Assembly (NCBI RefSeq): GCF_002802865.1
Contig: NZ_PGLQ01000006.1
Location: 1 to 64,000 of the forward strand
From: Bifidobacterium scaligerum
Lineage (GTDB): Bacteria; Actinomycetota; Actinomycetes; Actinomycetales; Bifidobacteriaceae
Reading direction: 5' to 3'
Length of the DNA: 64,000 bases
Positions 1 to 64,000 of the stretch are shown here, piece by piece. Position 1 is the first letter of the stretch, and each line of letters starts with the position of its first letter. The position numbers and the translations under genes were made by a program. The notes under the pieces are model-generated. The model was given only the letters and a program-made list of their open reading frames with translations. It did not search any database and was not told the origin of the DNA.

Positions 1-35
1 TCGATAGGGTGTGGGAGAGTAGCACGCCGCCGCAT
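1..35 (+). rRNA. rrf: 5S rRNA, 3' end only
   Basis: The first bases (GGTGTGGGAGAGTAGCACGC, followed by CGCCGCA) match the conserved 3' end of actinobacterial 5S rRNA, where the GTGGGAGAGTA segment precedes the closing stem. The rest of the gene and presumably the whole rRNA operon lie to the left of the window. The exact 3' end is uncertain by a few bases. Confidence 0.75.
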
Positions 36-46
36 TATTCTTGTGA

Positions 47-76
47 GGGGGAGCCTGTACAGGCTCCCCCTCTTTT
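47..76 (+). terminator. rRNA operon terminator
   Basis: A perfect 10-bp stem (GGGGGAGCCT / AGGCTCCCCC) closes on the four-base loop GTAC and is followed by TCTTTT. It sits directly after the 5S rRNA tail, so it most likely ends the rRNA transcript. Confidence 0.85.
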
Positions 77-331
77 CTCATATTCCGCACGCTCCTTCCC
101 GGCAGGCCGACAGGACGACGAAGCCCGACAGGAGTTTTCCTCTCGTATCCGGGGCTACGGGGACTGGACTTACGCAACCATACAACCCAGCACAATCGAT
201 GCCGCTATCTGTTGCCGTTGGGTGCGTCGTTAGGCGCTAAGCCTGTCGCCGGTTGCATCTGTAGCCCGCAGCCGACTTGCGTCCGACAACGTCCGACAAT
301 GTGAACGGCAGTCAGTACACTGGGCACTGCT
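77..331. other. gene-free spacer after rRNA operon
   Basis: I see no convincing gene here. Two short overlapping open frames on the plus strand lack ribosome binding sites and resemble no family I know. Confidence 0.5.
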
Positions 332-583
332 ATGCACTACTTCACCCCAAAACGATGCACTACGTCGAACAAAATCATGTATCACGACAAGGCACAGGCC
401 CAACGTGCTGCCGATCAGAGCCTGATCGAGCGCGGGGCCGAGCTATGGGTGTATCGCTGTGAATACTGCGGCCAGTGGCACCTCACTCATCGTGATCCGG
501 ATATGAGCTACCGGCGTGTGCCGTTCAATCAGGAACTGAAGCCGCATAGCCGCAAAAAAGGGTACAAGCCGCGTCGTCGATAA
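332..583 (+). CDS. small CxxC zinc-ribbon-like protein
   Basis: An 83-residue basic protein. It has a lone Cys near the N-terminus (residue 9, in KRC), a central YRCEYCGQWHLTH block (CxxC then W-H-L-T) and an Arg/Lys-rich tail. This arrangement recurs in small actinobacterial and actinophage proteins that are probably zinc-binding and nucleic-acid-associated; no function is established that I know of. I chose the ATG at 332 because it keeps the first Cys; an alternative ATG lies at 380. Neither has a clear Shine-Dalgarno, so the transcript may be leaderless. It converges on the YhgE gene, with only 5 bases between the two ends. Confidence 0.6.
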   Translation: MHYFTPKRCTTSNKIMYHDKAQAQRAADQSLIERGAELWVYRCEYCGQWHLTHRDPDMSYRRVPFNQELKPHSRKKGYKPRRR

Positions 584-588
584 CGCCC

Positions 589-2913
589 CTACATCACCTT
601 GGTGCTTTCCAGGTTGCGAATAATCCAATCATTCAGTCGAATCACCGGTTTGCGCAGCATCAGGCCGAGCAGGAGCGAGGGAATGAGGAACAGCGCCAGT
701 TTGCCCATCGCCACCCAATATTCCATGCCGTACGAGCCCGCCATGGCCGAATGCATCGCGTCCACGGCATAGGGGAACAGCAGCCAGCGGGCTACGATCT
801 GGAAGAACGGCGGCAGCGTCTCAATGGGGAACGTACCGCCGGAGCCAGCCACCTGCATCACCAGCAGCACCACGGCGATGGCCTTGCCGATATCACCGAA
901 CGAGACGGTGAGCGTATATACCAGATTCGAGAACACCAAGGCGGCCAGCCATCCGACCAGTATGAACTGGAATGGATGCTCGCATTGCACGCCGAGGTAG
1001 AACATATCGCCCAAGCACACCAGTGTGCCCTGCAGCAACGCCAGAAATCCGAAAATCATGTATCGTCCGAAATACTCGTGATGCAGATGCAAACCGAACT
1101 GTCGCGCGTTGCCCGGGGACTCGGCACGAGGCTTCTTCAACACGTCCAACGCAGCGGCAGGGCCGGCGGCGCGTCCGGCGATCATGGCCTCACGCAGGCC
1201 CATTTCGCTGCCTAACGGCAGCTTGTTGCCAAGACCTAAGATGCGAGCCTTCTCATGGTCGGAGATGGATACTTTGAGCATGGCCACCAGAATGATCGCG
1301 CCCACCCAGATCGACAGAATCGTATAGAACGGTGCCATGGCGGAACCGTAATTGGCTACTGGGTAGAGAGGGATGCGATCGACCGCCACCGGTGCGGACA
1401 GCATCGAGGCGAGCGTGGAGGAGTCGGCGGACGTGATGGACGAAAGATCCGTACTGGCGCCGCTGGTCAGCCCGGAGAACTTCATGGCCAGATCGTTGAG
1501 TTTCTTTGATGATTTGTTCAGTGCTTTGGACATGGTGCCCATCGTGGACTGAATGTCGCTGATATTGCTGGCCACGCTGCCGCTAAGCCCGGAAACGCTG
1601 CTTACTGTACCGGCCAGTCCATCAATCACATTGCCTGCCTGATCGGTCACGCTGTCCATCGAGGAGGCGAGCGTGGCGAGCTGCGGCTTAAGCGTCTGCT
1701 GATAGGTGTTGGCCGCCTTGCTGACCGATGCACGGGCCGAGGCAACGGAATTTTTGAGCTGTTGCCGTGCGGTTGCAGCGTCCGCAGTACCGGTTGTGAC
1801 CTGCTGTGCGGCATCGCCCAATGCGTCGGCGGCTGATTGCAGCTGTGTCTGAGCGTCCGCGGCTTGAGCCGAGGCTTTGGTCAGGGCGTCCTTCACGGTT
1901 TGATTGCTGCTGGAGTCAGCCAACGACTGCAGGGCGGCGGCGTAATCGCCGAATGAGCTGGCCTGCTGCTGCACTTTGGTCTGCATGTCGGTCAGTGCGC
2001 CGGAAACCTGCGTGGACTGCGAGTTGATGTCGGTGAACGCCGAATCAAGCTGTTTATCGATGCTGACGTACGCATTGTCAGCTTGCGTCAGTGCGGTGCC
2101 TATGCTGTCGGCCGCGCCAGACAGTGCCGTGCTCAGGCTGGTGGTACCGGATTTGGCCTGACCGATGGCTTTTTTGGCGTCGGCCGCAGCAGAACCGGTG
2201 GAGCCGAGCAGGGCATTGGTCGAGGTGATGATGCCGTTCGCCGCTCCCAACAGTCCCGAATACGAGTCGACTTGTGTGGCCGCGCTGCTCAGTTGCGTGG
2301 CCATGGCGGTGATATGCCCGGTGGCGTTGCTGACGTACTGGGCCATCTGTGGGCTTTTCGCGTATTCAGCCACGTTGGAGGCCATATCGAGCGCCACACT
2401 GGCCAGTGTTTTGACGAACATCTGATCAATGGTGGTGGCCACGGTATCCGCACCGGCATCGGTAATATGCGGGGCGATCGGATTGATTTTCTCGTTGAGA
2501 TAGTATTCGAGCTTGGCGTGCTTGATCTTGGGGGAGAACAGCGTCATCATATCCGAGCTGAACGTTTTCGGGATTACCAGCGCCGCATAGTATGTGCCGG
2601 AATATACGCCGTCAACGGCTTTGTCTCGATCCACGAACTGCCAGTCGAGGTCATGATTGGCCCGCAGTGCGTTGGTGACCGTCTCACCCACGTTAATCGG
2701 CACGGGAATGAGATCGGACTTATATCCCTTATCCATATTGGCTACCGCGACCTTGAGAGCCTTGGTGTTGCCGTACGGATCCCAGCTGGCGGCAATGTTG
2801 TACCAAGCGTACAGAGCCGGCACAATGACCAGTCCCACGGCCACGACGACGGCGATCACGTTGCGCGTGGCCTGACGCACGTCGCGGGTGAAGATATGCC
2901 AAATGAGTTTCAT
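589..2913 (-). CDS. YhgE/Pip family membrane protein
   Basis: A 774-residue protein of the YhgE/phage-infection-protein (Pip) family. One transmembrane helix lies near residues 18-40, followed by a long extracytoplasmic region (about 45-520) rich in Ala, Ser, Thr and Gln that should form coiled coils. A bundle of about five to six helices runs from about 525 to 755. The helix after the KLIWHIFTRDV start and the VPALYAWYN motif are typical of the family. Family members include phage receptors and type-VII-secretion-associated or ABC-2-like membrane proteins; the substrate here is unknown. Its start overlaps the stop of the upstream homologue by 4 bases (ATGA), so the two are translationally coupled and probably function as a pair. 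Confidence 0.85.
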   Translation of the reverse strand: MKLIWHIFTRDVRQATRNVIAVVVAVGLVIVPALYAWYNIAASWDPYGNTKALKVAVANMDKGYKSDLIPVPINVGETVTNALRANHDLDWQFVDRDKAVDGVYSGTYYAALVIPKTFSSDMMTLFSPKIKHAKLEYYLNEKINPIAPHITDAGADTVATTIDQMFVKTLASVALDMASNVAEYAKSPQMAQYVSNATGHITAMATQLSSAATQVDSYSGLLGAANGIITSTNALLGSTGSAAADAKKAIGQAKSGTTSLSTALSGAADSIGTALTQADNAYVSIDKQLDSAFTDINSQSTQVSGALTDMQTKVQQQASSFGDYAAALQSLADSSSNQTVKDALTKASAQAADAQTQLQSAADALGDAAQQVTTGTADAATARQQLKNSVASARASVSKAANTYQQTLKPQLATLASSMDSVTDQAGNVIDGLAGTVSSVSGLSGSVASNISDIQSTMGTMSKALNKSSKKLNDLAMKFSGLTSGASTDLSSITSADSSTLASMLSAPVAVDRIPLYPVANYGSAMAPFYTILSIWVGAIILVAMLKVSISDHEKARILGLGNKLPLGSEMGLREAMIAGRAAGPAAALDVLKKPRAESPGNARQFGLHLHHEYFGRYMIFGFLALLQGTLVCLGDMFYLGVQCEHPFQFILVGWLAALVFSNLVYTLTVSFGDIGKAIAVVLLVMQVAGSGGTFPIETLPPFFQIVARWLLFPYAVDAMHSAMAGSYGMEYWVAMGKLALFLIPSLLLGLMLRKPVIRLNDWIIRNLESTKVM

Positions 2914-5699
2914 CGTGCGTCCGCCTTGTCTGAAGAATCCTGAGCCGGGGAATCCGCCAACACCTCCGTCGACACGTCATCCGTGCCATCCGGCGCATCA
3001 GGCTCATCCGATGCCCTCGGCGCCGCTGATGCCGTTTCGGCAACCGATGTTTCGGCAACCGATGTTTCGGCAACCGCTGTCTTAGCAACCGCCGCCTCGG
3101 CGACCGCGCTCGCCGCATGTTTGCCCGGTTCGCCACGGAACCTGCGCCACATATACCCGTTGGACATCAGGTCGCGGAATTCGTCGTCGTTCATGGCGCC
3201 GGTGCCCATCTGCGTAGCGAAGCTTTCGCGCATGTACTCGACCACGATGAGATAGGCGTCGATAACGATAATCGAGAGAATCCACGCGGTAAGCATCGCG
3301 ATTTTCTCCTGCGTGACGAACAGCAGGATCAGGAACACGAACGGCAGGATCGTCAGCAGCGCCAGACCGGAGACGATCATCAGCGGATACCGTGCGAAGA
3401 ACCGGTGCGCGCGGCGTGTAATCAGCTCGCGCAGTTCCTTGCTGTCCGAAGCCGTGCGGAACACTGCCGTAAGGCTGAGCTGGTTGTTGACCATGCTGTT
3501 GTGCTCGGTGATCATCAGATCGGTGTCGGACAGACGACGATCGAACAAGGCGTTGAGGTTCGTGGCGTACCGGCGTACCGCAAGCCCCACGAACAGAGCT
3601 ACCGGCAGATAGTAGGCGAGGTGCATCATATCGAGCCAGTAATGATTGGCGTACGTACCGGCGATCGGCCCGCGCATGGCATTGATGCCGTAGGTGAACG
3701 GCAGCCAAGGGTGAAGCTCCCGGAAGAAGTCCGGCATCATTTCAATCGGATACAATCCCGAGGCACCCGGAATCTGGACGATGACCAGAATCACGGCCAC
3801 CGCCTTGCCGATATGCCGGAACGCGACGGCCAAAGCGTAAATGATATTGATATAGACGAACGAACAGAAGATGCCGGCCAAAAGGAACAGCAGCGGATGT
3901 TCGCACTGGATGCCGAGCACCAGATTGCCCACGCATGCGATCACCGCCTGCAGGAAGCCGATCGTCACCAGCAGCAGCCAGCGGCCGAGATACGCCTGTG
4001 TGACGGTCACGCGCCTGAGCTGCTCGCGGTCCACCTCCAGTTTGTAGATGGCGATCAGTACGAAACCGCCCACCCACAACGCGAGGTTGGTGTAGAAGGG
4101 GGTGACGGCTGAACCGTAGTTGTCGGTCGGATAGACGACTTTGGTTTCCAGATTGACTGGCGTACCGAGGAAATCACCGAAGTCTTTGCTGTTCAGATTG
4201 AGTGCGTCGGCCACTTTCTGGTAGGCGGCGGAACTGTCGAGCGTGGCGATGTCGGTACGTACGGTACCTACTTCGTCCGCAAGCTGACGCATGGATTGCT
4301 GCGTGCTGGCGATAGTGGAGCGGGTCTGATCGATGGTGCTGGACAGCTGGTCGAACAGGCCGTCGGCTTGCGTCAAAGTCCCGTCCAGTGAGGTGAGGGT
4401 GCCCTCCAAAGTGCCGTTCAACGCCACGAAACTGGTGAGTGATGCGTTCAGATTCGGCATGATCGTACCGGAAAGCGACTGCCGGGCTTGACTGAGCGAC
4501 GCAAGTCCGCCGCTGGACGCGGTGCCGATCGCGCCGGACAGTTGCCCGGTGGCGTCTTTGCCGGAACTGATGAACTGGGACGTGTTCTTCTGGAACGTGC
4601 TGATCTGCGTCTGCTGGTCGGTGATGGTGCTGGACAGCGTATCAAGCTGGCTCCAGATGCGTTGGCCGACCGGATCGGTGGTGTTTTCGTCGATGCCGGC
4701 GTCTTTCAGGGCTTGCTTGACGTTGTCGATGGCGGTCTGCGTCTGGTCCAGCGGTTTGTTGAGCGCGTTGGCTGCGGAGTCGACGGCGTTCTGGGCCTTG
4801 TTGAACGAGCCGATAATCGTTCCCGCTGCGGTGTTCGTATCTACCGCAAGCCCGGAGAGCGTGGCCGAACTGTCATCCAGCGCGCCAAGCAATGTGGAGG
4901 AGAAGGCTTGGGTGCCGCTTTGCGCTTCGGAGAGCAGTGTGCCGGATTGTGCGGAGGCTGTTTTCGCGCTGGCGATGGTCTGCTTGAGCGAGGCCGTGGT
5001 GGTTTTGGCATCGGTGATGGTGCCGCTCGCCTGATCAAGGGTGGTGTTCAGATCGGTGAGTGCGGTTTGTGTGTGTTCGATGGTGCTCAGTACGGTATCG
5101 AGGTCGCCGATGGTGTCTTGCTGGGTGTCGTTGGTGGCTTTGGTGAGATCGCCGCCGGCTTTGGCGACGGCTTCCGCCACGGTCGTACCTACGGTGGAGA
5201 CGAATGTGGAGTTGATCTGTTCGTCGATGGTATTGGCGCCGGTGTCCGTGATTTTCGGGGCGATGGCGTTCTTCTTTTCGTTGACGTAGTACTTGATGCT
5301 CGGCTGTTTGCCGGAGCCGGTCACGGTGTCGGCCAAGCTGGCGCTGAAGTCTTTCGGCAATACGATGGCTGCGTAGTAGTCGCCGGTTTTGACGCCGCGA
5401 ACCGCCTGTTCCTCGCTGCTGACGAACTGCCATCCGAGTTGATGGTTGTGTTTAAGCTCCTTGACCACCTGCTTGCCGGCGTTCAACGTGCCGACCATAT
5501 CGTTGCGGGTGCCTTGGTCCAGATTGGCTACGGCGATATGCAGGTTGCCGGTTGCCGAATACGGGTCCCAGTTGGCCAGAATGTTGAACCAGGCGTAGAG
5601 CGAGGGGATGATGGCAACACCCAGCGTGACGACGACGGCTACCGGATTGCGCAGGATACGCAAGACATCACGCCGGAAAATATGCCAGATAGTGTGCAT
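2910..5699 (-). CDS. YhgE/Pip family protein with extra C-terminal membrane region
   Basis: A 929-residue homologue of the downstream protein, with the same layout: an N-terminal helix (about 18-40), a long Ala/Ser/Thr/Gln coiled-coil-like ectodomain, and a helix bundle (about 530-705). It is about 150 residues longer than its neighbour because of a C-terminal extension. The extension has two more hydrophobic helices (about 770-790 and 803-822), then a low-complexity acidic tail with a repeated VAETS motif (about 869-889) encoded by a 15-bp tandem repeat. It is the first gene of the pair; the start ATG at 5699 is followed by the family-typical HTIWHIFRRDV. The function of the extra domain is unknown. 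Confidence 0.85.
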   Translation of the reverse strand: MHTIWHIFRRDVLRILRNPVAVVVTLGVAIIPSLYAWFNILANWDPYSATGNLHIAVANLDQGTRNDMVGTLNAGKQVVKELKHNHQLGWQFVSSEEQAVRGVKTGDYYAAIVLPKDFSASLADTVTGSGKQPSIKYYVNEKKNAIAPKITDTGANTIDEQINSTFVSTVGTTVAEAVAKAGGDLTKATNDTQQDTIGDLDTVLSTIEHTQTALTDLNTTLDQASGTITDAKTTTASLKQTIASAKTASAQSGTLLSEAQSGTQAFSSTLLGALDDSSATLSGLAVDTNTAAGTIIGSFNKAQNAVDSAANALNKPLDQTQTAIDNVKQALKDAGIDENTTDPVGQRIWSQLDTLSSTITDQQTQISTFQKNTSQFISSGKDATGQLSGAIGTASSGGLASLSQARQSLSGTIMPNLNASLTSFVALNGTLEGTLTSLDGTLTQADGLFDQLSSTIDQTRSTIASTQQSMRQLADEVGTVRTDIATLDSSAAYQKVADALNLNSKDFGDFLGTPVNLETKVVYPTDNYGSAVTPFYTNLALWVGGFVLIAIYKLEVDREQLRRVTVTQAYLGRWLLLVTIGFLQAVIACVGNLVLGIQCEHPLLFLLAGIFCSFVYINIIYALAVAFRHIGKAVAVILVIVQIPGASGLYPIEMMPDFFRELHPWLPFTYGINAMRGPIAGTYANHYWLDMMHLAYYLPVALFVGLAVRRYATNLNALFDRRLSDTDLMITEHNSMVNNQLSLTAVFRTASDSKELRELITRRAHRFFARYPLMIVSGLALLTILPFVFLILLFVTQEKIAMLTAWILSIIVIDAYLIVVEYMRESFATQMGTGAMNDDEFRDLMSNGYMWRRFRGEPGKHAASAVAEAAVAKTAVAETSVAETSVAETASAAPRASDEPDAPDGTDDVSTEVLADSPAQDSSDKADAR
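3033..3093 (-). repeat. 15-bp tandem repeat inside YhgE gene
   Basis: The unit GTTTCGGCAACCGAT occurs two to three times exactly, with degraded copies on both sides. It encodes VAETS-like repeats in the tail of the 929-residue protein. The reading frame is kept, so copy number could vary without breaking the gene. Confidence 0.75.
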
Positions 5700-5856
5700 G
5701 TTGATAGCCGCCTCTTGCCGTGTGATTGATAGTGGGCTTTCCGGGTGATTGCGCGATCGCGGACTGATGCATGCGCGGATTGCTCCCCGTTTGCCACAGG
5801 TAGTCTATCCCGGTCCGTCGTCGGGGTGGGCCGGGGTCCGGCAGTGATCGGCCGGA
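5700..5856. other. spacer upstream of the YhgE pair
   Basis: This 157-bp gap should hold the promoter of the YhgE pair. I could not pick a convincing -35/-10 pair and see no hairpin with a U-tract for the neighbouring nitroreductase. Confidence 0.4.
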
Positions 5857-6627
5857 CTACTTATCCAAGGTGAATCCTTGGGCGGCGGCCTTGTCCAGCA
5901 GCGTCTTGCCGGACACATCCTGACCCGAGACCGTGGCGATCTGATCGCTGAAGGCATCCACCGGGCGGTCGGCTTGGCGCAGATCGTAATACTGATGGAC
6001 TTCGGCGTCGAAGGCGGGCAGGGCTTCGCTCAGGTCGTTCTCGCTGTCGGCCGGGTACGTGTTCTCGAAGAACTGCATGGTGCGCGGCATGCGCGGTTTG
6101 AGCGTCGGCTCCTGATCGGGCTTGCCGATGGCCAGACCCAGCACCGGGTAGGTGTACTCGGGCAGGTTCAGCAGGTCGATCAGACCGTTGATGTCGTTCA
6201 GAATCGAACCGAGGATCACGCAACCGAGGCCGAGGGAATAGGCGGCGGTCTCCATGGCGTGCAGGGCCAGAACGGCGTCGTTCTGCGCTTGGGTGAAGCG
6301 GTAGCTGGTCTTGAGTTTGAAGTCGTCGCCGGCCGGGTCGATGCCTTTGGATTCGGCGATGCGGGCGTTGCGGTGTTCGTCGATCACGAACACGTACAGC
6401 AGTGGTGCGGTGGCGATATACGGCTGGTGGCCGAACTCGGCGAGCTTGGCCTTGACAGCCGGGTCGGAGACGCGGATGGCGGACCAGTCGTTGAGGAACT
6501 GGCTGGATGCGGCGCGCTGGGCCACGGTTTCCAGCGTGGCGACGGTGTCGGCGTCGATGGCCTCGTCCTTGAATTTGCGGATGGAGCGACGGTTCAGCAG
6601 AGTCTCGATTGTTGCATTGGTAACCAT
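5857..6627 (-). CDS. nitroreductase family flavoprotein
   Basis: A 256-residue FMN-dependent nitroreductase/flavin reductase of the NfsA/FRP type. The N-terminal ETLLNRRSIRKFKDE segment is the family's FMN-phosphate-binding start, and the YPVLGLAIGKP segment near residue 165 is also diagnostic. Such enzymes reduce nitroaromatics, quinones or flavins with NAD(P)H; the substrate cannot be read here. The open frame extends 86 codons further upstream, but that part is Arg/Gly-rich, unlike the family, and overlaps the DUF4235 gene, so I start at the ATG at 6627. It is probably a separate unit from the divergently regulated genes around it. Confidence 0.85.
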   Translation of the reverse strand: MVTNATIETLLNRRSIRKFKDEAIDADTVATLETVAQRAASSQFLNDWSAIRVSDPAVKAKLAEFGHQPYIATAPLLYVFVIDEHRNARIAESKGIDPAGDDFKLKTSYRFTQAQNDAVLALHAMETAAYSLGLGCVILGSILNDINGLIDLLNLPEYTYPVLGLAIGKPDQEPTLKPRMPRTMQFFENTYPADSENDLSEALPAFDAEVHQYYDLRQADRPVDAFSDQIATVSGQDVSGKTLLDKAAAQGFTLDK

Positions 6628-6704
6628 ACCGACATTGTCCCACGGGCCGTGTGTTTCAGCCGGGAATCTCTTCTGATAGTGAAATCGTTCGGCGTCTGCC
6701 GCGC

Positions 6705-7193
6705 TCAGCGGGTCTTGCGGTGTTTCCGGTCCACCAGCGCTTGCGATCCGCGGTCCGAAAGCTGAGAGACCACCGCGCCGAAGGCGGCCGATGCGGCGGC
6801 GAACAGCAGGCTCATCGCCAAGCCCTGCGGCGCGTCTGCGGCAAGACCCTTGCGCAGGTTGCGCCGGCCCATGCCCTTGTCCCAAACCATTTGGAACGCC
6901 TTGCCGGCCACCATGCCGATGAATGCGGGTGCCGCCGCCTTGAACGCCTTGTCCAGCAGGGAATCCGGGTCTGCTTCGCGGGCCGCGCGCAGGGCGTTGA
7001 CCTTCTCGTCGATGCGGTGCAGGCTTTCGATGGCTGCGGTGGCGCCGGATGAGGAGGCCGCGGCCGGTGTTTCGACAGGTGTCTCGACAGGTGCTTTGAC
7101 TGATGTTGCGTCCGGCGTTTGGTTCGTCGACGGTGAAGTCTCGCCCTCATTGGTGAGGACGTGGTGACGTGCGGTGTGCTTTGCGCTGCTCAT
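6705..7193 (-). CDS. DUF4235 domain protein
   Basis: A 162-residue protein. The first 60 or so residues are low-complexity (Ser/Thr/Pro/Ala, with repeated VETP), then a helical region containing AAPAFIGMVAGKAFQMVWDK and a Gly/Ala-rich hydrophobic stretch (about 120-145) match DUF4235. Family members are small actinobacterial membrane-associated proteins of unknown role. The start ATG at 7193 faces the phosphatase gene at 7364 across a repeat-bearing divergent promoter region. Confidence 0.7.
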   Translation of the reverse strand: MSSAKHTARHHVLTNEGETSPSTNQTPDATSVKAPVETPVETPAAASSSGATAAIESLHRIDEKVNALRAAREADPDSLLDKAFKAAAPAFIGMVAGKAFQMVWDKGMGRRNLRKGLAADAPQGLAMSLLFAAASAAFGAVVSQLSDRGSQALVDRKHRKTR

Positions 7194-7258
7194 GGCTTCC
7201 CAGTCTAATGGTTCTCCGGTCTATGGCTCTCCGGTGTGGAGCAGAGGCGGCGTATATG

Positions 7259-7318
7259 GTGCCATATTGCGCCATATTGCGCCATATTGCGCTATCTGGC
7301 GCTATCTGGCGCTATCTG
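7259..7318. repeat. six phased 10-bp repeats
   Basis: Six consecutive 10-bp units: G(T/C)GCCATATT three times, then GCGCTATCTG three times. They lie in the divergent spacer between the DUF4235 gene and the phosphatase gene. The period equals about one helical turn, and the first half carries A/T steps in phase. Confidence 0.85.
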
Positions 7319-7363
7319 GCGAGGCATGCGGCGAATACGCCCGAACGGGACTAAAGTGGAGGC

Positions 7364-8077
7364 ATGAACGAACAGCATGCAGACGGCACCGTGGCCGTCG
7401 ATCTTTCCCGTGGCGGCACAGGATTTCTGGTGTTGCTGCGTCATGGACAGACCGTATGGAGCGAATCCGGGCAGCATACCGGTCGCACGAACATTCCCCT
7501 GACCGCAGTAGGCGAGCAGCAGGCACGTGATGCCGGGGTTCGTCTGCGTGAAGCATTCCCCGGTGGGTTCGAGGAAGGCTGTGTGTTTGCCAGTCCGCTT
7601 CGCCGTGCACAACAGACCGCGCGTCTGGCCGGCTTCGCCGAGCCGCAGACACTCGACGGCATCGCCGAATGGGATTACGGCCGCGCCGAGGGCCGCACGC
7701 GTAAGCAGGTGAGTGAGGCCAGCGGTTTCGACTGGGATGTGTGGCGGGATGGGCCGCGCTCGCTGACGCCCGCGCTGGAAGGCGACTGGGTGGAGACATT
7801 GCCGGGCGGCGAGCAGGTGCCGGTGCACGCCGGGCCGGGGGAGACACTGGAAGAGGCGGCCGCTCGCGCGCGCGGGGCGATTGATCGGGTAATGCCATTG
7901 CTGCACGACGGCCATAACGTGCTATTGGTGGCCCACGCGCATATTCTGCGCATCCTCACTTCGCAGTGGCTGGATGTGGATCCGCACTTCGCTCGGATGC
8001 TGCGGCTTGATACCGCGCACTATTCGGTGTTGAGCGTGTATAAGGGCGACAACGTCATCGAACGATGGAACGCCTGA
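7364..8077 (+). CDS. histidine phosphatase family protein
   Basis: A 237-residue member of the histidine phosphatase (phosphoglycerate mutase-like) superfamily. The catalytic LLRHGQT motif places the phospho-accepting His at residue 27. The second catalytic His is in VAHAHILRI near residue 192, and EWDYGRAEG supplies the usual acidic residue. It resembles the 200-240 residue acid-phosphatase/broad-specificity type rather than glycolytic GpmA, which has a longer conserved insert. The start ATG is preceded by GTGGAGG at good spacing. The substrate is unknown. Confidence 0.85.
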   Translation: MNEQHADGTVAVDLSRGGTGFLVLLRHGQTVWSESGQHTGRTNIPLTAVGEQQARDAGVRLREAFPGGFEEGCVFASPLRRAQQTARLAGFAEPQTLDGIAEWDYGRAEGRTRKQVSEASGFDWDVWRDGPRSLTPALEGDWVETLPGGEQVPVHAGPGETLEEAAARARGAIDRVMPLLHDGHNVLLVAHAHILRILTSQWLDVDPHFARMLRLDTAHYSVLSVYKGDNVIERWNA

Positions 8078-8158
8078 TCATGTGACGCTGCGGCGTTATG
8101 TGGGAATTGTTCCCGGTCTGCTGGGTTGCCGGTGGGTGCTGGGAATGAAAGAGGTATA

Positions 8159-8190
8159 AGCCTGTCCGCGAGTGTGCGGACAGGCTTTTT
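8159..8190 (+). terminator. terminator after histidine phosphatase
   Basis: An 11-bp perfect stem (AGCCTGTCCGC / GCGGACAGGCT) with a six-base loop is followed by TTTT. It lies 80 bases downstream of the phosphatase stop codon. Confidence 0.85.
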
Positions 8191-8242
8191 GTTGGCTGTG
8201 GTTTGCTGTTGCTGGTTTGCTGTTGCTGGCCGGCGCGGAAAT

Positions 8243-8318
8243 GGTTCATTGGTTTATTGGTTCATTGGTTCGCTGGTTCATTGGTTCGCTGGTTCATTGG
8301 TTCGCTGGTTCATTGGTT
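8243..8318. repeat. 8/16-bp tandem repeat
   Basis: About nine consecutive 8-bp units of the form GGTTCATT or GGTTCGCT, mostly alternating to give a 16-bp super-unit. It lies in the 560-bp spacer ahead of the importer 1 binding-protein gene. Confidence 0.85.
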
Positions 8319-8320
8319 AT

Positions 8321-8332
8321 GCAAACGATAGC
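8321..8332. promoter_or_regulatory. LacI-type box, site 1 of importer 1
   Basis: GCAAACGATAGC matches 10 of 12 positions of the local consensus GCAAACGTTTGC. It lies upstream of the binding-protein promoter. Inferred target of the LacI protein at 10896-11912. Confidence 0.4.
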
Positions 8333-8405
8333 GTTATTGTGTTGGTAAGGGGGATAAAAGGGCGTTGTTGCACCATTTCTGACGTGCTACTATCGCCGAG
8401 TATTT

Positions 8406-8417
8406 GCTAACGCTTGC
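8406..8417. promoter_or_regulatory. LacI-type box, site 2 of importer 1
   Basis: GCTAACGCTTGC matches 10 of 12 positions of GCAAACGTTTGC and lies about 50 bp upstream of the -35 element of the binding-protein promoter. Confidence 0.45.
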
Positions 8418-8466
8418 ATTGTGGGTAGTTCATTTAGTTGCCTTAATTTCCTAGTTTTATCTTGTT

Positions 8467-8495
8467 TTGACTATTTGGCAACATCTGTCTATATC
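8467..8495 (+). promoter_or_regulatory. promoter of importer 1 binding protein
   Basis: TTGACT and TATATC are separated by exactly 17 bp, close to the housekeeping sigma consensus. Transcription would start near 8502. An inverted repeat GTTTGC-N8-GCAAAC at 8522-8541 follows directly and shares the half-site of the LacI boxes, so it is a possible roadblock operator. Confidence 0.6.
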
Positions 8496-8642
8496 ACCAA
8501 GGCGCGCCGATAAATGCCATCGTTTGCAAAAGAAAGCAAACCATTGCATAATGAGCACTGTCGATAGTCGTAAGGGTGCCGCTGGCGGCACCTGATCCGG
8601 AAGGAATAGCCGGAATCGACGATGAAAGAGAAAGGTTCGAAG

Positions 8643-9968
8643 ATGAATCGTACAGTCAAATCCGCGGTTGCGATGGCTGCCATTGCCGCAATGTCTTTGG
8701 GAACGCTGGCTGCCTGCGGCTCCAGCACTTCCGGCGACGACGCAAAAGGCAAGGTCTACTACCTGAACTTCAAGCCGGAAGCCGCCGATCAGTGGGTGGC
8801 TCTCGGCAAGGCCTACACCAAGGAGACCGGCGTCGACGTCAAGATCCAGACCGCCGCTTCCGGCACCTACGAGCAGACTTTGAAGTCTGAAATCGCCAAA
8901 ACCGAGGCGCCGACCCTGTTCCAGGTCAACGGCCCGGTCGGTTACCAGAACTGGAAGAAGTACACGGCCGACATGTCCAACACGGACGTGTACAAGGAGC
9001 TCAACAATCAGGACGTGGCCCTGAAGGACGGCGACAAGGTCGTCGGCGTGCCGTACGTGATGGAAACCTACGGCATCATCTACAACAAGGACATCCTCAA
9101 CAAGTACTTCGGTCTGGACGGTGCCAAGGCCACGTCCATCGACGAAATCGACAACTTCGACACCCTGAAGGCCGTGGCCGACGACATGCAGTCGCGTAAG
9201 GACGAGCTCGGCATCAAGGGCGCGTTCACCTCCGCCGGCTTCGACTCCAGCTCCGACTGGCGTTTCAAGACCCACCTCGCCAACCTGCCGCTGTACTACG
9301 AGTTCAAGGCCGACAATGTCACCGAGCAGCCGGCCACCATCAAGGGCACCTACCTGCCGAACTACAAGAAGATCTTCGACCTGTACATCACCGACTCCAC
9401 CACCGAACCCACGCAGCTGAGCGCCAAGACCGGTGACGATGCCAACTCCGAGTTCGCGCTCGGCGAGGCCGCCTTCTACCAGAACGGCACCTGGGCTTGG
9501 ACCGATCTGCAGAAGGCTGGCATGTCCGCCGATTCCGTGGGCATGATGCCGATCTACATCGGTGCCAAGGGCGAGGAGAAGCAGGGTCTGGCCACCGGTT
9601 CCGAGAACTACTGGTGCATCAACGACAAGGCTTCCGACGCCGACAAGAAGGCCACCGAGGACTTCCTCAAGTGGGTCATCACCTCCGACACCGGCAAGAA
9701 GGCCCTTTCTCAGGACATGGGCTTCACCACCCCGTTCAAGACCTTTGATGACGTCACCTCCGACAACCCGTTGACTCAGGCCGCCGTCGAGGACCAGAAG
9801 TCCGGCAAGACCGCCGTTTCCTGGAACTTCATGATGATGCCGTCCGAAGAGTGGAAGAACCAGCTCGGCCAGGCCCTGCTGGAGTACGCACAGGGCACCG
9901 GTAACTGGGATGCCGTCAAGACCGCCTTCGTGGACGGTTGGGCTTCCGAGTACGCAGCGTCTCACTGA
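8643..9968 (+). CDS. sugar ABC transporter substrate-binding lipoprotein (importer 1)
   Basis: A 441-residue extracellular solute-binding protein of the family-1 (MalE/MsmE) type. It starts with a basic, hydrophobic signal sequence and a lipobox TLAAC with Cys at residue 25, so it should be lipid-anchored outside the cell. I chose the ATG at 8643 over 8622 because AAAGG lies 7 bases ahead of it and the signal peptide then starts cleanly. The two permeases are 2.3 kb downstream, beyond a LacI gene on the other strand, and there is no ATPase in the locus; in bifidobacteria a shared MsmK-type ATPase usually serves such importers. The bound sugar is unknown; tandem Trp/Tyr-rich segments fit an oligosaccharide. 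Confidence 0.9.
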   Translation: MNRTVKSAVAMAAIAAMSLGTLAACGSSTSGDDAKGKVYYLNFKPEAADQWVALGKAYTKETGVDVKIQTAASGTYEQTLKSEIAKTEAPTLFQVNGPVGYQNWKKYTADMSNTDVYKELNNQDVALKDGDKVVGVPYVMETYGIIYNKDILNKYFGLDGAKATSIDEIDNFDTLKAVADDMQSRKDELGIKGAFTSAGFDSSSDWRFKTHLANLPLYYEFKADNVTEQPATIKGTYLPNYKKIFDLYITDSTTEPTQLSAKTGDDANSEFALGEAAFYQNGTWAWTDLQKAGMSADSVGMMPIYIGAKGEEKQGLATGSENYWCINDKASDADKKATEDFLKWVITSDTGKKALSQDMGFTTPFKTFDDVTSDNPLTQAAVEDQKSGKTAVSWNFMMMPSEEWKNQLGQALLEYAQGTGNWDAVKTAFVDGWASEYAASH

Positions 9969-10016
9969 TCGGAGGTGTCAAGTTCGGTAATCACTGAATA
10001 ATTCCAACAACTAATT

Positions 10017-10057
10017 GGTGCGGCACCGCCTTCCTCTCCCTTTGGGGGTGCCGCACC
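10017..10057 (+). terminator. hairpin after binding-protein gene
   Basis: GGTGCGGCACC and GGTGCCGCACC form an 11-bp stem 48 bases after the stop codon. The following bases are C/T-rich rather than a clean U-tract, so it may act as a 3'-end stabiliser as much as a terminator. Confidence 0.6.
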
Positions 10058-10107
10058 ACACCTTCTTCCTCTTGATCCTCTTACTGTGTTTTCCTTATCC
10101 TCCTTCA

Positions 10108-10153
10108 CGTGTGGGCTCGCCGGCTCGTCTCCGGCGGGCCCACACGCGTTTTT
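10108..10153 (+). terminator. second, U-tract terminator of binding-protein gene
   Basis: CGTGTGGGCTCGCCGG pairs with CCGGCGGGCCCACACG (one bulge/mismatch) and is followed by CG and then five T. It is the stronger terminator of the two after this gene. Confidence 0.8.
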
Positions 10154-10275
10154 CGCGGAATGTGTTTTTCGCGGAATGAGTTTGTTCGTGAAGTGTGTTT
10201 GTTCGTGTAATGAGTTTGTTCGTGAAGTGTGTTTTCCCGTGAAATGAGCTTTCCCGTGAACGCGCGTTTTTCCTG
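10145..10275. repeat. 17-bp degenerate tandem repeat
   Basis: About seven units of roughly 17 bp related to GAGTTTGTTCGTGAAGT. Alternate units are more alike than neighbours, so the real unit may be about 35 bp. It begins within the terminator's U-tract and runs up to the palindrome array. Confidence 0.75.
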
Positions 10276-10289
10276 GAACATGCGTGTTT

Positions 10290-10334
10290 CGCGAATATGT
10301 TGCTCTGACCGTCGCTCAGCGCAACATATTCGCG
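10290..10334. repeat. CTGA-N7-TCAG palindrome 1 (array member 1)
   Basis: Arms CGCGAATATGTTGC and GCAACATATTCGCG (14 bp, perfect) flank CTGA, seven bases and TCAG, with one unpaired base between arm and core on each side. Core centre at 10312. Confidence 0.85.
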
Positions 10335-10352
10335 GGGTGGAGGGGAGACGTT

Positions 10353-10395
10353 GAGATTTTGCCGCGCTGAGAGGTGGCCACCGCGGTAAATTCTC
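10353..10395. repeat. CTGA-N7 palindrome, degenerate core (array member 2)
   Basis: Arms GAGATTTTGCCGCG and CGCGGTAAATTCTC match at 12 of 14 positions. The left core CTGA is intact; the right core is CCAC in place of TCAG but at the exact 7-base spacing. Core centre at 10374. Confidence 0.7.
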
Positions 10396-10412
10396 GGGAT
10401 TAGAGGATATTT

Positions 10413-10457
10413 CGAGAATTTACCGCACTGACGCATCCTCAGTGCGGGAAAATCTCG
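10413..10457. repeat. CTGA-N7-TCAG palindrome (array member 3)
   Basis: Arms CGAGAATTTACCGCA and TGCGGGAAAATCTCG match at 13 of 15 positions around CTGA, seven bases and TCAG. Core centre at 10435, 61 bases after member 2. Confidence 0.85.
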
Positions 10458-10472
10458 GGCAAGCCATTTTCT

Positions 10473-10491
10473 TCGAGAAAAACCGCGCTGA
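10473..10491. repeat. half palindrome (array member 4)
   Basis: CGAGAAAAACCGCG followed by CTGA resembles the left half of members 2 and 3. No right arm follows. Its CTGA is spaced 60 bases from that of member 3, continuing the periodicity. Confidence 0.6.
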
Positions 10492-10509
10492 GGTGCTATG
10501 GCGAGGGGC

Positions 10510-10865
10510 TTTGGGCTGGATTGGGTTGGGAAAGGGATGATTTAGGTTGTTTCGGGTTTGGGTTGGGGTGATCCAAGTGGTTTTGGGTTGATTGGAATCG
10601 GATTGGGGTGATCCGAGTTGTATTGGGTTGATTGGAATTGGTTTTGGGTTGGGGAAGGGACGATTTAGGTTGTTTCGGTTTTGGGTTGGGTGTTCGAGGT
10701 GGTTTCGGGTTGATTGGAATCGGATTGGGGTGATCCGAGTTGTATTGGGTTGATTGGAATCGGTTTTGGGTTGATTGGAATTGGTTTTGGGTTGGGAAAG
10801 GGACGATTTAGGTTGTTTCGGTTTCGGGTTGGGTGTTCTAGGCGGTTTTGGGTTGATTGGAATCG
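10510..10865. repeat. G/T-rich long-period repeat
   Basis: About 350 bp almost devoid of C on the plus strand. The phrase GATTTAGGTTGTTTCGG recurs at 10539, 10662 and 10805 (periods 123 and 143), and a shorter 20-bp phrase built on GGGTTGATTGGAAT recurs about six times. Many runs of G3-G4 could form G-quadruplexes. It lies in the 3' flank of the LacI gene, downstream of its stop on the minus strand. Confidence 0.85.
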
Positions 10866-10895
10866 GCCCCGGGCGACCGGTTCATTGCGGCTCGG

Positions 10896-11912
10896 TCAGC
10901 GGATGCGCGATGTGGAGGCGCGGACCGTCAACTGCGCCGGAAGGGTGCGGAACGGTTCGTGAACCGGTTTCCCCTCGATGAGATCAAGCGTCATGTGCGC
11001 GGCGATACGGGCCATGTCCACCGGATTCTGACGGATGGTGGTCAATCCGATGTCGTCGGTGTAGAAACTGTCGTCGTAGCCGATCACCGAAATGTCTTCG
11101 GGCACTGAGAATCCGTTGCGTTCGAGCTGGAATAGCAGCGGCAACGCGATGCCATCCTCCTGGCAGGCGATGGCGGTGGGCATGGTTTCCAAACTCATCA
11201 GCTGGGTGACCACATCGCTGATCTGATAGCGGCCATCCGAATCGACCTTGCAGACGATGACCTGTGGTTCGACGCCTTCCTTGCGGCAGGTGTCCATGAA
11301 CATATCGAATCGCCCTCCCACCGAGAAGCTCAGCGAGACCTCGCGGTCGGTTCGGATGTAGGCGATGTTGCGATGGCCAAGGTTCATCAGGTGACGTGCG
11401 GCCAGCGTGGAGCCCTGATGGTCGTCGATGTTGACGGCCGCCGCGAATCCGTGCTGTTCGGATTCGGCCGTGTTGATGCCGATGATTGGCACGCCCACCG
11501 ACGACAGCTGGGCGATCTCCTTGCTGTCGATGTCGAAAGACACGACGATGACGGCGTCGGCGTTACGGCGTACGGGCAGCATCTCAAAGAAGTTGCGTCG
11601 ATCCTCGATGCTGGAAATCTGGAAAATCGAAATATCGTACCCTTCGGCGTGCAGCACTTCGTTCAAGCCTTCGATCACCGAGGCGGTGAACCACAGTCGG
11701 ATATGGCCGCTCATCAGCACGGCGACGCGCAGCGAACGGCCCGATTTCAGGGCTGCGGCCGAACGGGAGAGCGAGAAGTTAAGTTCGTCGGCAATGGCGA
11801 GCACCCGTTCGCGAGTTTTGGCCGAGACCAAATCCGGTCGGGTGAAGGAGCGGGAGACGGTGGAGATGGAGACGCCTGCCTTCTCGGCGACGTCTTGGAT
11901 GCTCGTAGACAT
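10896..11912 (-). CDS. LacI family transcriptional regulator (importer 1)
   Basis: A 338-residue LacI-type repressor. The N-terminal helix-turn-helix reads SIQDVAEKAGVSISTVSRSF, with the hinge region LSRSAAALKSGRS, followed by a periplasmic-binding-like sugar-sensing domain to the C-terminus. I start at the ATG at 11912, preceded by AGGATC at good spacing; the open frame continues 11 codons upstream without family similarity. It sits between the binding-protein gene and the divergent permease genes. Boxes of the GCAAACGTTTGC type lie before both, so it probably controls all of importer 1; the effector sugar is unknown. Confidence 0.88.
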   Translation of the reverse strand: MSTSIQDVAEKAGVSISTVSRSFTRPDLVSAKTRERVLAIADELNFSLSRSAAALKSGRSLRVAVLMSGHIRLWFTASVIEGLNEVLHAEGYDISIFQISSIEDRRNFFEMLPVRRNADAVIVVSFDIDSKEIAQLSSVGVPIIGINTAESEQHGFAAAVNIDDHQGSTLAARHLMNLGHRNIAYIRTDREVSLSFSVGGRFDMFMDTCRKEGVEPQVIVCKVDSDGRYQISDVVTQLMSLETMPTAIACQEDGIALPLLFQLERNGFSVPEDISVIGYDDSFYTDDIGLTTIRQNPVDMARIAAHMTLDLIEGKPVHEPFRTLPAQLTVRASTSRIR

Positions 11913-12008
11913 GCTGATCCTTTTGTATACCGCGGACGACAACAAGAAAACCTGTGGTTCAGTATACAGGTGCTGCTATGAGACTGTGATGATGACAACG
12001 ATTGTATT

Positions 12009-12020
12009 ACAAACGTTTGC
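12009..12020. promoter_or_regulatory. LacI box, site 3 of importer 1
   Basis: ACAAACGTTTGC contains the 10-bp perfect palindrome CAAACGTTTG, the classical LacI-family operator form. It lies between the divergent LacI and permease genes. Confidence 0.65.
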
Positions 12021-12122
12021 AGAAAGGGATTTGGCGGCGATAAATTACTGAAATAGAGCCGATTTATTGGCAGAAAACGCTGACTGCAATTGATGCTTTG
12101 CGCTGCGTGAAACACGATAAAT

Positions 12123-12159
12123 GACAACGTTTGACATTCCTGTTGCCGGCGTTTACCAT
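12123..12159 (+). promoter_or_regulatory. promoter and overlapping LacI box of importer 1 permeases
   Basis: TTGACA (12131-12136) and TACCAT (12154-12159) are spaced by 17 bp. A LacI-like box (CAACGTTTG) overlaps the -35 element, so repressor binding would directly block RNA polymerase. Confidence 0.6.
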
Positions 12160-12276
12160 GAGCGTAGGCCGAACGAAAACGAGCTTGTGTATCCGGCTCG
12201 CATGGGTGGTTGGCATAGCCGATGTCCGTTACGGCGCACGACGTAGTGCTGCGGACTCAAGGAGGAGGAAAGAGTC

Positions 12277-13131
12277 ATGATCAACATGGCTGGTAAGGCG
12301 ATACGTAGATGGTGGGCGCTGTTCGCGCTGCCGACGTTCGCCGCGTTCATCATAGGTTTTCTGGTGCCGTTCATCATGGGCGTGTACCTGAGCTTCTGCG
12401 AGTTCACCACGGTTACCGACGGCGAATGGGTGGGGCTCAAGAATTACAGCAAAGCGTTGAAGGACAAGGAATTCCTGCATGCGCTCGGCTTCTCCACGGC
12501 CTTCACCATCGTGACCACCATCGTGATCAACGTGGTGGCGTTCGCCATCGCCTACATGCTGACCAAGGCCATCAAAGGCTCCACGCTGTTCCGCTCGGTG
12601 TTCTTCATGCCGAATCTGATCGGCGGCATCATTCTGGGCTACATCTGGCTGTTGCTGTTGAACGGCGTGCTCGCCCATTGGGGCCGCGCCCTGACCTATA
12701 AGGCCTCCTACGGCTTCTGGGGCTTGGTCATTCTGGTGTGCTGGCAGCAGATCGGCTACATGATGATCATCTACATCGCCGGCCTGCAGGCGTTGCCCAC
12801 CGACGTGCTGGAAGCCGCCGCCGTGGATGGCGCCAACGGGCGTCAGACCATGTTCCGCATCATCATCCCGCTGATGATGCCGTCCATCACCGTGTGCTCC
12901 TTCCTGACGGTGACCAACGGTTTCAAGCTGTACGACCAGAACCTCGCATTGACCAACGGCGCCCCGAGCAACATGTCCGAAGGCCTGGCGTTGAACATCA
13001 CCCGCACCTTCTACGGGCGTATGGGATGGGAAGGCGTTGGCCAGGCGAAGGCCGTGCTGTTCTTCATTCTGGTGGCGGTGATCGCGCTGATTCAGAACAA
13101 GCTCACGACAAGCAAGGAGGTGGCAGCCTGA
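12277..13131 (+). CDS. sugar ABC transporter permease, MalF type (importer 1)
   Basis: A 284-residue inner-membrane permease with six predicted helices. The EAA loop near residues 185-205 (LEAAAVDGANGRQTMFRIII) is the contact site for the ATPase. The ribosome binding site AAGGAGGAGG precedes the ATG. Its stop codon overlaps the start of the next permease (TGATG), so the two are translationally coupled. The short N-terminus without the long extra helices of E. coli MalF is usual for CUT1 importers of Gram-positives. Confidence 0.92.
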   Translation: MINMAGKAIRRWWALFALPTFAAFIIGFLVPFIMGVYLSFCEFTTVTDGEWVGLKNYSKALKDKEFLHALGFSTAFTIVTTIVINVVAFAIAYMLTKAIKGSTLFRSVFFMPNLIGGIILGYIWLLLLNGVLAHWGRALTYKASYGFWGLVILVCWQQIGYMMIIYIAGLQALPTDVLEAAAVDGANGRQTMFRIIIPLMMPSITVCSFLTVTNGFKLYDQNLALTNGAPSNMSEGLALNITRTFYGRMGWEGVGQAKAVLFFILVAVIALIQNKLTTSKEVAA

Positions 13132-13973
13132 TGAACGAGAACAAGCCCGTCAAGCATGGTCCGGTGTGGACCGCGCTGTTTACCGTCGTTTCTCTCTTCT
13201 GGATTTTCCCGATTGTTTTGGTGGTAATCAACTCCTTCAAGCAGAAGGCGTATATCTCCAAGAACGCGTTCTCCCTGCCCGCCGGCAAGGCGTTCGTGGG
13301 ATTGGAGAACTACACGCGAGGTGTTGAGACCACGCAGTTCTTCGCGTCCTTCGGTTGGACGTTGCTGATCACCGTAGGCTCGGTGGCGCTGATTCTGGTG
13401 TGCACCTCGATGTGCGCATGGTGGATCGTGCGCGTGAACAACTGGGCGGCCAAGCTGCTCTACACGTTGTTCCTGTTCAACATGATTGTGCCGTTCCAGA
13501 TGGTGATGTTCACGCTTTCCAAGATCGCCGATATGCTGAAGCTCAACACCCCGTGGGGCCTGTGCATCGTGTACCTCGGCTTCGGTGCCGGTTTGGCCGT
13601 GTTCATCTTCACTGGCGTGATCAAAGGCATCCCCGCCGAACTGGAGGAAGCGGCCATGATCGATGGCGCGTCCGTGCCTCGCATCTTCTTCCAGATCGTA
13701 GTGCCGATTATGAAGCCGTCGATTGTGTCGGTGGCCATTCTCGAAGCCATGTGGATCTGGAACGACTACCTGCTGCCGTATCTGACTCTCGACCTCGGCA
13801 AATACAAGACCATCTCGGTCGCCGTGCAGTACCTGAAAGGCGGCTACGGCTCAGTGGATATGGGTGCCATGATGGCCTGCCTAGTTCTGGCGATCATCCC
13901 CATCATCGTCTTCTACCTCGTATGCCAAAAGTACATCGTGAGCGGTGTTATGGCTGGAGCCGTTAAGGGATGA
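13131..13973 (+). CDS. sugar ABC transporter permease, MalG type (importer 1)
   Basis: A 280-residue permease partner with six helices and an EAA loop near residues 170-195 (LEEAAMIDGASVPRIFFQIV). It ends in the GAVKG typical of MalG-type subunits. AAGGAGG lies 10 bases before the ATG at 13131, which overlaps the upstream stop. The last codons form one arm of the hairpin that follows the gene. Confidence 0.92.
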   Translation: MNENKPVKHGPVWTALFTVVSLFWIFPIVLVVINSFKQKAYISKNAFSLPAGKAFVGLENYTRGVETTQFFASFGWTLLITVGSVALILVCTSMCAWWIVRVNNWAAKLLYTLFLFNMIVPFQMVMFTLSKIADMLKLNTPWGLCIVYLGFGAGLAVFIFTGVIKGIPAELEEAAMIDGASVPRIFFQIVVPIMKPSIVSVAILEAMWIWNDYLLPYLTLDLGKYKTISVAVQYLKGGYGSVDMGAMMACLVLAIIPIIVFYLVCQKYIVSGVMAGAVKG

Positions 13974-13995
13974 TGACTGGTGTCATCATCCCTTA
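13964..13995 (+). terminator. stop-codon-spanning hairpin
   Basis: TAAGGGATGATGAC and GTCATCATCCCTTA form a perfect 14-bp stem with a four-base loop; the left arm contains the stop codon of the permease gene. There is no U-tract. The outer bases GGCTGGAGCC (inside the gene) and GGCTCCAGCC (14022-14031) also pair, across a 26-bp inserted hairpin. Confidence 0.65.
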
Positions 13996-14021
13996 GGGGA
14001 AAGTCCAGTGGACTTTCCCCA
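13996..14021. repeat. small hairpin inserted in inverted gene-end copy
   Basis: GGGGAAAGTCC and GGACTTTCCCC flank a short AGT loop, nested inside the larger inverted repeat that mirrors the 3' end of the permease gene. Confidence 0.65.
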
Positions 14022-14059
14022 GGCTCCAGCCTGAGCGAGGTGATAGCCGAGCGAAGGTA

Positions 14060-14101
14060 TGTCTGGGTCTGGCTCGTAGAGCCGGTCCGTAATTGCAGGG
14101 C
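14060..14101. repeat. 42-bp direct repeat, copy 1
   Basis: Begins TGTCTGGGTCTGGCTCG and ends AATTGCAGGGC; identical over 42 bp to the copy at 14204. It contains a small hairpin GGCTC-GTA-GAGCC. The two copies are 144 bp apart, and the sequences before each are also similar in design. Confidence 0.9.
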
Positions 14102-14105
14102 TGGG

Positions 14106-14173
14106 GCCGTTAAGGGTTAACGGCCAGCGCCGTTAACCCTTGGCTGGAAGCCCGGTGGGCTTCCAGCAGGTTT
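14106..14173. repeat. second structured module (nested hairpins)
   Basis: GGGTTAACGGC and GCCGTTAACCC pair around CAGC, and GGAAGCCC pairs with GGGCTTCC just after. The order (large hairpin, small hairpin, 42-bp repeat) mirrors the module at 13964-14101. Confidence 0.6.
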
Positions 14174-14203
14174 CAGGCTGAGACGCGGCAGCGTCGAGGC
14201 TGA

Positions 14204-14245
14204 TGTCTGGGTCTGGCTCGTAGAGCCGGTCCGTAATTGCAGGGC
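14204..14245. repeat. 42-bp direct repeat, copy 2
   Basis: Exact copy of 14060-14101, 144 bp downstream in the same orientation. Confidence 0.9.
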
Positions 14246-14300
14246 CGGAGGCGGAGCTGTAAAGGGTTAGCGGCTGAGCTGTAGCAGTCATCGTCTAGAC

Positions 14301-14333
14301 AAACGTACGTTGACCACAACTCAGCGTACGTTT
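14301..14333. repeat. CTGA-N7-TCAG palindrome, pair 2 first
   Basis: Arms AAACGTACG and CGTACGTTT (perfect) flank TTGA, seven bases and TCAG. Core centre 14317. Confidence 0.8.
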
Positions 14334-14358
14334 TTCCAGAGCAAATCACCCCTGTTCC

Positions 14359-14399
14359 GGGAAAACGTACGCTGAGTGGCCGTCAGCGTACGTTTTCCC
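14359..14399. repeat. CTGA-N7-TCAG palindrome, pair 2 second
   Basis: Arms GGGAAAACGTACG and CGTACGTTTTCCC (13 bp, perfect) flank CTGA, seven bases and TCAG. Core centre 14379, 62 bases after its partner; the arms share the ACGTACG motif with it. Confidence 0.85.
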
Positions 14400-14442
14400 A
14401 GATAACAGCAGATAACAGGAGCGGAAAGTAAGGGAGAGGAGC

Positions 14443-15069
14443 GTGATTTCCGTGAACTGGCTGGCACCTGACTCCAAATTCATGCGTGCGTGGGGCAATC
14501 TGGTGGACGGCGTGCTGATCAATCTCCTGATGCTGGTCACATCGCTGCCGATCATCACTATCGGCGCGGCGATCACGGCCGGTCACGATGCCTGCCGTCG
14601 GTCCGAAGAGGGTGAGGGCCGTGGCGTCGTCGCCAACTATTGCAAGGCGTTCAAGGTCAATTTCGTTCAGTCCACGATGCTGTGGCTGCCGTTTCTTGCA
14701 GCGCTCATCGGGCTGGTCTACGCGTGGGTCGTCTTGCAGATCACGCCGTTGCTCATTCCGAAATTCGCGTTGAGCATACTCTGGATTATCGGCTTTGAAT
14801 GGGTGTTCGCGCTTCAGGCGCGCTTTGAGAACACAGTGGTCGGCACGCTGAAGAACGCCTTTATCTTCGGTATCTCCCATATTGTTGCAACGATCGCGTT
14901 AGTGGCGGTGGATGCCGTGTTCGTGGCACTGGTGATCGGCTGCTGGTTCTATATGCCGTCGGGACTGTTCTTCCTGGTGGTCCTCGGCTACGGCACCATG
15001 TTGATGCTCCACATCCCCGTCACCGAGCGTGTGTTCCGGCCTTATCTCGCTGTTCCCTCATCGTTGTGA
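14443..15069 (+). CDS. DUF624 (YesL-type) membrane protein
   Basis: A 208-residue protein with about five transmembrane helices. The start ISVNWLAPDSKFMRAWGN and the segment NLLMLVTSLPIITIGAAITA match DUF624 (YesL), a family repeatedly found beside CUT1 sugar importers in Firmicutes and Actinobacteria. Its role is unknown; an accessory or regulatory partner of the importer is a common guess. The start is a GTG preceded by GGGAGAGGAG. It is 470 bp downstream of the permeases, beyond the structured repeats, so it may have its own promoter. Confidence 0.85.
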   Translation: MISVNWLAPDSKFMRAWGNLVDGVLINLLMLVTSLPIITIGAAITAGHDACRRSEEGEGRGVVANYCKAFKVNFVQSTMLWLPFLAALIGLVYAWVVLQITPLLIPKFALSILWIIGFEWVFALQARFENTVVGTLKNAFIFGISHIVATIALVAVDAVFVALVIGCWFYMPSGLFFLVVLGYGTMLMLHIPVTERVFRPYLAVPSSL

Positions 15070-15100
15070 CCCCAAGTTCCCCGGTTCCCGAATCCCCCGG

Positions 15101-15149
15101 TTCCCGAATATGTACCACTGAGTCGACGTCAGTGGTACATATTCGGGAA
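15101..15149. repeat. CTGA-N7-TCAG palindrome, pair 3 first
   Basis: Arms TTCCCGAATATGTACCA and TGGTACATATTCGGGAA (17 bp, perfect) flank CTGA, seven bases and TCAG. Core centre 15125. It lies between the convergent DUF624 and ABC exporter genes. Confidence 0.9.
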
Positions 15150-15202
15150 AGAGAGAGCTCCGACCTTCTAAGGACGAACTTCCAGGAAGGGAGATCTTCC
15201 CT

Positions 15203-15248
15203 CCCGAATATGTGCCGCTGAGCCGGCGTCAGTGGTACATATTCGGGA
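15203..15248. repeat. CTGA-N7-TCAG palindrome, pair 3 second
   Basis: Arms CCCGAATATGTGCCG and TGGTACATATTCGGG, with two differences, flank CTGA, seven bases and TCAG. Core centre 15225, 100 bases after its partner. Confidence 0.88.
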
Positions 15249-15293
15249 AAAGGGGGAAATCAGTGTTGCAAGGGTGCGCTTGCCGCTCGCCGC

Positions 15294-17189
15294 TCATGAC
15301 TGCATGGTCTTGAGCTGGTAGAACTTGCCGCGCGCGGCCATAAGCTCGTCGTACGTGCCTTCTTCGACGGCTTGGCCGTGTTCCATCACCACAATGCGGT
15401 CCGCGTTGCGGATCGTAGATAGGCGGTGCGCCACCATGAACGTCGTGCACTGGCCCATCATGTGATCGATGGCGTCCTGCACCTTGCGCTCGGACGCCGA
15501 ATCAAGCGCGCTCGTCGCCTCATCGAAGATGATGATGCGCGGGTGACGAATCAGCGCTCGCGCAATCGCGATTCGTTGCCGCTGGCCGCCCGAAAGCGTG
15601 CCGCCATGCTCGCCAAGCTGGGTATCCAAGCCGTTCGGCAGCTCGGCGACCACATCGTCAAGCCCCACCTCGCGCACGACCCGTTCGACCTCGGAGTCAT
15701 CCACATCGCCGAGTCCGTAGATGATATTGTCGCGCAACGTGCCCGAGAACAGAATCGTATTCTGCGGCACCACCGCGATCTGCCGACGATAGGCGTCGAG
15801 ATCCATCTCCTTCAAATCGATGCCGTCCACCAGCACCGACCCGGCCTCAGGTACACCGAATCCGATCAGCAGCTTGAGCAGTGTTGACTTGCCGGATCCG
15901 GAATCACCCACGAACGCAAGCGACTGGCCGGCCGGCACGTGCAGCGAAAAGTCGTGCAGCACTCTCGGATATTCCGGACTGTACCGAAAGTCCACGTGGC
16001 GGAACTCCACGTCGCCGCGCAGTCGCTCCGGCTCCACGTCACGCGTGTTGCGCTCCACATCATCGGCCTGCAGAATCTCGCCGATCGACGACACCGATTC
16101 CATGCCTTTGGTGAGCACCGGGTACAGGTTGATCAGCGACGAAATGGAGTTGACGATCTGCGCGAAATACGTTTGGAACAGCACCACATCGCCGATCTGG
16201 ATATGTCCGTTCAGCGCGAGATATGACGTGAATGCAAGGCAGCCGAGCTGAAACACCTGGAAGATCACCCAGCCCGTCGAGCCGAACAACGCATTGACGA
16301 CGTCAAGGCGGAGACCGGTGTCGTGAATATAGTTGAGCCGTTTGCTCATATGGTCGATCTCGACGTGCTGCAGTCCATGTGCGCGGGTGACCGGGATCAT
16401 TTCAATCATCTCGGCGACGGCCGCCTGCGTCTGTTCCATCTGCGAGCGGAAATCATGGTTCGACTCGCGAATCGGTCTGCGGAAGCAGTAGATCGCGATC
16501 ACCGTCGTCGGTACGGTGAGCACGAAGAACAGCAGCACGGTCGGACTGTGCAGCGCGGTGACGACAACCGCGATGGTGATGTCCAGCGCGATAATCGGGA
16601 AACTGCGATAGGTCTGGTCGATCAGTACCTCGACGTTTTCGACGTCGCGCATCACCTTGGACAACAGTCGTCCGGATTGCGTCTCGTTATGGAAACGAAT
16701 CGACAACTGCTGCAGTTTGACGATAAGGCTGCCACGCAGCTTGCGCTCGATATTGCGGTTGATGCGGCCGAACTGCAGCGCTACGGTCCACGTGCTTAAC
16801 ACGTTTTGCAGGATGAATATGAGCGCGACGGCGAGGTTGATCCACAGCTCACTCAAGTTGTGCTGGTCGCGGTACGTGATGATGTTGATGATGTTGCTGG
16901 TGGCGATCGGCAGCACCCAGCACGGTGACTGCTTGGCGATCAGCGCAAGGGTGGAGATGGTGAGCTGTTTGCCGGAGCCGCGGAAAAAGCTCAGCAGGAT
17001 GTGGACGGGATGCCCGGCGTTCTTGCGATAGGTATTGATGTATTCGGTGAACGACCATGGGGTGTCCGGCGGTACAGAATCGGTCCAATTCTGGTCGTCG
17101 CTGACGTGCGGCTTACGATCGTCGGCTGTGGATGAGGCGGTGTTGGACATATCGTCGTTGATGGTGTGCTTGATGGTCGGTTTTGACAT
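15294..17189 (-). CDS. ABC exporter, fused membrane and ATPase domains
   Basis: A 631-residue half-transporter of the MsbA/Sav1866 type. Six helices occupy about residues 60-350, followed by one nucleotide-binding domain. The domain has a complete active set: Walker A GDSGSGKST near 435, signature TLSGGQRQR near 540, Walker B IIIFDEATSALD near 560 with the catalytic Glu, and H-loop VAHRLSTI near 595. All motifs are canonical, so it should work as a homodimer. GAGGAGAG precedes the ATG at 17189. It stands alone between convergent and divergent neighbours; the substrate is unknown. The beta-mannosidase gene starts divergently 188 bp away. Confidence 0.88.
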   Translation of the reverse strand: MSKPTIKHTINDDMSNTASSTADDRKPHVSDDQNWTDSVPPDTPWSFTEYINTYRKNAGHPVHILLSFFRGSGKQLTISTLALIAKQSPCWVLPIATSNIINIITYRDQHNLSELWINLAVALIFILQNVLSTWTVALQFGRINRNIERKLRGSLIVKLQQLSIRFHNETQSGRLLSKVMRDVENVEVLIDQTYRSFPIIALDITIAVVVTALHSPTVLLFFVLTVPTTVIAIYCFRRPIRESNHDFRSQMEQTQAAVAEMIEMIPVTRAHGLQHVEIDHMSKRLNYIHDTGLRLDVVNALFGSTGWVIFQVFQLGCLAFTSYLALNGHIQIGDVVLFQTYFAQIVNSISSLINLYPVLTKGMESVSSIGEILQADDVERNTRDVEPERLRGDVEFRHVDFRYSPEYPRVLHDFSLHVPAGQSLAFVGDSGSGKSTLLKLLIGFGVPEAGSVLVDGIDLKEMDLDAYRRQIAVVPQNTILFSGTLRDNIIYGLGDVDDSEVERVVREVGLDDVVAELPNGLDTQLGEHGGTLSGGQRQRIAIARALIRHPRIIIFDEATSALDSASERKVQDAIDHMMGQCTTFMVAHRLSTIRNADRIVVMEHGQAVEEGTYDELMAARGKFYQLKTMQS

Positions 17190-17305
17190 CGACTCTCCTC
17201 ACGGAAGTTGCGTCACTGCATGATGACGATATCCAGAGTAGTGATGGCGATCGATAAACCGATTTAGTAGCGCACATATCTTGCCGGTGCGCTGCATGGA
17301 CGGAA

Positions 17306-17319
17306 CTTAAGCGCTTAAG
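17306..17319. promoter_or_regulatory. LacI-type operator before beta-mannosidase
   Basis: CTTAAGCGCTTAAG is a 14-bp perfect palindrome 58 bp before the beta-mannosidase start. Its AAGCGCTT centre is shared with the site at 31846-31857 in the alpha-mannosidase locus. Confidence 0.65.
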
Positions 17320-17377
17320 ATATTGGCGGTGCAGGTTTTCGGCCCACCCCTATGGAACATGCGATAAGGAAGTCACC

Positions 17378-20182
17378 ATGACCCATACTCCACCCACGTT
17401 CACCCCGCTTACCGCAGGTTGGACGGTTCGCGCACTGAACCCGCAAGTTGCTCCGGCTGAAGTCCGCGACGCCATCGCCACCGGCATTCCGGCCACAGTC
17501 CCCGGCGAGGTTACGCTGGACCTGCTCAACGCCGGTCTTATCGACGAGCCGTTCGACGGCGACAACGAAAACCATCAGCAGTGGATCGGCGACATCGATT
17601 GGCAGTTCGAGACCACGTTCGACTGGCATGCGGACGGCAAGACCCGTCACGATCTGGTCGCGTACGGTCTCGACACCGTCGCTACCGTAACGTTGAACGG
17701 TCAGTTCGTCGGCTTCGCGCAGAACTATCACCGCTCCTACCGATGGGATGCGCGAGGTCAGCTGCGCGAGGGTGAGAACACGTTGGCCGTCACGTTCGCA
17801 TCGTCCGTGCGCGAATCCGATCGCCGCGAACAGCAGGTCGGCTACTATCCGCACACTGAACATCACGCGTTCAACCAGTTGCGCAAGCCGAGCTACCAGT
17901 TCGGCTGGGACTGGGGCATTGACGTTGCGAACGCGGGCATGTGGCATGAGATCGGCATCGATTCATGGTCCGGCGTACGTTTCGCCGCCGTGCGTCCGCT
18001 GGTGGACGTGCGTCCCGATGGTGCCGGTGTGCTGACGACCACCGTTGAGATCGAACGAGAGGGCGAGGGCCGTGTGATGACCTCGGCCGACGCGCACACG
18101 CAGCAGAAGCCGGTGCCGGTCAGCGTAACCGTGGTCGGGTTCGGTGCGAACGTCACTGTTTCGGGTGAGGTCGAGTACGGTCGCGACAGTGCGACGCTGA
18201 CTGCCGTCGTGCCGGACGTGCGGCGCTGGTGGCCGGCCGGCTATGGTGAGCAGCCGTTGTACGACGTGACGGTGATTGCTGGGGCAGAGGTTGGTGTTGC
18301 GGGCGGTGGCGTTACGGACAGTGACGTTGCGGACGCGACGTGGACCGGTCGCGTCGGCTTCCGTACCGTTCATGTCGATACGCGCGCCGACGAGATCGGC
18401 CGTCCGTTCCAGATCTATGTCAACGACGTGCCGGTGCATGCGCGCGGCTACAACTGGGTGCCGATCGACGCGTTCCTGAGTCGCGGCGACCGCGCGTTCT
18501 ATGCGGCGCGGTTCGCCGATCTCATCGAATCGAATTCGAATATGGTGCGCGCCTGGGGCGGCAGCATCTACGAATCCGACGACTTCTACGACCTTGCCGA
18601 CGAACTTGGCGTAATGGTATGGCAGGATTTCGCGCTCGCCTGCGCCGCCTACCCGGAGGACGCCGACACCCGTGCTGAGATCGAGGCCGAGGCGCGCGAA
18701 CACATCAACCGTCTTGCCTCGCACCCGAGCCTGACGGTGTGGAACGGCTCGAACGAGAACTATGTCGCCTACTCCGAGTGGGGAGGCTTCAAGCAGGCGC
18801 TGCGCGACGACGATCGCCCCGCAAACGAATACGGCTACGGCGAAAAGGGTTGGGGCAACTACTATTACGCCGACCTGTTCCCGAAGCTGCTCGCCGAACT
18901 CGACCCGACTCACGTCTATTTGCCGAGCTCGCCGATGAGCTTCACCAAGTTCGTCGATGCGAACAAGGACATTGACGGCACCATGCATATCTGGGATGTG
19001 TGGAACCGCGTGGACTACCGCAAGTACGCCGACTACACCCCGCGCTTCGCGGACGAATTCGGCTATCAGGCACCGCCGGCGTTCAGCACGCTGACGCGTG
19101 TGGTGCACGATGAGCCACTGGAGCCGTTCGGCAAGCAGATGCTCGTGCACCAGAAAGCCGCGGGTGGCAACATCAAGCTCGCCCGCGGTATGCGCGGCCA
19201 CCTGACCCCGGGCAATATCGACGATGTGAGCTATGGCGGCGTGGTGAACGGCAAGCCGTCCGATGGCGCGCACAGCTGGCTTATTCCGACCGACGAATGG
19301 GCGTCGATCGAGGACTGGCATTGGGCGTGCCAGCTGCAGCAGGCGCAGGCGATCCGTTTCGGCGTCGAACATATGCGCTCGTTGGAGCCGGTGAACGCCG
19401 GTACGCTGATCTGGCAGCTCAATGACGACTGGCCGGTCGTTTCGTGGGCGGCCGTTGACTATTACGGCCATCGCAAGCCACTGTGGTACGCGTCGCACGA
19501 CTTCTTCGCGCCGCGATTCGCGACGATTCAGCCGCGGGTGAGCGAGCAGTACCGTAAGGACCACAGCTGGGAGGGCGTGTCGGTTGCGGCCGATCACCTT
19601 GCGCTGGTGATCGCGAACGATACGCTGGCGGCGTGGTCCGGTACGTGGACTGTGGAACGTCGTGATTTCGACGGTGCGGTGCTTGCGTCGCAGTCGTTCG
19701 ATGTGACGTTCGCGGCCGGCAAGCCGGAGCATGTGACGCTGGCGCTTGATGAAGCGGTTGCGGCGTTCGGCGATGTGTCGCGCGAGGTGCTCGTCGTGAC
19801 ACCGGTTGCGGCTGGCAGCGCGGCTGATGATGGTTCCGGGGCGGCTGGTGCGGTTGCGGCTGGCGGCGCTGACGGATTCGCGCGCGTGATCTACAACCCG
19901 GCCGACGTGATCGACCAGCAGCTCGACTGCATGCCGATCGATGCAAGTGTTGTCGTCAATGCGAACGGTGGTTACGACCTGACCGTCACCGCGCGCGCGT
20001 ACGTTCGCGACGTGTTCTGCATGGTTGACAAGGTCGATGAAGATGCGACGATCGATGGCGGCATGGTCACATTGCTGCCCGACGAATCGGTGACATGGCA
20101 TATCACGGCGGCCGACGGCCTCGATCCGGCGGACTTCGTGGCACCGAACGTGCTGCGCTGCGCCAACGATCTCAAGCGCTAA
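17378..20182 (+). CDS. beta-mannosidase, glycoside hydrolase family 2
   Basis: A 934-residue intracellular GH2 enzyme of the beta-mannosidase branch, which removes terminal beta-1,4-linked mannose from the non-reducing end. No signal peptide is present. The N-terminal jelly-roll starts near TAGWTVRALNP, and the catalytic barrel contains VWNGSNENYV, with acid/base Glu at residue 460. The nucleophile Glu is at residue 560 in FADEFGYQAPPAF. DWQFETTFDW and FGWDWGIDVANAGMW are also typical of the branch. AAGGAAG precedes the ATG. It is alone in its unit, with a strong palindromic operator upstream, and probably serves the same glycan pathway as the alpha-mannosidase 10 kb away. Length is usual for the family. 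Confidence 0.9.
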   Translation: MTHTPPTFTPLTAGWTVRALNPQVAPAEVRDAIATGIPATVPGEVTLDLLNAGLIDEPFDGDNENHQQWIGDIDWQFETTFDWHADGKTRHDLVAYGLDTVATVTLNGQFVGFAQNYHRSYRWDARGQLREGENTLAVTFASSVRESDRREQQVGYYPHTEHHAFNQLRKPSYQFGWDWGIDVANAGMWHEIGIDSWSGVRFAAVRPLVDVRPDGAGVLTTTVEIEREGEGRVMTSADAHTQQKPVPVSVTVVGFGANVTVSGEVEYGRDSATLTAVVPDVRRWWPAGYGEQPLYDVTVIAGAEVGVAGGGVTDSDVADATWTGRVGFRTVHVDTRADEIGRPFQIYVNDVPVHARGYNWVPIDAFLSRGDRAFYAARFADLIESNSNMVRAWGGSIYESDDFYDLADELGVMVWQDFALACAAYPEDADTRAEIEAEAREHINRLASHPSLTVWNGSNENYVAYSEWGGFKQALRDDDRPANEYGYGEKGWGNYYYADLFPKLLAELDPTHVYLPSSPMSFTKFVDANKDIDGTMHIWDVWNRVDYRKYADYTPRFADEFGYQAPPAFSTLTRVVHDEPLEPFGKQMLVHQKAAGGNIKLARGMRGHLTPGNIDDVSYGGVVNGKPSDGAHSWLIPTDEWASIEDWHWACQLQQAQAIRFGVEHMRSLEPVNAGTLIWQLNDDWPVVSWAAVDYYGHRKPLWYASHDFFAPRFATIQPRVSEQYRKDHSWEGVSVAADHLALVIANDTLAAWSGTWTVERRDFDGAVLASQSFDVTFAAGKPEHVTLALDEAVAAFGDVSREVLVVTPVAAGSAADDGSGAAGAVAAGGADGFARVIYNPADVIDQQLDCMPIDASVVVNANGGYDLTVTARAYVRDVFCMVDKVDEDATIDGGMVTLLPDESVTWHITAADGLDPADFVAPNVLRCANDLKR

Positions 20183-20253
20183 ACGATCTCGCCGCCGATG
20201 TTGTCGCGGCCCGTGAGTACGTGACTCGTACCGTTGACCGGCTGGCTTCCGGC

Positions 20254-21567
20254 CTAATCGTTGGCCAGCATCGACAGCATGTACATGGGTAGGTAGGTGA
20301 CGTTTCCCTCGGTAAATACGTTGGTTTCAGCGAAAACGTACGCCTTGTCGATGCCGTAGCCGGGGGTCGTCATCGCCCTGTCGAGCGCGGCGTGGGAGCG
20401 GAAATACGCGCCCGACTTGATCTCCAGAGCCAGTACGTCGCCATCGTTCGTTTCGATGAGAAAATCCAGCTCACCGATGCCTTTCTTGGTGAGGTAGTAC
20501 AGGTGCGTGAACCCGTGCGCCACAAATTCCTGCGCGGCGACGTTCTCGTACACTCCGCCCATGTTCATCGCTGCGTTGCCTGCGAGGATGCCCAGCACCG
20601 ATTTCTTGCCGTAGGCGCTGACCAGCAGACCCACGTCCGAGTAGAACAGCTTCATGACCCGTCGTTCGCTGTTGATGCGCAGCGGGGCGACTGGGGCGGC
20701 GACGTTGAATGCCGGAAGCGCAACGTTAGCGTTCGTCAGCCATAGGAACTCGTTTTCGATCTGGGAGAACCGCTTGATATCGGTGATGGAACTGACTTGG
20801 AATCGGCGGTTCTGACTTTGCAGTTCGCCGGGAATGAGCCGGTAGATTTCCTGAATCGTCAGACGGTCTGCCTTGGGGGCGTACTGCTTGATGTCATGCT
20901 CGTAGTAGGCGCGAATATTCGACTGGACCGCACGCACGGGATCAATGACGCCGTTCGCGGTGAACGCGGCGACCGCCGCCGGCATGCCGCCGACTAGCAA
21001 ATACCGGTGGAACAGTTCGGTGAGCCTATCGTGGATGAAATCGGGGGTGGCGTTTAGGTTGGCGAAACTGTCGCGGACAATATCGAACGCCGATTCGACC
21101 AACCCGTTCGCCCAGCAGAATTCCTCAAAGTCGAGCGGATACATGGCGAACTCGTCTAGATAACCGACCGGCAGTGAACGCACGTCCTCCAGTTCCACGC
21201 CAAGCAGCGAGCCGGACAGGATGTAGTCGTAGTCGCCCTTGTCTGCCAGCCCCTTGATGAAGGTTACGATCTGCGGACATTGTTGGATCTCGTCGAGAAA
21301 CACCAGTGTGTGGCCTGGAACCAGCGGCACGCTCGACGCGACGGAGATGCGGAACAGGAGATCGTCGGGGCTGGTTGCTTGGGAGAACGAGCGGCGTGCG
21401 TTGTCGTCGAGCACCAGGTTGAATTCGACTATATGCTCGTACTCGTTGCGGCCGAACTCCTCGATGATGAAGGTCTTGCCCACTTGGCGCGCGCCGGTCA
21501 CGAGTAATGCCTGCTTGGTTTTGTGATCCTTCCAGAATTTGATGCGGTAGTAAGCCTTGCGTTTCAA
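20254..21567 (-). CDS. AAA ATPase with DUF4143 domain
   Basis: A 437-residue ATPase of the AAA_14/DUF4143 kind. Walker A is TGARQVGKTF near residue 25 and Walker B is LVFLDEIQQCP near 90. The C-terminal half has the DUF4143 fold, ending with IGELDFLIETNDGDVLALEIKSG, which looks like a PD-(D/E)xK nuclease-type motif (E...D...ExK). These genes are common, sporadically distributed singletons in gut bacteria, and their role is not known. GGAGG precedes the ATG at 21567. The region upstream is AT-rich, in contrast with the neighbourhood, which fits acquisition by transfer. Confidence 0.85.
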   Translation of the reverse strand: MKRKAYYRIKFWKDHKTKQALLVTGARQVGKTFIIEEFGRNEYEHIVEFNLVLDDNARRSFSQATSPDDLLFRISVASSVPLVPGHTLVFLDEIQQCPQIVTFIKGLADKGDYDYILSGSLLGVELEDVRSLPVGYLDEFAMYPLDFEEFCWANGLVESAFDIVRDSFANLNATPDFIHDRLTELFHRYLLVGGMPAAVAAFTANGVIDPVRAVQSNIRAYYEHDIKQYAPKADRLTIQEIYRLIPGELQSQNRRFQVSSITDIKRFSQIENEFLWLTNANVALPAFNVAAPVAPLRINSERRVMKLFYSDVGLLVSAYGKKSVLGILAGNAAMNMGGVYENVAAQEFVAHGFTHLYYLTKKGIGELDFLIETNDGDVLALEIKSGAYFRSHAALDRAMTTPGYGIDKAYVFAETNVFTEGNVTYLPMYMLSMLAND

Positions 21568-21832
21568 TGGTTTCCACCTCCTCTATTTGCATTCGTTGCA
21601 ATCTATATAGTGTATTATTCTACACTCGTCTGATTATGGATATGGCGATATTTTGCACTTATCCAGTTCTGTAAACGGCCGTTTATGGGACACAGCGTTC
21701 TCGTTGGATGTTTTATGAGTTATGAGATTCGCTGTCTGATAGTCGTTCATGTCTTTGCGTATGCCGAATTCTGATTCCGGCATCAGGCGCTTGTGAAATC
21801 GCTCCTCGAATAAGCTTAAGCTTCAAACAAAC
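21568..21832. other. AT-rich upstream region of the AAA ATPase
   Basis: The first 60 bases on the minus strand contain TACACTATATAG, a likely -10 region for the ATPase gene. The rest (to the terminator at 21833) holds no gene that I can support. Confidence 0.4.
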
Positions 21833-21877
21833 GAAGGGGCGGGCTGCGCATCATCAGATGTTGCAGCCCGCCCCTTC
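21833..21877 (-). terminator. terminator of formamidase-permease operon
   Basis: A perfect 15-bp stem (GAAGGGGCGGGCTGC / GCAGCCCGCCCCTTC) with a 15-base loop lies 62 bases after the permease stop. On the minus strand it is followed by GTTTGTTTG. Confidence 0.85.
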
Positions 21878-21938
21878 AGGGAGATGATTCGTTTGACCAT
21901 GCTTCCATGGTGGATAATGGTCATCTCGTGGGTTTTCG

Positions 21939-23336
21939 TCACACGTTCAGCTGCGTGTCCCTCTTGAGCGCGAAGTGCAGGATGAGGTAGTAGACCAGGC
22001 CTACGGCCAGCCAGCTCAGGCCCAAGGTCTTGGATGCCGGGTCGAGGGAGATCCACACGTAGGCGATGATCACGAAGCCGATGATCGGCAGGACGAGGTG
22101 GTTGAGCCAGTCTCCGGTCTTCTTCTTGATGTAGAAGTGCCAGATCACGGTCAGGTGGAGCACTGCGAACGAGGTCAAAGCGCCGAAGTTGACGAGCTTG
22201 CCGATGGCCTCGGTGCCGAGCTGATCGAAGATAAGCACCAGAACCAGAGAGACCACGCCGACGAACAGGACCGCGATATACGGGGTCTTGGTCTTCGGAT
22301 GGACGGCGCACAGGGCCTTGGGCAGCATGCGGTCACGGCCCATGGCGAACAGGATGCGGGTCAGAGCGGTCTGGGCAACCAGAGCGTTGAAGAAGCCCCA
22401 GGAGATTGCGGTCGCCAGCGCGGACATGACGTACAGTCCCTTGCCGCCGGCAACCTGGGACACCAGGTAGAAGGCGTTGTCGGGATCGTTAGCGAACACC
22501 TTGCCGTCTGGGCTGATCAGACCGGCAACGTAGGTCTGGAGCATGAACAGCACGCCGACCACGAGCAGGGAGACGACCATGGCGCGGCTCGGTCCCTTCT
22601 GTGCGTCCTCAGCCTCTTCGGACAGCGTCGAGATGCCGTCGAAGCCCAGGAAGGAGAGCACGCCCAGGGAGACGGCACCCATGACCAGGCTGATGTTGAA
22701 CGTGGACGGGTTGTAGAACGGCTGGAGGGTGAAGCCATGCGAGTCGGGGCTGGAGGCCACCCACCACACGCCGACCACGACGAAGATCGCGAGCACGATG
22801 AGCTCAAGCACGAGCGCCACGATGTTGACGATCTTGGTGGCCTCGATGCCCAGGAAGTTCACGAACGTGTTGATCACGATGAAGATGACCGACCACGCCC
22901 ACACCGGGATGCCCGGCACCATGCCGTTCATGGCACCTGCGGCGACCACATACAGCATGGTCGGAATGAGCAGGTAGTCCATAAGAATCGCCCAACCAGC
23001 CATGAAGCCGGCCCCCTTGGCCACGCCATGCGTCACGTAGCCGTAGACGGAGCCCGCCATCGGGAACTCGCGGGACAACACACCGTAGGTGAGCGCGGTG
23101 AAGATCATGGCGACCATGCCGATGAGGTAGACGAGTGCCGGCATGCCACCGGAACCATCGAACACACCGCCATAGATGCCGAACGGGGCGATGGGGACCA
23201 TGAAGATCAGTCCGTAGACGATCATGTCCTTCACACTCAGGGCTCGTTTGAGCTCCTGCTTATATCCCATGGATTCGAGTGCCTCGTCGCTGGCCGCGAC
23301 CTCGGCGCGCTCCTTGCTGTTTTGCTTTTCAGCCAT
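21939..23336 (-). CDS. APC family amino acid/amide permease
   Basis: A 465-residue transporter of the amino acid-polyamine-organocation superfamily with about twelve helices. The N-terminal cytoplasmic stretch is followed by VYGLIFMVPIAPFGIYG, and GFDGISTLSEEAEDA near residue 220 is the APC signature loop. It starts 38 bp after the amidase gene on the same strand, so the two form an operon. That context makes an amide, an amino acid or a related nitrogen compound the likely cargo, but the specificity cannot be read from the sequence. Confidence 0.85.
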   Translation of the reverse strand: MAEKQNSKERAEVAASDEALESMGYKQELKRALSVKDMIVYGLIFMVPIAPFGIYGGVFDGSGGMPALVYLIGMVAMIFTALTYGVLSREFPMAGSVYGYVTHGVAKGAGFMAGWAILMDYLLIPTMLYVVAAGAMNGMVPGIPVWAWSVIFIVINTFVNFLGIEATKIVNIVALVLELIVLAIFVVVGVWWVASSPDSHGFTLQPFYNPSTFNISLVMGAVSLGVLSFLGFDGISTLSEEAEDAQKGPSRAMVVSLLVVGVLFMLQTYVAGLISPDGKVFANDPDNAFYLVSQVAGGKGLYVMSALATAISWGFFNALVAQTALTRILFAMGRDRMLPKALCAVHPKTKTPYIAVLFVGVVSLVLVLIFDQLGTEAIGKLVNFGALTSFAVLHLTVIWHFYIKKKTGDWLNHLVLPIIGFVIIAYVWISLDPASKTLGLSWLAVGLVYYLILHFALKRDTQLNV

Positions 23337-23374
23337 TTTCTCCTCTTTATTTTTCCTGCGTCAGAACAATCGGC

Positions 23375-24277
23375 TCACAGTGCGAAGCCGAGCGCATCGA
23401 GCACGTGCTTGGGCACGGTGAAGCGCACGGTGCGCAGCGGGTCGACCATCTGGCACACGCCCACGTTGGCCGCGATGCTGAACAGCTGCACCAGTTCGGC
23501 CGGCTCACGACCCGTGCGATCGGCCACCAGATCCACCAGGCGGTGCACGGCACCATCGGCGGCCTCATCCAACGTCGGTGCCGAATAGATGACACCGAAG
23601 TTGTCCGCGTCCTCGAACAACGGCGTATCGAACTTCAGGTCCGGTTCTGCGGTCAGGGTCACCGTGGCGTAGCCGTCGATCTCGGCTCCGGATACGCCGA
23701 CCTCGCCGTCGCCCATGGCCGCGTGCATATCACCCAATCCGAACAGAGCGCCGTCCACGTTGACCGGGAACCAGATGGTCGCGCCGGTGGTGATCTGGTT
23801 GTTGTCCATGTTGCCGCCGTGAACGTCCGGGGTTCCGCAGCTGACGGGGTCGCCGGCAGGCGCCACACCGATCACGCCAATCATCGGCTTGACCGGCAGA
23901 CGCAGCTTATCGTCCCACACGACCTCGTTCGTCTCATGGTCGATAGGCACGATGTGCATGGCCCAATCGTCAAGCTTGTCTCCGTAGACGCCTTCCTCCT
24001 TGCCGGTGCAGCAGATGCCCTGCTTGCCGACTTCCATGGCATCGATGTGAACCTTGAGCATGCCGCCCTTCTTGGTGCCCTTGACGTAGATCGGGCCGGT
24101 TGCCGGGTTCACACGATCCCAGTCCAGTCCGTCAATGGTGTCCTCGTAGGACTGAATCTGGTTCGAGAAGCAGTCCTGCGCATGAATGCGCACAGTCTCG
24201 CCGGAATCCACGGTCAATACGGGTTCCGCATCCTTGGAGAAGGCGAACAGCACTTTCTCATCACTCAATTCGATCAT
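23375..24277 (-). CDS. acetamidase/formamidase family protein
   Basis: A 300-residue member of the FmdA_AmdA family, which hydrolyses formamide, acetamide or related short amides to the acid and ammonia. Typical segments are FSKDAEPVLTVDSGETVRIHAQDCFSNQ in the N-terminal half, GPIYVKGTKKGGML, and the acidic LGDMHAAMGDGEVGVSG metal-site region near residue 180. I start at the ATG at 24277, preceded by AAAGGAG; the 43 extra codons upstream are Cys-rich and unlike the family. The gene is first in the operon with the APC permease. A role in nitrogen scavenging is an inference from the pair. Confidence 0.85.
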   Translation of the reverse strand: MIELSDEKVLFAFSKDAEPVLTVDSGETVRIHAQDCFSNQIQSYEDTIDGLDWDRVNPATGPIYVKGTKKGGMLKVHIDAMEVGKQGICCTGKEEGVYGDKLDDWAMHIVPIDHETNEVVWDDKLRLPVKPMIGVIGVAPAGDPVSCGTPDVHGGNMDNNQITTGATIWFPVNVDGALFGLGDMHAAMGDGEVGVSGAEIDGYATVTLTAEPDLKFDTPLFEDADNFGVIYSAPTLDEAADGAVHRLVDLVADRTGREPAELVQLFSIAANVGVCQMVDPLRTVRFTVPKHVLDALGFAL

Positions 24278-24491
24278 CCGAACTCCTTTCCACACGGGAT
24301 GCGGTATTGCCGCAAACCACCGGTGACGCAACAGGCTACGACATCCCGTCACAGGCGAACAACAAGATGAACATTCCCCACACAAGCAGTCGCCCAACAT
24401 GGTCAATTAACGGTTACCGATGATAAGAACCCGCTATGCGGGACAACGCGGATCGTCCGAACACCGAACGACCGGAAATCTCGAATATGAG

Positions 24492-24528
24492 ATTGGGCAT
24501 ATGAATCACGGTGATTCATATGCCCAAT
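24492..24528 (-). terminator. long hairpin after amino acid permease
   Basis: Two 18-base arms beginning ATTGGGCATATGAATCAC form an almost perfect palindrome 43 bp after the permease stop. No clean U-tract follows on either strand, so it may mainly protect the 3' end. Confidence 0.6.
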
Positions 24529-24570
24529 CAATTGTTCCGGACGGGTCGGTTGCCAGTAGCTAAACGGTGA

Positions 24571-26046
24571 TCACTTCTTGGCTTGGGTGAGCTGGTAGGC
24601 CACGAAGAGGATGGCGAGCCAGATCACGCCGGCGATCACAGCGATACGGTAGCTGGCGGAGAAGCACATCAGCACAACGACCAAAGCCAAGAACGCGAGC
24701 ACCACCCACGGGGTCACCTTGGCGAACGGCAGCTTGAAGTGAATCGCATCCAGCGCCGCCTGACCGGACTTACCGGACAGCTCGGTATCTTCCGGAGCGC
24801 CGCCCGCGGCAACCACCTTGCGGAACTTCATCTCGGTGAACATAATCATCGTCCAGTTGATGATGCCGGCGATCGTGGCGATCGACATCAGATAGTTGAA
24901 CGCGAACTGCGGCCACACGAACACCACGACCACGGCAATCGCCGTAATCACAGCGGAAGTCAATACGCCGGCGACCGGCACACCCTTCGAGTTCAGGCGA
25001 CCCAAGTATGCGGGCGCGTTGCCCTGCTTGGCCAGCGAGTACAGCATGCGGGAGTTGGCGTACAGGCCGGAGTTGTAGACGCTCATCACGGCGGTCAGGC
25101 ACACGAAGTTCAGAATGCCGGCGGCTGCGTGAATGCCCACGGAATCGAAGATCTGCACGAACGGGCTCGACTGGCCATCGATGGTGTTCCACGGCACCAC
25201 GGCCATGATCACGCCCAGAGCGCCGATGTAGAAGACGAGGATTCGCCAGATGATGTCGTTGGTGGCGCGCGGAATCGTGGTGCGCGGGTCTTCGGTCTCA
25301 CCGGCGGTGATGCCGATGAGCTCGGTGCCGCCGAAGCTGAACATCACCACGACCAGAGCCATCAAGAGGCCGGTCCAGGAGCCGTCGGAAGCCTGACCCA
25401 TCAGACCGTTCGGGAAGAAGCCGTCGCCTACAGTGAACCAGTTGGCGAAGCTTGCCTTGATACCGGAAGCGGTAGGCAGGGCGAAGATGATCACCGCAAG
25501 ACCGCCCAAGATCATGGCGATCACGGCCACGATCTTGATGATCGCGAACCAGAATTCGAATTCACCGAACTTGGAGACGCCGAGCAGGTTCGCGGCGGTA
25601 ATCAAAACCAGGAACACAGCCGCCGAAACCCAAGTGGGGATGGCCGGGAACCAGTAGTTCACGAAGCTGCCCACCACGGCGAGCTCCACCATGGAAACCA
25701 GAATGTAGTTGAACCAATAGTTCCAGCCGGAGATGAAACCGGCGCGCTTGGACCAGTACCGGGTGGCGTAGTAGCTGAATGCGCCGGCTTTCGGATCCTC
25801 CACGGACATTTCGGACAATGCACGCACGATCATGAAGATCGCAAGGCCGCCGATCAGGTAGGCCAGCAGAATGGACGGACCGGCCAGCGCGATGGATTCG
25901 CTGGAGCCGTAGAACAGACCCGTGCCGATGGCGCCGCCGAGGGCGATCAGCTGGATATGACGATTTTTCAGGGATTTGCGCAGCGTTGCCGGCACCGGCA
26001 CGTCGTCGGTTTCGCGCGGCTTCTTGGACGCGTCAGTCTTGCTCAT
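24571..26046 (-). CDS. amino acid permease, APC/AAT family
   Basis: A 491-residue permease of the amino acid transporter (AAT) branch with twelve helices. The start KSLKNRHIQLIALGGAIGTGLFYGSS is diagnostic of the GabP/LysP/AroP group, and the FSFGGTELIGITAGETEDP segment near residue 235 is the substrate-loop signature. Likely a proton-coupled importer for amino acids such as Lys, Gln, Asn or GABA. It is monocistronic, with a start ATG at 26046. Confidence 0.88.
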   Translation of the reverse strand: MSKTDASKKPRETDDVPVPATLRKSLKNRHIQLIALGGAIGTGLFYGSSESIALAGPSILLAYLIGGLAIFMIVRALSEMSVEDPKAGAFSYYATRYWSKRAGFISGWNYWFNYILVSMVELAVVGSFVNYWFPAIPTWVSAAVFLVLITAANLLGVSKFGEFEFWFAIIKIVAVIAMILGGLAVIIFALPTASGIKASFANWFTVGDGFFPNGLMGQASDGSWTGLLMALVVVMFSFGGTELIGITAGETEDPRTTIPRATNDIIWRILVFYIGALGVIMAVVPWNTIDGQSSPFVQIFDSVGIHAAAGILNFVCLTAVMSVYNSGLYANSRMLYSLAKQGNAPAYLGRLNSKGVPVAGVLTSAVITAIAVVVVFVWPQFAFNYLMSIATIAGIINWTMIMFTEMKFRKVVAAGGAPEDTELSGKSGQAALDAIHFKLPFAKVTPWVVLAFLALVVVLMCFSASYRIAVIAGVIWLAILFVAYQLTQAKK

Positions 26047-26238
26047 GACTTCTCTCTCGATTCTCGCGTGCGCTCGATCGTGAGCCGATCAAACGCGGGA
26101 CTTGCCGCACGGCCTTCCGTTCGTCGGCCGCGCGCAATGTCCGCCATTGTATGCCCTGATGATGTCAGACATCGCGTTTTCGCTCGGTATGCATCGCCTG
26201 TTGAGATGGCATGAGGATGATTGTTGTACGTTCCGCGT

Positions 26239-27345
26239 TCAGCGCGGCCGGCGTGCGCGGGCGTCGGGCAGCGCCGGGAAGCTGCCGTGCGGCTCGTTCT
26301 GGTACCAATACGCAACCGAAGCGACGTCGTCCTGACGTTCGAAAGCGCCGCACGCCGCCGAGCCGATCTGCTGCACAGTGACGGTGAGCCGCTCGCGGAA
26401 CACGATCGGATCGGGGATGTGCCAACGGTAGAGGCCACGCTGCGGCGGAGTGACGTCGTCATGGTAATCGCTGTGGATCAGCGGATCGTGCTGCGAGTAA
26501 TACGGGTACCCCAGAAACTCCGTGCTGTAGCACTGTTCGACAGTGCGGCCATGCTCCTGCCGGGCGAAACTCCATGCACCGCCGAAATAATCCTCGGTGC
26601 CGGTGCTGCAGATGGTGGGGTAGTCGGTGTCCGAATCGATGTAGAACTTGAACTCGCCTTCGCCCCACCAGTATCGTTCGAGTGTGGTCAGCGCCAGGTA
26701 AGTGCCGACGTAATGACCGGAGCCGCGCACGCCGTCGAGCACGACATAGTCCTGCGCAGGCTGGGTGATGGGTTGACGTCGCCACTGTGCGTGGAAGGTG
26801 AGCAGGTCGTCGGCCGCGCCGGTCAGTGAAGCGACGTCGTCATACAGACGGTAATCGATCTGATAGAACAGGTCCTTGATGGGATTGGCGTGCTGGTTTT
26901 CCACCGTGATGCGGGCGTGACGGCGGAACGGCATCGGCCAATAGCAGTTCATGCCGCGTGACGGCAACGCCACCACCGGACCAGACGTGACGACTGCCGC
27001 ACGACCGAATCCGCAACAGAAGAAATCACCCAGTGGACATTCCACACTCGGCTCGGTCTCTCCATCCCAGTACATGCGCAGCACCAGATCGCGCAGCACA
27101 TAGCAGTCGGCGTCCGTGGTTTTCTCATCCACGGTGAACCAGATATGGGTGATCTGGCCCGGTCCGTCGATATCGGCGAGAGTCACCGTTGCGCCGGGCG
27201 CGATGTTGCGCAGACACGGCGACCCTTTGCGCGACGGGCCGAGCGCGCTTGCCGCCATGGCGGCTTTGCCGGGCTCGCCGTTCGGATTCTCGGCGTTGAT
27301 CGCGCGCGAAACAAACGGCTGGGTATGGGTCAATGATGCAAACAT
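26239..27345 (-). CDS. DUF2961 protein, glycoside hydrolase family 172
   Basis: A 368-residue protein matching DUF2961, now GH172. Characterised members act on alpha-D-fructofuranosides (difructose dianhydride I synthase/hydrolase of B. dentium) or on alpha-D-arabinofuranosides. The start SRAINAENPNGEPGKAAM, the GEGEFKFYIDSD segment (Glu 229 and 231) and STGTEDYFGGAW (Glu 251) carry the acidic residues expected at the active site, and LYRWHIPDPIVF is the family's C-terminal signature. There is no signal peptide, so it is intracellular. It follows the LacI gene with a 70-bp gap and shares the strand with the alpha-mannosidase. Confidence 0.88.
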   Translation of the reverse strand: MFASLTHTQPFVSRAINAENPNGEPGKAAMAASALGPSRKGSPCLRNIAPGATVTLADIDGPGQITHIWFTVDEKTTDADCYVLRDLVLRMYWDGETEPSVECPLGDFFCCGFGRAAVVTSGPVVALPSRGMNCYWPMPFRRHARITVENQHANPIKDLFYQIDYRLYDDVASLTGAADDLLTFHAQWRRQPITQPAQDYVVLDGVRGSGHYVGTYLALTTLERYWWGEGEFKFYIDSDTDYPTICSTGTEDYFGGAWSFARQEHGRTVEQCYSTEFLGYPYYSQHDPLIHSDYHDDVTPPQRGLYRWHIPDPIVFRERLTVTVQQIGSAACGAFERQDDVASVAYWYQNEPHGSFPALPDARARRPR

Positions 27346-27415
27346 GACGACTCCTGTGTCGGGTGTGGGGTGTTCCTGTCGTTATTTATTGGGCGTTCAT
27401 CAAGGACGCATAACT

Positions 27416-28429
27416 TCAGGCGTCGGAATCTTCCGGGCACGGTCCGGTGGTTTCGCCGGGAAGGATGGTTGTAGGTACCACGGTGTGTGGTTCGTCGAGC
27501 TTTTCTTCGTTGATGAGAGCCAACGCTTTTTCCGCGGCGATTTGACCAATTCTGCGCGCGGGTTGTTCCACAGAAGAGAGCCCGAGCATCCGGTACGGTT
27601 CGAATGCATCGAAGCCGATTACCGAGATTTCATCCGGCACGCGGATTCCGCATCGGAACAGCTCGACCAGCATCGCTTCTGCATATTGATCTGACCAGCC
27701 GCAAATGGCTGTCGGACGCTGCGGCATGGCCAGCAGTTGTGCGACGGCTCTGCGTGCCGGCCGATATGGATTGTTGTCGATGGTGAGGGTGCCGCAGTCC
27801 TCAAGGCCGAGTTCGTCGATGGCTTGCCGGTATCCGAGAATGCGGTGATCCACGCCCCATAGATGTTCCTGCTTGTCGACGAAGCAAAAACGTTTATGGC
27901 CGAGAGCGTGAAGATAGCGTACGGCTTCGCCTTCGGCCTTGATATCGTCAATGCTGACCGAGCCTTGTGTGAATTTATTATTCAATGCGTTCACGGTGAC
28001 GATTGGCATGCCCATGGATGTCACCGTTCGCTGTTCTTCGTCGGTTACGGAAAACGATACGATAAGCGCGTCGGCGTTACGGTCTGCCGGTAGATGCTGG
28101 AAGAAATCAGCGCGTTCGGTGTCGCCTCCGGCACGGTACACCAGAAGGTCATAATTGGCGGGGCGCAGAACATCGTAGAGACCATCTTGAATATGTCCGT
28201 TAAACGATGAGCTGAGTGACTCGCTGATAAGAAGTGCTATACGTTGTGTGCGGCCGTTGGCCAGAGCCGCAGCCGACTTGGAAGTGGTGTAGTTCAGCGC
28301 TTTGGCGGCTTCGACGACACGTTGACGAGTGGATTCAGCAACGCGTTCTCTGCCATGCAACGCGCGAGATACGGTGAACGTTGAAACTCCCGCGAGTTTT
28401 GCCACATCGGCGATGGTTGCGCGTTTCAT
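27416..28429 (-). CDS. LacI family transcriptional regulator (glycan locus)
   Basis: A 337-residue LacI-type repressor with helix-turn-helix ATIADVAKLAGVSTFTVSRAL and hinge KSAAALANGRT, followed by a sugar-binding core. AAAGGA precedes the ATG. Flanked by GH172 and GH38 genes on the same strand, it is the natural candidate to bind the AAGCGYTT-centred sites between the alpha-mannosidase and importer 2 and before the beta-mannosidase. The effector would be a mannose- or fructofuranose-containing sugar; this is inference. Confidence 0.88.
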   Translation of the reverse strand: MKRATIADVAKLAGVSTFTVSRALHGRERVAESTRQRVVEAAKALNYTTSKSAAALANGRTQRIALLISESLSSSFNGHIQDGLYDVLRPANYDLLVYRAGGDTERADFFQHLPADRNADALIVSFSVTDEEQRTVTSMGMPIVTVNALNNKFTQGSVSIDDIKAEGEAVRYLHALGHKRFCFVDKQEHLWGVDHRILGYRQAIDELGLEDCGTLTIDNNPYRPARRAVAQLLAMPQRPTAICGWSDQYAEAMLVELFRCGIRVPDEISVIGFDAFEPYRMLGLSSVEQPARRIGQIAAEKALALINEEKLDEPHTVVPTTILPGETTGPCPEDSDA

Positions 28430-28553
28430 CGTGGTCCTTTCAACGTCGCTGTGCGATCGGTAGTGGTGTAGAAGGGATCTGCCGTCGGCGGCAAATCCAG
28501 TACTAGAATATTATGCTTCGAACCGGATTGATATGTTCCTGTAATTCCGATTG

Positions 28554-28611
28554 GCTTATTTGTGTGGCGGCCTCGGTTGCTCGGCCAATTGAGGCCGCCA
28601 CACAAAAATAA
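28554..28611 (-). terminator. long hairpin between alpha-mannosidase and LacI genes
   Basis: GTGTGGCGGCCTC and GAGGCCGCCACAC pair perfectly around a 16-17-base loop. Outer CTTATTT and AAATAAG extend the stem to about 21 bp with a small bulge. It lacks a U-tract. It probably separates expression of the enzyme from that of the downstream regulator. Confidence 0.65.
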
Positions 28612-28637
28612 GTTCAGGCGTCTCCTATTTTCACCTG

Positions 28638-31600
28638 TCAGTTAGCACGATGTATCCGGAGCGTGGCGAGCTGGTACGGCCCAAACACCAATTGCGCGCC
28701 TTCGGCGTATTGCTCATCGTCTGGATGAATCTCGTCGGTAACCAGGGCAACGGGCTCGCCATCGTAATGTGCGATTTCCTCAAGCTCGTTGGTCTCAACG
28801 ATGGTGGCTGGGCCGAGTAGATCAGAATTGACGTGCAACGTTGCGGCTGCAGGTGCGCCGGTAGCTTCGTACACGCGCACGATAAGATCGCCGGATCCGT
28901 CATCCGCCAGCTTCATCCAATCGATAATCGGTGTGCCTTGGGTGATTTCAAGGGCAATCGGCGGAAGTGTCGCCACAAGGTCGGTAATGGCTGGCGCGTT
29001 CAGCATATATGCCGCGGCGATGGTTGCCGGCAGCATGCCGTCGGAAGGTACTACAGACCAGTTGAAATCATGATCGCCTTGGTCGGCTTGGGGGTCGGGG
29101 GCGCAGGGGCCGCTGAGCAGTGACAGGCGAACCATGGTTCCGCATGTGTGTCCGTCAGATTGCAGGGGAGCGGTGTCGGATCCATAAGTGGAACCGTTCA
29201 CCACGCCGACTGCATATCCGGGTTCGGATACATGGATGAATCGATGACTGCAATTCTCGAACATCGCTTCGTCGCGCAACGTGTTTTTGACCACGGGTCT
29301 TTCGATGGTGCCGTATTGGCAGTCATAGGTTGCGCGGTTTGCGATGATATTTGTCGGGATGTCAACTTTGAGGAATTGTTCTTGCGTGTGCCAAGCGACA
29401 TGCGCGTGGAAATCAAGCTGACGGATTCCCGGGCGTAGGCTGATCGTGGTTTCGATGGCGCTGCTGCCGAATGTGAGACGAGCGTTAACGGATGCGGTGC
29501 CGTCCTTTTCCGTAGCGACGGATTCAACATAGCCGCCGGTGGGCGTATGGGCCGTGAGGAAAGCGTCACGCTCGATATCCCATGCGTCGAAGACGCTTGG
29601 TTCGTCCTTCAGCAGCTCGTAGCGGCCGAGCCTCGTGCCGGACGGTACGATTTCTCGCTGCGCTACGGCATCCCATAGCGACGATATGGTGCCATCCGAT
29701 TCGATCGTGGCGCTCATGAGGCCATTGTCGAGCACGATCGAGCCGTCTGAACCGTTCCTCACGGAGACGGGGTCGGCATTGCCGGAGACATTGGGAACGG
29801 TGGCCCATTGCGAAGCGCCGTTTGCCGCCGGAAGCGGCGCGGCGAACGGGACGATCTTGCCGGAGCCGATGACCGGAGCATCTGGAAGTGCGCGTCGAAT
29901 CACAGCGTTGGCGTCGTCGATGATGTTGTGCAGTGCCTCCATGTCGCGCGTGTACTCTGCACGTGCTTGCGTGTAGAGCCAGGCAATTCCCGAGCCGGGA
30001 AGAATGTCGTGGAACTGGTTGAGCAGGAGCGTTTTCCAGATGGCGTCAAGCTGCGTGCGCGGATACTCGTACTTTTGGTCTACGAGCGAAGCGAGCAGAC
30101 CAAGATATTCGGCGGTACGCAACAGCGACTCGGTCTGGCGGCAGCCGCGTTTCATCTCCTGCTGGGCGGTAAGCGTGGCACGATGAAGTTCCAGATACAG
30201 TTCGCCTTTCCACACGGGGAATTCGTCGCCGGCCTCCCGCGCGATTTCTTGCTTGAGCTCGCTGAAGAATGCTTCAGGCGCTTGATATTCCGTGTGTGGC
30301 ATGCCATCGAAATCACGGTATCGGGTAACGCGGCCGGCCATCTCGCGGGTTACTCCGCCGCCGCCGTCGCCGTAACCGAACAGCAGTGCTCCGGACGAGG
30401 AGATGTCCTTGTCCTTGTAATTATGCTCTGCATAGGTCAGTTCCTTGGCGCTCACTTCGGCCCCATAGGTGTCTGCGGGAGGGAAGTGCGTGAAGATGCG
30501 AGAGCCATCGATGCCCTCCCACATGAACGAGTGATGAGGCAACCGCGTGGTGTCGTTCCAAGATATTTTCTGCGTCAGGAAGTATTCATAGCCGGCTCTT
30601 TTCGCGATTTGCGGGAATGAGCCGGTATAGCCGAAGCTGTCTGGCAGCCAAATCACCTTGGTGTCGCATCCCAGATGCTCGCGATAATACCGTTTGCCGT
30701 ATGAAATCTGACGAATCAGGGATTCGCCGCTGGGCAGCATGCCATCGGACTCCACCCACATGGCGCCCACGGGGATGAATCGTCCCTCTTGGATGCGTTG
30801 TTTCATGCGGGCAAAGAGGTCGGGGTGGGCTTCTTCAAGCCATGCGTATTGTTGGGCGGAGCTCATGGCATACAGGTAGTCGGGGTTCTGGTCCATCAAG
30901 GAAAGCGCGTTGGAGACGGTGCGGGCCACCTTGCGTTTCGTCTCACGTGTGGGCCACAGCCATGCTGAGTCAATGTGTGCATGTCCGATTGCTGCCAGAT
31001 GCAGCGCTGAGCCGCCGGTCGGAGTGTGGATCGCCTTATCCAAAGCTTGTCGTGCGGCAGCGACCGTGCTGAGATCGCGCATATCGAATCGGTTCAGTGA
31101 GCGTTGCAGCGCTTTGGCGAGCTTCCAATATCGCGGCGAGTCATGATCCACCTGTTCGATGGCCATGCTGACAGCGTCAAGATCCATGTAATATTCGGCG
31201 AGTTCATGCTCGTAGGCGCATACATCGATTCCGTGGAATTCGTATCGTACGTCCGCGCGGCCCGTGGGGCCGGCACCCCAAGTGGTTTGCGGAAATGCCG
31301 GGATCATAGGGTTGTAGGCACCTTCGATGTACAACGTGAAATCACCGTTGTCGTCAATTACGGCGTCGCGTTTACCATCTGCCGAGATGAGAGGAGCCCA
31401 ATGGTTCCGAGGGTGAAGGCCTTTGATGACGGTGCCGTCTGGACGGTAGACCAGGCCCTCTACTTGGCCGCCGACAGGACCATCGAGGAAACCGAGATGA
31501 GCTTCGAGTTCGATGGCTCGTCCGCGAGCCTCCTCGACGGGAATATGGCCTTGCACTTTGAACCATGTCGTGCCCCAAGAAGTACCCCATGGTTCGCCGA

Positions 31601-31790
31601 ACGGCACGCTTTCGAACGGGACTTCGCCGCGTTCTGCCCGGGCGAGGAACTCGTCGGCAGGTTCAGGCTCACCCTGATTGGCGAACGCCTGCACGTTGCA
31701 GTGGCTGAGTACCGGGTGGATTCGAGGTTCGATGCGTTCCTTCATTACTCGTTTGCAGCGCTCCACCTGCTGCTGTGGCTTAAGAATCAT
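28638..31790 (-). CDS. alpha-mannosidase, glycoside hydrolase family 38
   Basis: A 1050-residue cytoplasmic GH38 enzyme of the MAN2C1-like branch, which removes alpha-linked mannose by a retaining, zinc-dependent mechanism. The metal-binding motif GHAHIDSAWLWP places His 272 and Asp 274. The nucleophile Asp is at residue 384 in WLPDSFGYTG, and WVESDGMLPSGESLIRQ is the neighbouring conserved block. The C-terminal half has the beta-sandwich domains of the family. There is no signal peptide. The gene is divergent from importer 2 with paired operators between. Likely substrates are alpha-mannosyl oligosaccharides such as trimmed N-glycans. Confidence 0.92.
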   Translation of the reverse strand: MILKPQQQVERCKRVMKERIEPRIHPVLSHCNVQAFANQGEPEPADEFLARAERGEVPFESVPFGEPWGTSWGTTWFKVQGHIPVEEARGRAIELEAHLGFLDGPVGGQVEGLVYRPDGTVIKGLHPRNHWAPLISADGKRDAVIDDNGDFTLYIEGAYNPMIPAFPQTTWGAGPTGRADVRYEFHGIDVCAYEHELAEYYMDLDAVSMAIEQVDHDSPRYWKLAKALQRSLNRFDMRDLSTVAAARQALDKAIHTPTGGSALHLAAIGHAHIDSAWLWPTRETKRKVARTVSNALSLMDQNPDYLYAMSSAQQYAWLEEAHPDLFARMKQRIQEGRFIPVGAMWVESDGMLPSGESLIRQISYGKRYYREHLGCDTKVIWLPDSFGYTGSFPQIAKRAGYEYFLTQKISWNDTTRLPHHSFMWEGIDGSRIFTHFPPADTYGAEVSAKELTYAEHNYKDKDISSSGALLFGYGDGGGGVTREMAGRVTRYRDFDGMPHTEYQAPEAFFSELKQEIAREAGDEFPVWKGELYLELHRATLTAQQEMKRGCRQTESLLRTAEYLGLLASLVDQKYEYPRTQLDAIWKTLLLNQFHDILPGSGIAWLYTQARAEYTRDMEALHNIIDDANAVIRRALPDAPVIGSGKIVPFAAPLPAANGASQWATVPNVSGNADPVSVRNGSDGSIVLDNGLMSATIESDGTISSLWDAVAQREIVPSGTRLGRYELLKDEPSVFDAWDIERDAFLTAHTPTGGYVESVATEKDGTASVNARLTFGSSAIETTISLRPGIRQLDFHAHVAWHTQEQFLKVDIPTNIIANRATYDCQYGTIERPVVKNTLRDEAMFENCSHRFIHVSEPGYAVGVVNGSTYGSDTAPLQSDGHTCGTMVRLSLLSGPCAPDPQADQGDHDFNWSVVPSDGMLPATIAAAYMLNAPAITDLVATLPPIALEITQGTPIIDWMKLADDGSGDLIVRVYEATGAPAAATLHVNSDLLGPATIVETNELEEIAHYDGEPVALVTDEIHPDDEQYAEGAQLVFGPYQLATLRIHRAN

Positions 31791-31837
31791 GAATAATGCT
31801 CCTTTGCAAAACTGGTACGGAATGACGCAATGCCCTT

Positions 31838-31866
31838 ATTGTAGCTAAGCGCTTTGGTTATTGAAA
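31838..31866 (-). promoter_or_regulatory. promoter of alpha-mannosidase with embedded operator
   Basis: On the minus strand TACAAT (31843-31838) is a good -10, with a weak -35 (TTTCAA) 17 bp upstream. The LacI-type site CTAAGCGCTTTG (31846-31857) lies between the two elements. Confidence 0.55.
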
Positions 31867-31967
31867 CGCGAAGAGATTTCCATATGGCGTGTCGGATTAA
31901 AAAACGCTGAAATTCCAACATTTTTTGTTGTGAAAAACTGTAAAAAAGCAGCGTGTCTCGAACGGGT

Positions 31968-31997
31968 TTGACAGAAATAGCATTGTTGTTTTATGCT
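31968..31997 (+). promoter_or_regulatory. promoter of importer 2
   Basis: TTGACA (31968-31973) is followed after 18 bp by TATGCT (31992-31997). The start of transcription would fall near 32004, on the edge of the operator at 32008-32020. Confidence 0.65.
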
Positions 31998-32007
31998 TTT
32001 TGTGTAT

Positions 32008-32020
32008 AAACGCTTAGCTA
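32008..32020. promoter_or_regulatory. LacI-type operator of importer 2
   Basis: AAACGCTTAGCTA is the reverse complement of TAGCTAAGCGTTT and differs by one base from the site at 31842-31854 (TAGCTAAGCGCTT), in inverted orientation. The pair is 160 bp apart and could hold a repression loop over both promoters. Confidence 0.6.
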
Positions 32021-32113
32021 CTGAGTTGGTTTCCGGGAATCGGAGGTCACGAGTAGCTGGTGTTTGTCAAGGAAGACAACGACGCATAAGCGTTGAAGGA
32101 AAAGAGGTCAACA

Positions 32114-33433
32114 ATGAACTCCCTCAAGAAAGTGGCAACGTTGCTCACCGTTACGGCGATGGCTTCCACCTTGGTCGCCTGCGGCCCGGGTGCTTCCAGC
32201 TCCAATGCCAATGCAAACACTGAAACGGTCAGCAAGGACCTCGGTGATGAGAAGATTGAGCTGAAACTTTGGGACGGTGCTGGTCTTAAGGCTATGGATG
32301 ATGCCCTGATTAAGGCGTTCGAGGCCAAGTATCCGAACATCACCGTCAAGGCCACTTATGACCCCGACAACGTAAGCGCTCAGAACGGTCCGCGTGTCAT
32401 CTCTGCATCCGAGACGCCTGATGTGGCGCGCATCACCGACATGGGTTCGGCCGTACGTGGCAAGCACGTCGTTGACCTTGAAGAATATGCCAAGCTATAC
32501 GACTGGAATATCCCTGACAGCCAGACCGTCAATTACCGTCTCACGGATTCCGGCGAACTGGGCAGCGGCGACCTCTACGCCGTGCCGGATGGCTTCACGA
32601 TGACCGGCATCTTCTGGAACAAGAAGATCGCGAAGCAACTGGGCATCACTGAAGCTCCGAAGACGGTGGCCGAGTTCGAAGCGGATCTGCAGAAGGCTAA
32701 GGATGCAGGTGTTCAGCCGATGATGGCTTCCTCCAAGGATGCAGGCATTATCCATCTCATCGACGGACTGATCATTAATGAGAATGGCGTCGATGCGGTG
32801 CGTGCATGGACGCAGCAGCGTGACGGCGCAACTATTGACACCGACGGAACCGCCAAGGCTGCGCAGTACATTGCCGACTGGGCCAGCAAGGGATACTTCC
32901 CCGATGGCGTGAACGCACTTGATTCCTCTACGGCGCTGGCGCGCTTCACCAAGGGTGAGGGCCTGTTCTTCCCCGCTGGCAACTGGTATACGTCGTCCGT
33001 GTCCGAAGCACTTGGTGAGGATGCCGGATTCATCGCCGTGCCGCCGAAGACCGAAGGCGAGGGTGCCGGCGGCGCACTGGATGGTGCCACTCCGTTCGGT
33101 ATTCCCACCAATGCCAAGCACAAGAACGCTGCGGCTGCATTCCTGAACTTCCTGACCACTGACGAAGCACGTCAGATCGCCATCGACAACGGTTATGCTC
33201 CGCTGGGCGAAGGTGAAGCCAAGAGCGACGATCCGGTTATGCAATCTGTGCTGGATACCTATGCGGCTTTCATCAAGGGTGGCAACACCGCGACGCATAT
33301 CTCCAACTCGACGGCTGGCATTCAGGCCAACGCTCTGATTCCGGCCATTCAGGAGCTCGTGGATGGCTCGCTCAAGCCGGCCGACTTCGGTGCTGAGATT
33401 CAGGCCAAGTACGCGGACGAGCTTGGCAAGTAA
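32114..33433 (+). CDS. sugar ABC transporter substrate-binding lipoprotein (importer 2)
   Basis: A 439-residue family-1 solute-binding protein with a signal peptide and a lipobox LVAC (Cys at residue 23), so it should be anchored outside the membrane. I start at the ATG at 32114, preceded by AAAGAGG; an upstream in-frame TTG at 32093 is less likely. A hairpin and 140 bp separate it from the permeases, the usual arrangement that keeps binding-protein mRNA in excess. Context with GH38 and GH13 suggests a mannose- and glucose-containing oligosaccharide; specificity is inferred only. Confidence 0.9.
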   Translation: MNSLKKVATLLTVTAMASTLVACGPGASSSNANANTETVSKDLGDEKIELKLWDGAGLKAMDDALIKAFEAKYPNITVKATYDPDNVSAQNGPRVISASETPDVARITDMGSAVRGKHVVDLEEYAKLYDWNIPDSQTVNYRLTDSGELGSGDLYAVPDGFTMTGIFWNKKIAKQLGITEAPKTVAEFEADLQKAKDAGVQPMMASSKDAGIIHLIDGLIINENGVDAVRAWTQQRDGATIDTDGTAKAAQYIADWASKGYFPDGVNALDSSTALARFTKGEGLFFPAGNWYTSSVSEALGEDAGFIAVPPKTEGEGAGGALDGATPFGIPTNAKHKNAAAAFLNFLTTDEARQIAIDNGYAPLGEGEAKSDDPVMQSVLDTYAAFIKGGNTATHISNSTAGIQANALIPAIQELVDGSLKPADFGAEIQAKYADELGK

Positions 33434-33452
33434 TCGATTGCTTGACTAGCTG

Positions 33453-33483
33453 CCGTGTATGGCCAGGCATCGACCATACACGG
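33453..33483 (+). terminator. intra-operon hairpin after importer 2 binding protein
   Basis: CCGTGTATGG and CCATACACGG form a 10-bp stem around an 11-base loop. No U-tract follows, so it is more likely a partial terminator or mRNA stabiliser than a full stop. Confidence 0.65.
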
Positions 33484-33575
33484 TGTAAGTGGCCGGTTGG
33501 CTCGACAGGGCCGACTGGCCACCCTCTATGCAAAACACCCAGTGGAAACGAAACGGTACATGAAAGCAGACGGCA

Positions 33576-34565
33576 ATGTCTTCTGAGCTTCTTGCTGGAG
33601 AGCGTATGGCGGAGCGCTCGTCAGCTCATCAACAATCCGCACCGGCAGCGTCGTCAATCGACGGGAAGCTTGCCGCCAATAAGCGTAAGGAACAGATCAA
33701 GCGGGCCATTCGCGGATACCTGTTCATTCTTCCGGCATTGCTGTTCTATGTGATGTTTGAGCTGTGGCCAATCATTCAGACCGTTTGGTACTCGTTCTAC
33801 AACTGGAACGGCATTGATGCGAGTACTTGGGTGGGCTTCGGCAACTATATCCGTGTGTTCACGGATTCCGAACTCTTCAGCAGCATCGGCCATGCGTTCT
33901 ATCTGATCATCTTCTTCTCCATCATCCCCGTTGGCCTCGGCCTGATTATCGCTGCGCTGATTAAAGACGTGAAGTCGCAGATGGGCAAGGGTTTCGCCCA
34001 AGTTTGCCTGTTCCTGCCCCGAGTTATCCCTGGCGCCGCAGCTGCTGTGGCTTGGACTTGGATGCTTGCGGATAACGGCACTGTCAACCAGATGCTTAAA
34101 GCGGTTCATCTTGGCGGTTTCGCACATACTTGGCTTGGCGATCAGAGCACTGCATTGAATGCAGTCGGTGTGATTGGCTGCTGGCTGCAGCTTGGTTTCT
34201 GCATTGTGCTTCTGCTCTCCGGCATCGGCGCGATTGATCAGTCTCTCTATGAGGCCGCTTCTTTGGATGGTGCAGGTTGGTGGCGTCAGTTGTTTGCCAT
34301 CACCATCCCCGGTCTGCGTGGCCAGATCAGCGTCTGCTTCACCATGACCATCGTTGCCGCGCTCGCCAGCTTCGATGTGGTGTTCATGTCAACCCAGGGA
34401 GGTCCGGGAACCTCAACCATGGTGCCTGGCGTACAGGTTTACCGCCTCGCCTTCCAGCAAAGCCGTGTGGGTCTGGCCTCGGCGCTCGCCGTGGTGCTGA
34501 TGGTTATGGTGCTGTTGGTTGTTGGCCCATTGCAGCGTCTTATTGAAGGAAAGAAGGAGGCCTAA
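33576..34565 (+). CDS. sugar ABC transporter permease, MalF type (importer 2)
   Basis: A 329-residue permease with a 40-residue hydrophilic N-terminus rich in Ser and Ala, then six helices. The EAA loop near residues 225-245 reads YEAASLDGAGWWRQLFAITI. It is followed after 2 bases by the second permease, so the pair is an operon. The first ATG (33576) has no strong ribosome binding site; an internal ATG at 33606 is possible. Confidence 0.9.
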   Translation: MSSELLAGERMAERSSAHQQSAPAASSIDGKLAANKRKEQIKRAIRGYLFILPALLFYVMFELWPIIQTVWYSFYNWNGIDASTWVGFGNYIRVFTDSELFSSIGHAFYLIIFFSIIPVGLGLIIAALIKDVKSQMGKGFAQVCLFLPRVIPGAAAAVAWTWMLADNGTVNQMLKAVHLGGFAHTWLGDQSTALNAVGVIGCWLQLGFCIVLLLSGIGAIDQSLYEAASLDGAGWWRQLFAITIPGLRGQISVCFTMTIVAALASFDVVFMSTQGGPGTSTMVPGVQVYRLAFQQSRVGLASALAVVLMVMVLLVVGPLQRLIEGKKEA

Positions 34566-34567
34566 TC

Positions 34568-35392
34568 ATGAAGAAGCCGCTTTCCGTTCGTGCGGCCGGC
34601 AACATCGTGCTGGTCGTGATGATTCTGTTCTCGATCCTGCCGTTCTTCAGCATGTTCTCCGCGGCCATCCAGCCGCAGGGTTCTATGCCGGAAGGAATCC
34701 AGTTCACCGCGCATCCCCATTGGGAGAACTTTGTAGATGCGTGGAACATGGCCAATATTCTGCCGTTGCTCAAATCCAGCACTATTCTTGTGCTGGTTGT
34801 TGTGCCGACGGTGGTGTTCTGCTCGGCACTTGGCGGATATGCCCTTGCACAGCTGCGTATTCCAGGACGCGGCATTATCTACGCCATCTTCCTGATCGGT
34901 CTGACGATTCCGTTCGAGACTCTGGTTACTCCGCTGTATTATGAGATGGATGGTCTGGGTTTGCTCAACACCCGTTGGGCGCTAATACTGCCATTGATCG
35001 GCTTGAACCTGTCTTTCGGAATCGTATGGATGCGGTCCCATTTCGAGCAGATGCCGCGTGATCTTATGGAAGCCGCATCCATCGATGGTGCCGGCGATTT
35101 CCGTACGTTCATTCATATTCAATTGCCGCTGTCGCTGCCGGCACTGTCTTCGCTAGCGATTCTGACATTCCTATCCACGTGGAATCAGTTCCTGCTGGCG
35201 GTCGTGTTGATTAACGATCCGCTGAAGCGCACTATGGCAGGTGCCTTGCAGTCGTTCGTCGGCACGTACCAGACTGATGTAGTGCTGCTGAATGCAGGTG
35301 CTCTGCTCATTATGGCACCGACGATGATTCTGTTCATCGTCTTGCAGCGTTACTTCATTCGCGCCATGCTGGCCGGCTCGGTCAAGGGCTGA
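34568..35392 (+). CDS. sugar ABC transporter permease, MalG type (importer 2)
   Basis: A 274-residue permease partner with six helices and EAA loop MEAASIDGAGDFRTFIHIQL near residues 165-185, ending AMLAGSVKG. AAGGAGG lies within the end of the upstream gene at good distance from the ATG. The alpha-glucosidase follows 41 bp later, probably on the same transcript. No ATPase gene is present. Confidence 0.9.
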   Translation: MKKPLSVRAAGNIVLVVMILFSILPFFSMFSAAIQPQGSMPEGIQFTAHPHWENFVDAWNMANILPLLKSSTILVLVVVPTVVFCSALGGYALAQLRIPGRGIIYAIFLIGLTIPFETLVTPLYYEMDGLGLLNTRWALILPLIGLNLSFGIVWMRSHFEQMPRDLMEAASIDGAGDFRTFIHIQLPLSLPALSSLAILTFLSTWNQFLLAVVLINDPLKRTMAGALQSFVGTYQTDVVLLNAGALLIMAPTMILFIVLQRYFIRAMLAGSVKG

Positions 35393-35433
35393 TGGTCGCG
35401 GCGTAACGGCGTGCTTTCTGAAAGGCAGTGATT

Positions 35434-37080
35434 ATGACGATTGCAACTCGCCAAGCCCCATCCTTCTGGGATACGGCTTTGGTCTACCAAATCTATCCTC
35501 GATCGTTCATGGATGGTGATGGCGATGGCATCGGTGATTTTCCCGGTGTGCTCCGACGTATGGACCATCTTGTGGAGCTTGGCGTAGATGCAATCTGGTT
35601 TTCGCCGTTCTATCCTTCGCCATTGGTGGATGGAGGATACGATGTGGCCGACTACCGTAACGTGGACCCCCGTCTGGGAACGCTGGAGGACTTCGATGCG
35701 GTTGTTGCTTCGGCGCACGAACACGGTATCCGTATTCTGGTGGATATCGTTCCCAACCATACGTCATCCAAACATCCGTGGTTCATTGAAGCGCTCGCTG
35801 CGGAACCGGGCTCGCCGGCCCGTGACCGGTATGTGTTCAGGATGGGTCGGGGAGACCATCACGAGTTGCCTCCGACCAACTGGCAGAGCAATTTCGGCGG
35901 CAGCGCTTGGGAACCGTGCGGTGACGGATGGTATTACCTGCATCTGTTCGACAAGGAGCAGCCGGATCTCAACTGGGAAAATCCGCAAGTCCATGAGGAT
36001 TTTCGCCGCACGTTGAGATTCTGGGCGGACCGGGGCGTTGACGGTTTCCGTATCGATGTGGCGCATGGCCTGTCCAAAGATCTTTCGGAACCATTGCGGG
36101 ACAGGCCCGATCCAACGTTGGTCTCGCCGCAGGCCGACGATGGCAGCGACCCGCTTTGGGATCGAGACGCGGTGCACGATATCTATCGTGAATGGCGTCA
36201 AGTCATGAACGAGTATGTTCCTGCACGCTACAGTATCGGCGAAACTTGGAGTCCTTTCACTCCGCGCGTGTTTGATTACGCGCGCAAGGACGAACTTGAC
36301 GGCGTGTTCGACTTTTCGCTCCTGAAGGCATATTGGGGTCGTGACGAGTACCGTAAGGTTATCGAACGCACGTATAGGGGCTTCCGTGCGGTCGATGGTG
36401 CTCCGACATGGACACTGTCGAATCATGATGTGCCTCGCCATGCGACTCGGCTGGGTTTGCCTGCGGATGTCGATTTGAATGAATGGATTACATCTGCTGG
36501 CACGATGCCACAGGTCAACCCTGTCGAAGCTTCCGAGCGAGCTCGCTCCGCTACCTTGATGATGCTCGGCCTTCCCGGCACCGCATATATCTATCAAGGC
36601 GAAGAACTCGGCTTGCCCGAGGATTTTGACTTGACCGAGGACGAATTGCAGGATCCTCAGTGGGAACGCAGCGGTCATACCATGCGAGGTCGTGATGGTT
36701 GCCGTATCCCGCTGCCGTGGGAGCGGGAATCGGTTGCTTTCGGCTTTAACAACACCGGTCGTTCATGGCTGCCGCAGCCTGACTGGTATGGCAGATTTGC
36801 CGCAGACGCAGAGGCGGATGAGCCTGATTCGTTCCTGACCATGTATCGCAAGGCCATCGCCTTGCGCCGGACGTATTGCCAATCCGATTTGGATATGATC
36901 TGGCATGATGACAATCCGGCCGTGCTGCATTACAGTCGTCCGACCGGACTGCATGTGCTGGTCAACTTCGGTACTGATCCCGTTGAGTTGCCCTCTGATG
37001 CAGAGCTGCTGATGGGCACCCATATTAATGATGGACGATCGGTTCCGCCGTCCCACGCGGCATGGTTCACGGTCGGCTGA
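35434..37080 (+). CDS. alpha-glucosidase, glycoside hydrolase family 13
   Basis: A 548-residue cytoplasmic GH13 enzyme. Conserved regions are in order: DIVPNHTSSKHPWF, GFRIDVAHGL with nucleophile Asp 208, IGETWSP with acid/base Glu 270, and LSNHDVPRH with Asp 332. The form GFRIDVAHG is typical of the actinobacterial alpha-glucosidase subfamily (GH13_30) rather than of sucrose phosphorylase or alpha-amylase. I start at the ATG at 35434, 8 bases after GAAAGG; a GTG at 35428 is too close. As the last gene of importer 2 it should release glucose from an imported alpha-glucoside, possibly the glucose cap of an oligomannose glycan. Confidence 0.9.
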   Translation: MTIATRQAPSFWDTALVYQIYPRSFMDGDGDGIGDFPGVLRRMDHLVELGVDAIWFSPFYPSPLVDGGYDVADYRNVDPRLGTLEDFDAVVASAHEHGIRILVDIVPNHTSSKHPWFIEALAAEPGSPARDRYVFRMGRGDHHELPPTNWQSNFGGSAWEPCGDGWYYLHLFDKEQPDLNWENPQVHEDFRRTLRFWADRGVDGFRIDVAHGLSKDLSEPLRDRPDPTLVSPQADDGSDPLWDRDAVHDIYREWRQVMNEYVPARYSIGETWSPFTPRVFDYARKDELDGVFDFSLLKAYWGRDEYRKVIERTYRGFRAVDGAPTWTLSNHDVPRHATRLGLPADVDLNEWITSAGTMPQVNPVEASERARSATLMMLGLPGTAYIYQGEELGLPEDFDLTEDELQDPQWERSGHTMRGRDGCRIPLPWERESVAFGFNNTGRSWLPQPDWYGRFAADAEADEPDSFLTMYRKAIALRRTYCQSDLDMIWHDDNPAVLHYSRPTGLHVLVNFGTDPVELPSDAELLMGTHINDGRSVPPSHAAWFTVG

Positions 37081-37112
37081 GCCGATAACGGCGGTTTAGC
37101 CGTTCATATTCT

Positions 37113-37160
37113 TGCGGCGGGTCTTGTTTTCCCCTTTTCTCAAGACCCGTCGCATTTTTT
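37113..37160 (+). terminator. terminator of importer 2 operon
   Basis: TGCGGCGGGTCTTG and CAAGACCCGTCGCA form a 14-bp stem (one G-T pair) and are followed by six T. It lies 32 bases after the alpha-glucosidase stop. Confidence 0.9.
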
Positions 37161-37369
37161 ATGCTGCTGTGCATCATGTGGCAGCGTGTTGCCTCGATTC
37201 GGACCATGCGATTCTGGGGCGCAACTATTTTTGGCTGATTTGCGGTCGGGGGGGCATCGGGAAATCGTCGGAGACCGCTGGGGGAAAACTCAACTCAACT
37301 CCTCCTCGCGAACGCTATAGACTTGAATACATGAGGCGAAGTGGTGCGCGACGTCGTCCGAAGCGTTCG

Positions 37370-37405
37370 CCGTCGTCCGAAACGTCCGAAACGTCCGAAA
37401 CGTAC
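37370..37405. repeat. 9-bp tandem repeat before ABC ATPase gene
   Basis: ACGTCCGAA occurs three times in a row (with a fourth related copy CGTCGTCCGAA upstream), ending just before the ribosome binding site of the gene at 37418. Confidence 0.75.
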
Positions 37406-37417
37406 AAGGGGTGTGCG

Positions 37418-38119
37418 ATGGCGTATATCGAATTCGATCATGTGGTCAAGGAGTATGCGTCCGGTTCCGCGGCGATTCGGGCGCTGGATGAGGCGAGCTT
37501 CACCGCCGATCAGGGCGAGTTGACGGTGATCCTAGGCCAATCGGGCGCAGGCAAGACCACGGCGCTGAACATTCTGGGCGGCATGGATACCGCCACGTCC
37601 GGTCGCGTGGTGGTCGGCGGTCGCGATATCACCGGGCTGAGCCGCCGCGAACTCATCGCATACCGTCGTACCGACATCGGTTTCGTATTCCAGTTCTACA
37701 ATCTCGTGCCGAATCTGACCGCGCTGGAAAACGTGGAATTGGCCAGCCAGATCTGCCCGGATCACTTCGATCCGGCTGAGACGTTGCGCAAGGTCGGGCT
37801 GGGGGAAAGACTCGATAATTTCCCTGCGCAACTTTCCGGCGGCGAGCAGCAGCGCGTCTCCATCGCCCGCGCCATCGCCAAGAAACCGAAGCTGCTGCTG
37901 TGCGATGAGCCGACTGGCGCGCTCGACTACGAGACCGGCAAGGAAGTGTTGCAGTTGCTGCAGGATATCTGCCAGACGCAGGGCATGACCGTCCTGATCA
38001 TCACGCACAATTCCGCGCTCGCGCCAATGGCGCACAAGGTGATCCGATTCCGGTCCGGCAGGGTGGTGGGCGAAGAAATCAACGCTCAGCCCACACCGAT
38101 TGCGGATATCGAGTGGTGA
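37418..38119 (+). CDS. ABC transporter ATPase, MacB/LolD type
   Basis: A 233-residue ATPase with Walker [10 protein letters not shown] near 39-47, signature [14 protein letters not shown] near 145, Walker [13 protein letters not shown] near 165 and H-loop [18 protein letters not shown] is characteristic of the type-VII (MacB, LolD, FtsE, BceA) group. The start ATG at 37418 follows AAGGGG. Its stop codon is directly ahead of the large FtsX-type permease gene, so the two form a two-gene export or mechanotransmission system. The cargo (antimicrobial peptide, lipid or none) is not readable. Confidence 0.9.
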
Positions 38120-38123
38120 GGCG

Positions 38124-38195
38124 GTGAAATACATCGTGAAACACCCCGTGAAACGAAATCGCACGGTGAAATACCATGTGAAACAATCCGTGAAA
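38124..38195 (+). repeat. 12-bp GTGAAA tandem repeat at permease start
   Basis: Six units beginning GTGAAA, five of 12 bp and one of 18 bp, all in the same frame as the permease (VKYI, VKHP, VKRNRT, VKYH, VKQS, VKHR). Each GTG is a possible start codon. Confidence 0.8.
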
Positions 38196-41015
38196 CATCG
38201 CCACGGCTTCGGCATGTCAGGCGCGTTCGCCAAGGACATGTTGCGCATGTGGGCGCGCAACTGGAAGCGATTCGCCTCGATCGCTATCATCACCATGCTG
38301 GGCGTGGCGGTGCTTACCGGCATTTATGCCGGCTGCCGTGATATGTTCCGCGGTGCCGACCGGTTTCTCGACAGCCAACGGCTTTACGACATCCAGATCG
38401 TCTCCACGCTTGGCCTCACCGATGACGACGTCGCCGCGCTCAAGGCCGTCAATGGCGTCGAACGGGTGCAAACGGAACGCTCCGCCGCCGCGACCGTCAT
38501 CGTGAACGGCAGCAATGAGTCGGTGACGTTGACCGAAATCGGTACGAACGGCATGAACCAGCCGTATCTGCAGGAAGGCAGACTGCCGGTCAAGTCCGGG
38601 GAAGTGGCCGTCACCAAAAAATTCGTGCGGGACAGCGGACTTATGATCGGCGATCGGCTGAACGTTGCGCTTGGCAAGGTTGCGGCATCCGCTTCGTCCG
38701 AAAAGGACAAGTCAGATGATGCGACGGCGTCGGGCGACGCCGGCAACGAGTCGTCGGGCGACGACTCGACTCCGACTTTCCCCACCGATCTCACCATCAC
38801 CGGCATCGTGCTGGACCCGCTCGACCTGCAGAATCCGGAAGGATACTCGGCGGGCGCGTTCCGCAGCTCAGCCACCACCGACTACACGTTCTTCCTGCCG
38901 TCCGATGGCGTAAGCGGCACCGTCTACACTGCCATATCGCTGGAAGTCGAGGGTGCCTCCGCACTCGACACCTTTACCGACCGGTATGACGACGTCGTCC
39001 GCGCGGTCCGCGAACGTATCGAAACCACAATCCAAGCCAAGCGGCAACAGGCCCGCCGGCAGCAGCTTATCGACGAGGCGAACCAGCGCATCGCGGACGC
39101 CCGCGCCAAAGCCGACCGGCAGATCGCCGAGGCCCAAGCCGAACTGGACAAGCAGGCAGCCTCGGTGGAATCCAGCATCCCACAGGCCCGTTGGTATGTG
39201 AACACCAGGTCCACGGCCGGCACGTTCTCGTCGCTGGAATCCGATCTCAACTCCATCGAATCGATCGGTCGCGCGTTTCCCGTGGTGTTCCTGCTGGTCG
39301 CCGTGCTGATGAGCCTGACCACGATGACCCGCATGGTCGAAGAGGATCGCGGACTGATCGGCACATACATGGGGCTCGGTTACGGCAACGCGCTGATCGC
39401 CTCGCGATACGTGCTGTTCGCGCTGCTCGCCTGTCTGATCGGCGGCGGATTGGGTGATCTCATCGGCTTCCTGGGCATTCCGGCGTTTCTGCTCGTCGTG
39501 TTGGAAGGCATGTATGTGGTGCCGGGCGTCACATTGCTCTACGACTGGGCGTACGGTTCGGTCGGCGTGCTGCTGTTCGTGGTGGGCGTCGCGGTGGCGA
39601 CCATCGTGGCATGCCGCGGCGAGGTGCGGCATATGCCGGCCGAACTGATGCGGCCCAAGTCACCGAAATCCGGTTCGCGCGTGCTGCTGGAACGCATCGG
39701 GCCGCTGTGGCGGCGCATGAAATTCCTCAACAAGGTCACCGCGCGCAACCTGTTCCGCTTTAAGGGCCGCCTGTTCATGACGGTCGGTGGCGTGGCCGGC
39801 TGCACCGCGCTGATCGTGTGCGGACTGGCCATCAACGATACGGTGGATGCGCTGCCGGTGACGCAATATCAGGACGTGTATCGGTACGACCTGATGGTCG
39901 TGACCGATCACGACGCCTTGAGCCCGGTGCGCTCGCGGCTATTGGAGAACAACGCAATCAATGACTCGACCGCGCCGGCCGCCGGTGCCTTGACGCTTGC
40001 GCGCGTGGAAAGCGGGGAAATCACTACGATTGCCGATTCCGGCGGTGCTGGCGAATCCGAAACCGTGCAGCTGATCACGGTGCCGTACGCCGATCAGTTG
40101 ACGAACATCGCCGACTTCCGTTCGTCGGTGGACGGTACGACGATTCGTACGGACCTGCTGGATCGTGCGGGTCGTGCGGATGCGGAGTCGTCCGGCGTCA
40201 TCGTTGCGCAAAGCGCGGCGAATGCGCTGGGTATTGAGGCCGGCGACACGGTGACGCTGGAGAACGGCGACGCTGCGCGCGAAACGGTCCGCGTGTACGC
40301 CGTCAGCCGGTCCGTAATCGGTGCGGATGTGTATATGACGTCCGAGTATTACCGGGAAGCATTCGGCGGGGGAGCTGAGGGTTCCGGTTCGACCGACGAA
40401 TCCGATAGTGATGGCAGCGGTGCTGGCAGTGCGTCCAACTCACGTGACTATACGGCGACTGAAGTCAATGGCGTGGAAATGAACGCGATATTCGCGCGAT
40501 TCGTCGGCTCGGATGACGATCAGATCGCCTATGCGGACCGGCTCGCCGAGGAACAGGACGTGTTGAGCGTGACGAGTACGGCGGATATGCGTCGCCGGTT
40601 CAGCTTCGATCTGATGGGTGCGGTGGTGGCGCTGATCGTCGCGCTCGCCGGTGCGCTGGCATTGGTGGTGCTGTTCACGCTCGCCAATACGAACGTCTCC
40701 GAGCGTGTACGCGAGATGGCCACGCTCAAGGTGTTGGGTTTCTTCGATCGTGAAGTGCATACGTATGTGAACCGCGAGATGTTGATCTTGACGTTGATGG
40801 GCATCGCCGTGGGACTGCCGCTCGGCCGTTGGATTGGCGGACTGCTGACGGCTGCGCTGAATATGCCGGGGCTGTATTTCGCGGTGACCGTGCGGTGGTA
40901 CAGCTATGCGATCGCCGCTGCCGTAACGCTGGCGTTCGCGCTGTTGGTGCAGTTGCTTACCAATCCGGTGCTTGATCGAATCGACCCGGTGTCGTCGCTG
41001 AAAAGCGTGGAATAA
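38124..41015 (+). CDS. FtsX-type ABC permease
   Basis: A long permease (about 963 residues from the GTG at 38124) with two FtsX-like halves. One helix near residue 55 is followed by a large extracytoplasmic domain, with an Ala/Gln/Arg coiled coil near 300-350 (IADARAKADRQIAEAQAEL). Helices run near 385-520, and a second extracytoplasmic domain with three final helices follows near 820-955. The start is uncertain. The candidates are the GTG at 38124, coupled to the ATPase stop at 38119, and the ATG at 38214, which would remove a VKxx repeat region encoded by 12-bp units. The latter fits the family's usual N-terminus better, but the former keeps translational coupling. Confidence 0.8.
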   Translation: MKYIVKHPVKRNRTVKYHVKQSVKHRHGFGMSGAFAKDMLRMWARNWKRFASIAIITMLGVAVLTGIYAGCRDMFRGADRFLDSQRLYDIQIVSTLGLTDDDVAALKAVNGVERVQTERSAAATVIVNGSNESVTLTEIGTNGMNQPYLQEGRLPVKSGEVAVTKKFVRDSGLMIGDRLNVALGKVAASASSEKDKSDDATASGDAGNESSGDDSTPTFPTDLTITGIVLDPLDLQNPEGYSAGAFRSSATTDYTFFLPSDGVSGTVYTAISLEVEGASALDTFTDRYDDVVRAVRERIETTIQAKRQQARRQQLIDEANQRIADARAKADRQIAEAQAELDKQAASVESSIPQARWYVNTRSTAGTFSSLESDLNSIESIGRAFPVVFLLVAVLMSLTTMTRMVEEDRGLIGTYMGLGYGNALIASRYVLFALLACLIGGGLGDLIGFLGIPAFLLVVLEGMYVVPGVTLLYDWAYGSVGVLLFVVGVAVATIVACRGEVRHMPAELMRPKSPKSGSRVLLERIGPLWRRMKFLNKVTARNLFRFKGRLFMTVGGVAGCTALIVCGLAINDTVDALPVTQYQDVYRYDLMVVTDHDALSPVRSRLLENNAINDSTAPAAGALTLARVESGEITTIADSGGAGESETVQLITVPYADQLTNIADFRSSVDGTTIRTDLLDRAGRADAESSGVIVAQSAANALGIEAGDTVTLENGDAARETVRVYAVSRSVIGADVYMTSEYYREAFGGGAEGSGSTDESDSDGSGAGSASNSRDYTATEVNGVEMNAIFARFVGSDDDQIAYADRLAEEQDVLSVTSTADMRRRFSFDLMGAVVALIVALAGALALVVLFTLANTNVSERVREMATLKVLGFFDREVHTYVNREMLILTLMGIAVGLPLGRWIGGLLTAALNMPGLYFAVTVRWYSYAIAAAVTLAFALLVQLLTNPVLDRIDPVSSLKSVE

Positions 41016-41061
41016 CGGGTGTGTGGCGATTGCCATATATCGAAACTGACTATTATCCACG

Positions 41062-41096
41062 AAAAGTTCAATTACCTCTGTCGAAATTGAACTTTT
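41062..41096 (+). terminator. terminator of FtsX system
   Basis: AAAAGTTCAATT and AATTGAACTTTT form a 12-bp stem with an 11-base loop and a trailing T run, 46 bp after the permease stop. Confidence 0.8.
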
Positions 41097-41204
41097 TGGC
41101 GAAATAATCACCGTATCATCACATTATATGACTGAATCGGCCGGTCGTTAGCGTAGGTGCCGATGATACAGTTTGAACCTGTTACGGAAAGAGCAGGTGA
41201 GTTG

Positions 41205-42713
41205 ATGAGCGAGAGTCATAACAGCGGTCAGGCGAACAGCGCCTTGACATCCGTCGAGCATCTCGACAAAGACAACGAAATGGCACGCGGACTGAACAAT
41301 CGTCATGTGCAGTTCATTGCCATCGGCGGCACCATCGGCACCGGTCTGTTCCTGGGATCCGGCAAGTCCATTTCCCTGACCGGTCCGAGCATCGTGTTCG
41401 TGTACATCGCGGTGGGCATCATCATGTTCCTGCTGATGCGCGCGATCGGCGAACTGATGTACCGCGATCCGAGCCAGCACACGTTCATCAACTTCATCAC
41501 CCGGTATCTGGGCAACGGGTGGGGGCATTTCGCCGGATGGTCGTACTGGATCGTGCTGGTGCTGATCGGCATGAGCGAGATCACAGCCGTGTCCACGTAT
41601 TTCATCACGTTCTTCGACACGTTTGGCATGGATCTTTCGCACTGGAAATGGCTGATCGAGCTGTGTTTCCTAGCCGCGTTGGTGACTATTAACCTGATTG
41701 CCGTCAAAGCGTTCGGCGAGGCGGAATTCTGGTTCTCGATGATCAAGATCACGCTGATCTGCGCGATGATCGCCACCGCTGTGGTCATGGTGGTGATCGG
41801 CTACCATTACAACGCCGTGCAGATCACCGGTCAGGATGGCGTCTCGCCGGCCGGCCACGCGGGGCTCGACAACATCACCAATAATTTCTCCATCGCGCCG
41901 AACGGGTGGCTGGCGTTCCTGATGAGCTTCCAGATGGTGTTCTATGCCTACGAAATGATCGAGTTCGTGGGCGTCACCGTCTCCGAAACGCAGAACCCGA
42001 GGAAGGTGCTGCCGAAAGCCGTGAACGAGATCATCGTGCGCGTGCTCATCTTCTACGTGGGCGCTTTGCTGGCCATTATGGCCATCGTGCCGTGGACCAC
42101 GTTCAAGCCGAACAAGGACGGCTCCTTTGCCTCCCCGTTCATCATGGTGTTCCAGTATGCCGGCCTGAACTGGGCTGCGGCGCTGGTGTTCTTCGTGGTG
42201 ATCACCGCCGCGTCCTCCGCCCTGAATTCACTGCTGTACTCGGCCGGCCGTCATCTCTACCAGCTGGCCGCGGACTCCGAATCGCCTACCTTCCAGAAGA
42301 TCGGTGTGGTGTCCAAACGTCAGGTGCCGGCACGCGCGATTCTCGTCTCCGCGGCGCTGATTCTGCTTTCCCCGGTGGTCAATGCGATTCCGGGCGTTTC
42401 CGGCGCGTTTGTGCTGTTCGCCTCCGCGTCGTCCGCGGTGATCATCTTCATCTACACGCTGACGATGATCGCGCACCGCAAGTACCGTCGTTCCGCCGAC
42501 TTCATTCCCGACGGATTCGTGATGCCGGCCTGGCGCGTGACCAATACCATCGCCATCGCGTTCTTCGTATTCGTGTACTGCACGCTGTTTTTGGCGGATG
42601 ATACGCGCGGCTCGGCCATCGCCGGTCTGGTTTGGCTGGTGGTGTTCGGCGGCTACTGCGCGCTGCGCGAGCACTATCGCAGCCGCGATCTGAAGGAAGC
42701 GTTGGGCCGGTAG
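41205..42713 (+). CDS. amino acid permease, APC/AAT family
   Basis: A 502-residue permease with twelve helices; LNNRHVQFIAIGGTIGTGLFLGSG is the diagnostic AAT start, and the FYAYEMIEFVGVTVSETQNP loop follows near residue 260. It resembles D-Ser/D-Ala/Gly (CycA) or Phe-type permeases, but I cannot assign a substrate. I start at the ATG at 41205, preceded by AGGTGAG; upstream in-frame starts at 41157 have no support. It is monocistronic. Confidence 0.88.
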   Translation: MSESHNSGQANSALTSVEHLDKDNEMARGLNNRHVQFIAIGGTIGTGLFLGSGKSISLTGPSIVFVYIAVGIIMFLLMRAIGELMYRDPSQHTFINFITRYLGNGWGHFAGWSYWIVLVLIGMSEITAVSTYFITFFDTFGMDLSHWKWLIELCFLAALVTINLIAVKAFGEAEFWFSMIKITLICAMIATAVVMVVIGYHYNAVQITGQDGVSPAGHAGLDNITNNFSIAPNGWLAFLMSFQMVFYAYEMIEFVGVTVSETQNPRKVLPKAVNEIIVRVLIFYVGALLAIMAIVPWTTFKPNKDGSFASPFIMVFQYAGLNWAAALVFFVVITAASSALNSLLYSAGRHLYQLAADSESPTFQKIGVVSKRQVPARAILVSAALILLSPVVNAIPGVSGAFVLFASASSAVIIFIYTLTMIAHRKYRRSADFIPDGFVMPAWRVTNTIAIAFFVFVYCTLFLADDTRGSAIAGLVWLVVFGGYCALREHYRSRDLKEALGR

Positions 42714-42858
42714 CGCTGAAGAAGGGTTGATCCCCGGGCGATTTGGGCGGCTGCCCAGTGGGATTGACCGGCTCGCGGTGAGGTTGCGCGATTTCCGGTG
42801 GATCTAGGAGCCGTTGATCGGTGAGCCGTACCGTTTCGCTCTTCCTCGCGCTCTCTTT

Positions 42859-42905
42859 TTGCGAATATGTACCACTGAGTTGACGTCAGTGGTACATATT
42901 CGCAA
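42859..42905. repeat. CTGA-N7-TCAG palindrome, pair 4 first
   Basis: Arms TTGCGAATATGTACCA and TGGTACATATTCGCAA (16 bp, perfect) flank CTGA, seven bases and TCAG. Core centre 42882. Confidence 0.9.
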
Positions 42906-42953
42906 TGGTTCATAAAGATTGAATCTTGGCTTCTTCGAACGTAGGTCCCTCCC

Positions 42954-42998
42954 CGCGAATTTGTACCGCTGAGATGGACTCAGTGGTACAAATTCGCG
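42954..42998. repeat. CTGA-N7-TCAG palindrome, pair 4 second
   Basis: Arms CGCGAATTTGTACCG and TGGTACAAATTCGCG (14 of 15) flank CTGA, seven bases and TCAG. Core centre 42976, 94 bases after its partner. Confidence 0.88.
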
Positions 42999-43385
42999 AA
43001 GGAGGCGCGAACAAACACGAAACGGTCCGTTGGGGACCAATTCCAAAGTCGGAAATTCAGCTGTGCAACGGCCGGCCGACAGTGGTGTAGTGCAATGCGC
43101 CATGCACCAATGCCGACGTGAAATGCATATTGCACATACCTGCTTCTTCTGCCTCATGTGTGCAGCCTGCAATGCTGCAAAGACTCATGCCCCTCATGAC
43201 CATCCCCCTTGTCTGGCGACAGCATCACCGCTGTCTTGTAGACAAGTGTAGCTGTCATCAATGGTGCTGCATAGTCAGTGAGTGATTTCTGTGGCTTGCA
43301 TCACATACTTTCCGGCGTTTCGTGCCGAAATGCGCAATAATTCTATGCTCTTGCGGGCGTGTGCTATGTGCGCGGGGCTGTACGG

Positions 43386-43838
43386 TTACAGTTCGGCTAG
43401 TCTGTTGGAAATCAGTCGATTAAGGCTGATCTGTTGCTCCGCGGCATCGATGGTGAGACGACGATGCAGCTCCGGTGGTACGCGAACCAGTATGCGACCG
43501 GAATAATGGCGTTCGGCCAACGGTTCGGGTACCTCTTCGGATTGGGATTGCCTACGCTCTGCTTCCTCTGCGACCGCCAAGCGGATACCGACAAATGCTT
43601 CCAATTGAGAATCCGAAGTGAACGTTACTTCTGGCAACTCAGCGCAAGAGGCGACAAAAGTGTTGCTTTCTTCGTTCCACCGCACGCGGTAGGCGTAATG
43701 ATTGATATCAACGGGTGTGTGTGGTGAGCTTTCCGCGCTTGATGCGTCCGGCTCGTTGCTGGTCGCTGCGTTGGTGGCGTTGGTGGCGTCGTCAGAGGTA
43801 GCTTGGGCACGCTCGTAGGTTTCATCAATTTCCGACAT
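43386..43838 (-). CDS. hicB: HicB family antitoxin-like protein
   Basis: A 150-residue protein. Residues about 45-100 match the HicB partial RNase-H-like fold (YAYRVRWNEESNTFVASCAELPE, then a SQLEAFVGIRLAVAEE helix). Residues 115-150 are a ribbon-helix-helix DNA-binding segment (ILVRVPPELHRRLTIDAAEQ). The first 40 residues are an acidic Ser/Thr/Ala-rich extension. No HicA toxin (double-stranded RNA-binding-like, about 60-80 residues) is visible on either side, so it is an orphan; it could be a stand-alone regulator. The start ATG at 43838 is preceded by a TGATATCAATGATA near-palindrome, a possible autoregulatory site. Confidence 0.8.
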   Translation of the reverse strand: MSEIDETYERAQATSDDATNATNAATSNEPDASSAESSPHTPVDINHYAYRVRWNEESNTFVASCAELPEVTFTSDSQLEAFVGIRLAVAEEAERRQSQSEEVPEPLAERHYSGRILVRVPPELHRRLTIDAAEQQISLNRLISNRLAEL

Positions 43839-43868
43839 GATATCAATGATACTACTGATTGTAGAAAC

Positions 43869-43900
43869 GAAAAACCGCCGCTCTTGCGAGCGACGGTTTT
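43869..43900. terminator. bidirectional-looking hairpin
   Basis: AAAACCGCCGCTC and GAGCGACGGTTTT pair around TTGC with A and T flanks, so it could work as a terminator on both strands. It lies 30 bp upstream of the HicB start. Confidence 0.65.
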
Positions 43901-43968
43901 CCGTCTGTTTGCCGTTAGAAGGTGAATGAACACCTAGCCTTGGAATCCCCTGAGAGCAGAAGCTTCAC

Positions 43969-44055
43969 ATGCCGGCGAAAAAGTACTCTCAGCGGAAAAG
44001 GATTGCCGCAGCTGGTTACAGTGTACAGCTGTTTGAGGAAATCCGCAAACTGTGA
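43969..44055 (+). CDS. possible 28-residue basic peptide
   Basis: An ATG-started frame encodes a basic peptide beginning MPAKKYSQRKRIAAAG and ending EIRKL. There is no clear ribosome binding site and I recognise no family. It lies between two hairpins in a stretch that could equally be a small RNA. Reported with low confidence. Confidence 0.2.
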   Translation: MPAKKYSQRKRIAAAGYSVQLFEEIRKL

Positions 44056-44114
44056 TAGCATTAATGATGTCATAAGTTGGCTATTGTTTCGGAAAGCATT
44101 GCCGTCGCATGACA

Positions 44115-44146
44115 AGGGCCGGGCCAATCTCGGCCCGGCCTTCTGT
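44115..44146 (+). terminator. terminator before the small membrane protein
   Basis: GGGCCGGGCC and GGCCCGGCC pair around a six-base loop, followed by TTCTGTTTT. It implies that something transcribed on the plus strand between about 43900 and 44110 ends here. Confidence 0.75.
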
Positions 44147-44169
44147 TTTGCCGTGAATAGGAGGCAGAA

Positions 44170-44331
44170 ATGAACAACCGGAAGAAACAGGGTTCATGCG
44201 AACCCGATTGGACGTGGGTTGTCATAATGATGATTATGGTGATCCTCGCGGTTCGCGTCCCAGAAACGTGGACCGCGGCGACATGCGTCGGTGTAACTAC
44301 CATCGTCGCATTGCTGTGCAGTCGTAAGTAA
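44170..44331 (+). CDS. small membrane protein, 53 residues
   Basis: A 53-residue protein with two hydrophobic stretches. The first, near residues 16-29, runs VVIMMIMVILAV; the second, near residues 38-50, runs GVTTIVALL. A basic N-terminus (NNRKKQ) and an SRK C-terminus complete it. TAGGAGG lies 5 bases ahead of the ATG, one of the best ribosome binding sites in the window, which is why I accept so short a frame. No family is recognised. It stands alone after the terminator at 44115-44146. Confidence 0.6.
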   Translation: MNNRKKQGSCEPDWTWVVIMMIMVILAVRVPETWTAATCVGVTTIVALLCSRK

Positions 44332-44424
44332 CGCATGCACTCCGGCTTCGCTTTCATCAAGCGAGGCCTCTTCTCGTTGCTTACGGAACCTACTATACCG
44401 CATGGAGGCGGCATGGATGTGGGG

Positions 44425-44456
44425 TGGTGCGCTGGTGCGCTGGTGCGCTGGTGCGA
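44425..44456. repeat. 8-bp tandem repeat
   Basis: TGGTGCGC three times exactly and a fourth copy with one change. Confidence 0.8.
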
Positions 44457-44556
44457 TGGCGTGATAGCGCGGTTTCGGTGCGGCGCCGATGGGGTGGTGC
44501 CGGATGTTGTGCGGTTCGTGGGCGAGCTTGATTGCGGGATGTGTGGCGATAAATTG

Positions 44557-44569
44557 TTTATAGTGTGAG
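44557..44569. promoter_or_regulatory. MarR-type site and -10 of marR
   Basis: TTTATAGTGTGAG matches the site at 45307-45319 at 10 of 13 positions. It overlaps TATAGT (44559-44564), a good -10 element, so binding would block transcription of marR. Confidence 0.5.
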
Positions 44570-44692
44570 ATATTATGAGCTGTGGTTTACGGGTGATGCG
44601 ACGTAAGGGCGGTGTCGGTCGTGGACACTGTGCGAAGTTGACTGCGTTTGCTTTCTGTGTGGCGGGGGCATATATGGCAAAGGAGGTGCGCC

Positions 44693-45271
44693 GTGGGGTA
44701 TGAGGAAGAAGCGGTGAATGAGCTGTGGCGCGATGTGTGGTGCCACAAGTCGCAGATGCAGCGTGATCTCAATCATGGTGCCGGCGAGGCGTTTGTGATT
44801 CGCATACTGGCGCACCGTGGCACGATGTCGCCATCCCAGCTTGCCGACGCTATGCGCGTCACCACGGGGCGTGTGTCTGCTGTGCTGTCGGCATTGGAGA
44901 AAAAGGGCCAGATTGTGCGGTCTGTGGACCCGGAGGACCGCCGCGCGGTGCGTGTGGAACTCACTGAAGCCGGCCGGGAGCGCGGCCGTAAGGATATGCA
45001 GGAAATGCGCGATGCCGTCTGCTGGATTTTCTCGCAGATGGGGGAGCGTCGCACTCGTGAATTTGTCGAGCTCGCCCGCGAATTCTCCATCTATATGTCG
45101 CTGTGCAAGCCGGGGGAGCCTCGGCCCACGCAGGAGGAAGTGCGTAAGGCGTTCGAGAAGGATAGCGCTGACGAATCTGAGGATTTGTATTTATGGCGCA
45201 ATAACGCGTCACGTAAACCCCGGGCGCACACTGCCGTTTGTCGGCTCGACATATCCAGATTCTGCTCATAG
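44693..45271 (+). CDS. MarR family transcriptional regulator
   Basis: A 192-residue regulator with a winged helix-turn-helix (MSPSQLADAMRVTTGRVSAVLSALEKKGQIVRSVDPEDRRAVRV), in which the DPEDRR wing is typical of MarR proteins. The start is a GTG at 44693, with AGGAGG 6 bases ahead; an upstream frame to 44648 has no support. The C-terminal 35 residues are Arg/Ser-rich beyond the usual end. It lies just upstream of and co-directional with a two-gene exporter, so it is likely the ligand-responsive repressor of that pair and of itself. Confidence 0.88.
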   Translation: MGYEEEAVNELWRDVWCHKSQMQRDLNHGAGEAFVIRILAHRGTMSPSQLADAMRVTTGRVSAVLSALEKKGQIVRSVDPEDRRAVRVELTEAGRERGRKDMQEMRDAVCWIFSQMGERRTREFVELAREFSIYMSLCKPGEPRPTQEEVRKAFEKDSADESEDLYLWRNNASRKPRAHTAVCRLDISRFCS

Positions 45272-45306
45272 TGAATTTTCGTATGTCGTTGAGTCGCACA
45301 TAATAT

Positions 45307-45319
45307 CTTACAGTGTAAG
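45307..45319. promoter_or_regulatory. MarR-type operator before exporter pair
   Basis: CTTACAGTGTAAG is a perfect 13-bp palindrome around a central base, 107 bp before the exporter start and 36 bp after the marR stop. Confidence 0.6.
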
Positions 45320-45425
45320 TAATAAATACTAGAAATAATTTAAGTATGTTGGTTGCCTGGTTCAGTCGTTAATCACGTCGACCGCATCAGCATCGGCATC
45401 AACATCAGCAACACAAGGGGAAACA

Positions 45426-47297
45426 ATGCTTCGCATCATGAAATATCTCTCCAAAGCAGAGATAGGCCAGATGCTGCTCGCACTGGTAACCATCGTGGGG
45501 CAGGTCTACTTCGACCTGAAGCTGCCGGACTACATGTCCGACATCACCACGCTGGTCGAGACGCCGGGCAGCGCAATGGCCGACATTTGGATCGCCGGCG
45601 GCAAAATGCTGCTCATCTCACTGGGCTCCGTAGCCTGTGCTGTGATCACCGGTTATATTGCCGCGCGCGTGGGCTCATCGTTCACCCAACGTCTGCGCTC
45701 GCTGGAATTCCGTCAGGTCGAATCGTTCGGCCCGGCCGAAATGAATCGCTTCTCCACTGCGAGCCTGATCACCCGCTCCACCAACGACATCACGCAGATT
45801 CAGATGTTCATCACCGTCGGTCTGCAGCTCATCGTCAAATCACCGATCATGGCCGTCTGGGCCGTGATGAAAATCGCGGGTGAAGGCTTCGAGTGGACGC
45901 TGGCCACCGGCATCGCCGTCGTGATTCTGCTGGCCGCCATCGCAGTGATGATGGCCATGGTCATGCCCAAGTTCAAAGCCATGCAGCAACTCACCGATAA
46001 CATCAACCTCGTGGCCCGAGAGAATCTCACCGGCCTCAAGGTCGTGCGCGCCTACAATGCCGAGGATTATCAGGAATCCAAGTTCACCAAGGCCAACAAA
46101 GAGCTCACTGAAACCCAGCTGTTCACCAACCGGACCATGGCGTTCATGATGCCGCTGATGAACACCATCATGAACGGCCTGATGCTCGCCGTCTACTGGA
46201 TCGGCGCCTACCTGATCGACGCGGCCGAGCTTACGGACAAGCTCACTGTGTTCTCCAACATGGTGGTGTTCTCCAACTATTCCGTGCAGGTCATCATGAG
46301 CTTCCTGCTGATGAGCATGGTGTTCGTGCTCTGGCCGCGCGCCGACGTATCCGCGCAACGCGTGCTCGAAGTGCTCGACACCAAGCCGATCATCGAAAAC
46401 GGCTCCAAAACCGAAGCCGACGTGGCCAAAACCGGACAGCGGGGCACCGTCGAATTCCGCAACGTCAGCTTCACCTACCCGGATTCCCGTGAGGCAATGC
46501 TGGAAGGCATCACCTTCAGCGCCAAGCCAGGGCAGACGGTGGCGTTCATCGGCTCGACCGGCTCCGGCAAAACATCACTCATCAATCTCGTGCCACGTTT
46601 CTACGACGCCACCCAAGGCCAGGTGCTGGTCGACGGTGTGGACGTACGCGACTACAACCTGAAAACCCTGCGTGACAAAATCGGTTACGTGCCGCAGACC
46701 TCCGTGCTGTTCAAAGGTACGGTCGCATCCAACGTGAGCTACGGCGACAAGCCGGGCGAAACCGTCGATGTCGAGATCGCCGATACCTCAACAGCCGCCG
46801 GCCGCAAGCACGAAGCTGAATTAATCGCCGCAGACCGGGCCACAGGGAGCGCCGCGATGCCGGCGGAACAGATGAATCGCGTCAAGACGGCGTCGGATGT
46901 GGCCCAGGCCAGCGAATTCGTGAACCGTATGGACGGCGGGTTCAACGCGGCGATCGCACAAGGCGGCTCGAATGTGTCTGGCGGCCAAAAGCAGCGACTG
47001 TCCATCGCCCGCGCCGTCTATCGCCATCCCGAAATCCTGATCTTCGACGATTCGTTCTCCGCCTTGGACTTCAAAACCGACCGTGAAGTGCGCGAGGCGC
47101 TCGCTCGCGAGGCCAAGGATTCCACCAAACTCATCGTGGCCCAACGCATCGGCACCATCATGGACGCCGACCTCATCATCGTGCTCGACGACGGTCGCGT
47201 GGTAGGTCAAGGCACCCACCGCGAACTGTTGGACACCTGCGAGGTCTACCAGCAGATCGCCGAATCCCAGCTCAGCAAAGCCGAGCTGATGGCCTGA
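45426..47297 (+). CDS. heterodimeric ABC exporter, degenerate-site subunit
   Basis: A 623-residue half-transporter with six helices (about 15-310) and an ATPase domain. Walker A GSTGSGKTS near 375 and signature NVSGGQKQR near 520 are intact. However, the catalytic Glu is replaced by Asp (LIFDDSFSALD, near 540) and the switch His by Gln (IVAQRIGTI, near 573). Such subunits pair with a canonical partner, which is the next gene, 39 bp downstream. Between the Q-loop and signature there is an insert of about 45-50 residues (near 442-492) rich in Ala, Thr and Glu, which I do not know from other families. Likely a drug or lipid exporter under MarR control. Confidence 0.88.
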   Translation: MLRIMKYLSKAEIGQMLLALVTIVGQVYFDLKLPDYMSDITTLVETPGSAMADIWIAGGKMLLISLGSVACAVITGYIAARVGSSFTQRLRSLEFRQVESFGPAEMNRFSTASLITRSTNDITQIQMFITVGLQLIVKSPIMAVWAVMKIAGEGFEWTLATGIAVVILLAAIAVMMAMVMPKFKAMQQLTDNINLVARENLTGLKVVRAYNAEDYQESKFTKANKELTETQLFTNRTMAFMMPLMNTIMNGLMLAVYWIGAYLIDAAELTDKLTVFSNMVVFSNYSVQVIMSFLLMSMVFVLWPRADVSAQRVLEVLDTKPIIENGSKTEADVAKTGQRGTVEFRNVSFTYPDSREAMLEGITFSAKPGQTVAFIGSTGSGKTSLINLVPRFYDATQGQVLVDGVDVRDYNLKTLRDKIGYVPQTSVLFKGTVASNVSYGDKPGETVDVEIADTSTAAGRKHEAELIAADRATGSAAMPAEQMNRVKTASDVAQASEFVNRMDGGFNAAIAQGGSNVSGGQKQRLSIARAVYRHPEILIFDDSFSALDFKTDREVREALAREAKDSTKLIVAQRIGTIMDADLIIVLDDGRVVGQGTHRELLDTCEVYQQIAESQLSKAELMA

Positions 47298-47336
47298 CCA
47301 CAAGCGGACCACAAGCGTCAACGAAAGGACTTACCA

Positions 47337-49262
47337 ATGCCAAGAGGACCTATGGGGCACGGGCCGGGCGCAGGACGCACGGTCGAAAAACCCGCTGATT
47401 TCGGCAAAGTCATGGGCAAGCTCATGGAATACTGCCGCAATTACATTCCCGTCATCATCATCGCGCTGATTTTAGGTGCGGCCGGCACGATCTTCCAGAT
47501 CATCGGCCCGGACAAGCTCAAGGACATGACCAACGAAATCGTCAAGGGGCTGCCGGCCGTCGTCAACGGACGCCCGGTGATGAACTCGGTCGATTTCGCG
47601 GCAGTCGGCCGCATCGCCTGGCTGCTGGTCGCCCTGTATGTAGGGTACGCGGTACTCAGCTACGTGCAGAGCTGGATGATGGCTAACGTCACCCAGCGTA
47701 CGGCCCAACGGCTGCGCGAATCGATTTCGGTCAAAATCAACAAACTTCCGCTCAAATACTTCGACAAGGTCAGCTACGGCGACGTGCTGTCGCGCATCAC
47801 CAATGACGTGGACGCCATCGGCCAAACGCTGGGGCAAAGCCTAGGCTCTTTGATCACCTCGGTCACCCTGTTCGTGGGCGCGCTGGTCATGATGTTCTAC
47901 AACAACGTGATCATGACATTGTGCGCCATCGGCGCAAGCCTGATCGGTTTGGTGCTGATGATGGCGATTATGAAGGCCTCGCAGAAGTACTTTGCGCAGC
48001 AGCAGGCCGCCTTGGGCGACGTGAACGGTCACGTGGAAGAGATGTACGCCGGGCATTTGATCGTGAAGGCGTATAACGGCGAGGTCGAATCGATTCGTCG
48101 CTTTGAGCAGTACAACGCGGAACTGTATGAGTCCGGATGGAAATCGCAGTTCCTGTCTGGCCTGATGATGCCGCTGATGAACTTCGTCGGCAACTTCGGC
48201 TACGTGGTGGTATGCGTGGTGGGCGCGGCGCTCGCCATGGACGGGCAGATCGAGTTCGGCGTGATCGTGGCGTTCATGATGTACATTCGCCTGTTCACTC
48301 AGCCGCTTTCCCAGTTCGCGCAGGCCTTCCAGAACCTGCAACGTTGCGCGGCCGCCGCCGAGCGCGTGTTCGGCTTCCTGGAGGAGCCGGAAATGGCGGA
48401 AGAGCCGACCAAGGCTGAGCTTGGAGTCGATCCGGCGGTTGACGGACGCGGCGGTCATGGTGCGTCGATGCCGGTTGCCCGGCGCGCGCAGCTGCTCGGT
48501 TATGACGCCCAAGGGCGTGTGCAGCCCGTGCGTGGCGACGTGGAATTCAATCATGTGCAGTTCGGTTATGAGCCGGACAAGCCAATTATCCACGATTTTT
48601 CCGCCTCTGTTGCGGCCGGGCAGAAAGTGGCCATTGTGGGCCCGACCGGTGCCGGCAAAACCACGATGGTGAACCTCCTGATGCGGTTCTACGAGATTTC
48701 CGGCGGTTCGATTTCCATCGACGGAGTGAATACTGCGAGCGTACCTCGATGGAATGTGCACGACCAGTTCTCGATGGTGCTGCAAGACACATGGGTGTTC
48801 CGCGGAACCGTGCGTGAAAACATCGCGTATGCCAAGCCTGGTGTGACCGACGAACAAATCGTCGCCGCCTGCCGGGCGGTGGGGCTCGACCATTACATCC
48901 AGTCGTTGCCGGACGGATATGACACCGTGTTGGACGACAAATCCACACTGTCCGCAGGACAGAAGCAGTTACTCACCATCGCCCGCGCGATGGTGCAGGA
49001 CGCTCCTATTCTGATCCTCGACGAGGCCACCTCCTCCGTCGATACCCGTACCGAGGAGCTCATTCAGAAAGCCATGGACGCACTGACCGTGGGGCGTACC
49101 TCCTTCGTGATCGCACACCGCCTCTCCACCATCCGCGACGCCGACATGATCCTCGTCATGAACCACGGCGATGTGATTGAGCGCGGCACCCATGACGAGC
49201 TGCTGGCGGCGGGAGGGTTTTACGCCGACCTCTACAACTCCCAATTCACGCTCGCTGGATGA
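47337..49262 (+). CDS. heterodimeric ABC exporter, canonical-site subunit
   Basis: A 641-residue half-transporter. Six helices (about 35-330) precede an ATPase domain with Walker A GPTGAGKTT near 435 and signature TLSAGQKQL near 536. Walker B ILILDEATSSVD near 560 has the catalytic Glu, and the H-loop is IAHRLSTI near 595. The signature has SAGQ rather than SGGQ. It pairs with the preceding subunit to give one active and one degenerate site, the pattern of LmrCD, BmrCD and TM287/288. Its last codons form part of an inverted repeat with downstream DNA. Confidence 0.9.
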   Translation: MPRGPMGHGPGAGRTVEKPADFGKVMGKLMEYCRNYIPVIIIALILGAAGTIFQIIGPDKLKDMTNEIVKGLPAVVNGRPVMNSVDFAAVGRIAWLLVALYVGYAVLSYVQSWMMANVTQRTAQRLRESISVKINKLPLKYFDKVSYGDVLSRITNDVDAIGQTLGQSLGSLITSVTLFVGALVMMFYNNVIMTLCAIGASLIGLVLMMAIMKASQKYFAQQQAALGDVNGHVEEMYAGHLIVKAYNGEVESIRRFEQYNAELYESGWKSQFLSGLMMPLMNFVGNFGYVVVCVVGAALAMDGQIEFGVIVAFMMYIRLFTQPLSQFAQAFQNLQRCAAAAERVFGFLEEPEMAEEPTKAELGVDPAVDGRGGHGASMPVARRAQLLGYDAQGRVQPVRGDVEFNHVQFGYEPDKPIIHDFSASVAAGQKVAIVGPTGAGKTTMVNLLMRFYEISGGSISIDGVNTASVPRWNVHDQFSMVLQDTWVFRGTVRENIAYAKPGVTDEQIVAACRAVGLDHYIQSLPDGYDTVLDDKSTLSAGQKQLLTIARAMVQDAPILILDEATSSVDTRTEELIQKAMDALTVGRTSFVIAHRLSTIRDADMILVMNHGDVIERGTHDELLAAGGFYADLYNSQFTLAG

Positions 49263-49347
49263 TGGAGTGTCCTCGTCGTTGCTGCCCGCTGCGACGTACC
49301 TTCGTACGCCTTTGCGGGCGCGCCTTGAGGACACACGCATCATCCAG
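49255..49347 (+). terminator. gene-end echo hairpin
   Basis: GCTGGATGATG plus TGTCCTC at the end of the exporter gene pair with GAGGACAC and CATCATCCAGC at about 49326-49349. The loop carries its own nested hairpin (GCCCGC / GCGGGC). As at 13964, the left arm contains the stop codon and no U-tract follows. Confidence 0.6.
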
Positions 49348-49714
49348 CTCGCTCCGCTCGCTGATTGACGGCGCGTTTTCTGCGTTGCCCCTCGGTCGAC
49401 GTACCGTGTCGCGCTGCGCGCGACCTTCGCGGCAGAGCCGCTCACTTCGCCTACGGATAGTCCGCTGGACTATCCGTTTGACGGCTCAGCCCCTTTGCGG
49501 GCGTACCTTGCGGCTGCGTGAGTCAGTCGGCTCGGTTCATGTGCCGGGATGTGGGACGGAATTGTAATGTGGGCTGTTTTGCGGTTTTGTACCGCGGGGA
49601 AGTGGGACACAACCGCAAAACAGGGATTTATACAGAGTGGTACCGCGAACATTGGCTGTTTTGCGTTGCTGGGTGTCGCGGGCCTCGACGGGGGAGTGGG
49701 ACGAAACCGTATTT
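49263..49714. other. structured spacer between convergent genes
   Basis: No gene is supported. It contains the gene-end hairpin, a small hairpin GGATAGTCC-GCT-GGACTATCC at 49456-49476, and the GTGGGAC-type inverted repeats listed below. Confidence 0.5.
49574..49623. repeat. inverted repeat with GTGGGAC loop
   Basis: CTGTTTTGCGGTT and AACCGCAAAACAG (13 bp, perfect) flank a 24-base loop containing GTGGGACAC. Confidence 0.75.
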
Positions 49715-49740
49715 TCACTGCATTTGCGGTTTCGTCCCAC
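49696..49740 (-). terminator. inverted repeat spanning rarD-like stop codon
   Basis: GTGGGACGAAACCG and CGGTTTCGTCCCAC (14 bp, perfect) enclose the stop codon of the minus-strand transporter gene. The GTGGGAC-NN-AACCG phrase recurs at 49602 and, more weakly, at 49551. Confidence 0.65.
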
Positions 49741-50704
49741 GGCGCGACAGCTTGCCGTCGCCGCCGATTTCGCGTTTTGCGCCGCCGAATGCGAATATGA
49801 CGAGCGCACAAACCAACAGGATGAGATTTGCCGCGCTGCCGGTCGAAAGCGGTTCCTTGAAATACAGTACGCCCAAGCATATTTGGATAATTGCGGAAAG
49901 ATACTGGGTGATGCCAAGACTGGTCAGCATGGTGCGGCAAAGAGCGAAGTTATACAGTACCAAGGGCGCGAAAGTCAGTAGGCCGGATAACACGAATAGC
50001 GCCCACTGACCAGCGGATATTCCCGAGATGACGGGCATGGTTCTCCCGCCGGCAAGCACATATACCGATGTTGCCACGCCCAGCACCAGCATTTCAGCCG
50101 AGAACGATGTGAGCGAATCGACGATGCTGGGAACCAGCTTATGAACAAGACCATAGAGAGACCAGGTGATCGGCAACAGGGCCGCCGCTATCGGAATGTG
50201 TCCATTGGCGTATCCCGAGAGCAACACGGAGGCAAAGGCCACCATGCATCCCACCCATTGCGTTCGGGTCAATGACTCCTTAAGCACCACCACACCGAAA
50301 ACGACTGTCAATAACGGATTGACCAGATAGCCGATGCCGGCATCGGTGACCTGATTGGACAATATTGCATATATGTGGGTCAGCCAATTCGCCCCAAGCA
50401 GTAATGCGCAGACGATGGTCGCGGCAAGCTGCGTTCTGTCGGTGACAAGCCTGACAAGATTGGGGATCCTGCCCGTACACACCAGAAACACTATGGACAG
50501 AACGGTTGTCCACAGTATTCTTTGGACGATCACCTTTTCGTAGCCGGCCGCGTTCAGGCCGCTGAAAAGAACCGGCAGGAAGCCCCAAATAACATAGGAT
50601 CCTATGCCGGCTGCCGTGCCGAGAACAGACGACGCCGTTCTGGCGTCGAATCTTCTGGACAAGCCGACATTGTCGTTGACCGTGTTCGACGTGTTGCTCG
50701 ACAT
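49715..50704 (-). CDS. EamA/RarD family transporter
   Basis: A 329-residue membrane protein with ten predicted helices of the drug/metabolite superfamily, RarD branch. GIGSYVIWGFLPVLFSGLNAAG near residue 35-55 is the RarD signature, and ILWTTVLSIVFLV follows. RarD-type proteins move small hydrophobic or amino-acid-like metabolites; the substrate is unknown. It is the last of eight co-directional genes and 80 bp after the LanC-like gene. As the only export-type gene of the operon it could remove a product or by-product; this is inference. Confidence 0.85.
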   Translation of the reverse strand: MSSNTSNTVNDNVGLSRRFDARTASSVLGTAAGIGSYVIWGFLPVLFSGLNAAGYEKVIVQRILWTTVLSIVFLVCTGRIPNLVRLVTDRTQLAATIVCALLLGANWLTHIYAILSNQVTDAGIGYLVNPLLTVVFGVVVLKESLTRTQWVGCMVAFASVLLSGYANGHIPIAAALLPITWSLYGLVHKLVPSIVDSLTSFSAEMLVLGVATSVYVLAGGRTMPVISGISAGQWALFVLSGLLTFAPLVLYNFALCRTMLTSLGITQYLSAIIQICLGVLYFKEPLSTGSAANLILLVCALVIFAFGGAKREIGGDGKLSRRGTKPQMQ

Positions 50705-50784
50705 GTGACTTCCGTTTACCGGTGAGATCGGCTCAAGGAACCGTAACGGGCAGGCTCAGTATTCATCATGAGACGTCAACGACC

Positions 50785-52290
50785 TTATTCCCAAAACCCA
50801 ATGTCGTCATACGCGCGGGGAAGACGCTCACCCTTGTCTGCAAGATACAGTTCAAGCAGTGAGGAAGCCACGCCTGCGGCACCATCGCGCAATCCGATTG
50901 GATGCCCTATACGAGTGGGGTTCAGCCTGGACCAGGCTATAGGCCATATCGCTTGATCCCCAGAAGCGGACCGGGTCACCTTTGCGGTGCCGAGCAAGAC
51001 GGATGCGGTGCGATTGGCGAGTTCCAGCCAATGTTCGTCTGGATGAACTTCGTTCAGGCTCAGGAAGAAATGAACAAGTCCTGCATGTCCGCAGCACTGG
51101 CAGACGTTATTCCACAATCCCGGAGACTGATGTTCGGGGACGCCGATGGATTCGAGTCCTTCGACATATCCCTTGACCGTATCCAGGTACGATTCGTCGT
51201 TAGTCAATGCATAGAGCGACAAGAACAACTTTGCAGTGCCGGCAATGCCGTTGCATTCTCCCGCATAGAACAGGTTGCGACCTGTATTGAGATCGTGCGG
51301 AGAAAGAAAACCCTTGGTTTGGGGCACGGCATGATTGGTCAGGAACAAGGAAGCCTGCTTGGCGCCGTCCAGATAAGCATGATCGCCGGTCTCGTGGTAC
51401 AGACGCAGCAGTGTAAAACCTGCTCCCGCGGGCCCATACGAAAAATTCGGACGGTGAGAACCGATGAGCCGCTGGTAGTTGGCAATGGTGGCGGGCTCGA
51501 CGAAACCGCCCGTATGGGCATTGCCTGTCAACGATTCGTAATACTTGTCGCGCCAGTAATTGCGTTCGGCGATCTGCGCGAATGCGTCAAAATCCAAGGA
51601 TCCGTCCGGCTGGCGCACTCCGTGCGAAAGGAATTCACGCCCGGCGGCAGCAATCACTGTGGTTATCTCATCGGATTGGAGAATGGCGTTGATGTCAATC
51701 AGAATTTCGATGATGCCGCCATCGAACAGTTGGGCGCTGGTATTCGCCCAATGCACTCCATATTCGCCTGATTCCGCAATGAGCAGATACCATTGCGCGA
51801 TCTGTGCCAGAGCCGTTTCGATGGTGTTCTTCAGGTCCTGGGCGCTGGGATCTGCGCTGGGATCTGCGCTGGGATCTTGAGATGCGGTATACCATGCTCG
51901 TCTGAGTGATTCGGCGACACCTCCTACGCCGAAGTCGACGCTTTTGCCGAGTTCCGGTAGGGATTCCTGCCGCTGCAATGCCGCAATATTGTCCGGCAGG
52001 AGAATATCCCGCCAGTGAAGTGCCGCGAACCGGGCGGCTTTGGCGAAAATCTCGCCGTATGTGGAGCTTCCTGTCGCCTGATACAGATTGGCGTAAAACT
52101 CCACAATGCCGGTGGAACCATGGTATCGGGATAGGTCCAACGGCGCTTGCGGATCCGTCGTCCAATACACGCCGTCGGCATGGGCATGGGCATATTGGGA
52201 TATCGAGCGTTCTGCGTCCTGCGCAAGCTCAAGGTATTGGTCGGCGGAATCCGCTGCGGTAATGGGGAAGAGGGTGTCGTAATCCGTCAT
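50785..52290 (-). CDS. LanC-like protein with Cys-Cys-Gly zinc motif
   Basis: A 501-residue soluble protein with the repeated hairpin pattern of the LanC alpha/alpha toroid: YHGSTGIVEFYANLY, GPAGAGFTLLRLYHETG, GECNGIAGTAKLFLSLY, CQCCGHAGLVHFFLSL and GLRDGAAGVASSLLELYLAD. The expected zinc ligands are Cys 346 (GECNG) and Cys 399-Cys 400 (CCG), so the His of the usual CHG motif is replaced by Cys, as known in ProcM-type synthetases. LanC enzymes add cysteine thiols to dehydrated residues to form lanthionine; here there is no LanB, LanM or precursor nearby, so a different thiol or peptide substrate is possible. Residues 139-149 hold an encoded DPSA repeat. I start at the ATG at 52290, the first Met of the open frame. 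Confidence 0.75.
   Translation of the reverse strand: MTDYDTLFPITAADSADQYLELAQDAERSISQYAHAHADGVYWTTDPQAPLDLSRYHGSTGIVEFYANLYQATGSSTYGEIFAKAARFAALHWRDILLPDNIAALQRQESLPELGKSVDFGVGGVAESLRRAWYTASQDPSADPSADPSAQDLKNTIETALAQIAQWYLLIAESGEYGVHWANTSAQLFDGGIIEILIDINAILQSDEITTVIAAAGREFLSHGVRQPDGSLDFDAFAQIAERNYWRDKYYESLTGNAHTGGFVEPATIANYQRLIGSHRPNFSYGPAGAGFTLLRLYHETGDHAYLDGAKQASLFLTNHAVPQTKGFLSPHDLNTGRNLFYAGECNGIAGTAKLFLSLYALTNDESYLDTVKGYVEGLESIGVPEHQSPGLWNNVCQCCGHAGLVHFFLSLNEVHPDEHWLELANRTASVLLGTAKVTRSASGDQAIWPIAWSRLNPTRIGHPIGLRDGAAGVASSLLELYLADKGERLPRAYDDIGFWE
51841..51880. repeat. 12-bp tandem repeat in LanC-like gene
   Basis: GCGCTGGGATCT occurs three times, encoding the DPSA repeat between the second and third toroid hairpins, likely a surface loop. 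Confidence 0.8.
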
Positions 52291-52345
52291 TGGTTTGTCC
52301 TTCGCTGTTGCGCCGGCCGATGCGGGAACGCATCGAACCGATGAT

Positions 52346-52383
52346 TGCTATGAATATCGATGTGAATATCGATGTGAATATCG
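52346..52383. repeat. 12-bp tandem repeat between genes
   Basis: ATATCGATGTGA occurs about three times in the 136-bp gap between the flavoprotein and LanC-like genes. Confidence 0.8.
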
Positions 52384-52426
52384 AAAGTGCCTTCAATTCG
52401 GGCGCCAGATAGGGGGAGCTGGTGTG

Positions 52427-53557
52427 TCAGATCGACGCAAACCGCTGCGGTCGAAAATCGTCCAGCACGTGGAACTCATTGCCGTCCACCAGCTCGTCTC
52501 CCAACAGCTGTCCCAGCAGCAAACCGACCGTGGCGCCGCTGTGCGTGAAGACGACGGAGACGTTCGTGCCGGCAATGGTGCCGACTACGGGATAGCCGTC
52601 TGCGGGAATAGGGCGGATACCGACCTTTACGCTTTCGGCGTGCAGCACGGGCTTACCTTCCAGAGCGTTGCCTACCGCATCCAGCAGTGCGCGCACCGCC
52701 TCGTCCGGTACGTTTTGACCCGGTGCGTCAACGAGTTCTTCCAACCTGCTCGCCACGATAACCAGTCGTCCTGATGCGTCTGGCCTCACTCCGGCAAAAG
52801 GCATACGCAACAGTGTCCGTGGCGGGTTGTCGACCGGTTCGGTGGTTATCGTGACGCCGATATTCGATGACTCGGGGATATCGGCGATTGGTGCAAGGAG
52901 TTTCGTGGTCGCCGATCCTGCGGCAACGATGATGTTGTCTGCGTCAATGGTCTGGCCGTCAACGGTCTGCACGCCTGATACCGCATGATTGTCATCGGTG
53001 AGCAGTCGATTGACGAGGCCTGAGACGATCCGTCCGCCATGCTGCTTGACGACGCCATTGAGTTCGTGGATGAGCAATGGGAGATCGACCCATGCGTCTT
53101 CCGGCTCGTACAGCACCGTTCCCCGCACTCGGGACCAATCCACCGTAGGTTCGACCGACTGGGCTTCTTGAGCGGAAATCGGATATATATCCTGCCCTTG
53201 AGACGCCAAACGTGCGATTTCATCGTCAATTGATTCACGTGAAACAGACACGGTTGTCGTCGGCAGCAACTGGCGGTCCGACGAGCTGCCCCAATCAAGT
53301 CGTCCAGAAGGGTGGTACCAGGACGCCGAGGAGCGGAGCTGTTCGTGGGCCAGCCTCAATCGTCCCAATGTGCGCAACGTGTGGTACGCAGGGGAGGTGG
53401 CGGCAGCATCGTTGATCCACCCCAATGATCTCGCCGACGCCGTCTCTTCCGCAGAGCCGCCGTCGAGCAGAGTCACCTGCTGACCGCGTGATGCGAGTCT
53501 TGCGGCGGTGGCCGCGCCCAATATTCCATTGCCTACAACGAGATATCGCTTGGTCAT
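52427..53557 (-). CDS. FAD-dependent oxidoreductase, DAO family
   Basis: A 376-residue flavoprotein of the D-amino-acid oxidase/glycine oxidase/DadA fold. The dinucleotide motif VVGNGILGAATAARLASRG (GxGxxG at residues 9-14) opens the protein, and the C-terminal VVFTHSGATVGLLLGQLLGDEL is the second FAD contact typical of this family. Members oxidise amino groups of D-amino acids, glycine, sarcosine or similar secondary amines. The neighbours (racemase-family protein, peptide importer) make an amino-acid-derived substrate likely, but sequence does not tell which. It starts at the ATG at 53557, 84 bp after the racemase-like gene. Confidence 0.85.
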   Translation of the reverse strand: MTKRYLVVGNGILGAATAARLASRGQQVTLLDGGSAEETASARSLGWINDAAATSPAYHTLRTLGRLRLAHEQLRSSASWYHPSGRLDWGSSSDRQLLPTTTVSVSRESIDDEIARLASQGQDIYPISAQEAQSVEPTVDWSRVRGTVLYEPEDAWVDLPLLIHELNGVVKQHGGRIVSGLVNRLLTDDNHAVSGVQTVDGQTIDADNIIVAAGSATTKLLAPIADIPESSNIGVTITTEPVDNPPRTLLRMPFAGVRPDASGRLVIVASRLEELVDAPGQNVPDEAVRALLDAVGNALEGKPVLHAESVKVGIRPIPADGYPVVGTIAGTNVSVVFTHSGATVGLLLGQLLGDELVDGNEFHVLDDFRPQRFASI

Positions 53558-53641
53558 GTCAAAAGTCTTTCTCTAGCAGTTGTGTATGCATGGCAACTGT
53601 TCGTTAGCCGCAGAACGTCAAAGCGTCAGAACATCAAAACG

Positions 53642-54421
53642 TCATTGGACTGCGGAATGAAGCCACTGGATTAAGGTGTCCGCATCCCACACCGGCAGTC
53701 CGGTGTGATGTCGAATTTCCTCGGAGAACGGAGCGAGATTGGTGCATTCCAGCACGATGGCGGCGATGCTGTCGTCCGATGCCAGTGCCTGATCGATGCC
53801 GGCCAGGACTTCATCGCTGGCTCGTCTGACGTCGTAGTCGTCGGTGTCTGACGTAATCACGCCATACAGATACGTCGCCCCAGTCAGAGCGGCGACCCTC
53901 ACTCGCGCGAAATCACGCGATGCGACGCCGCTTTCCCGCAACTGTTCCTCATCGATTCCATGTTGTTCGATGGTGACCACAAGCACTTTCTGGTCTGATC
54001 TGAGCAGTCTGAGCGCCAATTCCACTTGCAGCAGACTTGAAGTAGCTACCGGAATGGCAGTCCGATCGGCGATCTGCGACTGGTATCGTGCCATCAGTCC
54101 GCATGATGTGCCAGCCACTGCAATGCCCTGATCGGCCATCGTGTTGACGGCGTCGATAAACCCCTCTCGGACTTTCTCGGATTTCGGGGCGGTCATATCG
54201 GACGGACCTATGCCTTGCACGATGGCATAATGCACCGGGAAAGGGAATGTGGCCGCGTTACCGATGTCCCCGAGAGGGCGCGGGATGGTCGAGTCCAGCA
54301 TGGCGACGCCTACGGAAACCCCGTAGAAGGGTCTGCCGCGTTTGATCGTCGCGGTCTCGCGGCTATGCGCTTGGTTATGCGCCTCTGTCGGCAGATGGTT
54401 GAACGAATGGGAGGTGCTCAT
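53642..54421 (-). CDS. Asp/Glu/hydantoin racemase family protein
   Basis: A 259-residue protein of the aspartate/glutamate racemase superfamily. Both catalytic cysteines are present: Cys 107 in GTSCGLM and Cys 226 in LECTNLAP. Family enzymes invert amino acids or hydantoins without a cofactor, or act as maleate isomerases or decarboxylases. The first 30 residues are a His/Ser/Thr-rich extension that is not usual. The gene follows the binding protein by 14 bp and precedes the flavoprotein, so racemisation followed by oxidation of an imported compound is a reasonable, unproven reading. Confidence 0.85.
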   Translation of the reverse strand: MSTSHSFNHLPTEAHNQAHSRETATIKRGRPFYGVSVGVAMLDSTIPRPLGDIGNAATFPFPVHYAIVQGIGPSDMTAPKSEKVREGFIDAVNTMADQGIAVAGTSCGLMARYQSQIADRTAIPVATSSLLQVELALRLLRSDQKVLVVTIEQHGIDEEQLRESGVASRDFARVRVAALTGATYLYGVITSDTDDYDVRRASDEVLAGIDQALASDDSIAAIVLECTNLAPFSEEIRHHTGLPVWDADTLIQWLHSAVQ

Positions 54422-54435
54422 AGGTTCCAGGCCCC

Positions 54436-56046
54436 TTACGCGAGTTTCGCGTCGTACAGGTTCAGGCGGGATTCCGCATCGTAGGTAACGCCCTGCACTC
54501 CCTTGCTCAGTCCATAGAACTGCACGAGATAGGCGACCGGGATCTGCAGGCCGCGTTCCACGATCTCCTTCTGTACGTTTTGCAGAATCTTGTTTCTGGC
54601 GGTGTCGTCGGTGGTGGCGTTCTGTTCGGACAACGGAGCGACCAGATCGTCGTTGGCCTCCAGGTTCGAGCGATTGCCGCCGTCTACGGGAGACACTTGG
54701 CCGCGGAGCACGTCGGCGTCGATATCGGTGGTGTTCGCGAACAGGACGGAGTACTTGTGCTTGCCGGTGACTTCCGAATAATCACCGGTGTAGTCCGCGA
54801 AGTCCACCTGAAGGCCGTTCTGGTTGAGCTGCTGCACCACGAGCTCCAGCAGCTTCTGGGAAAGCGTATACGGGCTGGCTTTGGTGATGTGGAACGACAA
54901 GGGCTTGCCGTCCTTTTCCCAAATGCCGTCGTTGTTCTTGCTCCAGCCGTCGTCTTCGAGGAGCTTGTCGGCCTTGGAGGGATCGTATTTCAGCTCATCG
55001 GAAAGATCGGCCCATCCGGAAACGTTCTTGGTCAACAGGCTGATGGCGGGTTCGGACTTGCCTCCGAAAGCCACGGTGTTGATCTCATCGCGGTTCAGGT
55101 AATATGAAACGGCCTGACGGACGGATTGGTCCGTGAACGGCGCCTCCTTGACGTTCACCTGCAGACGGAGCGGCACGCCGGGCGTGGTGACGGGCACGAT
55201 GGTTGCCCCTGAGCCTTCGGCGGACTGGAAATCCTGCGGATCGATGCTTTGCGCGACCTGCGCCTGTCCCGAAGTCAGCAGACCAAGGCGAGAACTCGAT
55301 TCGGGCACCAGCTTGAACACGATGGTCTTGATATAGGCCTCGCCCGTATGCCCTGCATATGAAGGATTGGTGTCGTAATCCTTCCTCGCGTTGATGGTCA
55401 CATCCTGATTCGGCGTGTATTTGCCTAATGTGTATGGACCGGTTCCCACCACTCCTGCGGCGCATCGCGCTTCGGCGGACTGGGCTATGGTGTTCGGGGA
55501 GAGAATCGAGAGGAAATCGCTGGCCGTGTGGTTCAGGAACGAACCGTTCGGCTTGCTGAAGGCCACGGTGACGGTCTGCGGATCAACCACGGTTGTGCTT
55601 GTGTAGTTGGCGAAGTAGCTGCTGGATCTGACGCCTTGCGGATAGGTTGCGGCTTGGTCGAAGTTCTGCTTGACCACTTCGGCGGTAAGCTCCTCGCCGT
55701 CCGAGAAGTGAACGCCTTTTTTGAGATGGAACGTGAATTCCGTCGCGTCTGCATTGGACTCCCAGCTTTCGGCCAAGGCGGGGAGCAGCTTGCCGGTTTT
55801 CGTATCCAAAGCGGTGAGGCTTTCCACAACCTGCCGCAGCACATTATGCACTGCCGGTTCATCGAACTGCCATGGATCAAGGCACTTTACGGTTCCGTCC
55901 AATGCGACGGTGAGCGTCTGGCCGGTGGCGGATTGCGCGGCTGTGGCGCTGCCGCAAGCGGCCAGTGAACATGCCAATGTGCCGGCGGCTAAGACGGTGA
56001 GCAATCGCTTGGTTCGGGATGCGAGCAGGGAAGTCGGAAAAGTCAT
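54436..56046 (-). CDS. peptide-type ABC transporter substrate-binding lipoprotein
   Basis: A 536-residue family-5 solute-binding protein (oligopeptide/dipeptide/nickel type). A signal sequence ends in the lipobox LAAC with Cys at residue 31. The domain begins with ALDGTVKCLDPWQFDEPAV and contains FHLKKGVHFSDGEELTAEVV, the signature of the family. It is preceded by the double ATPase gene and followed by the racemase-like gene, in one unit. Family-5 proteins bind peptides, heme, nickel complexes or opines, so the cargo is not certain. Confidence 0.9.
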   Translation of the reverse strand: MTFPTSLLASRTKRLLTVLAAGTLACSLAACGSATAAQSATGQTLTVALDGTVKCLDPWQFDEPAVHNVLRQVVESLTALDTKTGKLLPALAESWESNADATEFTFHLKKGVHFSDGEELTAEVVKQNFDQAATYPQGVRSSSYFANYTSTTVVDPQTVTVAFSKPNGSFLNHTASDFLSILSPNTIAQSAEARCAAGVVGTGPYTLGKYTPNQDVTINARKDYDTNPSYAGHTGEAYIKTIVFKLVPESSSRLGLLTSGQAQVAQSIDPQDFQSAEGSGATIVPVTTPGVPLRLQVNVKEAPFTDQSVRQAVSYYLNRDEINTVAFGGKSEPAISLLTKNVSGWADLSDELKYDPSKADKLLEDDGWSKNNDGIWEKDGKPLSFHITKASPYTLSQKLLELVVQQLNQNGLQVDFADYTGDYSEVTGKHKYSVLFANTTDIDADVLRGQVSPVDGGNRSNLEANDDLVAPLSEQNATTDDTARNKILQNVQKEIVERGLQIPVAYLVQFYGLSKGVQGVTYDAESRLNLYDAKLA

Positions 56047-56136
56047 GGTGTTGCTTTCTGTACGTAGGAATGAATTGCTGTTGTGTATTGGTAGGTATTT
56101 GCGTAGGTATTTGTTGTCGGCCGCTATCGGCTCTCC

Positions 56137-57759
56137 TCACGCCAATGGCGAAGGCGTATTGACGTGGCGATGCCAGCGCGGAATGGAAGAGACCAACTGT
56201 CGGGTGTAAGGATGCTGCGGATTGGCGAGTACCTGATCCGTTTCGCCCTGTTCCACAATGAGGCCATCATGGATGATGATGACTTCGTCCGCGAGCATTC
56301 GGACGACCGCCAGATTATGCGAGATGAGCAGGTACGCCATGTCGTGCTCCACCTGAACTTTGTGCAGCAGATGCAGGATGTCGTTCTGCACGGAGACGTC
56401 CAGTGCGCTCGTAGGCTCATCCAGCACCATCAAGTCCGGTTTCATGGCCAGAGCCCGGGCGATGGCGACTCTCTGGCACTGCCCGCCGGACAAATCGCCA
56501 GGCTTTTGATCGAACACGGTGTTCGGCAGGGAGACATCGGCGATGAGATCATGTATCTGCGCACGTCGCGTCGCGCTGTCCTTATTGCCGGATGCTGTCA
56601 GGGCCTCATCAAGCAGTCGCTGCACCGAGTACCGAGGATCGAGCGAAGCGTATGGATTCTGGTACACCATTTGAATCTTGCGTCGAATGGGTCGGCTGTC
56701 GCGCGTATTAAGCCCGGCGTACTTGGTGTTCTTGAACTGCACATATCCGCTGTCGGGTTTTTCGGTGCCGACGACTATTCGTGCAGTCGTGGTCTTCCCG
56801 GACCCCGATTCCCCCACTAACGCGAGCACTCGTCCGTCCGGAATATTGAACGATACGTCATCCAACGCGACATGGGGCGCACTGTGGTTCCCCGGGAACG
56901 CCTTCCTGACATGCTTGACCTCAAGCAGGGCTTCGTCGTCCGGGACATATGGATTGGACGACAACAGGCGTTCGCTGTCCATGCTGGGAACGGCGCGAAT
57001 AAGCCGCTTGGAATACTCGTCCTGGGGATTATCCAGCAGTGCGGAGGTCTCGCCTTGCTCGACAATCGTCCCGTGATGCATGATGACCATACGCTTGGAT
57101 CGCTCGGCGGCCACAGCCAGATCGTGGGTGATCAATAGCATTGCGCTGCCGGTTTTGCTGATGAATCGATCCAAGCAGTCAAGGACCAGTCGTTGCACCG
57201 TGACGTCGAGCGCGCTGGTCGGTTCGTCCGCGATCAGTAGCTTGGGGCGCAATGCCATCACTATGGCGATCAGCACTCGCTGCAGCATGCCGCCGGAGAG
57301 TTGATGTGGATATTTCTCCAGCAGAGTCTCGGCGTGGGGCAGTCCGGCGTCGGTCAGCAGCCGTATCGCCTGCTGCTTTGCCTGAACCTTGGTGATGCGA
57401 TTCCTGAGCCGCAATACGCCGATCAACTGTGCGCCGATTTTCCGGACCGGATTCAATGCGACGGCAGGGTCCTGCGGAATATATCCGACATCCGAGCCAA
57501 GATATGCCGTGATTTCTTTCGGTGTGAAGTCCAGTACGTCGCGCCCTTGGAACAGCACGGTTCCGGTCACCGTGGTCGAATCGGGCAGTGTACGCAAGAT
57601 GACGTGCGCCAGTGATGATTTGCCCGAGCCGGACTCTCCCACAACCGATACGGTCTGCCCCTGTTGAACGTCAAGCGAGATGCCTTGAAGCGCTTCAACC
57701 GGTTGCTGCGAGTCATGATAGGTGAGATGGAGATTGTCGATGTGCAACAGGGCTGTCAT
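56137..57759 (-). CDS. fused double ATPase of peptide ABC importer (DppD-DppF type)
   Basis: A 540-residue protein containing two complete ATPase domains. The first has Walker A GESGSGKSS near 40, signature LSGGMLQRV near 155 and Walker B LLIADEPTSALD near 175. The second has Walker A GESGSGKTT near 315, signature LSGGQCQRV near 425 and Walker B LMVLDEPTSALD near 445. All catalytic Glu and His residues appear present. The fusion of the DppD- and DppF-like subunits into one chain is common in actinobacterial peptide importers. AAGGAAG precedes the ATG at 57759; the gap to the upstream permease is 12 bp. Confidence 0.92.
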   Translation of the reverse strand: MTALLHIDNLHLTYHDSQQPVEALQGISLDVQQGQTVSVVGESGSGKSSLAHVILRTLPDSTTVTGTVLFQGRDVLDFTPKEITAYLGSDVGYIPQDPAVALNPVRKIGAQLIGVLRLRNRITKVQAKQQAIRLLTDAGLPHAETLLEKYPHQLSGGMLQRVLIAIVMALRPKLLIADEPTSALDVTVQRLVLDCLDRFISKTGSAMLLITHDLAVAAERSKRMVIMHHGTIVEQGETSALLDNPQDEYSKRLIRAVPSMDSERLLSSNPYVPDDEALLEVKHVRKAFPGNHSAPHVALDDVSFNIPDGRVLALVGESGSGKTTTARIVVGTEKPDSGYVQFKNTKYAGLNTRDSRPIRRKIQMVYQNPYASLDPRYSVQRLLDEALTASGNKDSATRRAQIHDLIADVSLPNTVFDQKPGDLSGGQCQRVAIARALAMKPDLMVLDEPTSALDVSVQNDILHLLHKVQVEHDMAYLLISHNLAVVRMLADEVIIIHDGLIVEQGETDQVLANPQHPYTRQLVSSIPRWHRHVNTPSPLA

Positions 57760-57771
57760 GATTCACTTCCT

Positions 57772-58686
57772 TCAGTCGTTCCAAGCGTGCCCGAGGCGAT
57801 TGGCCGACAGCACTACAGCGATAACCACAAGTCCGGGCAGCACAATCAGCCACCATCCCGAAACCAGATAATTTCGACCGTCCGCGATAATGGATCCCCA
57901 TTCCGGAGCCGGCAGCGGATTGCCGTACCCCAGGAAGCTCAGCGAGGCGATTTGCAGGATGACGTTGCCGAAGGAAATCGAAGCCAATGCGAGAACCGCT
58001 GACAAGGCGTTAGGCAATACATGCGCGAACGCCACGTGAGCATGTCCGAGGCCCAATCCATATGAGGATTCGATGTATTTGCGAGACGCGATGCTCAATA
58101 CGGAGGAACGCATCACTCGTGCGAATTCTCCGATTCCGCTGATACCGACGGCGATGGCCACCTTCGTCGTTCCGAATCCGAGCGCGGTAACCACCACTAT
58201 GGAGAGCAGCAACGCCGGAATGGACAGCAGGATATCCACGACGCGCATGATGATGCTATCGACCACACTGCCGGACAGTCCGGCGATGAGTCCGAGCAGC
58301 GAGCCGACGACCAGAGCTATCGCAATGGCGAGGACTGCCGCGCGAACCGATTCTCCGGCACCATAAATCACGCGGGAAAGTACATCTCGCCCAAGCTGGT
58401 CGGTGCCGAACAGATGACGAGCGCTCGGCGCTGCCAATCGTTCGGCGGCGTCTCCTTGAATCGGATCGAATCGGGTGAAGAGACTCGGTTTGATGGCCCA
58501 TCCCAAGACCAGCAGCAGTACCGCGACGGCAATCGCCAAGGATGGCTGACGGAAGTTGCCGACGAATGCGGTCAGGATCCGCGAGCGCCGCGGGAGGGAG
58601 AGCGCGGCCGTTTCGGTGCGCTGCCCAGCTCGCTGCCCGACGCGTTGCACTTTCAACGGGATTGCGATGGTATCCGGTTGCTTCAT
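57772..58686 (-). CDS. peptide ABC transporter permease, DppC type
   Basis: A 304-residue permease. A basic N-terminus and one helix (about 55-75) precede the conserved HLFGTDQLGRDVLSRVIYGAG segment that marks DppC/OppC proteins. The five-helix core has its ATPase-contact loop near SSYGLGLGHAHVAFAHVLPN. I start at the ATG at 58686, which overlaps the stop of the upstream permease by 4 bases and follows AAGGGG; the longer open frame is out of frame with the upstream gene and not real. Confidence 0.9.
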   Translation of the reverse strand: MKQPDTIAIPLKVQRVGQRAGQRTETAALSLPRRSRILTAFVGNFRQPSLAIAVAVLLLVLGWAIKPSLFTRFDPIQGDAAERLAAPSARHLFGTDQLGRDVLSRVIYGAGESVRAAVLAIAIALVVGSLLGLIAGLSGSVVDSIIMRVVDILLSIPALLLSIVVVTALGFGTTKVAIAVGISGIGEFARVMRSSVLSIASRKYIESSYGLGLGHAHVAFAHVLPNALSAVLALASISFGNVILQIASLSFLGYGNPLPAPEWGSIIADGRNYLVSGWWLIVLPGLVVIAVVLSANRLGHAWND

Positions 58687-59696
58687 TTTCTGCCCCTTCG
58701 CGAGCTGTTGCGGATGCGAGGATCGATAAGCGGATAGAGCAGGTCCACCACGAGGTTGACTCCGGCATATACGGCGGCGGTGAAAATAACCACGCCCTGT
58801 ACCACAGCCATGTCCTGCGAGGTGACTGCCACCTGCGTGATTCGTCCGATGCCATTGCGAGAAAACACGGTTTCCACCACTACGGTGCCTGCCAGCAGCT
58901 CGCCGATATGAGTGGCGATCACTGTCATTACCGAGATGGAGGCGTTCGGCAACGCTTGCTGGAAGAGTGCCGCCAAACGTCCGTATCCGACGGTTCGCAC
59001 CGTCTGCATATACGGCGAATGCCACTCTTTATCCAGACTGTTGGTGAGCACCTGGGCGATCAGGGAGCCGGTTCTCAACGACAAGGTCGCGGCCGGCAGA
59101 ATCATCGCGGCGAAACTGCCATCGCCTACTCCGGGGAAAATATGCAGGGAGAACGAGAACAGCCATAGGAGGATAAGGCCGATCCAAAATCCGGGGATGG
59201 AAGAGCCTATGGCCGGCAGCGCCCAGCATGCCCGTCGTACCGTTGCAAAACGGGAGACTATCGCCAAAGTGGAGACCACAAACGCCAGAGTGAGTGCAAT
59301 AAGCAACGCCAGCAGAGTAAGTCCGAGGGTCTGCGGCAAAGCATTGCCGATAAGTTGCGACACCGGCATTCCGGTTGCGACGGAGATGCCTAAATCGCCG
59401 TGAAGAATGCCGGTGAGTTGCTTGACATATTGTGTCAGCAGCGGCTGATCAAGACCGTAGTAGTGCTCCAATTGCTCGTATTGGGCTTGAGATATGTAAC
59501 TTGACGTCTGCAGCTTTTGCGTAGCCGCGTTGCCGGGCAGCGCATACAACAACAAAAAGCTCAACGTAAACGCAGCCCAGACCACAAACAGTGCTTGCAG
59601 CAGCCGCTGGACGACGTATCGGGCCGTGCCCCCTCTTGCGGCGGCAATAGCTTTGGGGCTTTTGAGAGAAAGTGCCCCCGAGATATAGCCAGTCAT
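58683..59696 (-). CDS. peptide ABC transporter permease, DppB type
   Basis: A 337-residue permease with six helices. YVVQRLLQALFVVWAAFTLSFLL is the N-terminal signature of DppB/OppB, followed by LPGNAA and YYGLDQPLLTQY, and the contact loop lies near RTVGYGRLAALFQQALPN. It is the first gene of the eight-gene unit, with its ATG at 59696, overlapping DppC at its end. Confidence 0.9.
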   Translation of the reverse strand: MTGYISGALSLKSPKAIAAARGGTARYVVQRLLQALFVVWAAFTLSFLLLYALPGNAATQKLQTSSYISQAQYEQLEHYYGLDQPLLTQYVKQLTGILHGDLGISVATGMPVSQLIGNALPQTLGLTLLALLIALTLAFVVSTLAIVSRFATVRRACWALPAIGSSIPGFWIGLILLWLFSFSLHIFPGVGDGSFAAMILPAATLSLRTGSLIAQVLTNSLDKEWHSPYMQTVRTVGYGRLAALFQQALPNASISVMTVIATHIGELLAGTVVVETVFSRNGIGRITQVAVTSQDMAVVQGVVIFTAAVYAGVNLVVDLLYPLIDPRIRNSSRRGRK

Positions 59697-60069
59697 ACAT
59701 GCCTTTTCTGAACGATTGGGTTGGGCTTTTGCTGATTTGTTGTTGATTTGCCGTTGATCCGTCGCTGATTCGTCGAGAAGAACGGCTGCTTATGGCGTCT
59801 GCGTGCCATAGCTGGATACAAGTCCCCCAGTGCTTGATGTGTTGAATTTCCCCCTGCGAGGTTCTTGCCCAACCAATGAACCTCGATGAGTCTCAATATA
59901 TATGGTGAGTGCCGGTCAAATCGCGGCTCAGATATATTGATTGCTTATGGCTTGCTAGTTATCGGCGGAGAATCACTGTTCGGCCGCACGATGGCTGTGG
60001 CGTGGCCCGGGCTCGACGACAAATCCGTATCGGGCGGCCCCGGCTGTGCAAGTGGGGGCTCAGGGACGA
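59697..60069. other. upstream region of the peptide-import operon
   Basis: A 373-bp gap that should contain the operon promoter. Near 59727-59775 a degenerate repeat of the phrase TGATTTG/TGATTCG occurs. The plus-strand frame 59886-60080 lacks a ribosome binding site and is not accepted. I do not find a convincing promoter or riboswitch. Confidence 0.45.
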
Positions 60070-61116
60070 TTATCGGGTGAACAAACTGCCCGGGAAGCCT
60101 TCAGATTGCGCGGCGGTGCGATCGGCGTTGAGTATTGCGCAGTTGAAATCGAAGTAGTGGCTTAGGCGGCTGGCCGGTGTGGTGAACAATGCGGTCGCCA
60201 ATCCGTCGGCGACCGCGGCGGGGTGTGCGGATGATGCGGCGTCAACGGCAACCCATGTGGCGGCTACGTCGTCGACCGGCAATCCGTCGATGGCGTTGAG
60301 CAGATGGTGAAGCTGATGTCCGGCGGCTTCGCCCCAATGGCGACGGCTGGGGGCGCTCGCGCACAAAGCGCCGTGCCGCAGTTTGGCAGTGCCGACCGCC
60401 CGGCTTGTATCGGACGGGTCTTCTAGTGCAATCGTGAGCGGTTCGGCGATATGCACCAGTAGATCCCCGCCCGCGTCAATGACATAGTTGAGATTGCTGC
60501 GCTGACCTGCTCCCGGTGTTGTGGCTGTCTGCCGGCGTTCTGGGGGCGGCGGAACTTCGCTGTCGCGATCGTCGGCCAAGAGTCCGGCGATCATATCCAC
60601 CAAGTACCCCTTGCCGCATGAACCGAAGTCAAGCGCGACCGTGCGGTGCGTGACCAGCGTCGTGCCGTTTCGAGCCACGTCATTACTCCACGTCGCTCGG
60701 CCGTGAAGCGCCCCCAGATGCCACTCGCGTTGTGCCTTCGTGCGGATTGCGTCGCCGAAAGCGTCGGGCGCGACGACGAACGAATACGACGCGTCGTATC
60801 CCAGTCGAATCAAATCCTCGCCTACGCACGGGTCGATTGCGCCGCCGGTTGCCGTGAACAGTCGGTCGTACAGATTGAACAGGTCGGCGCACCAATCAGG
60901 GAAAACGAACGTGCCGCCGTGCTGGGCGGTGCGCATCCGGGCGACCGTCGAATCCTCTCTGAACCGAGACAGCACCGACTCATATCGTTCGATGAACGAG
61001 CCGATTCGCCCGCGGGCCGCTTCGCTCAGGGGGTGCTCGGTGTGAATCAGCAGCCCCGTGCCCAGCGCGTGTGGGAATGCGGCGACATGGGGGAGCTGTT
61101 CGGCGAGAGTGGTCAT
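60070..61116 (-). CDS. apbE: FAD:protein FMN transferase (ApbE)
   Basis: A 348-residue ApbE-family enzyme, which attaches FMN covalently to a Thr/Ser of target flavoproteins (motif DgxtsAT). Conserved segments are RYESVLSRFREDSTVARM near the N-terminus, TGGAIDPCVGEDLIRLGYD, LDFGSCGKGYLVDMIAGLL (metal and FAD site) and VIDAGGDLLVHI. No signal peptide or lipobox is present, so it is cytoplasmic. No target with the flavinylation motif is visible in this window. An insert of about 20 residues near 195-215 (Pro/Arg-rich) is unusual. Confidence 0.88.
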   Translation of the reverse strand: MTTLAEQLPHVAAFPHALGTGLLIHTEHPLSEAARGRIGSFIERYESVLSRFREDSTVARMRTAQHGGTFVFPDWCADLFNLYDRLFTATGGAIDPCVGEDLIRLGYDASYSFVVAPDAFGDAIRTKAQREWHLGALHGRATWSNDVARNGTTLVTHRTVALDFGSCGKGYLVDMIAGLLADDRDSEVPPPPERRQTATTPGAGQRSNLNYVIDAGGDLLVHIAEPLTIALEDPSDTSRAVGTAKLRHGALCASAPSRRHWGEAAGHQLHHLLNAIDGLPVDDVAATWVAVDAASSAHPAAVADGLATALFTTPASRLSHYFDFNCAILNADRTAAQSEGFPGSLFTR

Positions 61117-61220
61117 GTGATCATCTTATTCCGACGGGTTTGGTGCCGTTGCGCGTGCGCAGCGTGCCTCTGGAGACATTCGGGGTGAGAATCGTATGCG
61201 GAAGAGGGTGGTACACTGAT

Positions 61221-61237
61221 GTTGACACAGCGTCAAC
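61221..61237 (+). promoter_or_regulatory. palindrome abutting ribosome binding site
   Basis: GTTGAC-N5-GTCAAC is directly followed by AAGGAGG (61238-61244). It could be an operator or an mRNA hairpin that controls access to the binding site of the MFS gene. Confidence 0.45.
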
Positions 61238-61251
61238 AAGGAGGTTTGACC

Positions 61252-62706
61252 ATGAGTGGTTCTGCTCGAATTTCCGATACCGATACGAATGGCATGACCG
61301 GTGCGTCCGGTGTGTCCGGTGCGTCCGGCGTTGCGGGGAAGTCAGCCATCAAAGATCTGCCGACTGCCAAAGTATGGGCGTTTGCAGTCGGCCAGTTCGG
61401 CTGGGCGCTGCTGTCCGGCATCATCTCCAACTGGCTGGTGTACTTCTACCAACCCGACCAAGAGACCATCTCCCAAGGTCAAACCGTGTTCGTGCCGCAG
61501 GGGTTGGTGGTGCTTGGCATCGTGACCGTGGTGGGCGGCATCACCGCATTCGCTCGTTTCTTTGACGCCTTCGTGGACCCGGCCGTGGCCTCCCTCTCCG
61601 ACCGATGCGACGCGAAGGAAGGCCGGCGTATGCCGTTCCTCAAGTTCGCGGCTGCGCCGCTTGCCATCGTCACCGTGTTGGTGTTCTGGAGTCCGATCAA
61701 CGGTACGAGTTGGATCAACGGCGCGTTCCTGTTCGTGACCGTCATCGGATATTACATCGCCCTCACGTTCTACTGCACACCCTACAATGCGTTGATCGCC
61801 GAGCTCGGGCATGGCTCCAAACAGCAGCTCACCATCTCCACCGCCATCTCCTTCACGTGGGTGTTCGGCACGGCGATCGCTTACGTGGCACCGGTGATTT
61901 GGGGTGCATTCGTGCCGGTGACGGGCCGCGTCACCGCCATCCGCGTGACCTTCACCATCATGGCCGCCGTGGCGTTCATCTGCATGCTCGTGCCGCCGCT
62001 GGCCATTCGCGAGAAGGAATACGTCAATTCGCAGCCGACTTCGGAATCCACCATCGAATCGTTGAAGCAGACGTTCAGCGACGGCGAATTCCGTAAATTC
62101 GTGTGCTCCGACGTGGTCTACTGGGTGGCCATCACCACTTTCCAGACCGGTTTGCCATTCTTTGTCACGAGCTTGTTGAAGCTGCCTGAAACCACTACGA
62201 CCATCTATTTCGTGCTGATGACCGGCGTTTCCGTGCTCTTCTACATGCCGGTGAACATTCTTGCCAACCGCGTGGGCAAGAAAAGGTTGCTGTTGGTGGC
62301 GTTCGTGATCTTCACATGCGCGTTCGCATTCGCCGGCGCGCTTGGTTCGGAGGCGTTGAGTTTCCTGCCGGCGATGGCGCAGGGCCTGATTCTTTCGGTG
62401 GTCGGCGCGATTCCTATGGCCGCTTTCGGCATTCTGCCGCAGGCGATTGTGGCGAACATCGCCGATGCCAGCTCGCGCGTGACCGGCCAGGATCGTCAAG
62501 GCATGTTCTACGCGGCCCGCACCTTCGCAATGAAAATGGGGCAGTCCGTGGCGATGCTGCTGTTCACCGGCGTCTCCACCATCGGCATGGCGTCCGGCGC
62601 GGGCTACCGAATCGCGGCCGTATGCGCTGCGGTGCTGTGCGGTTTGGGCGGCATCGTATTCGCGTCGTACAACGAGAAGAAAGTGCTTGACGTGCTGGAG
62701 GCATGA
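61252..62706 (+). CDS. GPH-type sugar:cation symporter (MFS)
   Basis: A 484-residue transporter with twelve helices of the glycoside-pentoside-hexuronide (MelB/XylP) family. WAFAVGQFGWALLSGIISNWLVYF at about 40-65 and FFDAFVDPAVASLSDRC, with paired acidic residues for cation binding, are typical, and FYCTPYNALIAELGH follows. The first 35 residues carry a Ser/Gly/Ala repeat (ASGVSGASG) encoded by 9-bp tandem units. I start at the ATG at 61252, which has AAGGAGG 7 bases ahead. Substrate is likely a sugar or glycoside; no enzyme gene is adjacent to narrow it. Confidence 0.85.
   Translation: MSGSARISDTDTNGMTGASGVSGASGVAGKSAIKDLPTAKVWAFAVGQFGWALLSGIISNWLVYFYQPDQETISQGQTVFVPQGLVVLGIVTVVGGITAFARFFDAFVDPAVASLSDRCDAKEGRRMPFLKFAAAPLAIVTVLVFWSPINGTSWINGAFLFVTVIGYYIALTFYCTPYNALIAELGHGSKQQLTISTAISFTWVFGTAIAYVAPVIWGAFVPVTGRVTAIRVTFTIMAAVAFICMLVPPLAIREKEYVNSQPTSESTIESLKQTFSDGEFRKFVCSDVVYWVAITTFQTGLPFFVTSLLKLPETTTTIYFVLMTGVSVLFYMPVNILANRVGKKRLLLVAFVIFTCAFAFAGALGSEALSFLPAMAQGLILSVVGAIPMAAFGILPQAIVANIADASSRVTGQDRQGMFYAARTFAMKMGQSVAMLLFTGVSTIGMASGAGYRIAAVCAAVLCGLGGIVFASYNEKKVLDVLEA
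61298..61330 (+). repeat. 9-bp tandem repeat in MFS gene
   Basis: GTGCGTCCG, GTGTGTCCG, GTGCGTCCG follow one another and encode the (A/V)SG repeat of the N-terminal tail. Confidence 0.8.
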
Positions 62707-62738
62707 GCTTTGCCTTGGCGACACTTCTTTGCGTCAAA

Positions 62739-62767
62739 TTGCGTTTGGCTACACCCCGTATTATATT
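62739..62767 (+). promoter_or_regulatory. promoter of tRNA-Ala
   Basis: TTGCGT and TATATT are separated by 17 bp, and transcription would begin near 62774, about 30 bases before the tRNA. Confidence 0.6.
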
Positions 62768-62804
62768 TATGCGAGTTGCCCTGCGGAGCAAGGCAACATT
62801 CCAA

Positions 62805-62877
62805 GGGGCTGTAGCTCAGTTGGTAGAGCGCTTCGTTCGCATCGAAGAGGTCGCGGTTTCGACTACCGTCAGCTCCA
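62805..62877 (+). tRNA. tRNA-Ala (anticodon CGC)
   Basis: All parts of the cloverleaf can be drawn. The acceptor stem is GGGGCTG/CAGCTCC (one G-U pair), the D-arm GCTC...GAGC, the anticodon stem CTTCG/CGAAG with loop TTCGCAT giving anticodon CGC, and the T-arm GCGGT-TTCGACT-ACCGT. The discriminator is A. CCA is not encoded, as usual in this group. Confidence 0.92.
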
Positions 62878-63170
62878 CTTGGGTCGCTTGCATTCATTCC
62901 ACCGCGAGCGGCCCATTTTCTTTTTCTCGCGGACGAGCTTGATGCACTTGCAATCATTCTTTGAACATGAGTCGGGAGAGCCCCTCATCTCGGATTCTTG
63001 ACTCTTAACCCCGAATACGTTTCGGACAACGTCGAGTTCCTGGGGCTGTCGGCTTGTTGTCTGTTCCTATAGCCCTATAACCCTGAAAGCTGCGGGAAAC
63101 CCGCCGGAAAGACGTTAGCACGCCATCAAGGAAAGCCGAGTAACTCCGTGGGATGGGTGATACTGGAGAT
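62878..63170. other. spacer between tRNA and rsmI
   Basis: Nothing certain. The frame at 63005-63199 on the minus strand overlaps the start of rsmI and is rejected. Confidence 0.4.
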
Positions 63171-64000
63171 ATGACAAGCGCAGAGAACATGGCAGACAAC
63201 GCGGATGAAACCGTGTCTGAGACCGGGCGGCCTGAATTGACGAGTGCGATGGTTTATGGCGGGCAAGCTATCGATGCCGGTGCGACCGAAGCGGCCGAGC
63301 CGCTCAGCCAGCCGGCAGGAGCAAGCACCCCTGACGCACCCACAACTACGGTAACCATCCCAGCGGGAACCGTAGTGCTTGCCGCCACACCAATCGGCAA
63401 TGTCGGCGACGCCTCCGACCGGCTCAAAGCCTTGCTCGCCCAAGCGGATATCGTCGCCGCCGAAGACACCCGCCGTCTCTACGACCTCGCCCGTCGCCTC
63501 GGCGTCTACGTGCATGGCCGCGTGGTGGCGTATCACGATCACAACGAGCGCAGCAAGGCCGACGGTCTGCTTGATCAGGTGGAAACCGGTGCCACGGTGC
63601 TGGTGGTTTCGGATGCCGGCATGCCAACCATTAACGACCCCGGTCTGGCCATCGTGCGTCGCGCCATCGAACGAGGACTGCCCGTCACCTGTGCGCCCGG
63701 CCCCTCGGCGGTACTCGATGCCCTCGCGCTTTCCGGCTTGCCTACCGACCGTTTCTGCTATGAGGGATTCCTGCCGCGCAAACATTCCGAGCGTGTGCAG
63801 TATCTGCGCACGCTGCTGGGGGAGCGCCGCACCATCGTCTTTTACGAGACCCCCCACCGCATCGCCGATTCGATGGATGATCTGTTGGACGCCTTCGGTC
63901 CTGCTCGTCCGATGGCGCTATGCCGTGAATTGACCAAGGATTATGAGGAGATCCGTCGAGGGCCGATCGCTGATATTCGTCAGAGCGTGATCGACAATCC
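63171..64000 (+). CDS. rsmI: 16S rRNA 2'-O-ribose methyltransferase RsmI, 5' part
   Basis: The frame starts at an ATG after TGGAG and runs off the window at 64000 (276 codons seen). After a 60-residue variable extension (Ala/Thr/Glu-rich) come the tetrapyrrole-methylase-fold motifs of RsmI: VVLAATPIGNVGDASDRL, AAEDTRRLYDLARRL, VVSDAGMPTINDPG (SAM site) and CYEGFLPRK. The enzyme methylates the ribose of cytidine 1402 in 16S rRNA. The C-terminal part is not in the window. The N-terminal extension is longer than usual; a later start is possible, but no better ribosome binding site is seen. Confidence 0.88.
   Translation, partial: MTSAENMADNADETVSETGRPELTSAMVYGGQAIDAGATEAAEPLSQPAGASTPDAPTTTVTIPAGTVVLAATPIGNVGDASDRLKALLAQADIVAAEDTRRLYDLARRLGVYVHGRVVAYHDHNERSKADGLLDQVETGATVLVVSDAGMPTINDPGLAIVRRAIERGLPVTCAPGPSAVLDALALSGLPTDRFCYEGFLPRKHSERVQYLRTLLGERRTIVFYETPHRIADSMDDLLDAFGPARPMALCRELTKDYEEIRRGPIADIRQSVIDN

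Follow-up and report, generated by a model that had tools for sequence, protein, structure and literature searches.

Intergenic palindromes of Bifidobacterium scaligerum belong to a dispersed repeat family linked to a gene for a nuclease-like protein

Why should the intergenic regions of a bifidobacterial genome carry series of palindromes with a fixed core and a fixed spacing? The question is raised by a 64,000-nucleotide stretch of Bifidobacterium scaligerum DNA (hereafter, the window), in which an earlier note had described eight palindromes with a CTGA-N7-TCAG core, together with a ninth, degraded member. All eight were located at the centres given there, and the ninth is real, lying 62 and 61 bp from its two neighbours. 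The features of the window are the following:

10293..10331, no strand: palindrome with GAATATGTTGC arms and centre CCGTCGC, first member of the 10.3-kb array
10355..10393, no strand: degraded palindrome of the 10.3-kb array, 62 bp past the first member
10416..10454, no strand: palindrome with GAATTTACCGC arms and centre CGCATCC, 61 bp past the degraded member
10378..10431, no strand: 54-bp tandem-array unit CCACCGCGG...TTC-N22-GAA...CACTGA, between two 7-nt centres
10477..10491, plus strand: terminal half-site GAAAAACCGCGCTGA at the end of the 10.3-kb array, from direct reading and the pattern of array ends
14298..14336, no strand: palindrome of the CGTAC family, centre CCACAAC
14360..14398, no strand: palindrome of the CGTAC family, centre GTGGCCG, 62 bp past the palindrome at 14298..14336
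15106..15144, no strand: palindrome of the ATGTACC family, centre GTCGACG, between convergent genes
15206..15244, no strand: palindrome of the ATGTACC family, centre GCCGGCG, 100 bp past the palindrome at 15106..15144
42863..42901, no strand: palindrome of the ATGTACC family, centre GTTGACG, identical to the centre at the orthologous B. olomucense site
42957..42995, no strand: palindrome with GAATTTGTACC arms and centre GATGGAC, 94 bp past the palindrome at 42863..42901

When at least 9 of 12 flanking pairs were required and spacers of 3 to 13 were compared, a spacer of 7 gave eight sites in the window and each of the other spacers none. The excess over shuffled sequence is very large, since 300 dinucleotide shuffles of the window contained a mean of 0.007 CTGA-N7-TCAG palindromes and never more than 1. 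A scan of the window plus 20 stretches of the same genome, picked around pattern hits, revealed 78 strong palindromes of any kind, 29 of them with the shared core (24 read as CTGA-7-TCAG and 5 as TGAG-5-CTCA), and no second recurring core among the 78. The window also contains a 19-bp palindromic sequence, TCGGATTGGGGTGATCCGA, present twice right after the 10.3-kb array (10598-10616 and 10720-10738, 122 bp apart), and two nearby imperfect palindromes of another type, with CTGTTTTGCGGTTTTGTACC and GTGGGACGAAACCGTA arms (49574-49711).

At the genome level, the motif RCTGA-N7-TCAGY occurs 52 times, against 9 for the reversed pattern, and the longer GAA-N8-RCTGA-N7-TCAGY-N8-TTC, with one mismatch allowed, at 55 sites against 0. 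This GAA pattern was found at least three times in 20 of 112 Bifidobacterium genomes, most of the genomes having none or one, and reached its highest count, 65 sites, in B. olomucense. Other species with the repeat include B. colobi, B. felsineum, B. cebidarum, B. rousetti, B. ramosum, B. reuteri, B. saguini and B. miconisargentati, and the seven-base spacing is kept outside the source species as well. The window palindromes are part of a dispersed DNA repeat family in bifidobacteria. The reversed control YGACT-N7-AGTCR is itself common in a few species (G010, G047, G048, G016 and G037, with as many as 59 copies), suggesting that there are sister families of palindromes built on a different core, perhaps for other paralogs of the protein described below.

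Across 189 elements from five genomes, the half-site consensus is YTTCGNGAA-W3-N4-C-R-CTGA-S, with a hypervariable 7-nt centre whose two ends are mostly G or C. Neighbouring elements lie exactly 61 bp apart in 57 cases in these genomes, and the arrays are made of one to four 54-bp units, TCAGYG...TTC-N22-GAA...CRCTGA, linked by the 7-nt centres (126 such units were counted, and 3 with the reversed control). At the array ends, the last TCAG or CTGA is often decayed, and the CGTAC family is laid out as half-full-half. Arm families such as ATGTACC, ACCGC, CGTAC, CTTGC, TTGGAC, AAGCC and TTTCTCTC are mostly specific to a species or a species group. The idea that the arms are specific to each locus has to be restricted accordingly: the inner arms belong to a few families with the fixed grammar GAA-W3-N4-C-R-CTGA, and it is the outer arms, outside GAA, that differ between loci in some families. 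These outer arms pair even where they differ, which counts against simple copying of a fixed unit.

The two arms are nearly independent at the R position (0.58 the same, 0.52 expected), whereas deviations from the family consensus are matched on the opposite arm in excess of shuffles (50 compared with 34.6; maximum in 1000 shuffles, 46), indicating that half-site identity is kept together with some extra pairing. This extra pairing could come from a function as hairpin or cruciform, or from template switching during the repair of imperfect palindromes. Outer-arm pairs have changed on both sides, from G-C to A-T, at two loci compared between B. scaligerum and B. olomucense (L017 with L094, and L027 with L190). 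At one locus (L022 with L127) the arms are altered in concert with the centre retained, which is a lead only, and within one array, adjacent 7-nt centres can be the same or reverse complements despite differing spacers (L199, L204, L178, L192, L228). The centre was considered as a target-site duplication, with the 54-bp units as MITEs, given that some adjacent centres are identical; however, the unit ends and the flanks of the CGTAC family show no duplication, and this possibility was rejected. A CRISPR array was also discarded, as the 61-bp period is found only in genome-scattered arrays of one to four units, and the arms differ among the units of one array.

Regarding their genomic position, the repeats are intergenic and mostly downstream of genes, with a bias towards 3′ ends. 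Groups of elements were found 41 times between convergent genes, 50 times between tandem genes and 7 times between divergent genes, while the background of gaps above 100 bp comprised 74, 163 and 66 of these classes, respectively, so that divergent regions are avoided (7/98 groups against 66/303 gaps). Five element groups were inside frames predicted by a crude gene finder, and four lay at the edge of a stretch. Such a location at the 3′ ends of genes, together with the long paired stems and the compensatory outer-arm changes, would fit 3′-end hairpins or terminators kept for transcript stability, any linked gene being a passenger. However, the mismatches in the sense strand of the neighbouring gene are symmetric (52 G-T and 51 A-C), giving no sign of selection on RNA; the palindromes are flanked 5′ by the T tract and 3′ by the A tract, which are not the sides expected of a terminator; and the repeats occur patchily within the genus. 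An Rfam search gave only tRNA matches, none at the palindromes, and a scan for intrinsic terminators did not rise above shuffles, with no hit at the palindrome sites. A host function in RNA, which would moreover leave unexplained why the arms follow the paralogs of a nuclease (see below), seems highly improbable. The structured RNA that had been proposed among other possibilities is not favoured either, in view of the symmetric mismatches, the missing Rfam match, the side of the tracts and the near independence of R between arms.

Comparison of orthologous sites shows that the repeats come and go. A 70-bp B. colobi palindrome of the TTTCTCTC family, located between two convergent genes, is absent along with its 13-bp outer arms from three relatives, with no target duplication at the empty sites. 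A second convergent site is occupied by the TTTCTCTC family in B. colobi, by TTGGAC in B. felsineum and by CTTGC in B. cebidarum and in genome G071, while other species have nothing there, or a hairpin that is not related. Next to purE, so named from its protein sequence, the arrangement in B. cebidarum is array-gene-array, and in B. colobi and B. olomucense the arrays stand without the gene. These empty and differently occupied sites show turnover. Neither a target-site duplication nor a defined insertion end was found at the empty sites, at the ends of the CGTAC family or in the alignment of a B. olomucense locus (L181) with the window; this last comparison, tried for the insertion boundary of an autonomous copy, was uninformative, as the region is rearranged. 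The same two sequences share a stretch of 99% identity (window 24567-26503 and L181:6765-8701) among adjoining stretches of 84-94%, suggesting recent transfer or recombination. At three differently occupied sites (L379, L380 and L382, orthologs of L200), the array extends exactly up to a target TCAGYG close to the end of the neighbouring gene, possibly a target preference; this target resembles the TCAG core of the repeat itself.

Repeats of such a lifestyle, dispersed, intergenic and paired, recall the classical REP/REPIN elements moved by RAYT, a Y1 HUH transposase. The REP-like character noted earlier holds as a matter of behaviour (dispersion, intergenic location, 3′-end bias, local arrays and a dedicated flanking gene), but not as dependence on a RAYT. 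The Y1 transposase domain (Y1_Tnp, PF01797) is absent from the B. scaligerum genome and was detected in 7 of 112 Bifidobacterium genomes, including only 1 of the 20 with at least three elements, being absent from the other 19. In addition, no GTAG or CGTC tetranucleotide tag appears at the hairpin foot in the column composition of the 189 elements. A REP moved by RAYT is ruled out for the source genome, barring a RAYT in an assembly gap, and as a general explanation it can practically be set aside.

A candidate for a dedicated partner emerged when all the proteins encoded near elements were clustered without any prior guess: a single family recurs at non-orthologous loci, where it sits between sets of elements. 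The protein, of about 317 aa, gave no significant Pfam or NCBIfam match and no credible match among solved structures. Its N-terminal and middle parts are weakly similar to AbiEi (PADLOC E-values down to 1.7e-8 for some members, and a Pfam AbiEi_1 match with E 0.004), the AbiEi scores being below curated cut-offs, and single weak matches were obtained to AbiEi_1, AbiEi_4 and DUF559 (one DUF559 match, E 0.022). The C-terminal part has the invariant residues NGGES...RVD..W...G.....E.DG..KY (conserved positions E250, D252 and K256 in the B. olomucense protein L181), from which we infer a PD-(D/E)XK nuclease domain similar to DUF559 and Vsr; the whole protein would then combine an AbiEi-like DNA-binding part with a PD-(D/E)XK-like nuclease domain. 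It evolves under purifying selection (dN 0.02-0.19 against dS 0.27-1.7). The palindromes enclose this gene alone, with no AbiEii toxin partner at the loci examined. No relative was found in annotated phages and none was confirmed in viral contigs, and the plasmid matches are one Collinsella record with 30% identity, lacking shared flanking palindromes, and one partial Tsukamurella match.

The linkage of this gene with the repeats is observed in several ways. Among the 38 genes scoring at least 360 bits, 31 are flanked by palindromes, often within 400 bp, and each gene has its own half-site consensus; the other 7 have no such palindromes nearby. In the 112 genomes, with cut-offs of at least 400 bits for the gene and at least three elements per genome, 18 have both, 2 elements only, 4 the gene only and 88 neither (p=4.5e-15, an optimistic value, as the species are related and shared ancestry is ignored). 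Three of the four gene-only genomes do have flanking palindromes, starting with GGA (G005), TAC (G004) or GAC (G053), and were scored as lacking elements because the GAA pattern misses such starts. Distances between the proteins correlate with those between their arms (Mantel r=0.31, p=5e-5, likewise optimistic for ignoring shared ancestry), and close protein relatives have common arms across species (L232/L294, L295/L297, L312/L315, L175/L299 and the CGTAC clade). In B. olomucense, the paralogs L181, L189 and L175 are of the ATGTACC, CGTAC and ACCGC arm types, respectively. Of all 24 possible assignments, the dispersed half-sites located away from the genes fit best when assigned to the gene-flanking types of the genome in which they lie (1.78 mismatches of 8; 2.61 in the second-best assignment). 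The evidence from flanking, from protein and arm distances and from dispersed matches also holds between paralogs within one genome. The protein-bound site suggested before gains indirect support, through a co-inherited protein that may bind and cut DNA.

A third, unseen mobile element could also be imagined, with the palindromes and the gene as its cargo or targets and their linkage as mere hitchhiking; no insertion ends or duplications tie movement to the nuclease-like gene. However, the clustering revealed no further protein family shared by elements at non-orthologous loci, and the linkage is specific for the arm type and appears again outside the genus with unrelated palindromes, which makes such a passenger role very unlikely.

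The most probable explanation, to which we assign a probability of about two in three, is that the palindromes are the recognition sites and the non-autonomous dispersed copies of a selfish nuclease-encoding module, whose binding, cutting and mobilisation are inferred. The autonomous form would consist of the nuclease gene with one or more palindromes at each side. A dimer would read, through its AbiEi-like part, two identical half-sites GAA-W3-N4-C-R-CTGA across the 7-nt centre, and the nuclease part would cut in or near the centre of the palindromes or of similar targets. Repair after cutting would spread the palindromes, and sometimes the gene, to intergenic regions at the 3′ ends of genes. 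Each paralog would read its own W3/N4 code, so that a genome is expected to show one arm family per current or past paralog. Some arm families of B. scaligerum and B. olomucense (TGACTC, GTCTC) have no matching gene. In B. scaligerum, the only high-scoring copy of the gene has an internal TGA, so the palindromes of the window are probably orphans of lost or dead genes. Neither the window nor loci L059-L171 contain a relative of the protein. The same genome has further, more distant paralogs (G000:C16:364337-365395, C11:79029, C17:99170 and C16:559046, one of them in two pieces), and the two examined, those of C11 and C17, have no flanking palindromes.

Alternatively, the AbiEi-like protein could be an autorepressor and the palindromes its operators and decoys; it would bind them without moving them, and their spread would be due to drift, recombination or local duplication. 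Antitoxins of the AbiEi type are autoregulatory and bind to inverted repeats arranged in pairs (PMC3985639), and the proximity of palindromes to the gene would agree with this. Yet operators would hardly be expected mostly at gene 3′ ends, with divergent promoter regions avoided. Moreover, the same sites are occupied by families that are specific to a species and that its relatives lack, and the invariant nuclease-like motif would be unneeded. A regulatory or titrating role is in consequence unlikely, although the least unlikely of the alternatives.

The selfish nuclease module may extend well beyond bifidobacteria. In a phylum-wide sample of 397 genomes, its protein family was found in 42. 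Four genes outside Bifidobacterium (L358, L362, L365 and L370) are bracketed by matching long palindromes of unrelated sequence, and in two of these other genomes the palindrome is dispersed in 15 and 8 copies, all exactly 52 bp long with an 8-nt variable centre, the search pattern having permitted lengths of 42-69. A more general proposal, for which we see even odds, is that Actinomycetota harbour phylum-wide selfish elements driven not by a transposase but by a DNA-binding nuclease of the AbiEi type, which would multiply its own palindromic recognition site, hypervariable in the 7 or 8 nt of its centre; a new arm code would evolve in each paralog and rewrite the palindromes of the genome.

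For dispersed palindromes in bacteria, the main explanation at present is a RAYT transposase, and no enzyme is known for some families, such as the CGTC REPs, which are dispersed palindromes with a CGTC tag and short fixed loops and with no known dedicated gene (PMC3733652). If the proposal were true, a second, unrelated enzyme family paired with its own palindromes would mean that such repeats evolved more than once, and would offer a concrete class of enzymes to seek near orphan repeats. The candidate protein is possibly a new site-specific nuclease and, because each paralog has its own arm code, the family would form a natural series from which to learn how sequence is read by an uncharacterised DNA-binding protein. 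Why bifidobacterial species differ in their species-specific intergenic palindromes also becomes a testable question.

No account of repeats of this kind in bifidobacteria, or of AbiEi/DUF559 proteins associated with repeats, turned up in a search confined to open-access papers. Several known systems offer partial parallels. Like MITEs, the bifidobacterial repeats could be small non-autonomous copies related to the ends of an autonomous element, but target-site duplications were not found, the ends are undefined and the presumed enzyme is not a DDE transposase. Free-standing homing endonucleases are selfish nuclease genes that spread by cutting and repair, and the present module would do the same; the bifidobacterial case differs in that the recognition palindrome, found at either side of the gene, is itself multiplied across tens of sites. 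The type IV antitoxin AbiEi shares weak sequence similarity and a known binding to inverted repeats, whereas the bifidobacterial protein has an extra C-terminal nuclease-like part, no AbiEii between the palindromes, and sites multiplied genome-wide. The CGTC-tagged REPs are also dispersed palindromes without a RAYT of their own, but the bifidobacterial repeats have a candidate gene and no tag. The closest likeness is with REP/REPIN-RAYT: short, dispersed intergenic palindromes in pairs or arrays, an enzyme gene flanked by its own palindrome type, and several enzyme and repeat types per genome. The differences lie in the candidate enzyme, AbiEi-like and PD-(D/E)XK-like instead of HUH Y1, and in the symmetric half-sites, the hypervariable 7- or 8-nt centre, the lack of a GTAG tag and the 61-bp array period. 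With another enzyme and no tag, the bifidobacterial repeat-gene system is best read as a functional analogue of REP-RAYT and not as a member of it, and appears to represent a novel type of selfish repeat system with an enzyme unlike known RAYTs.
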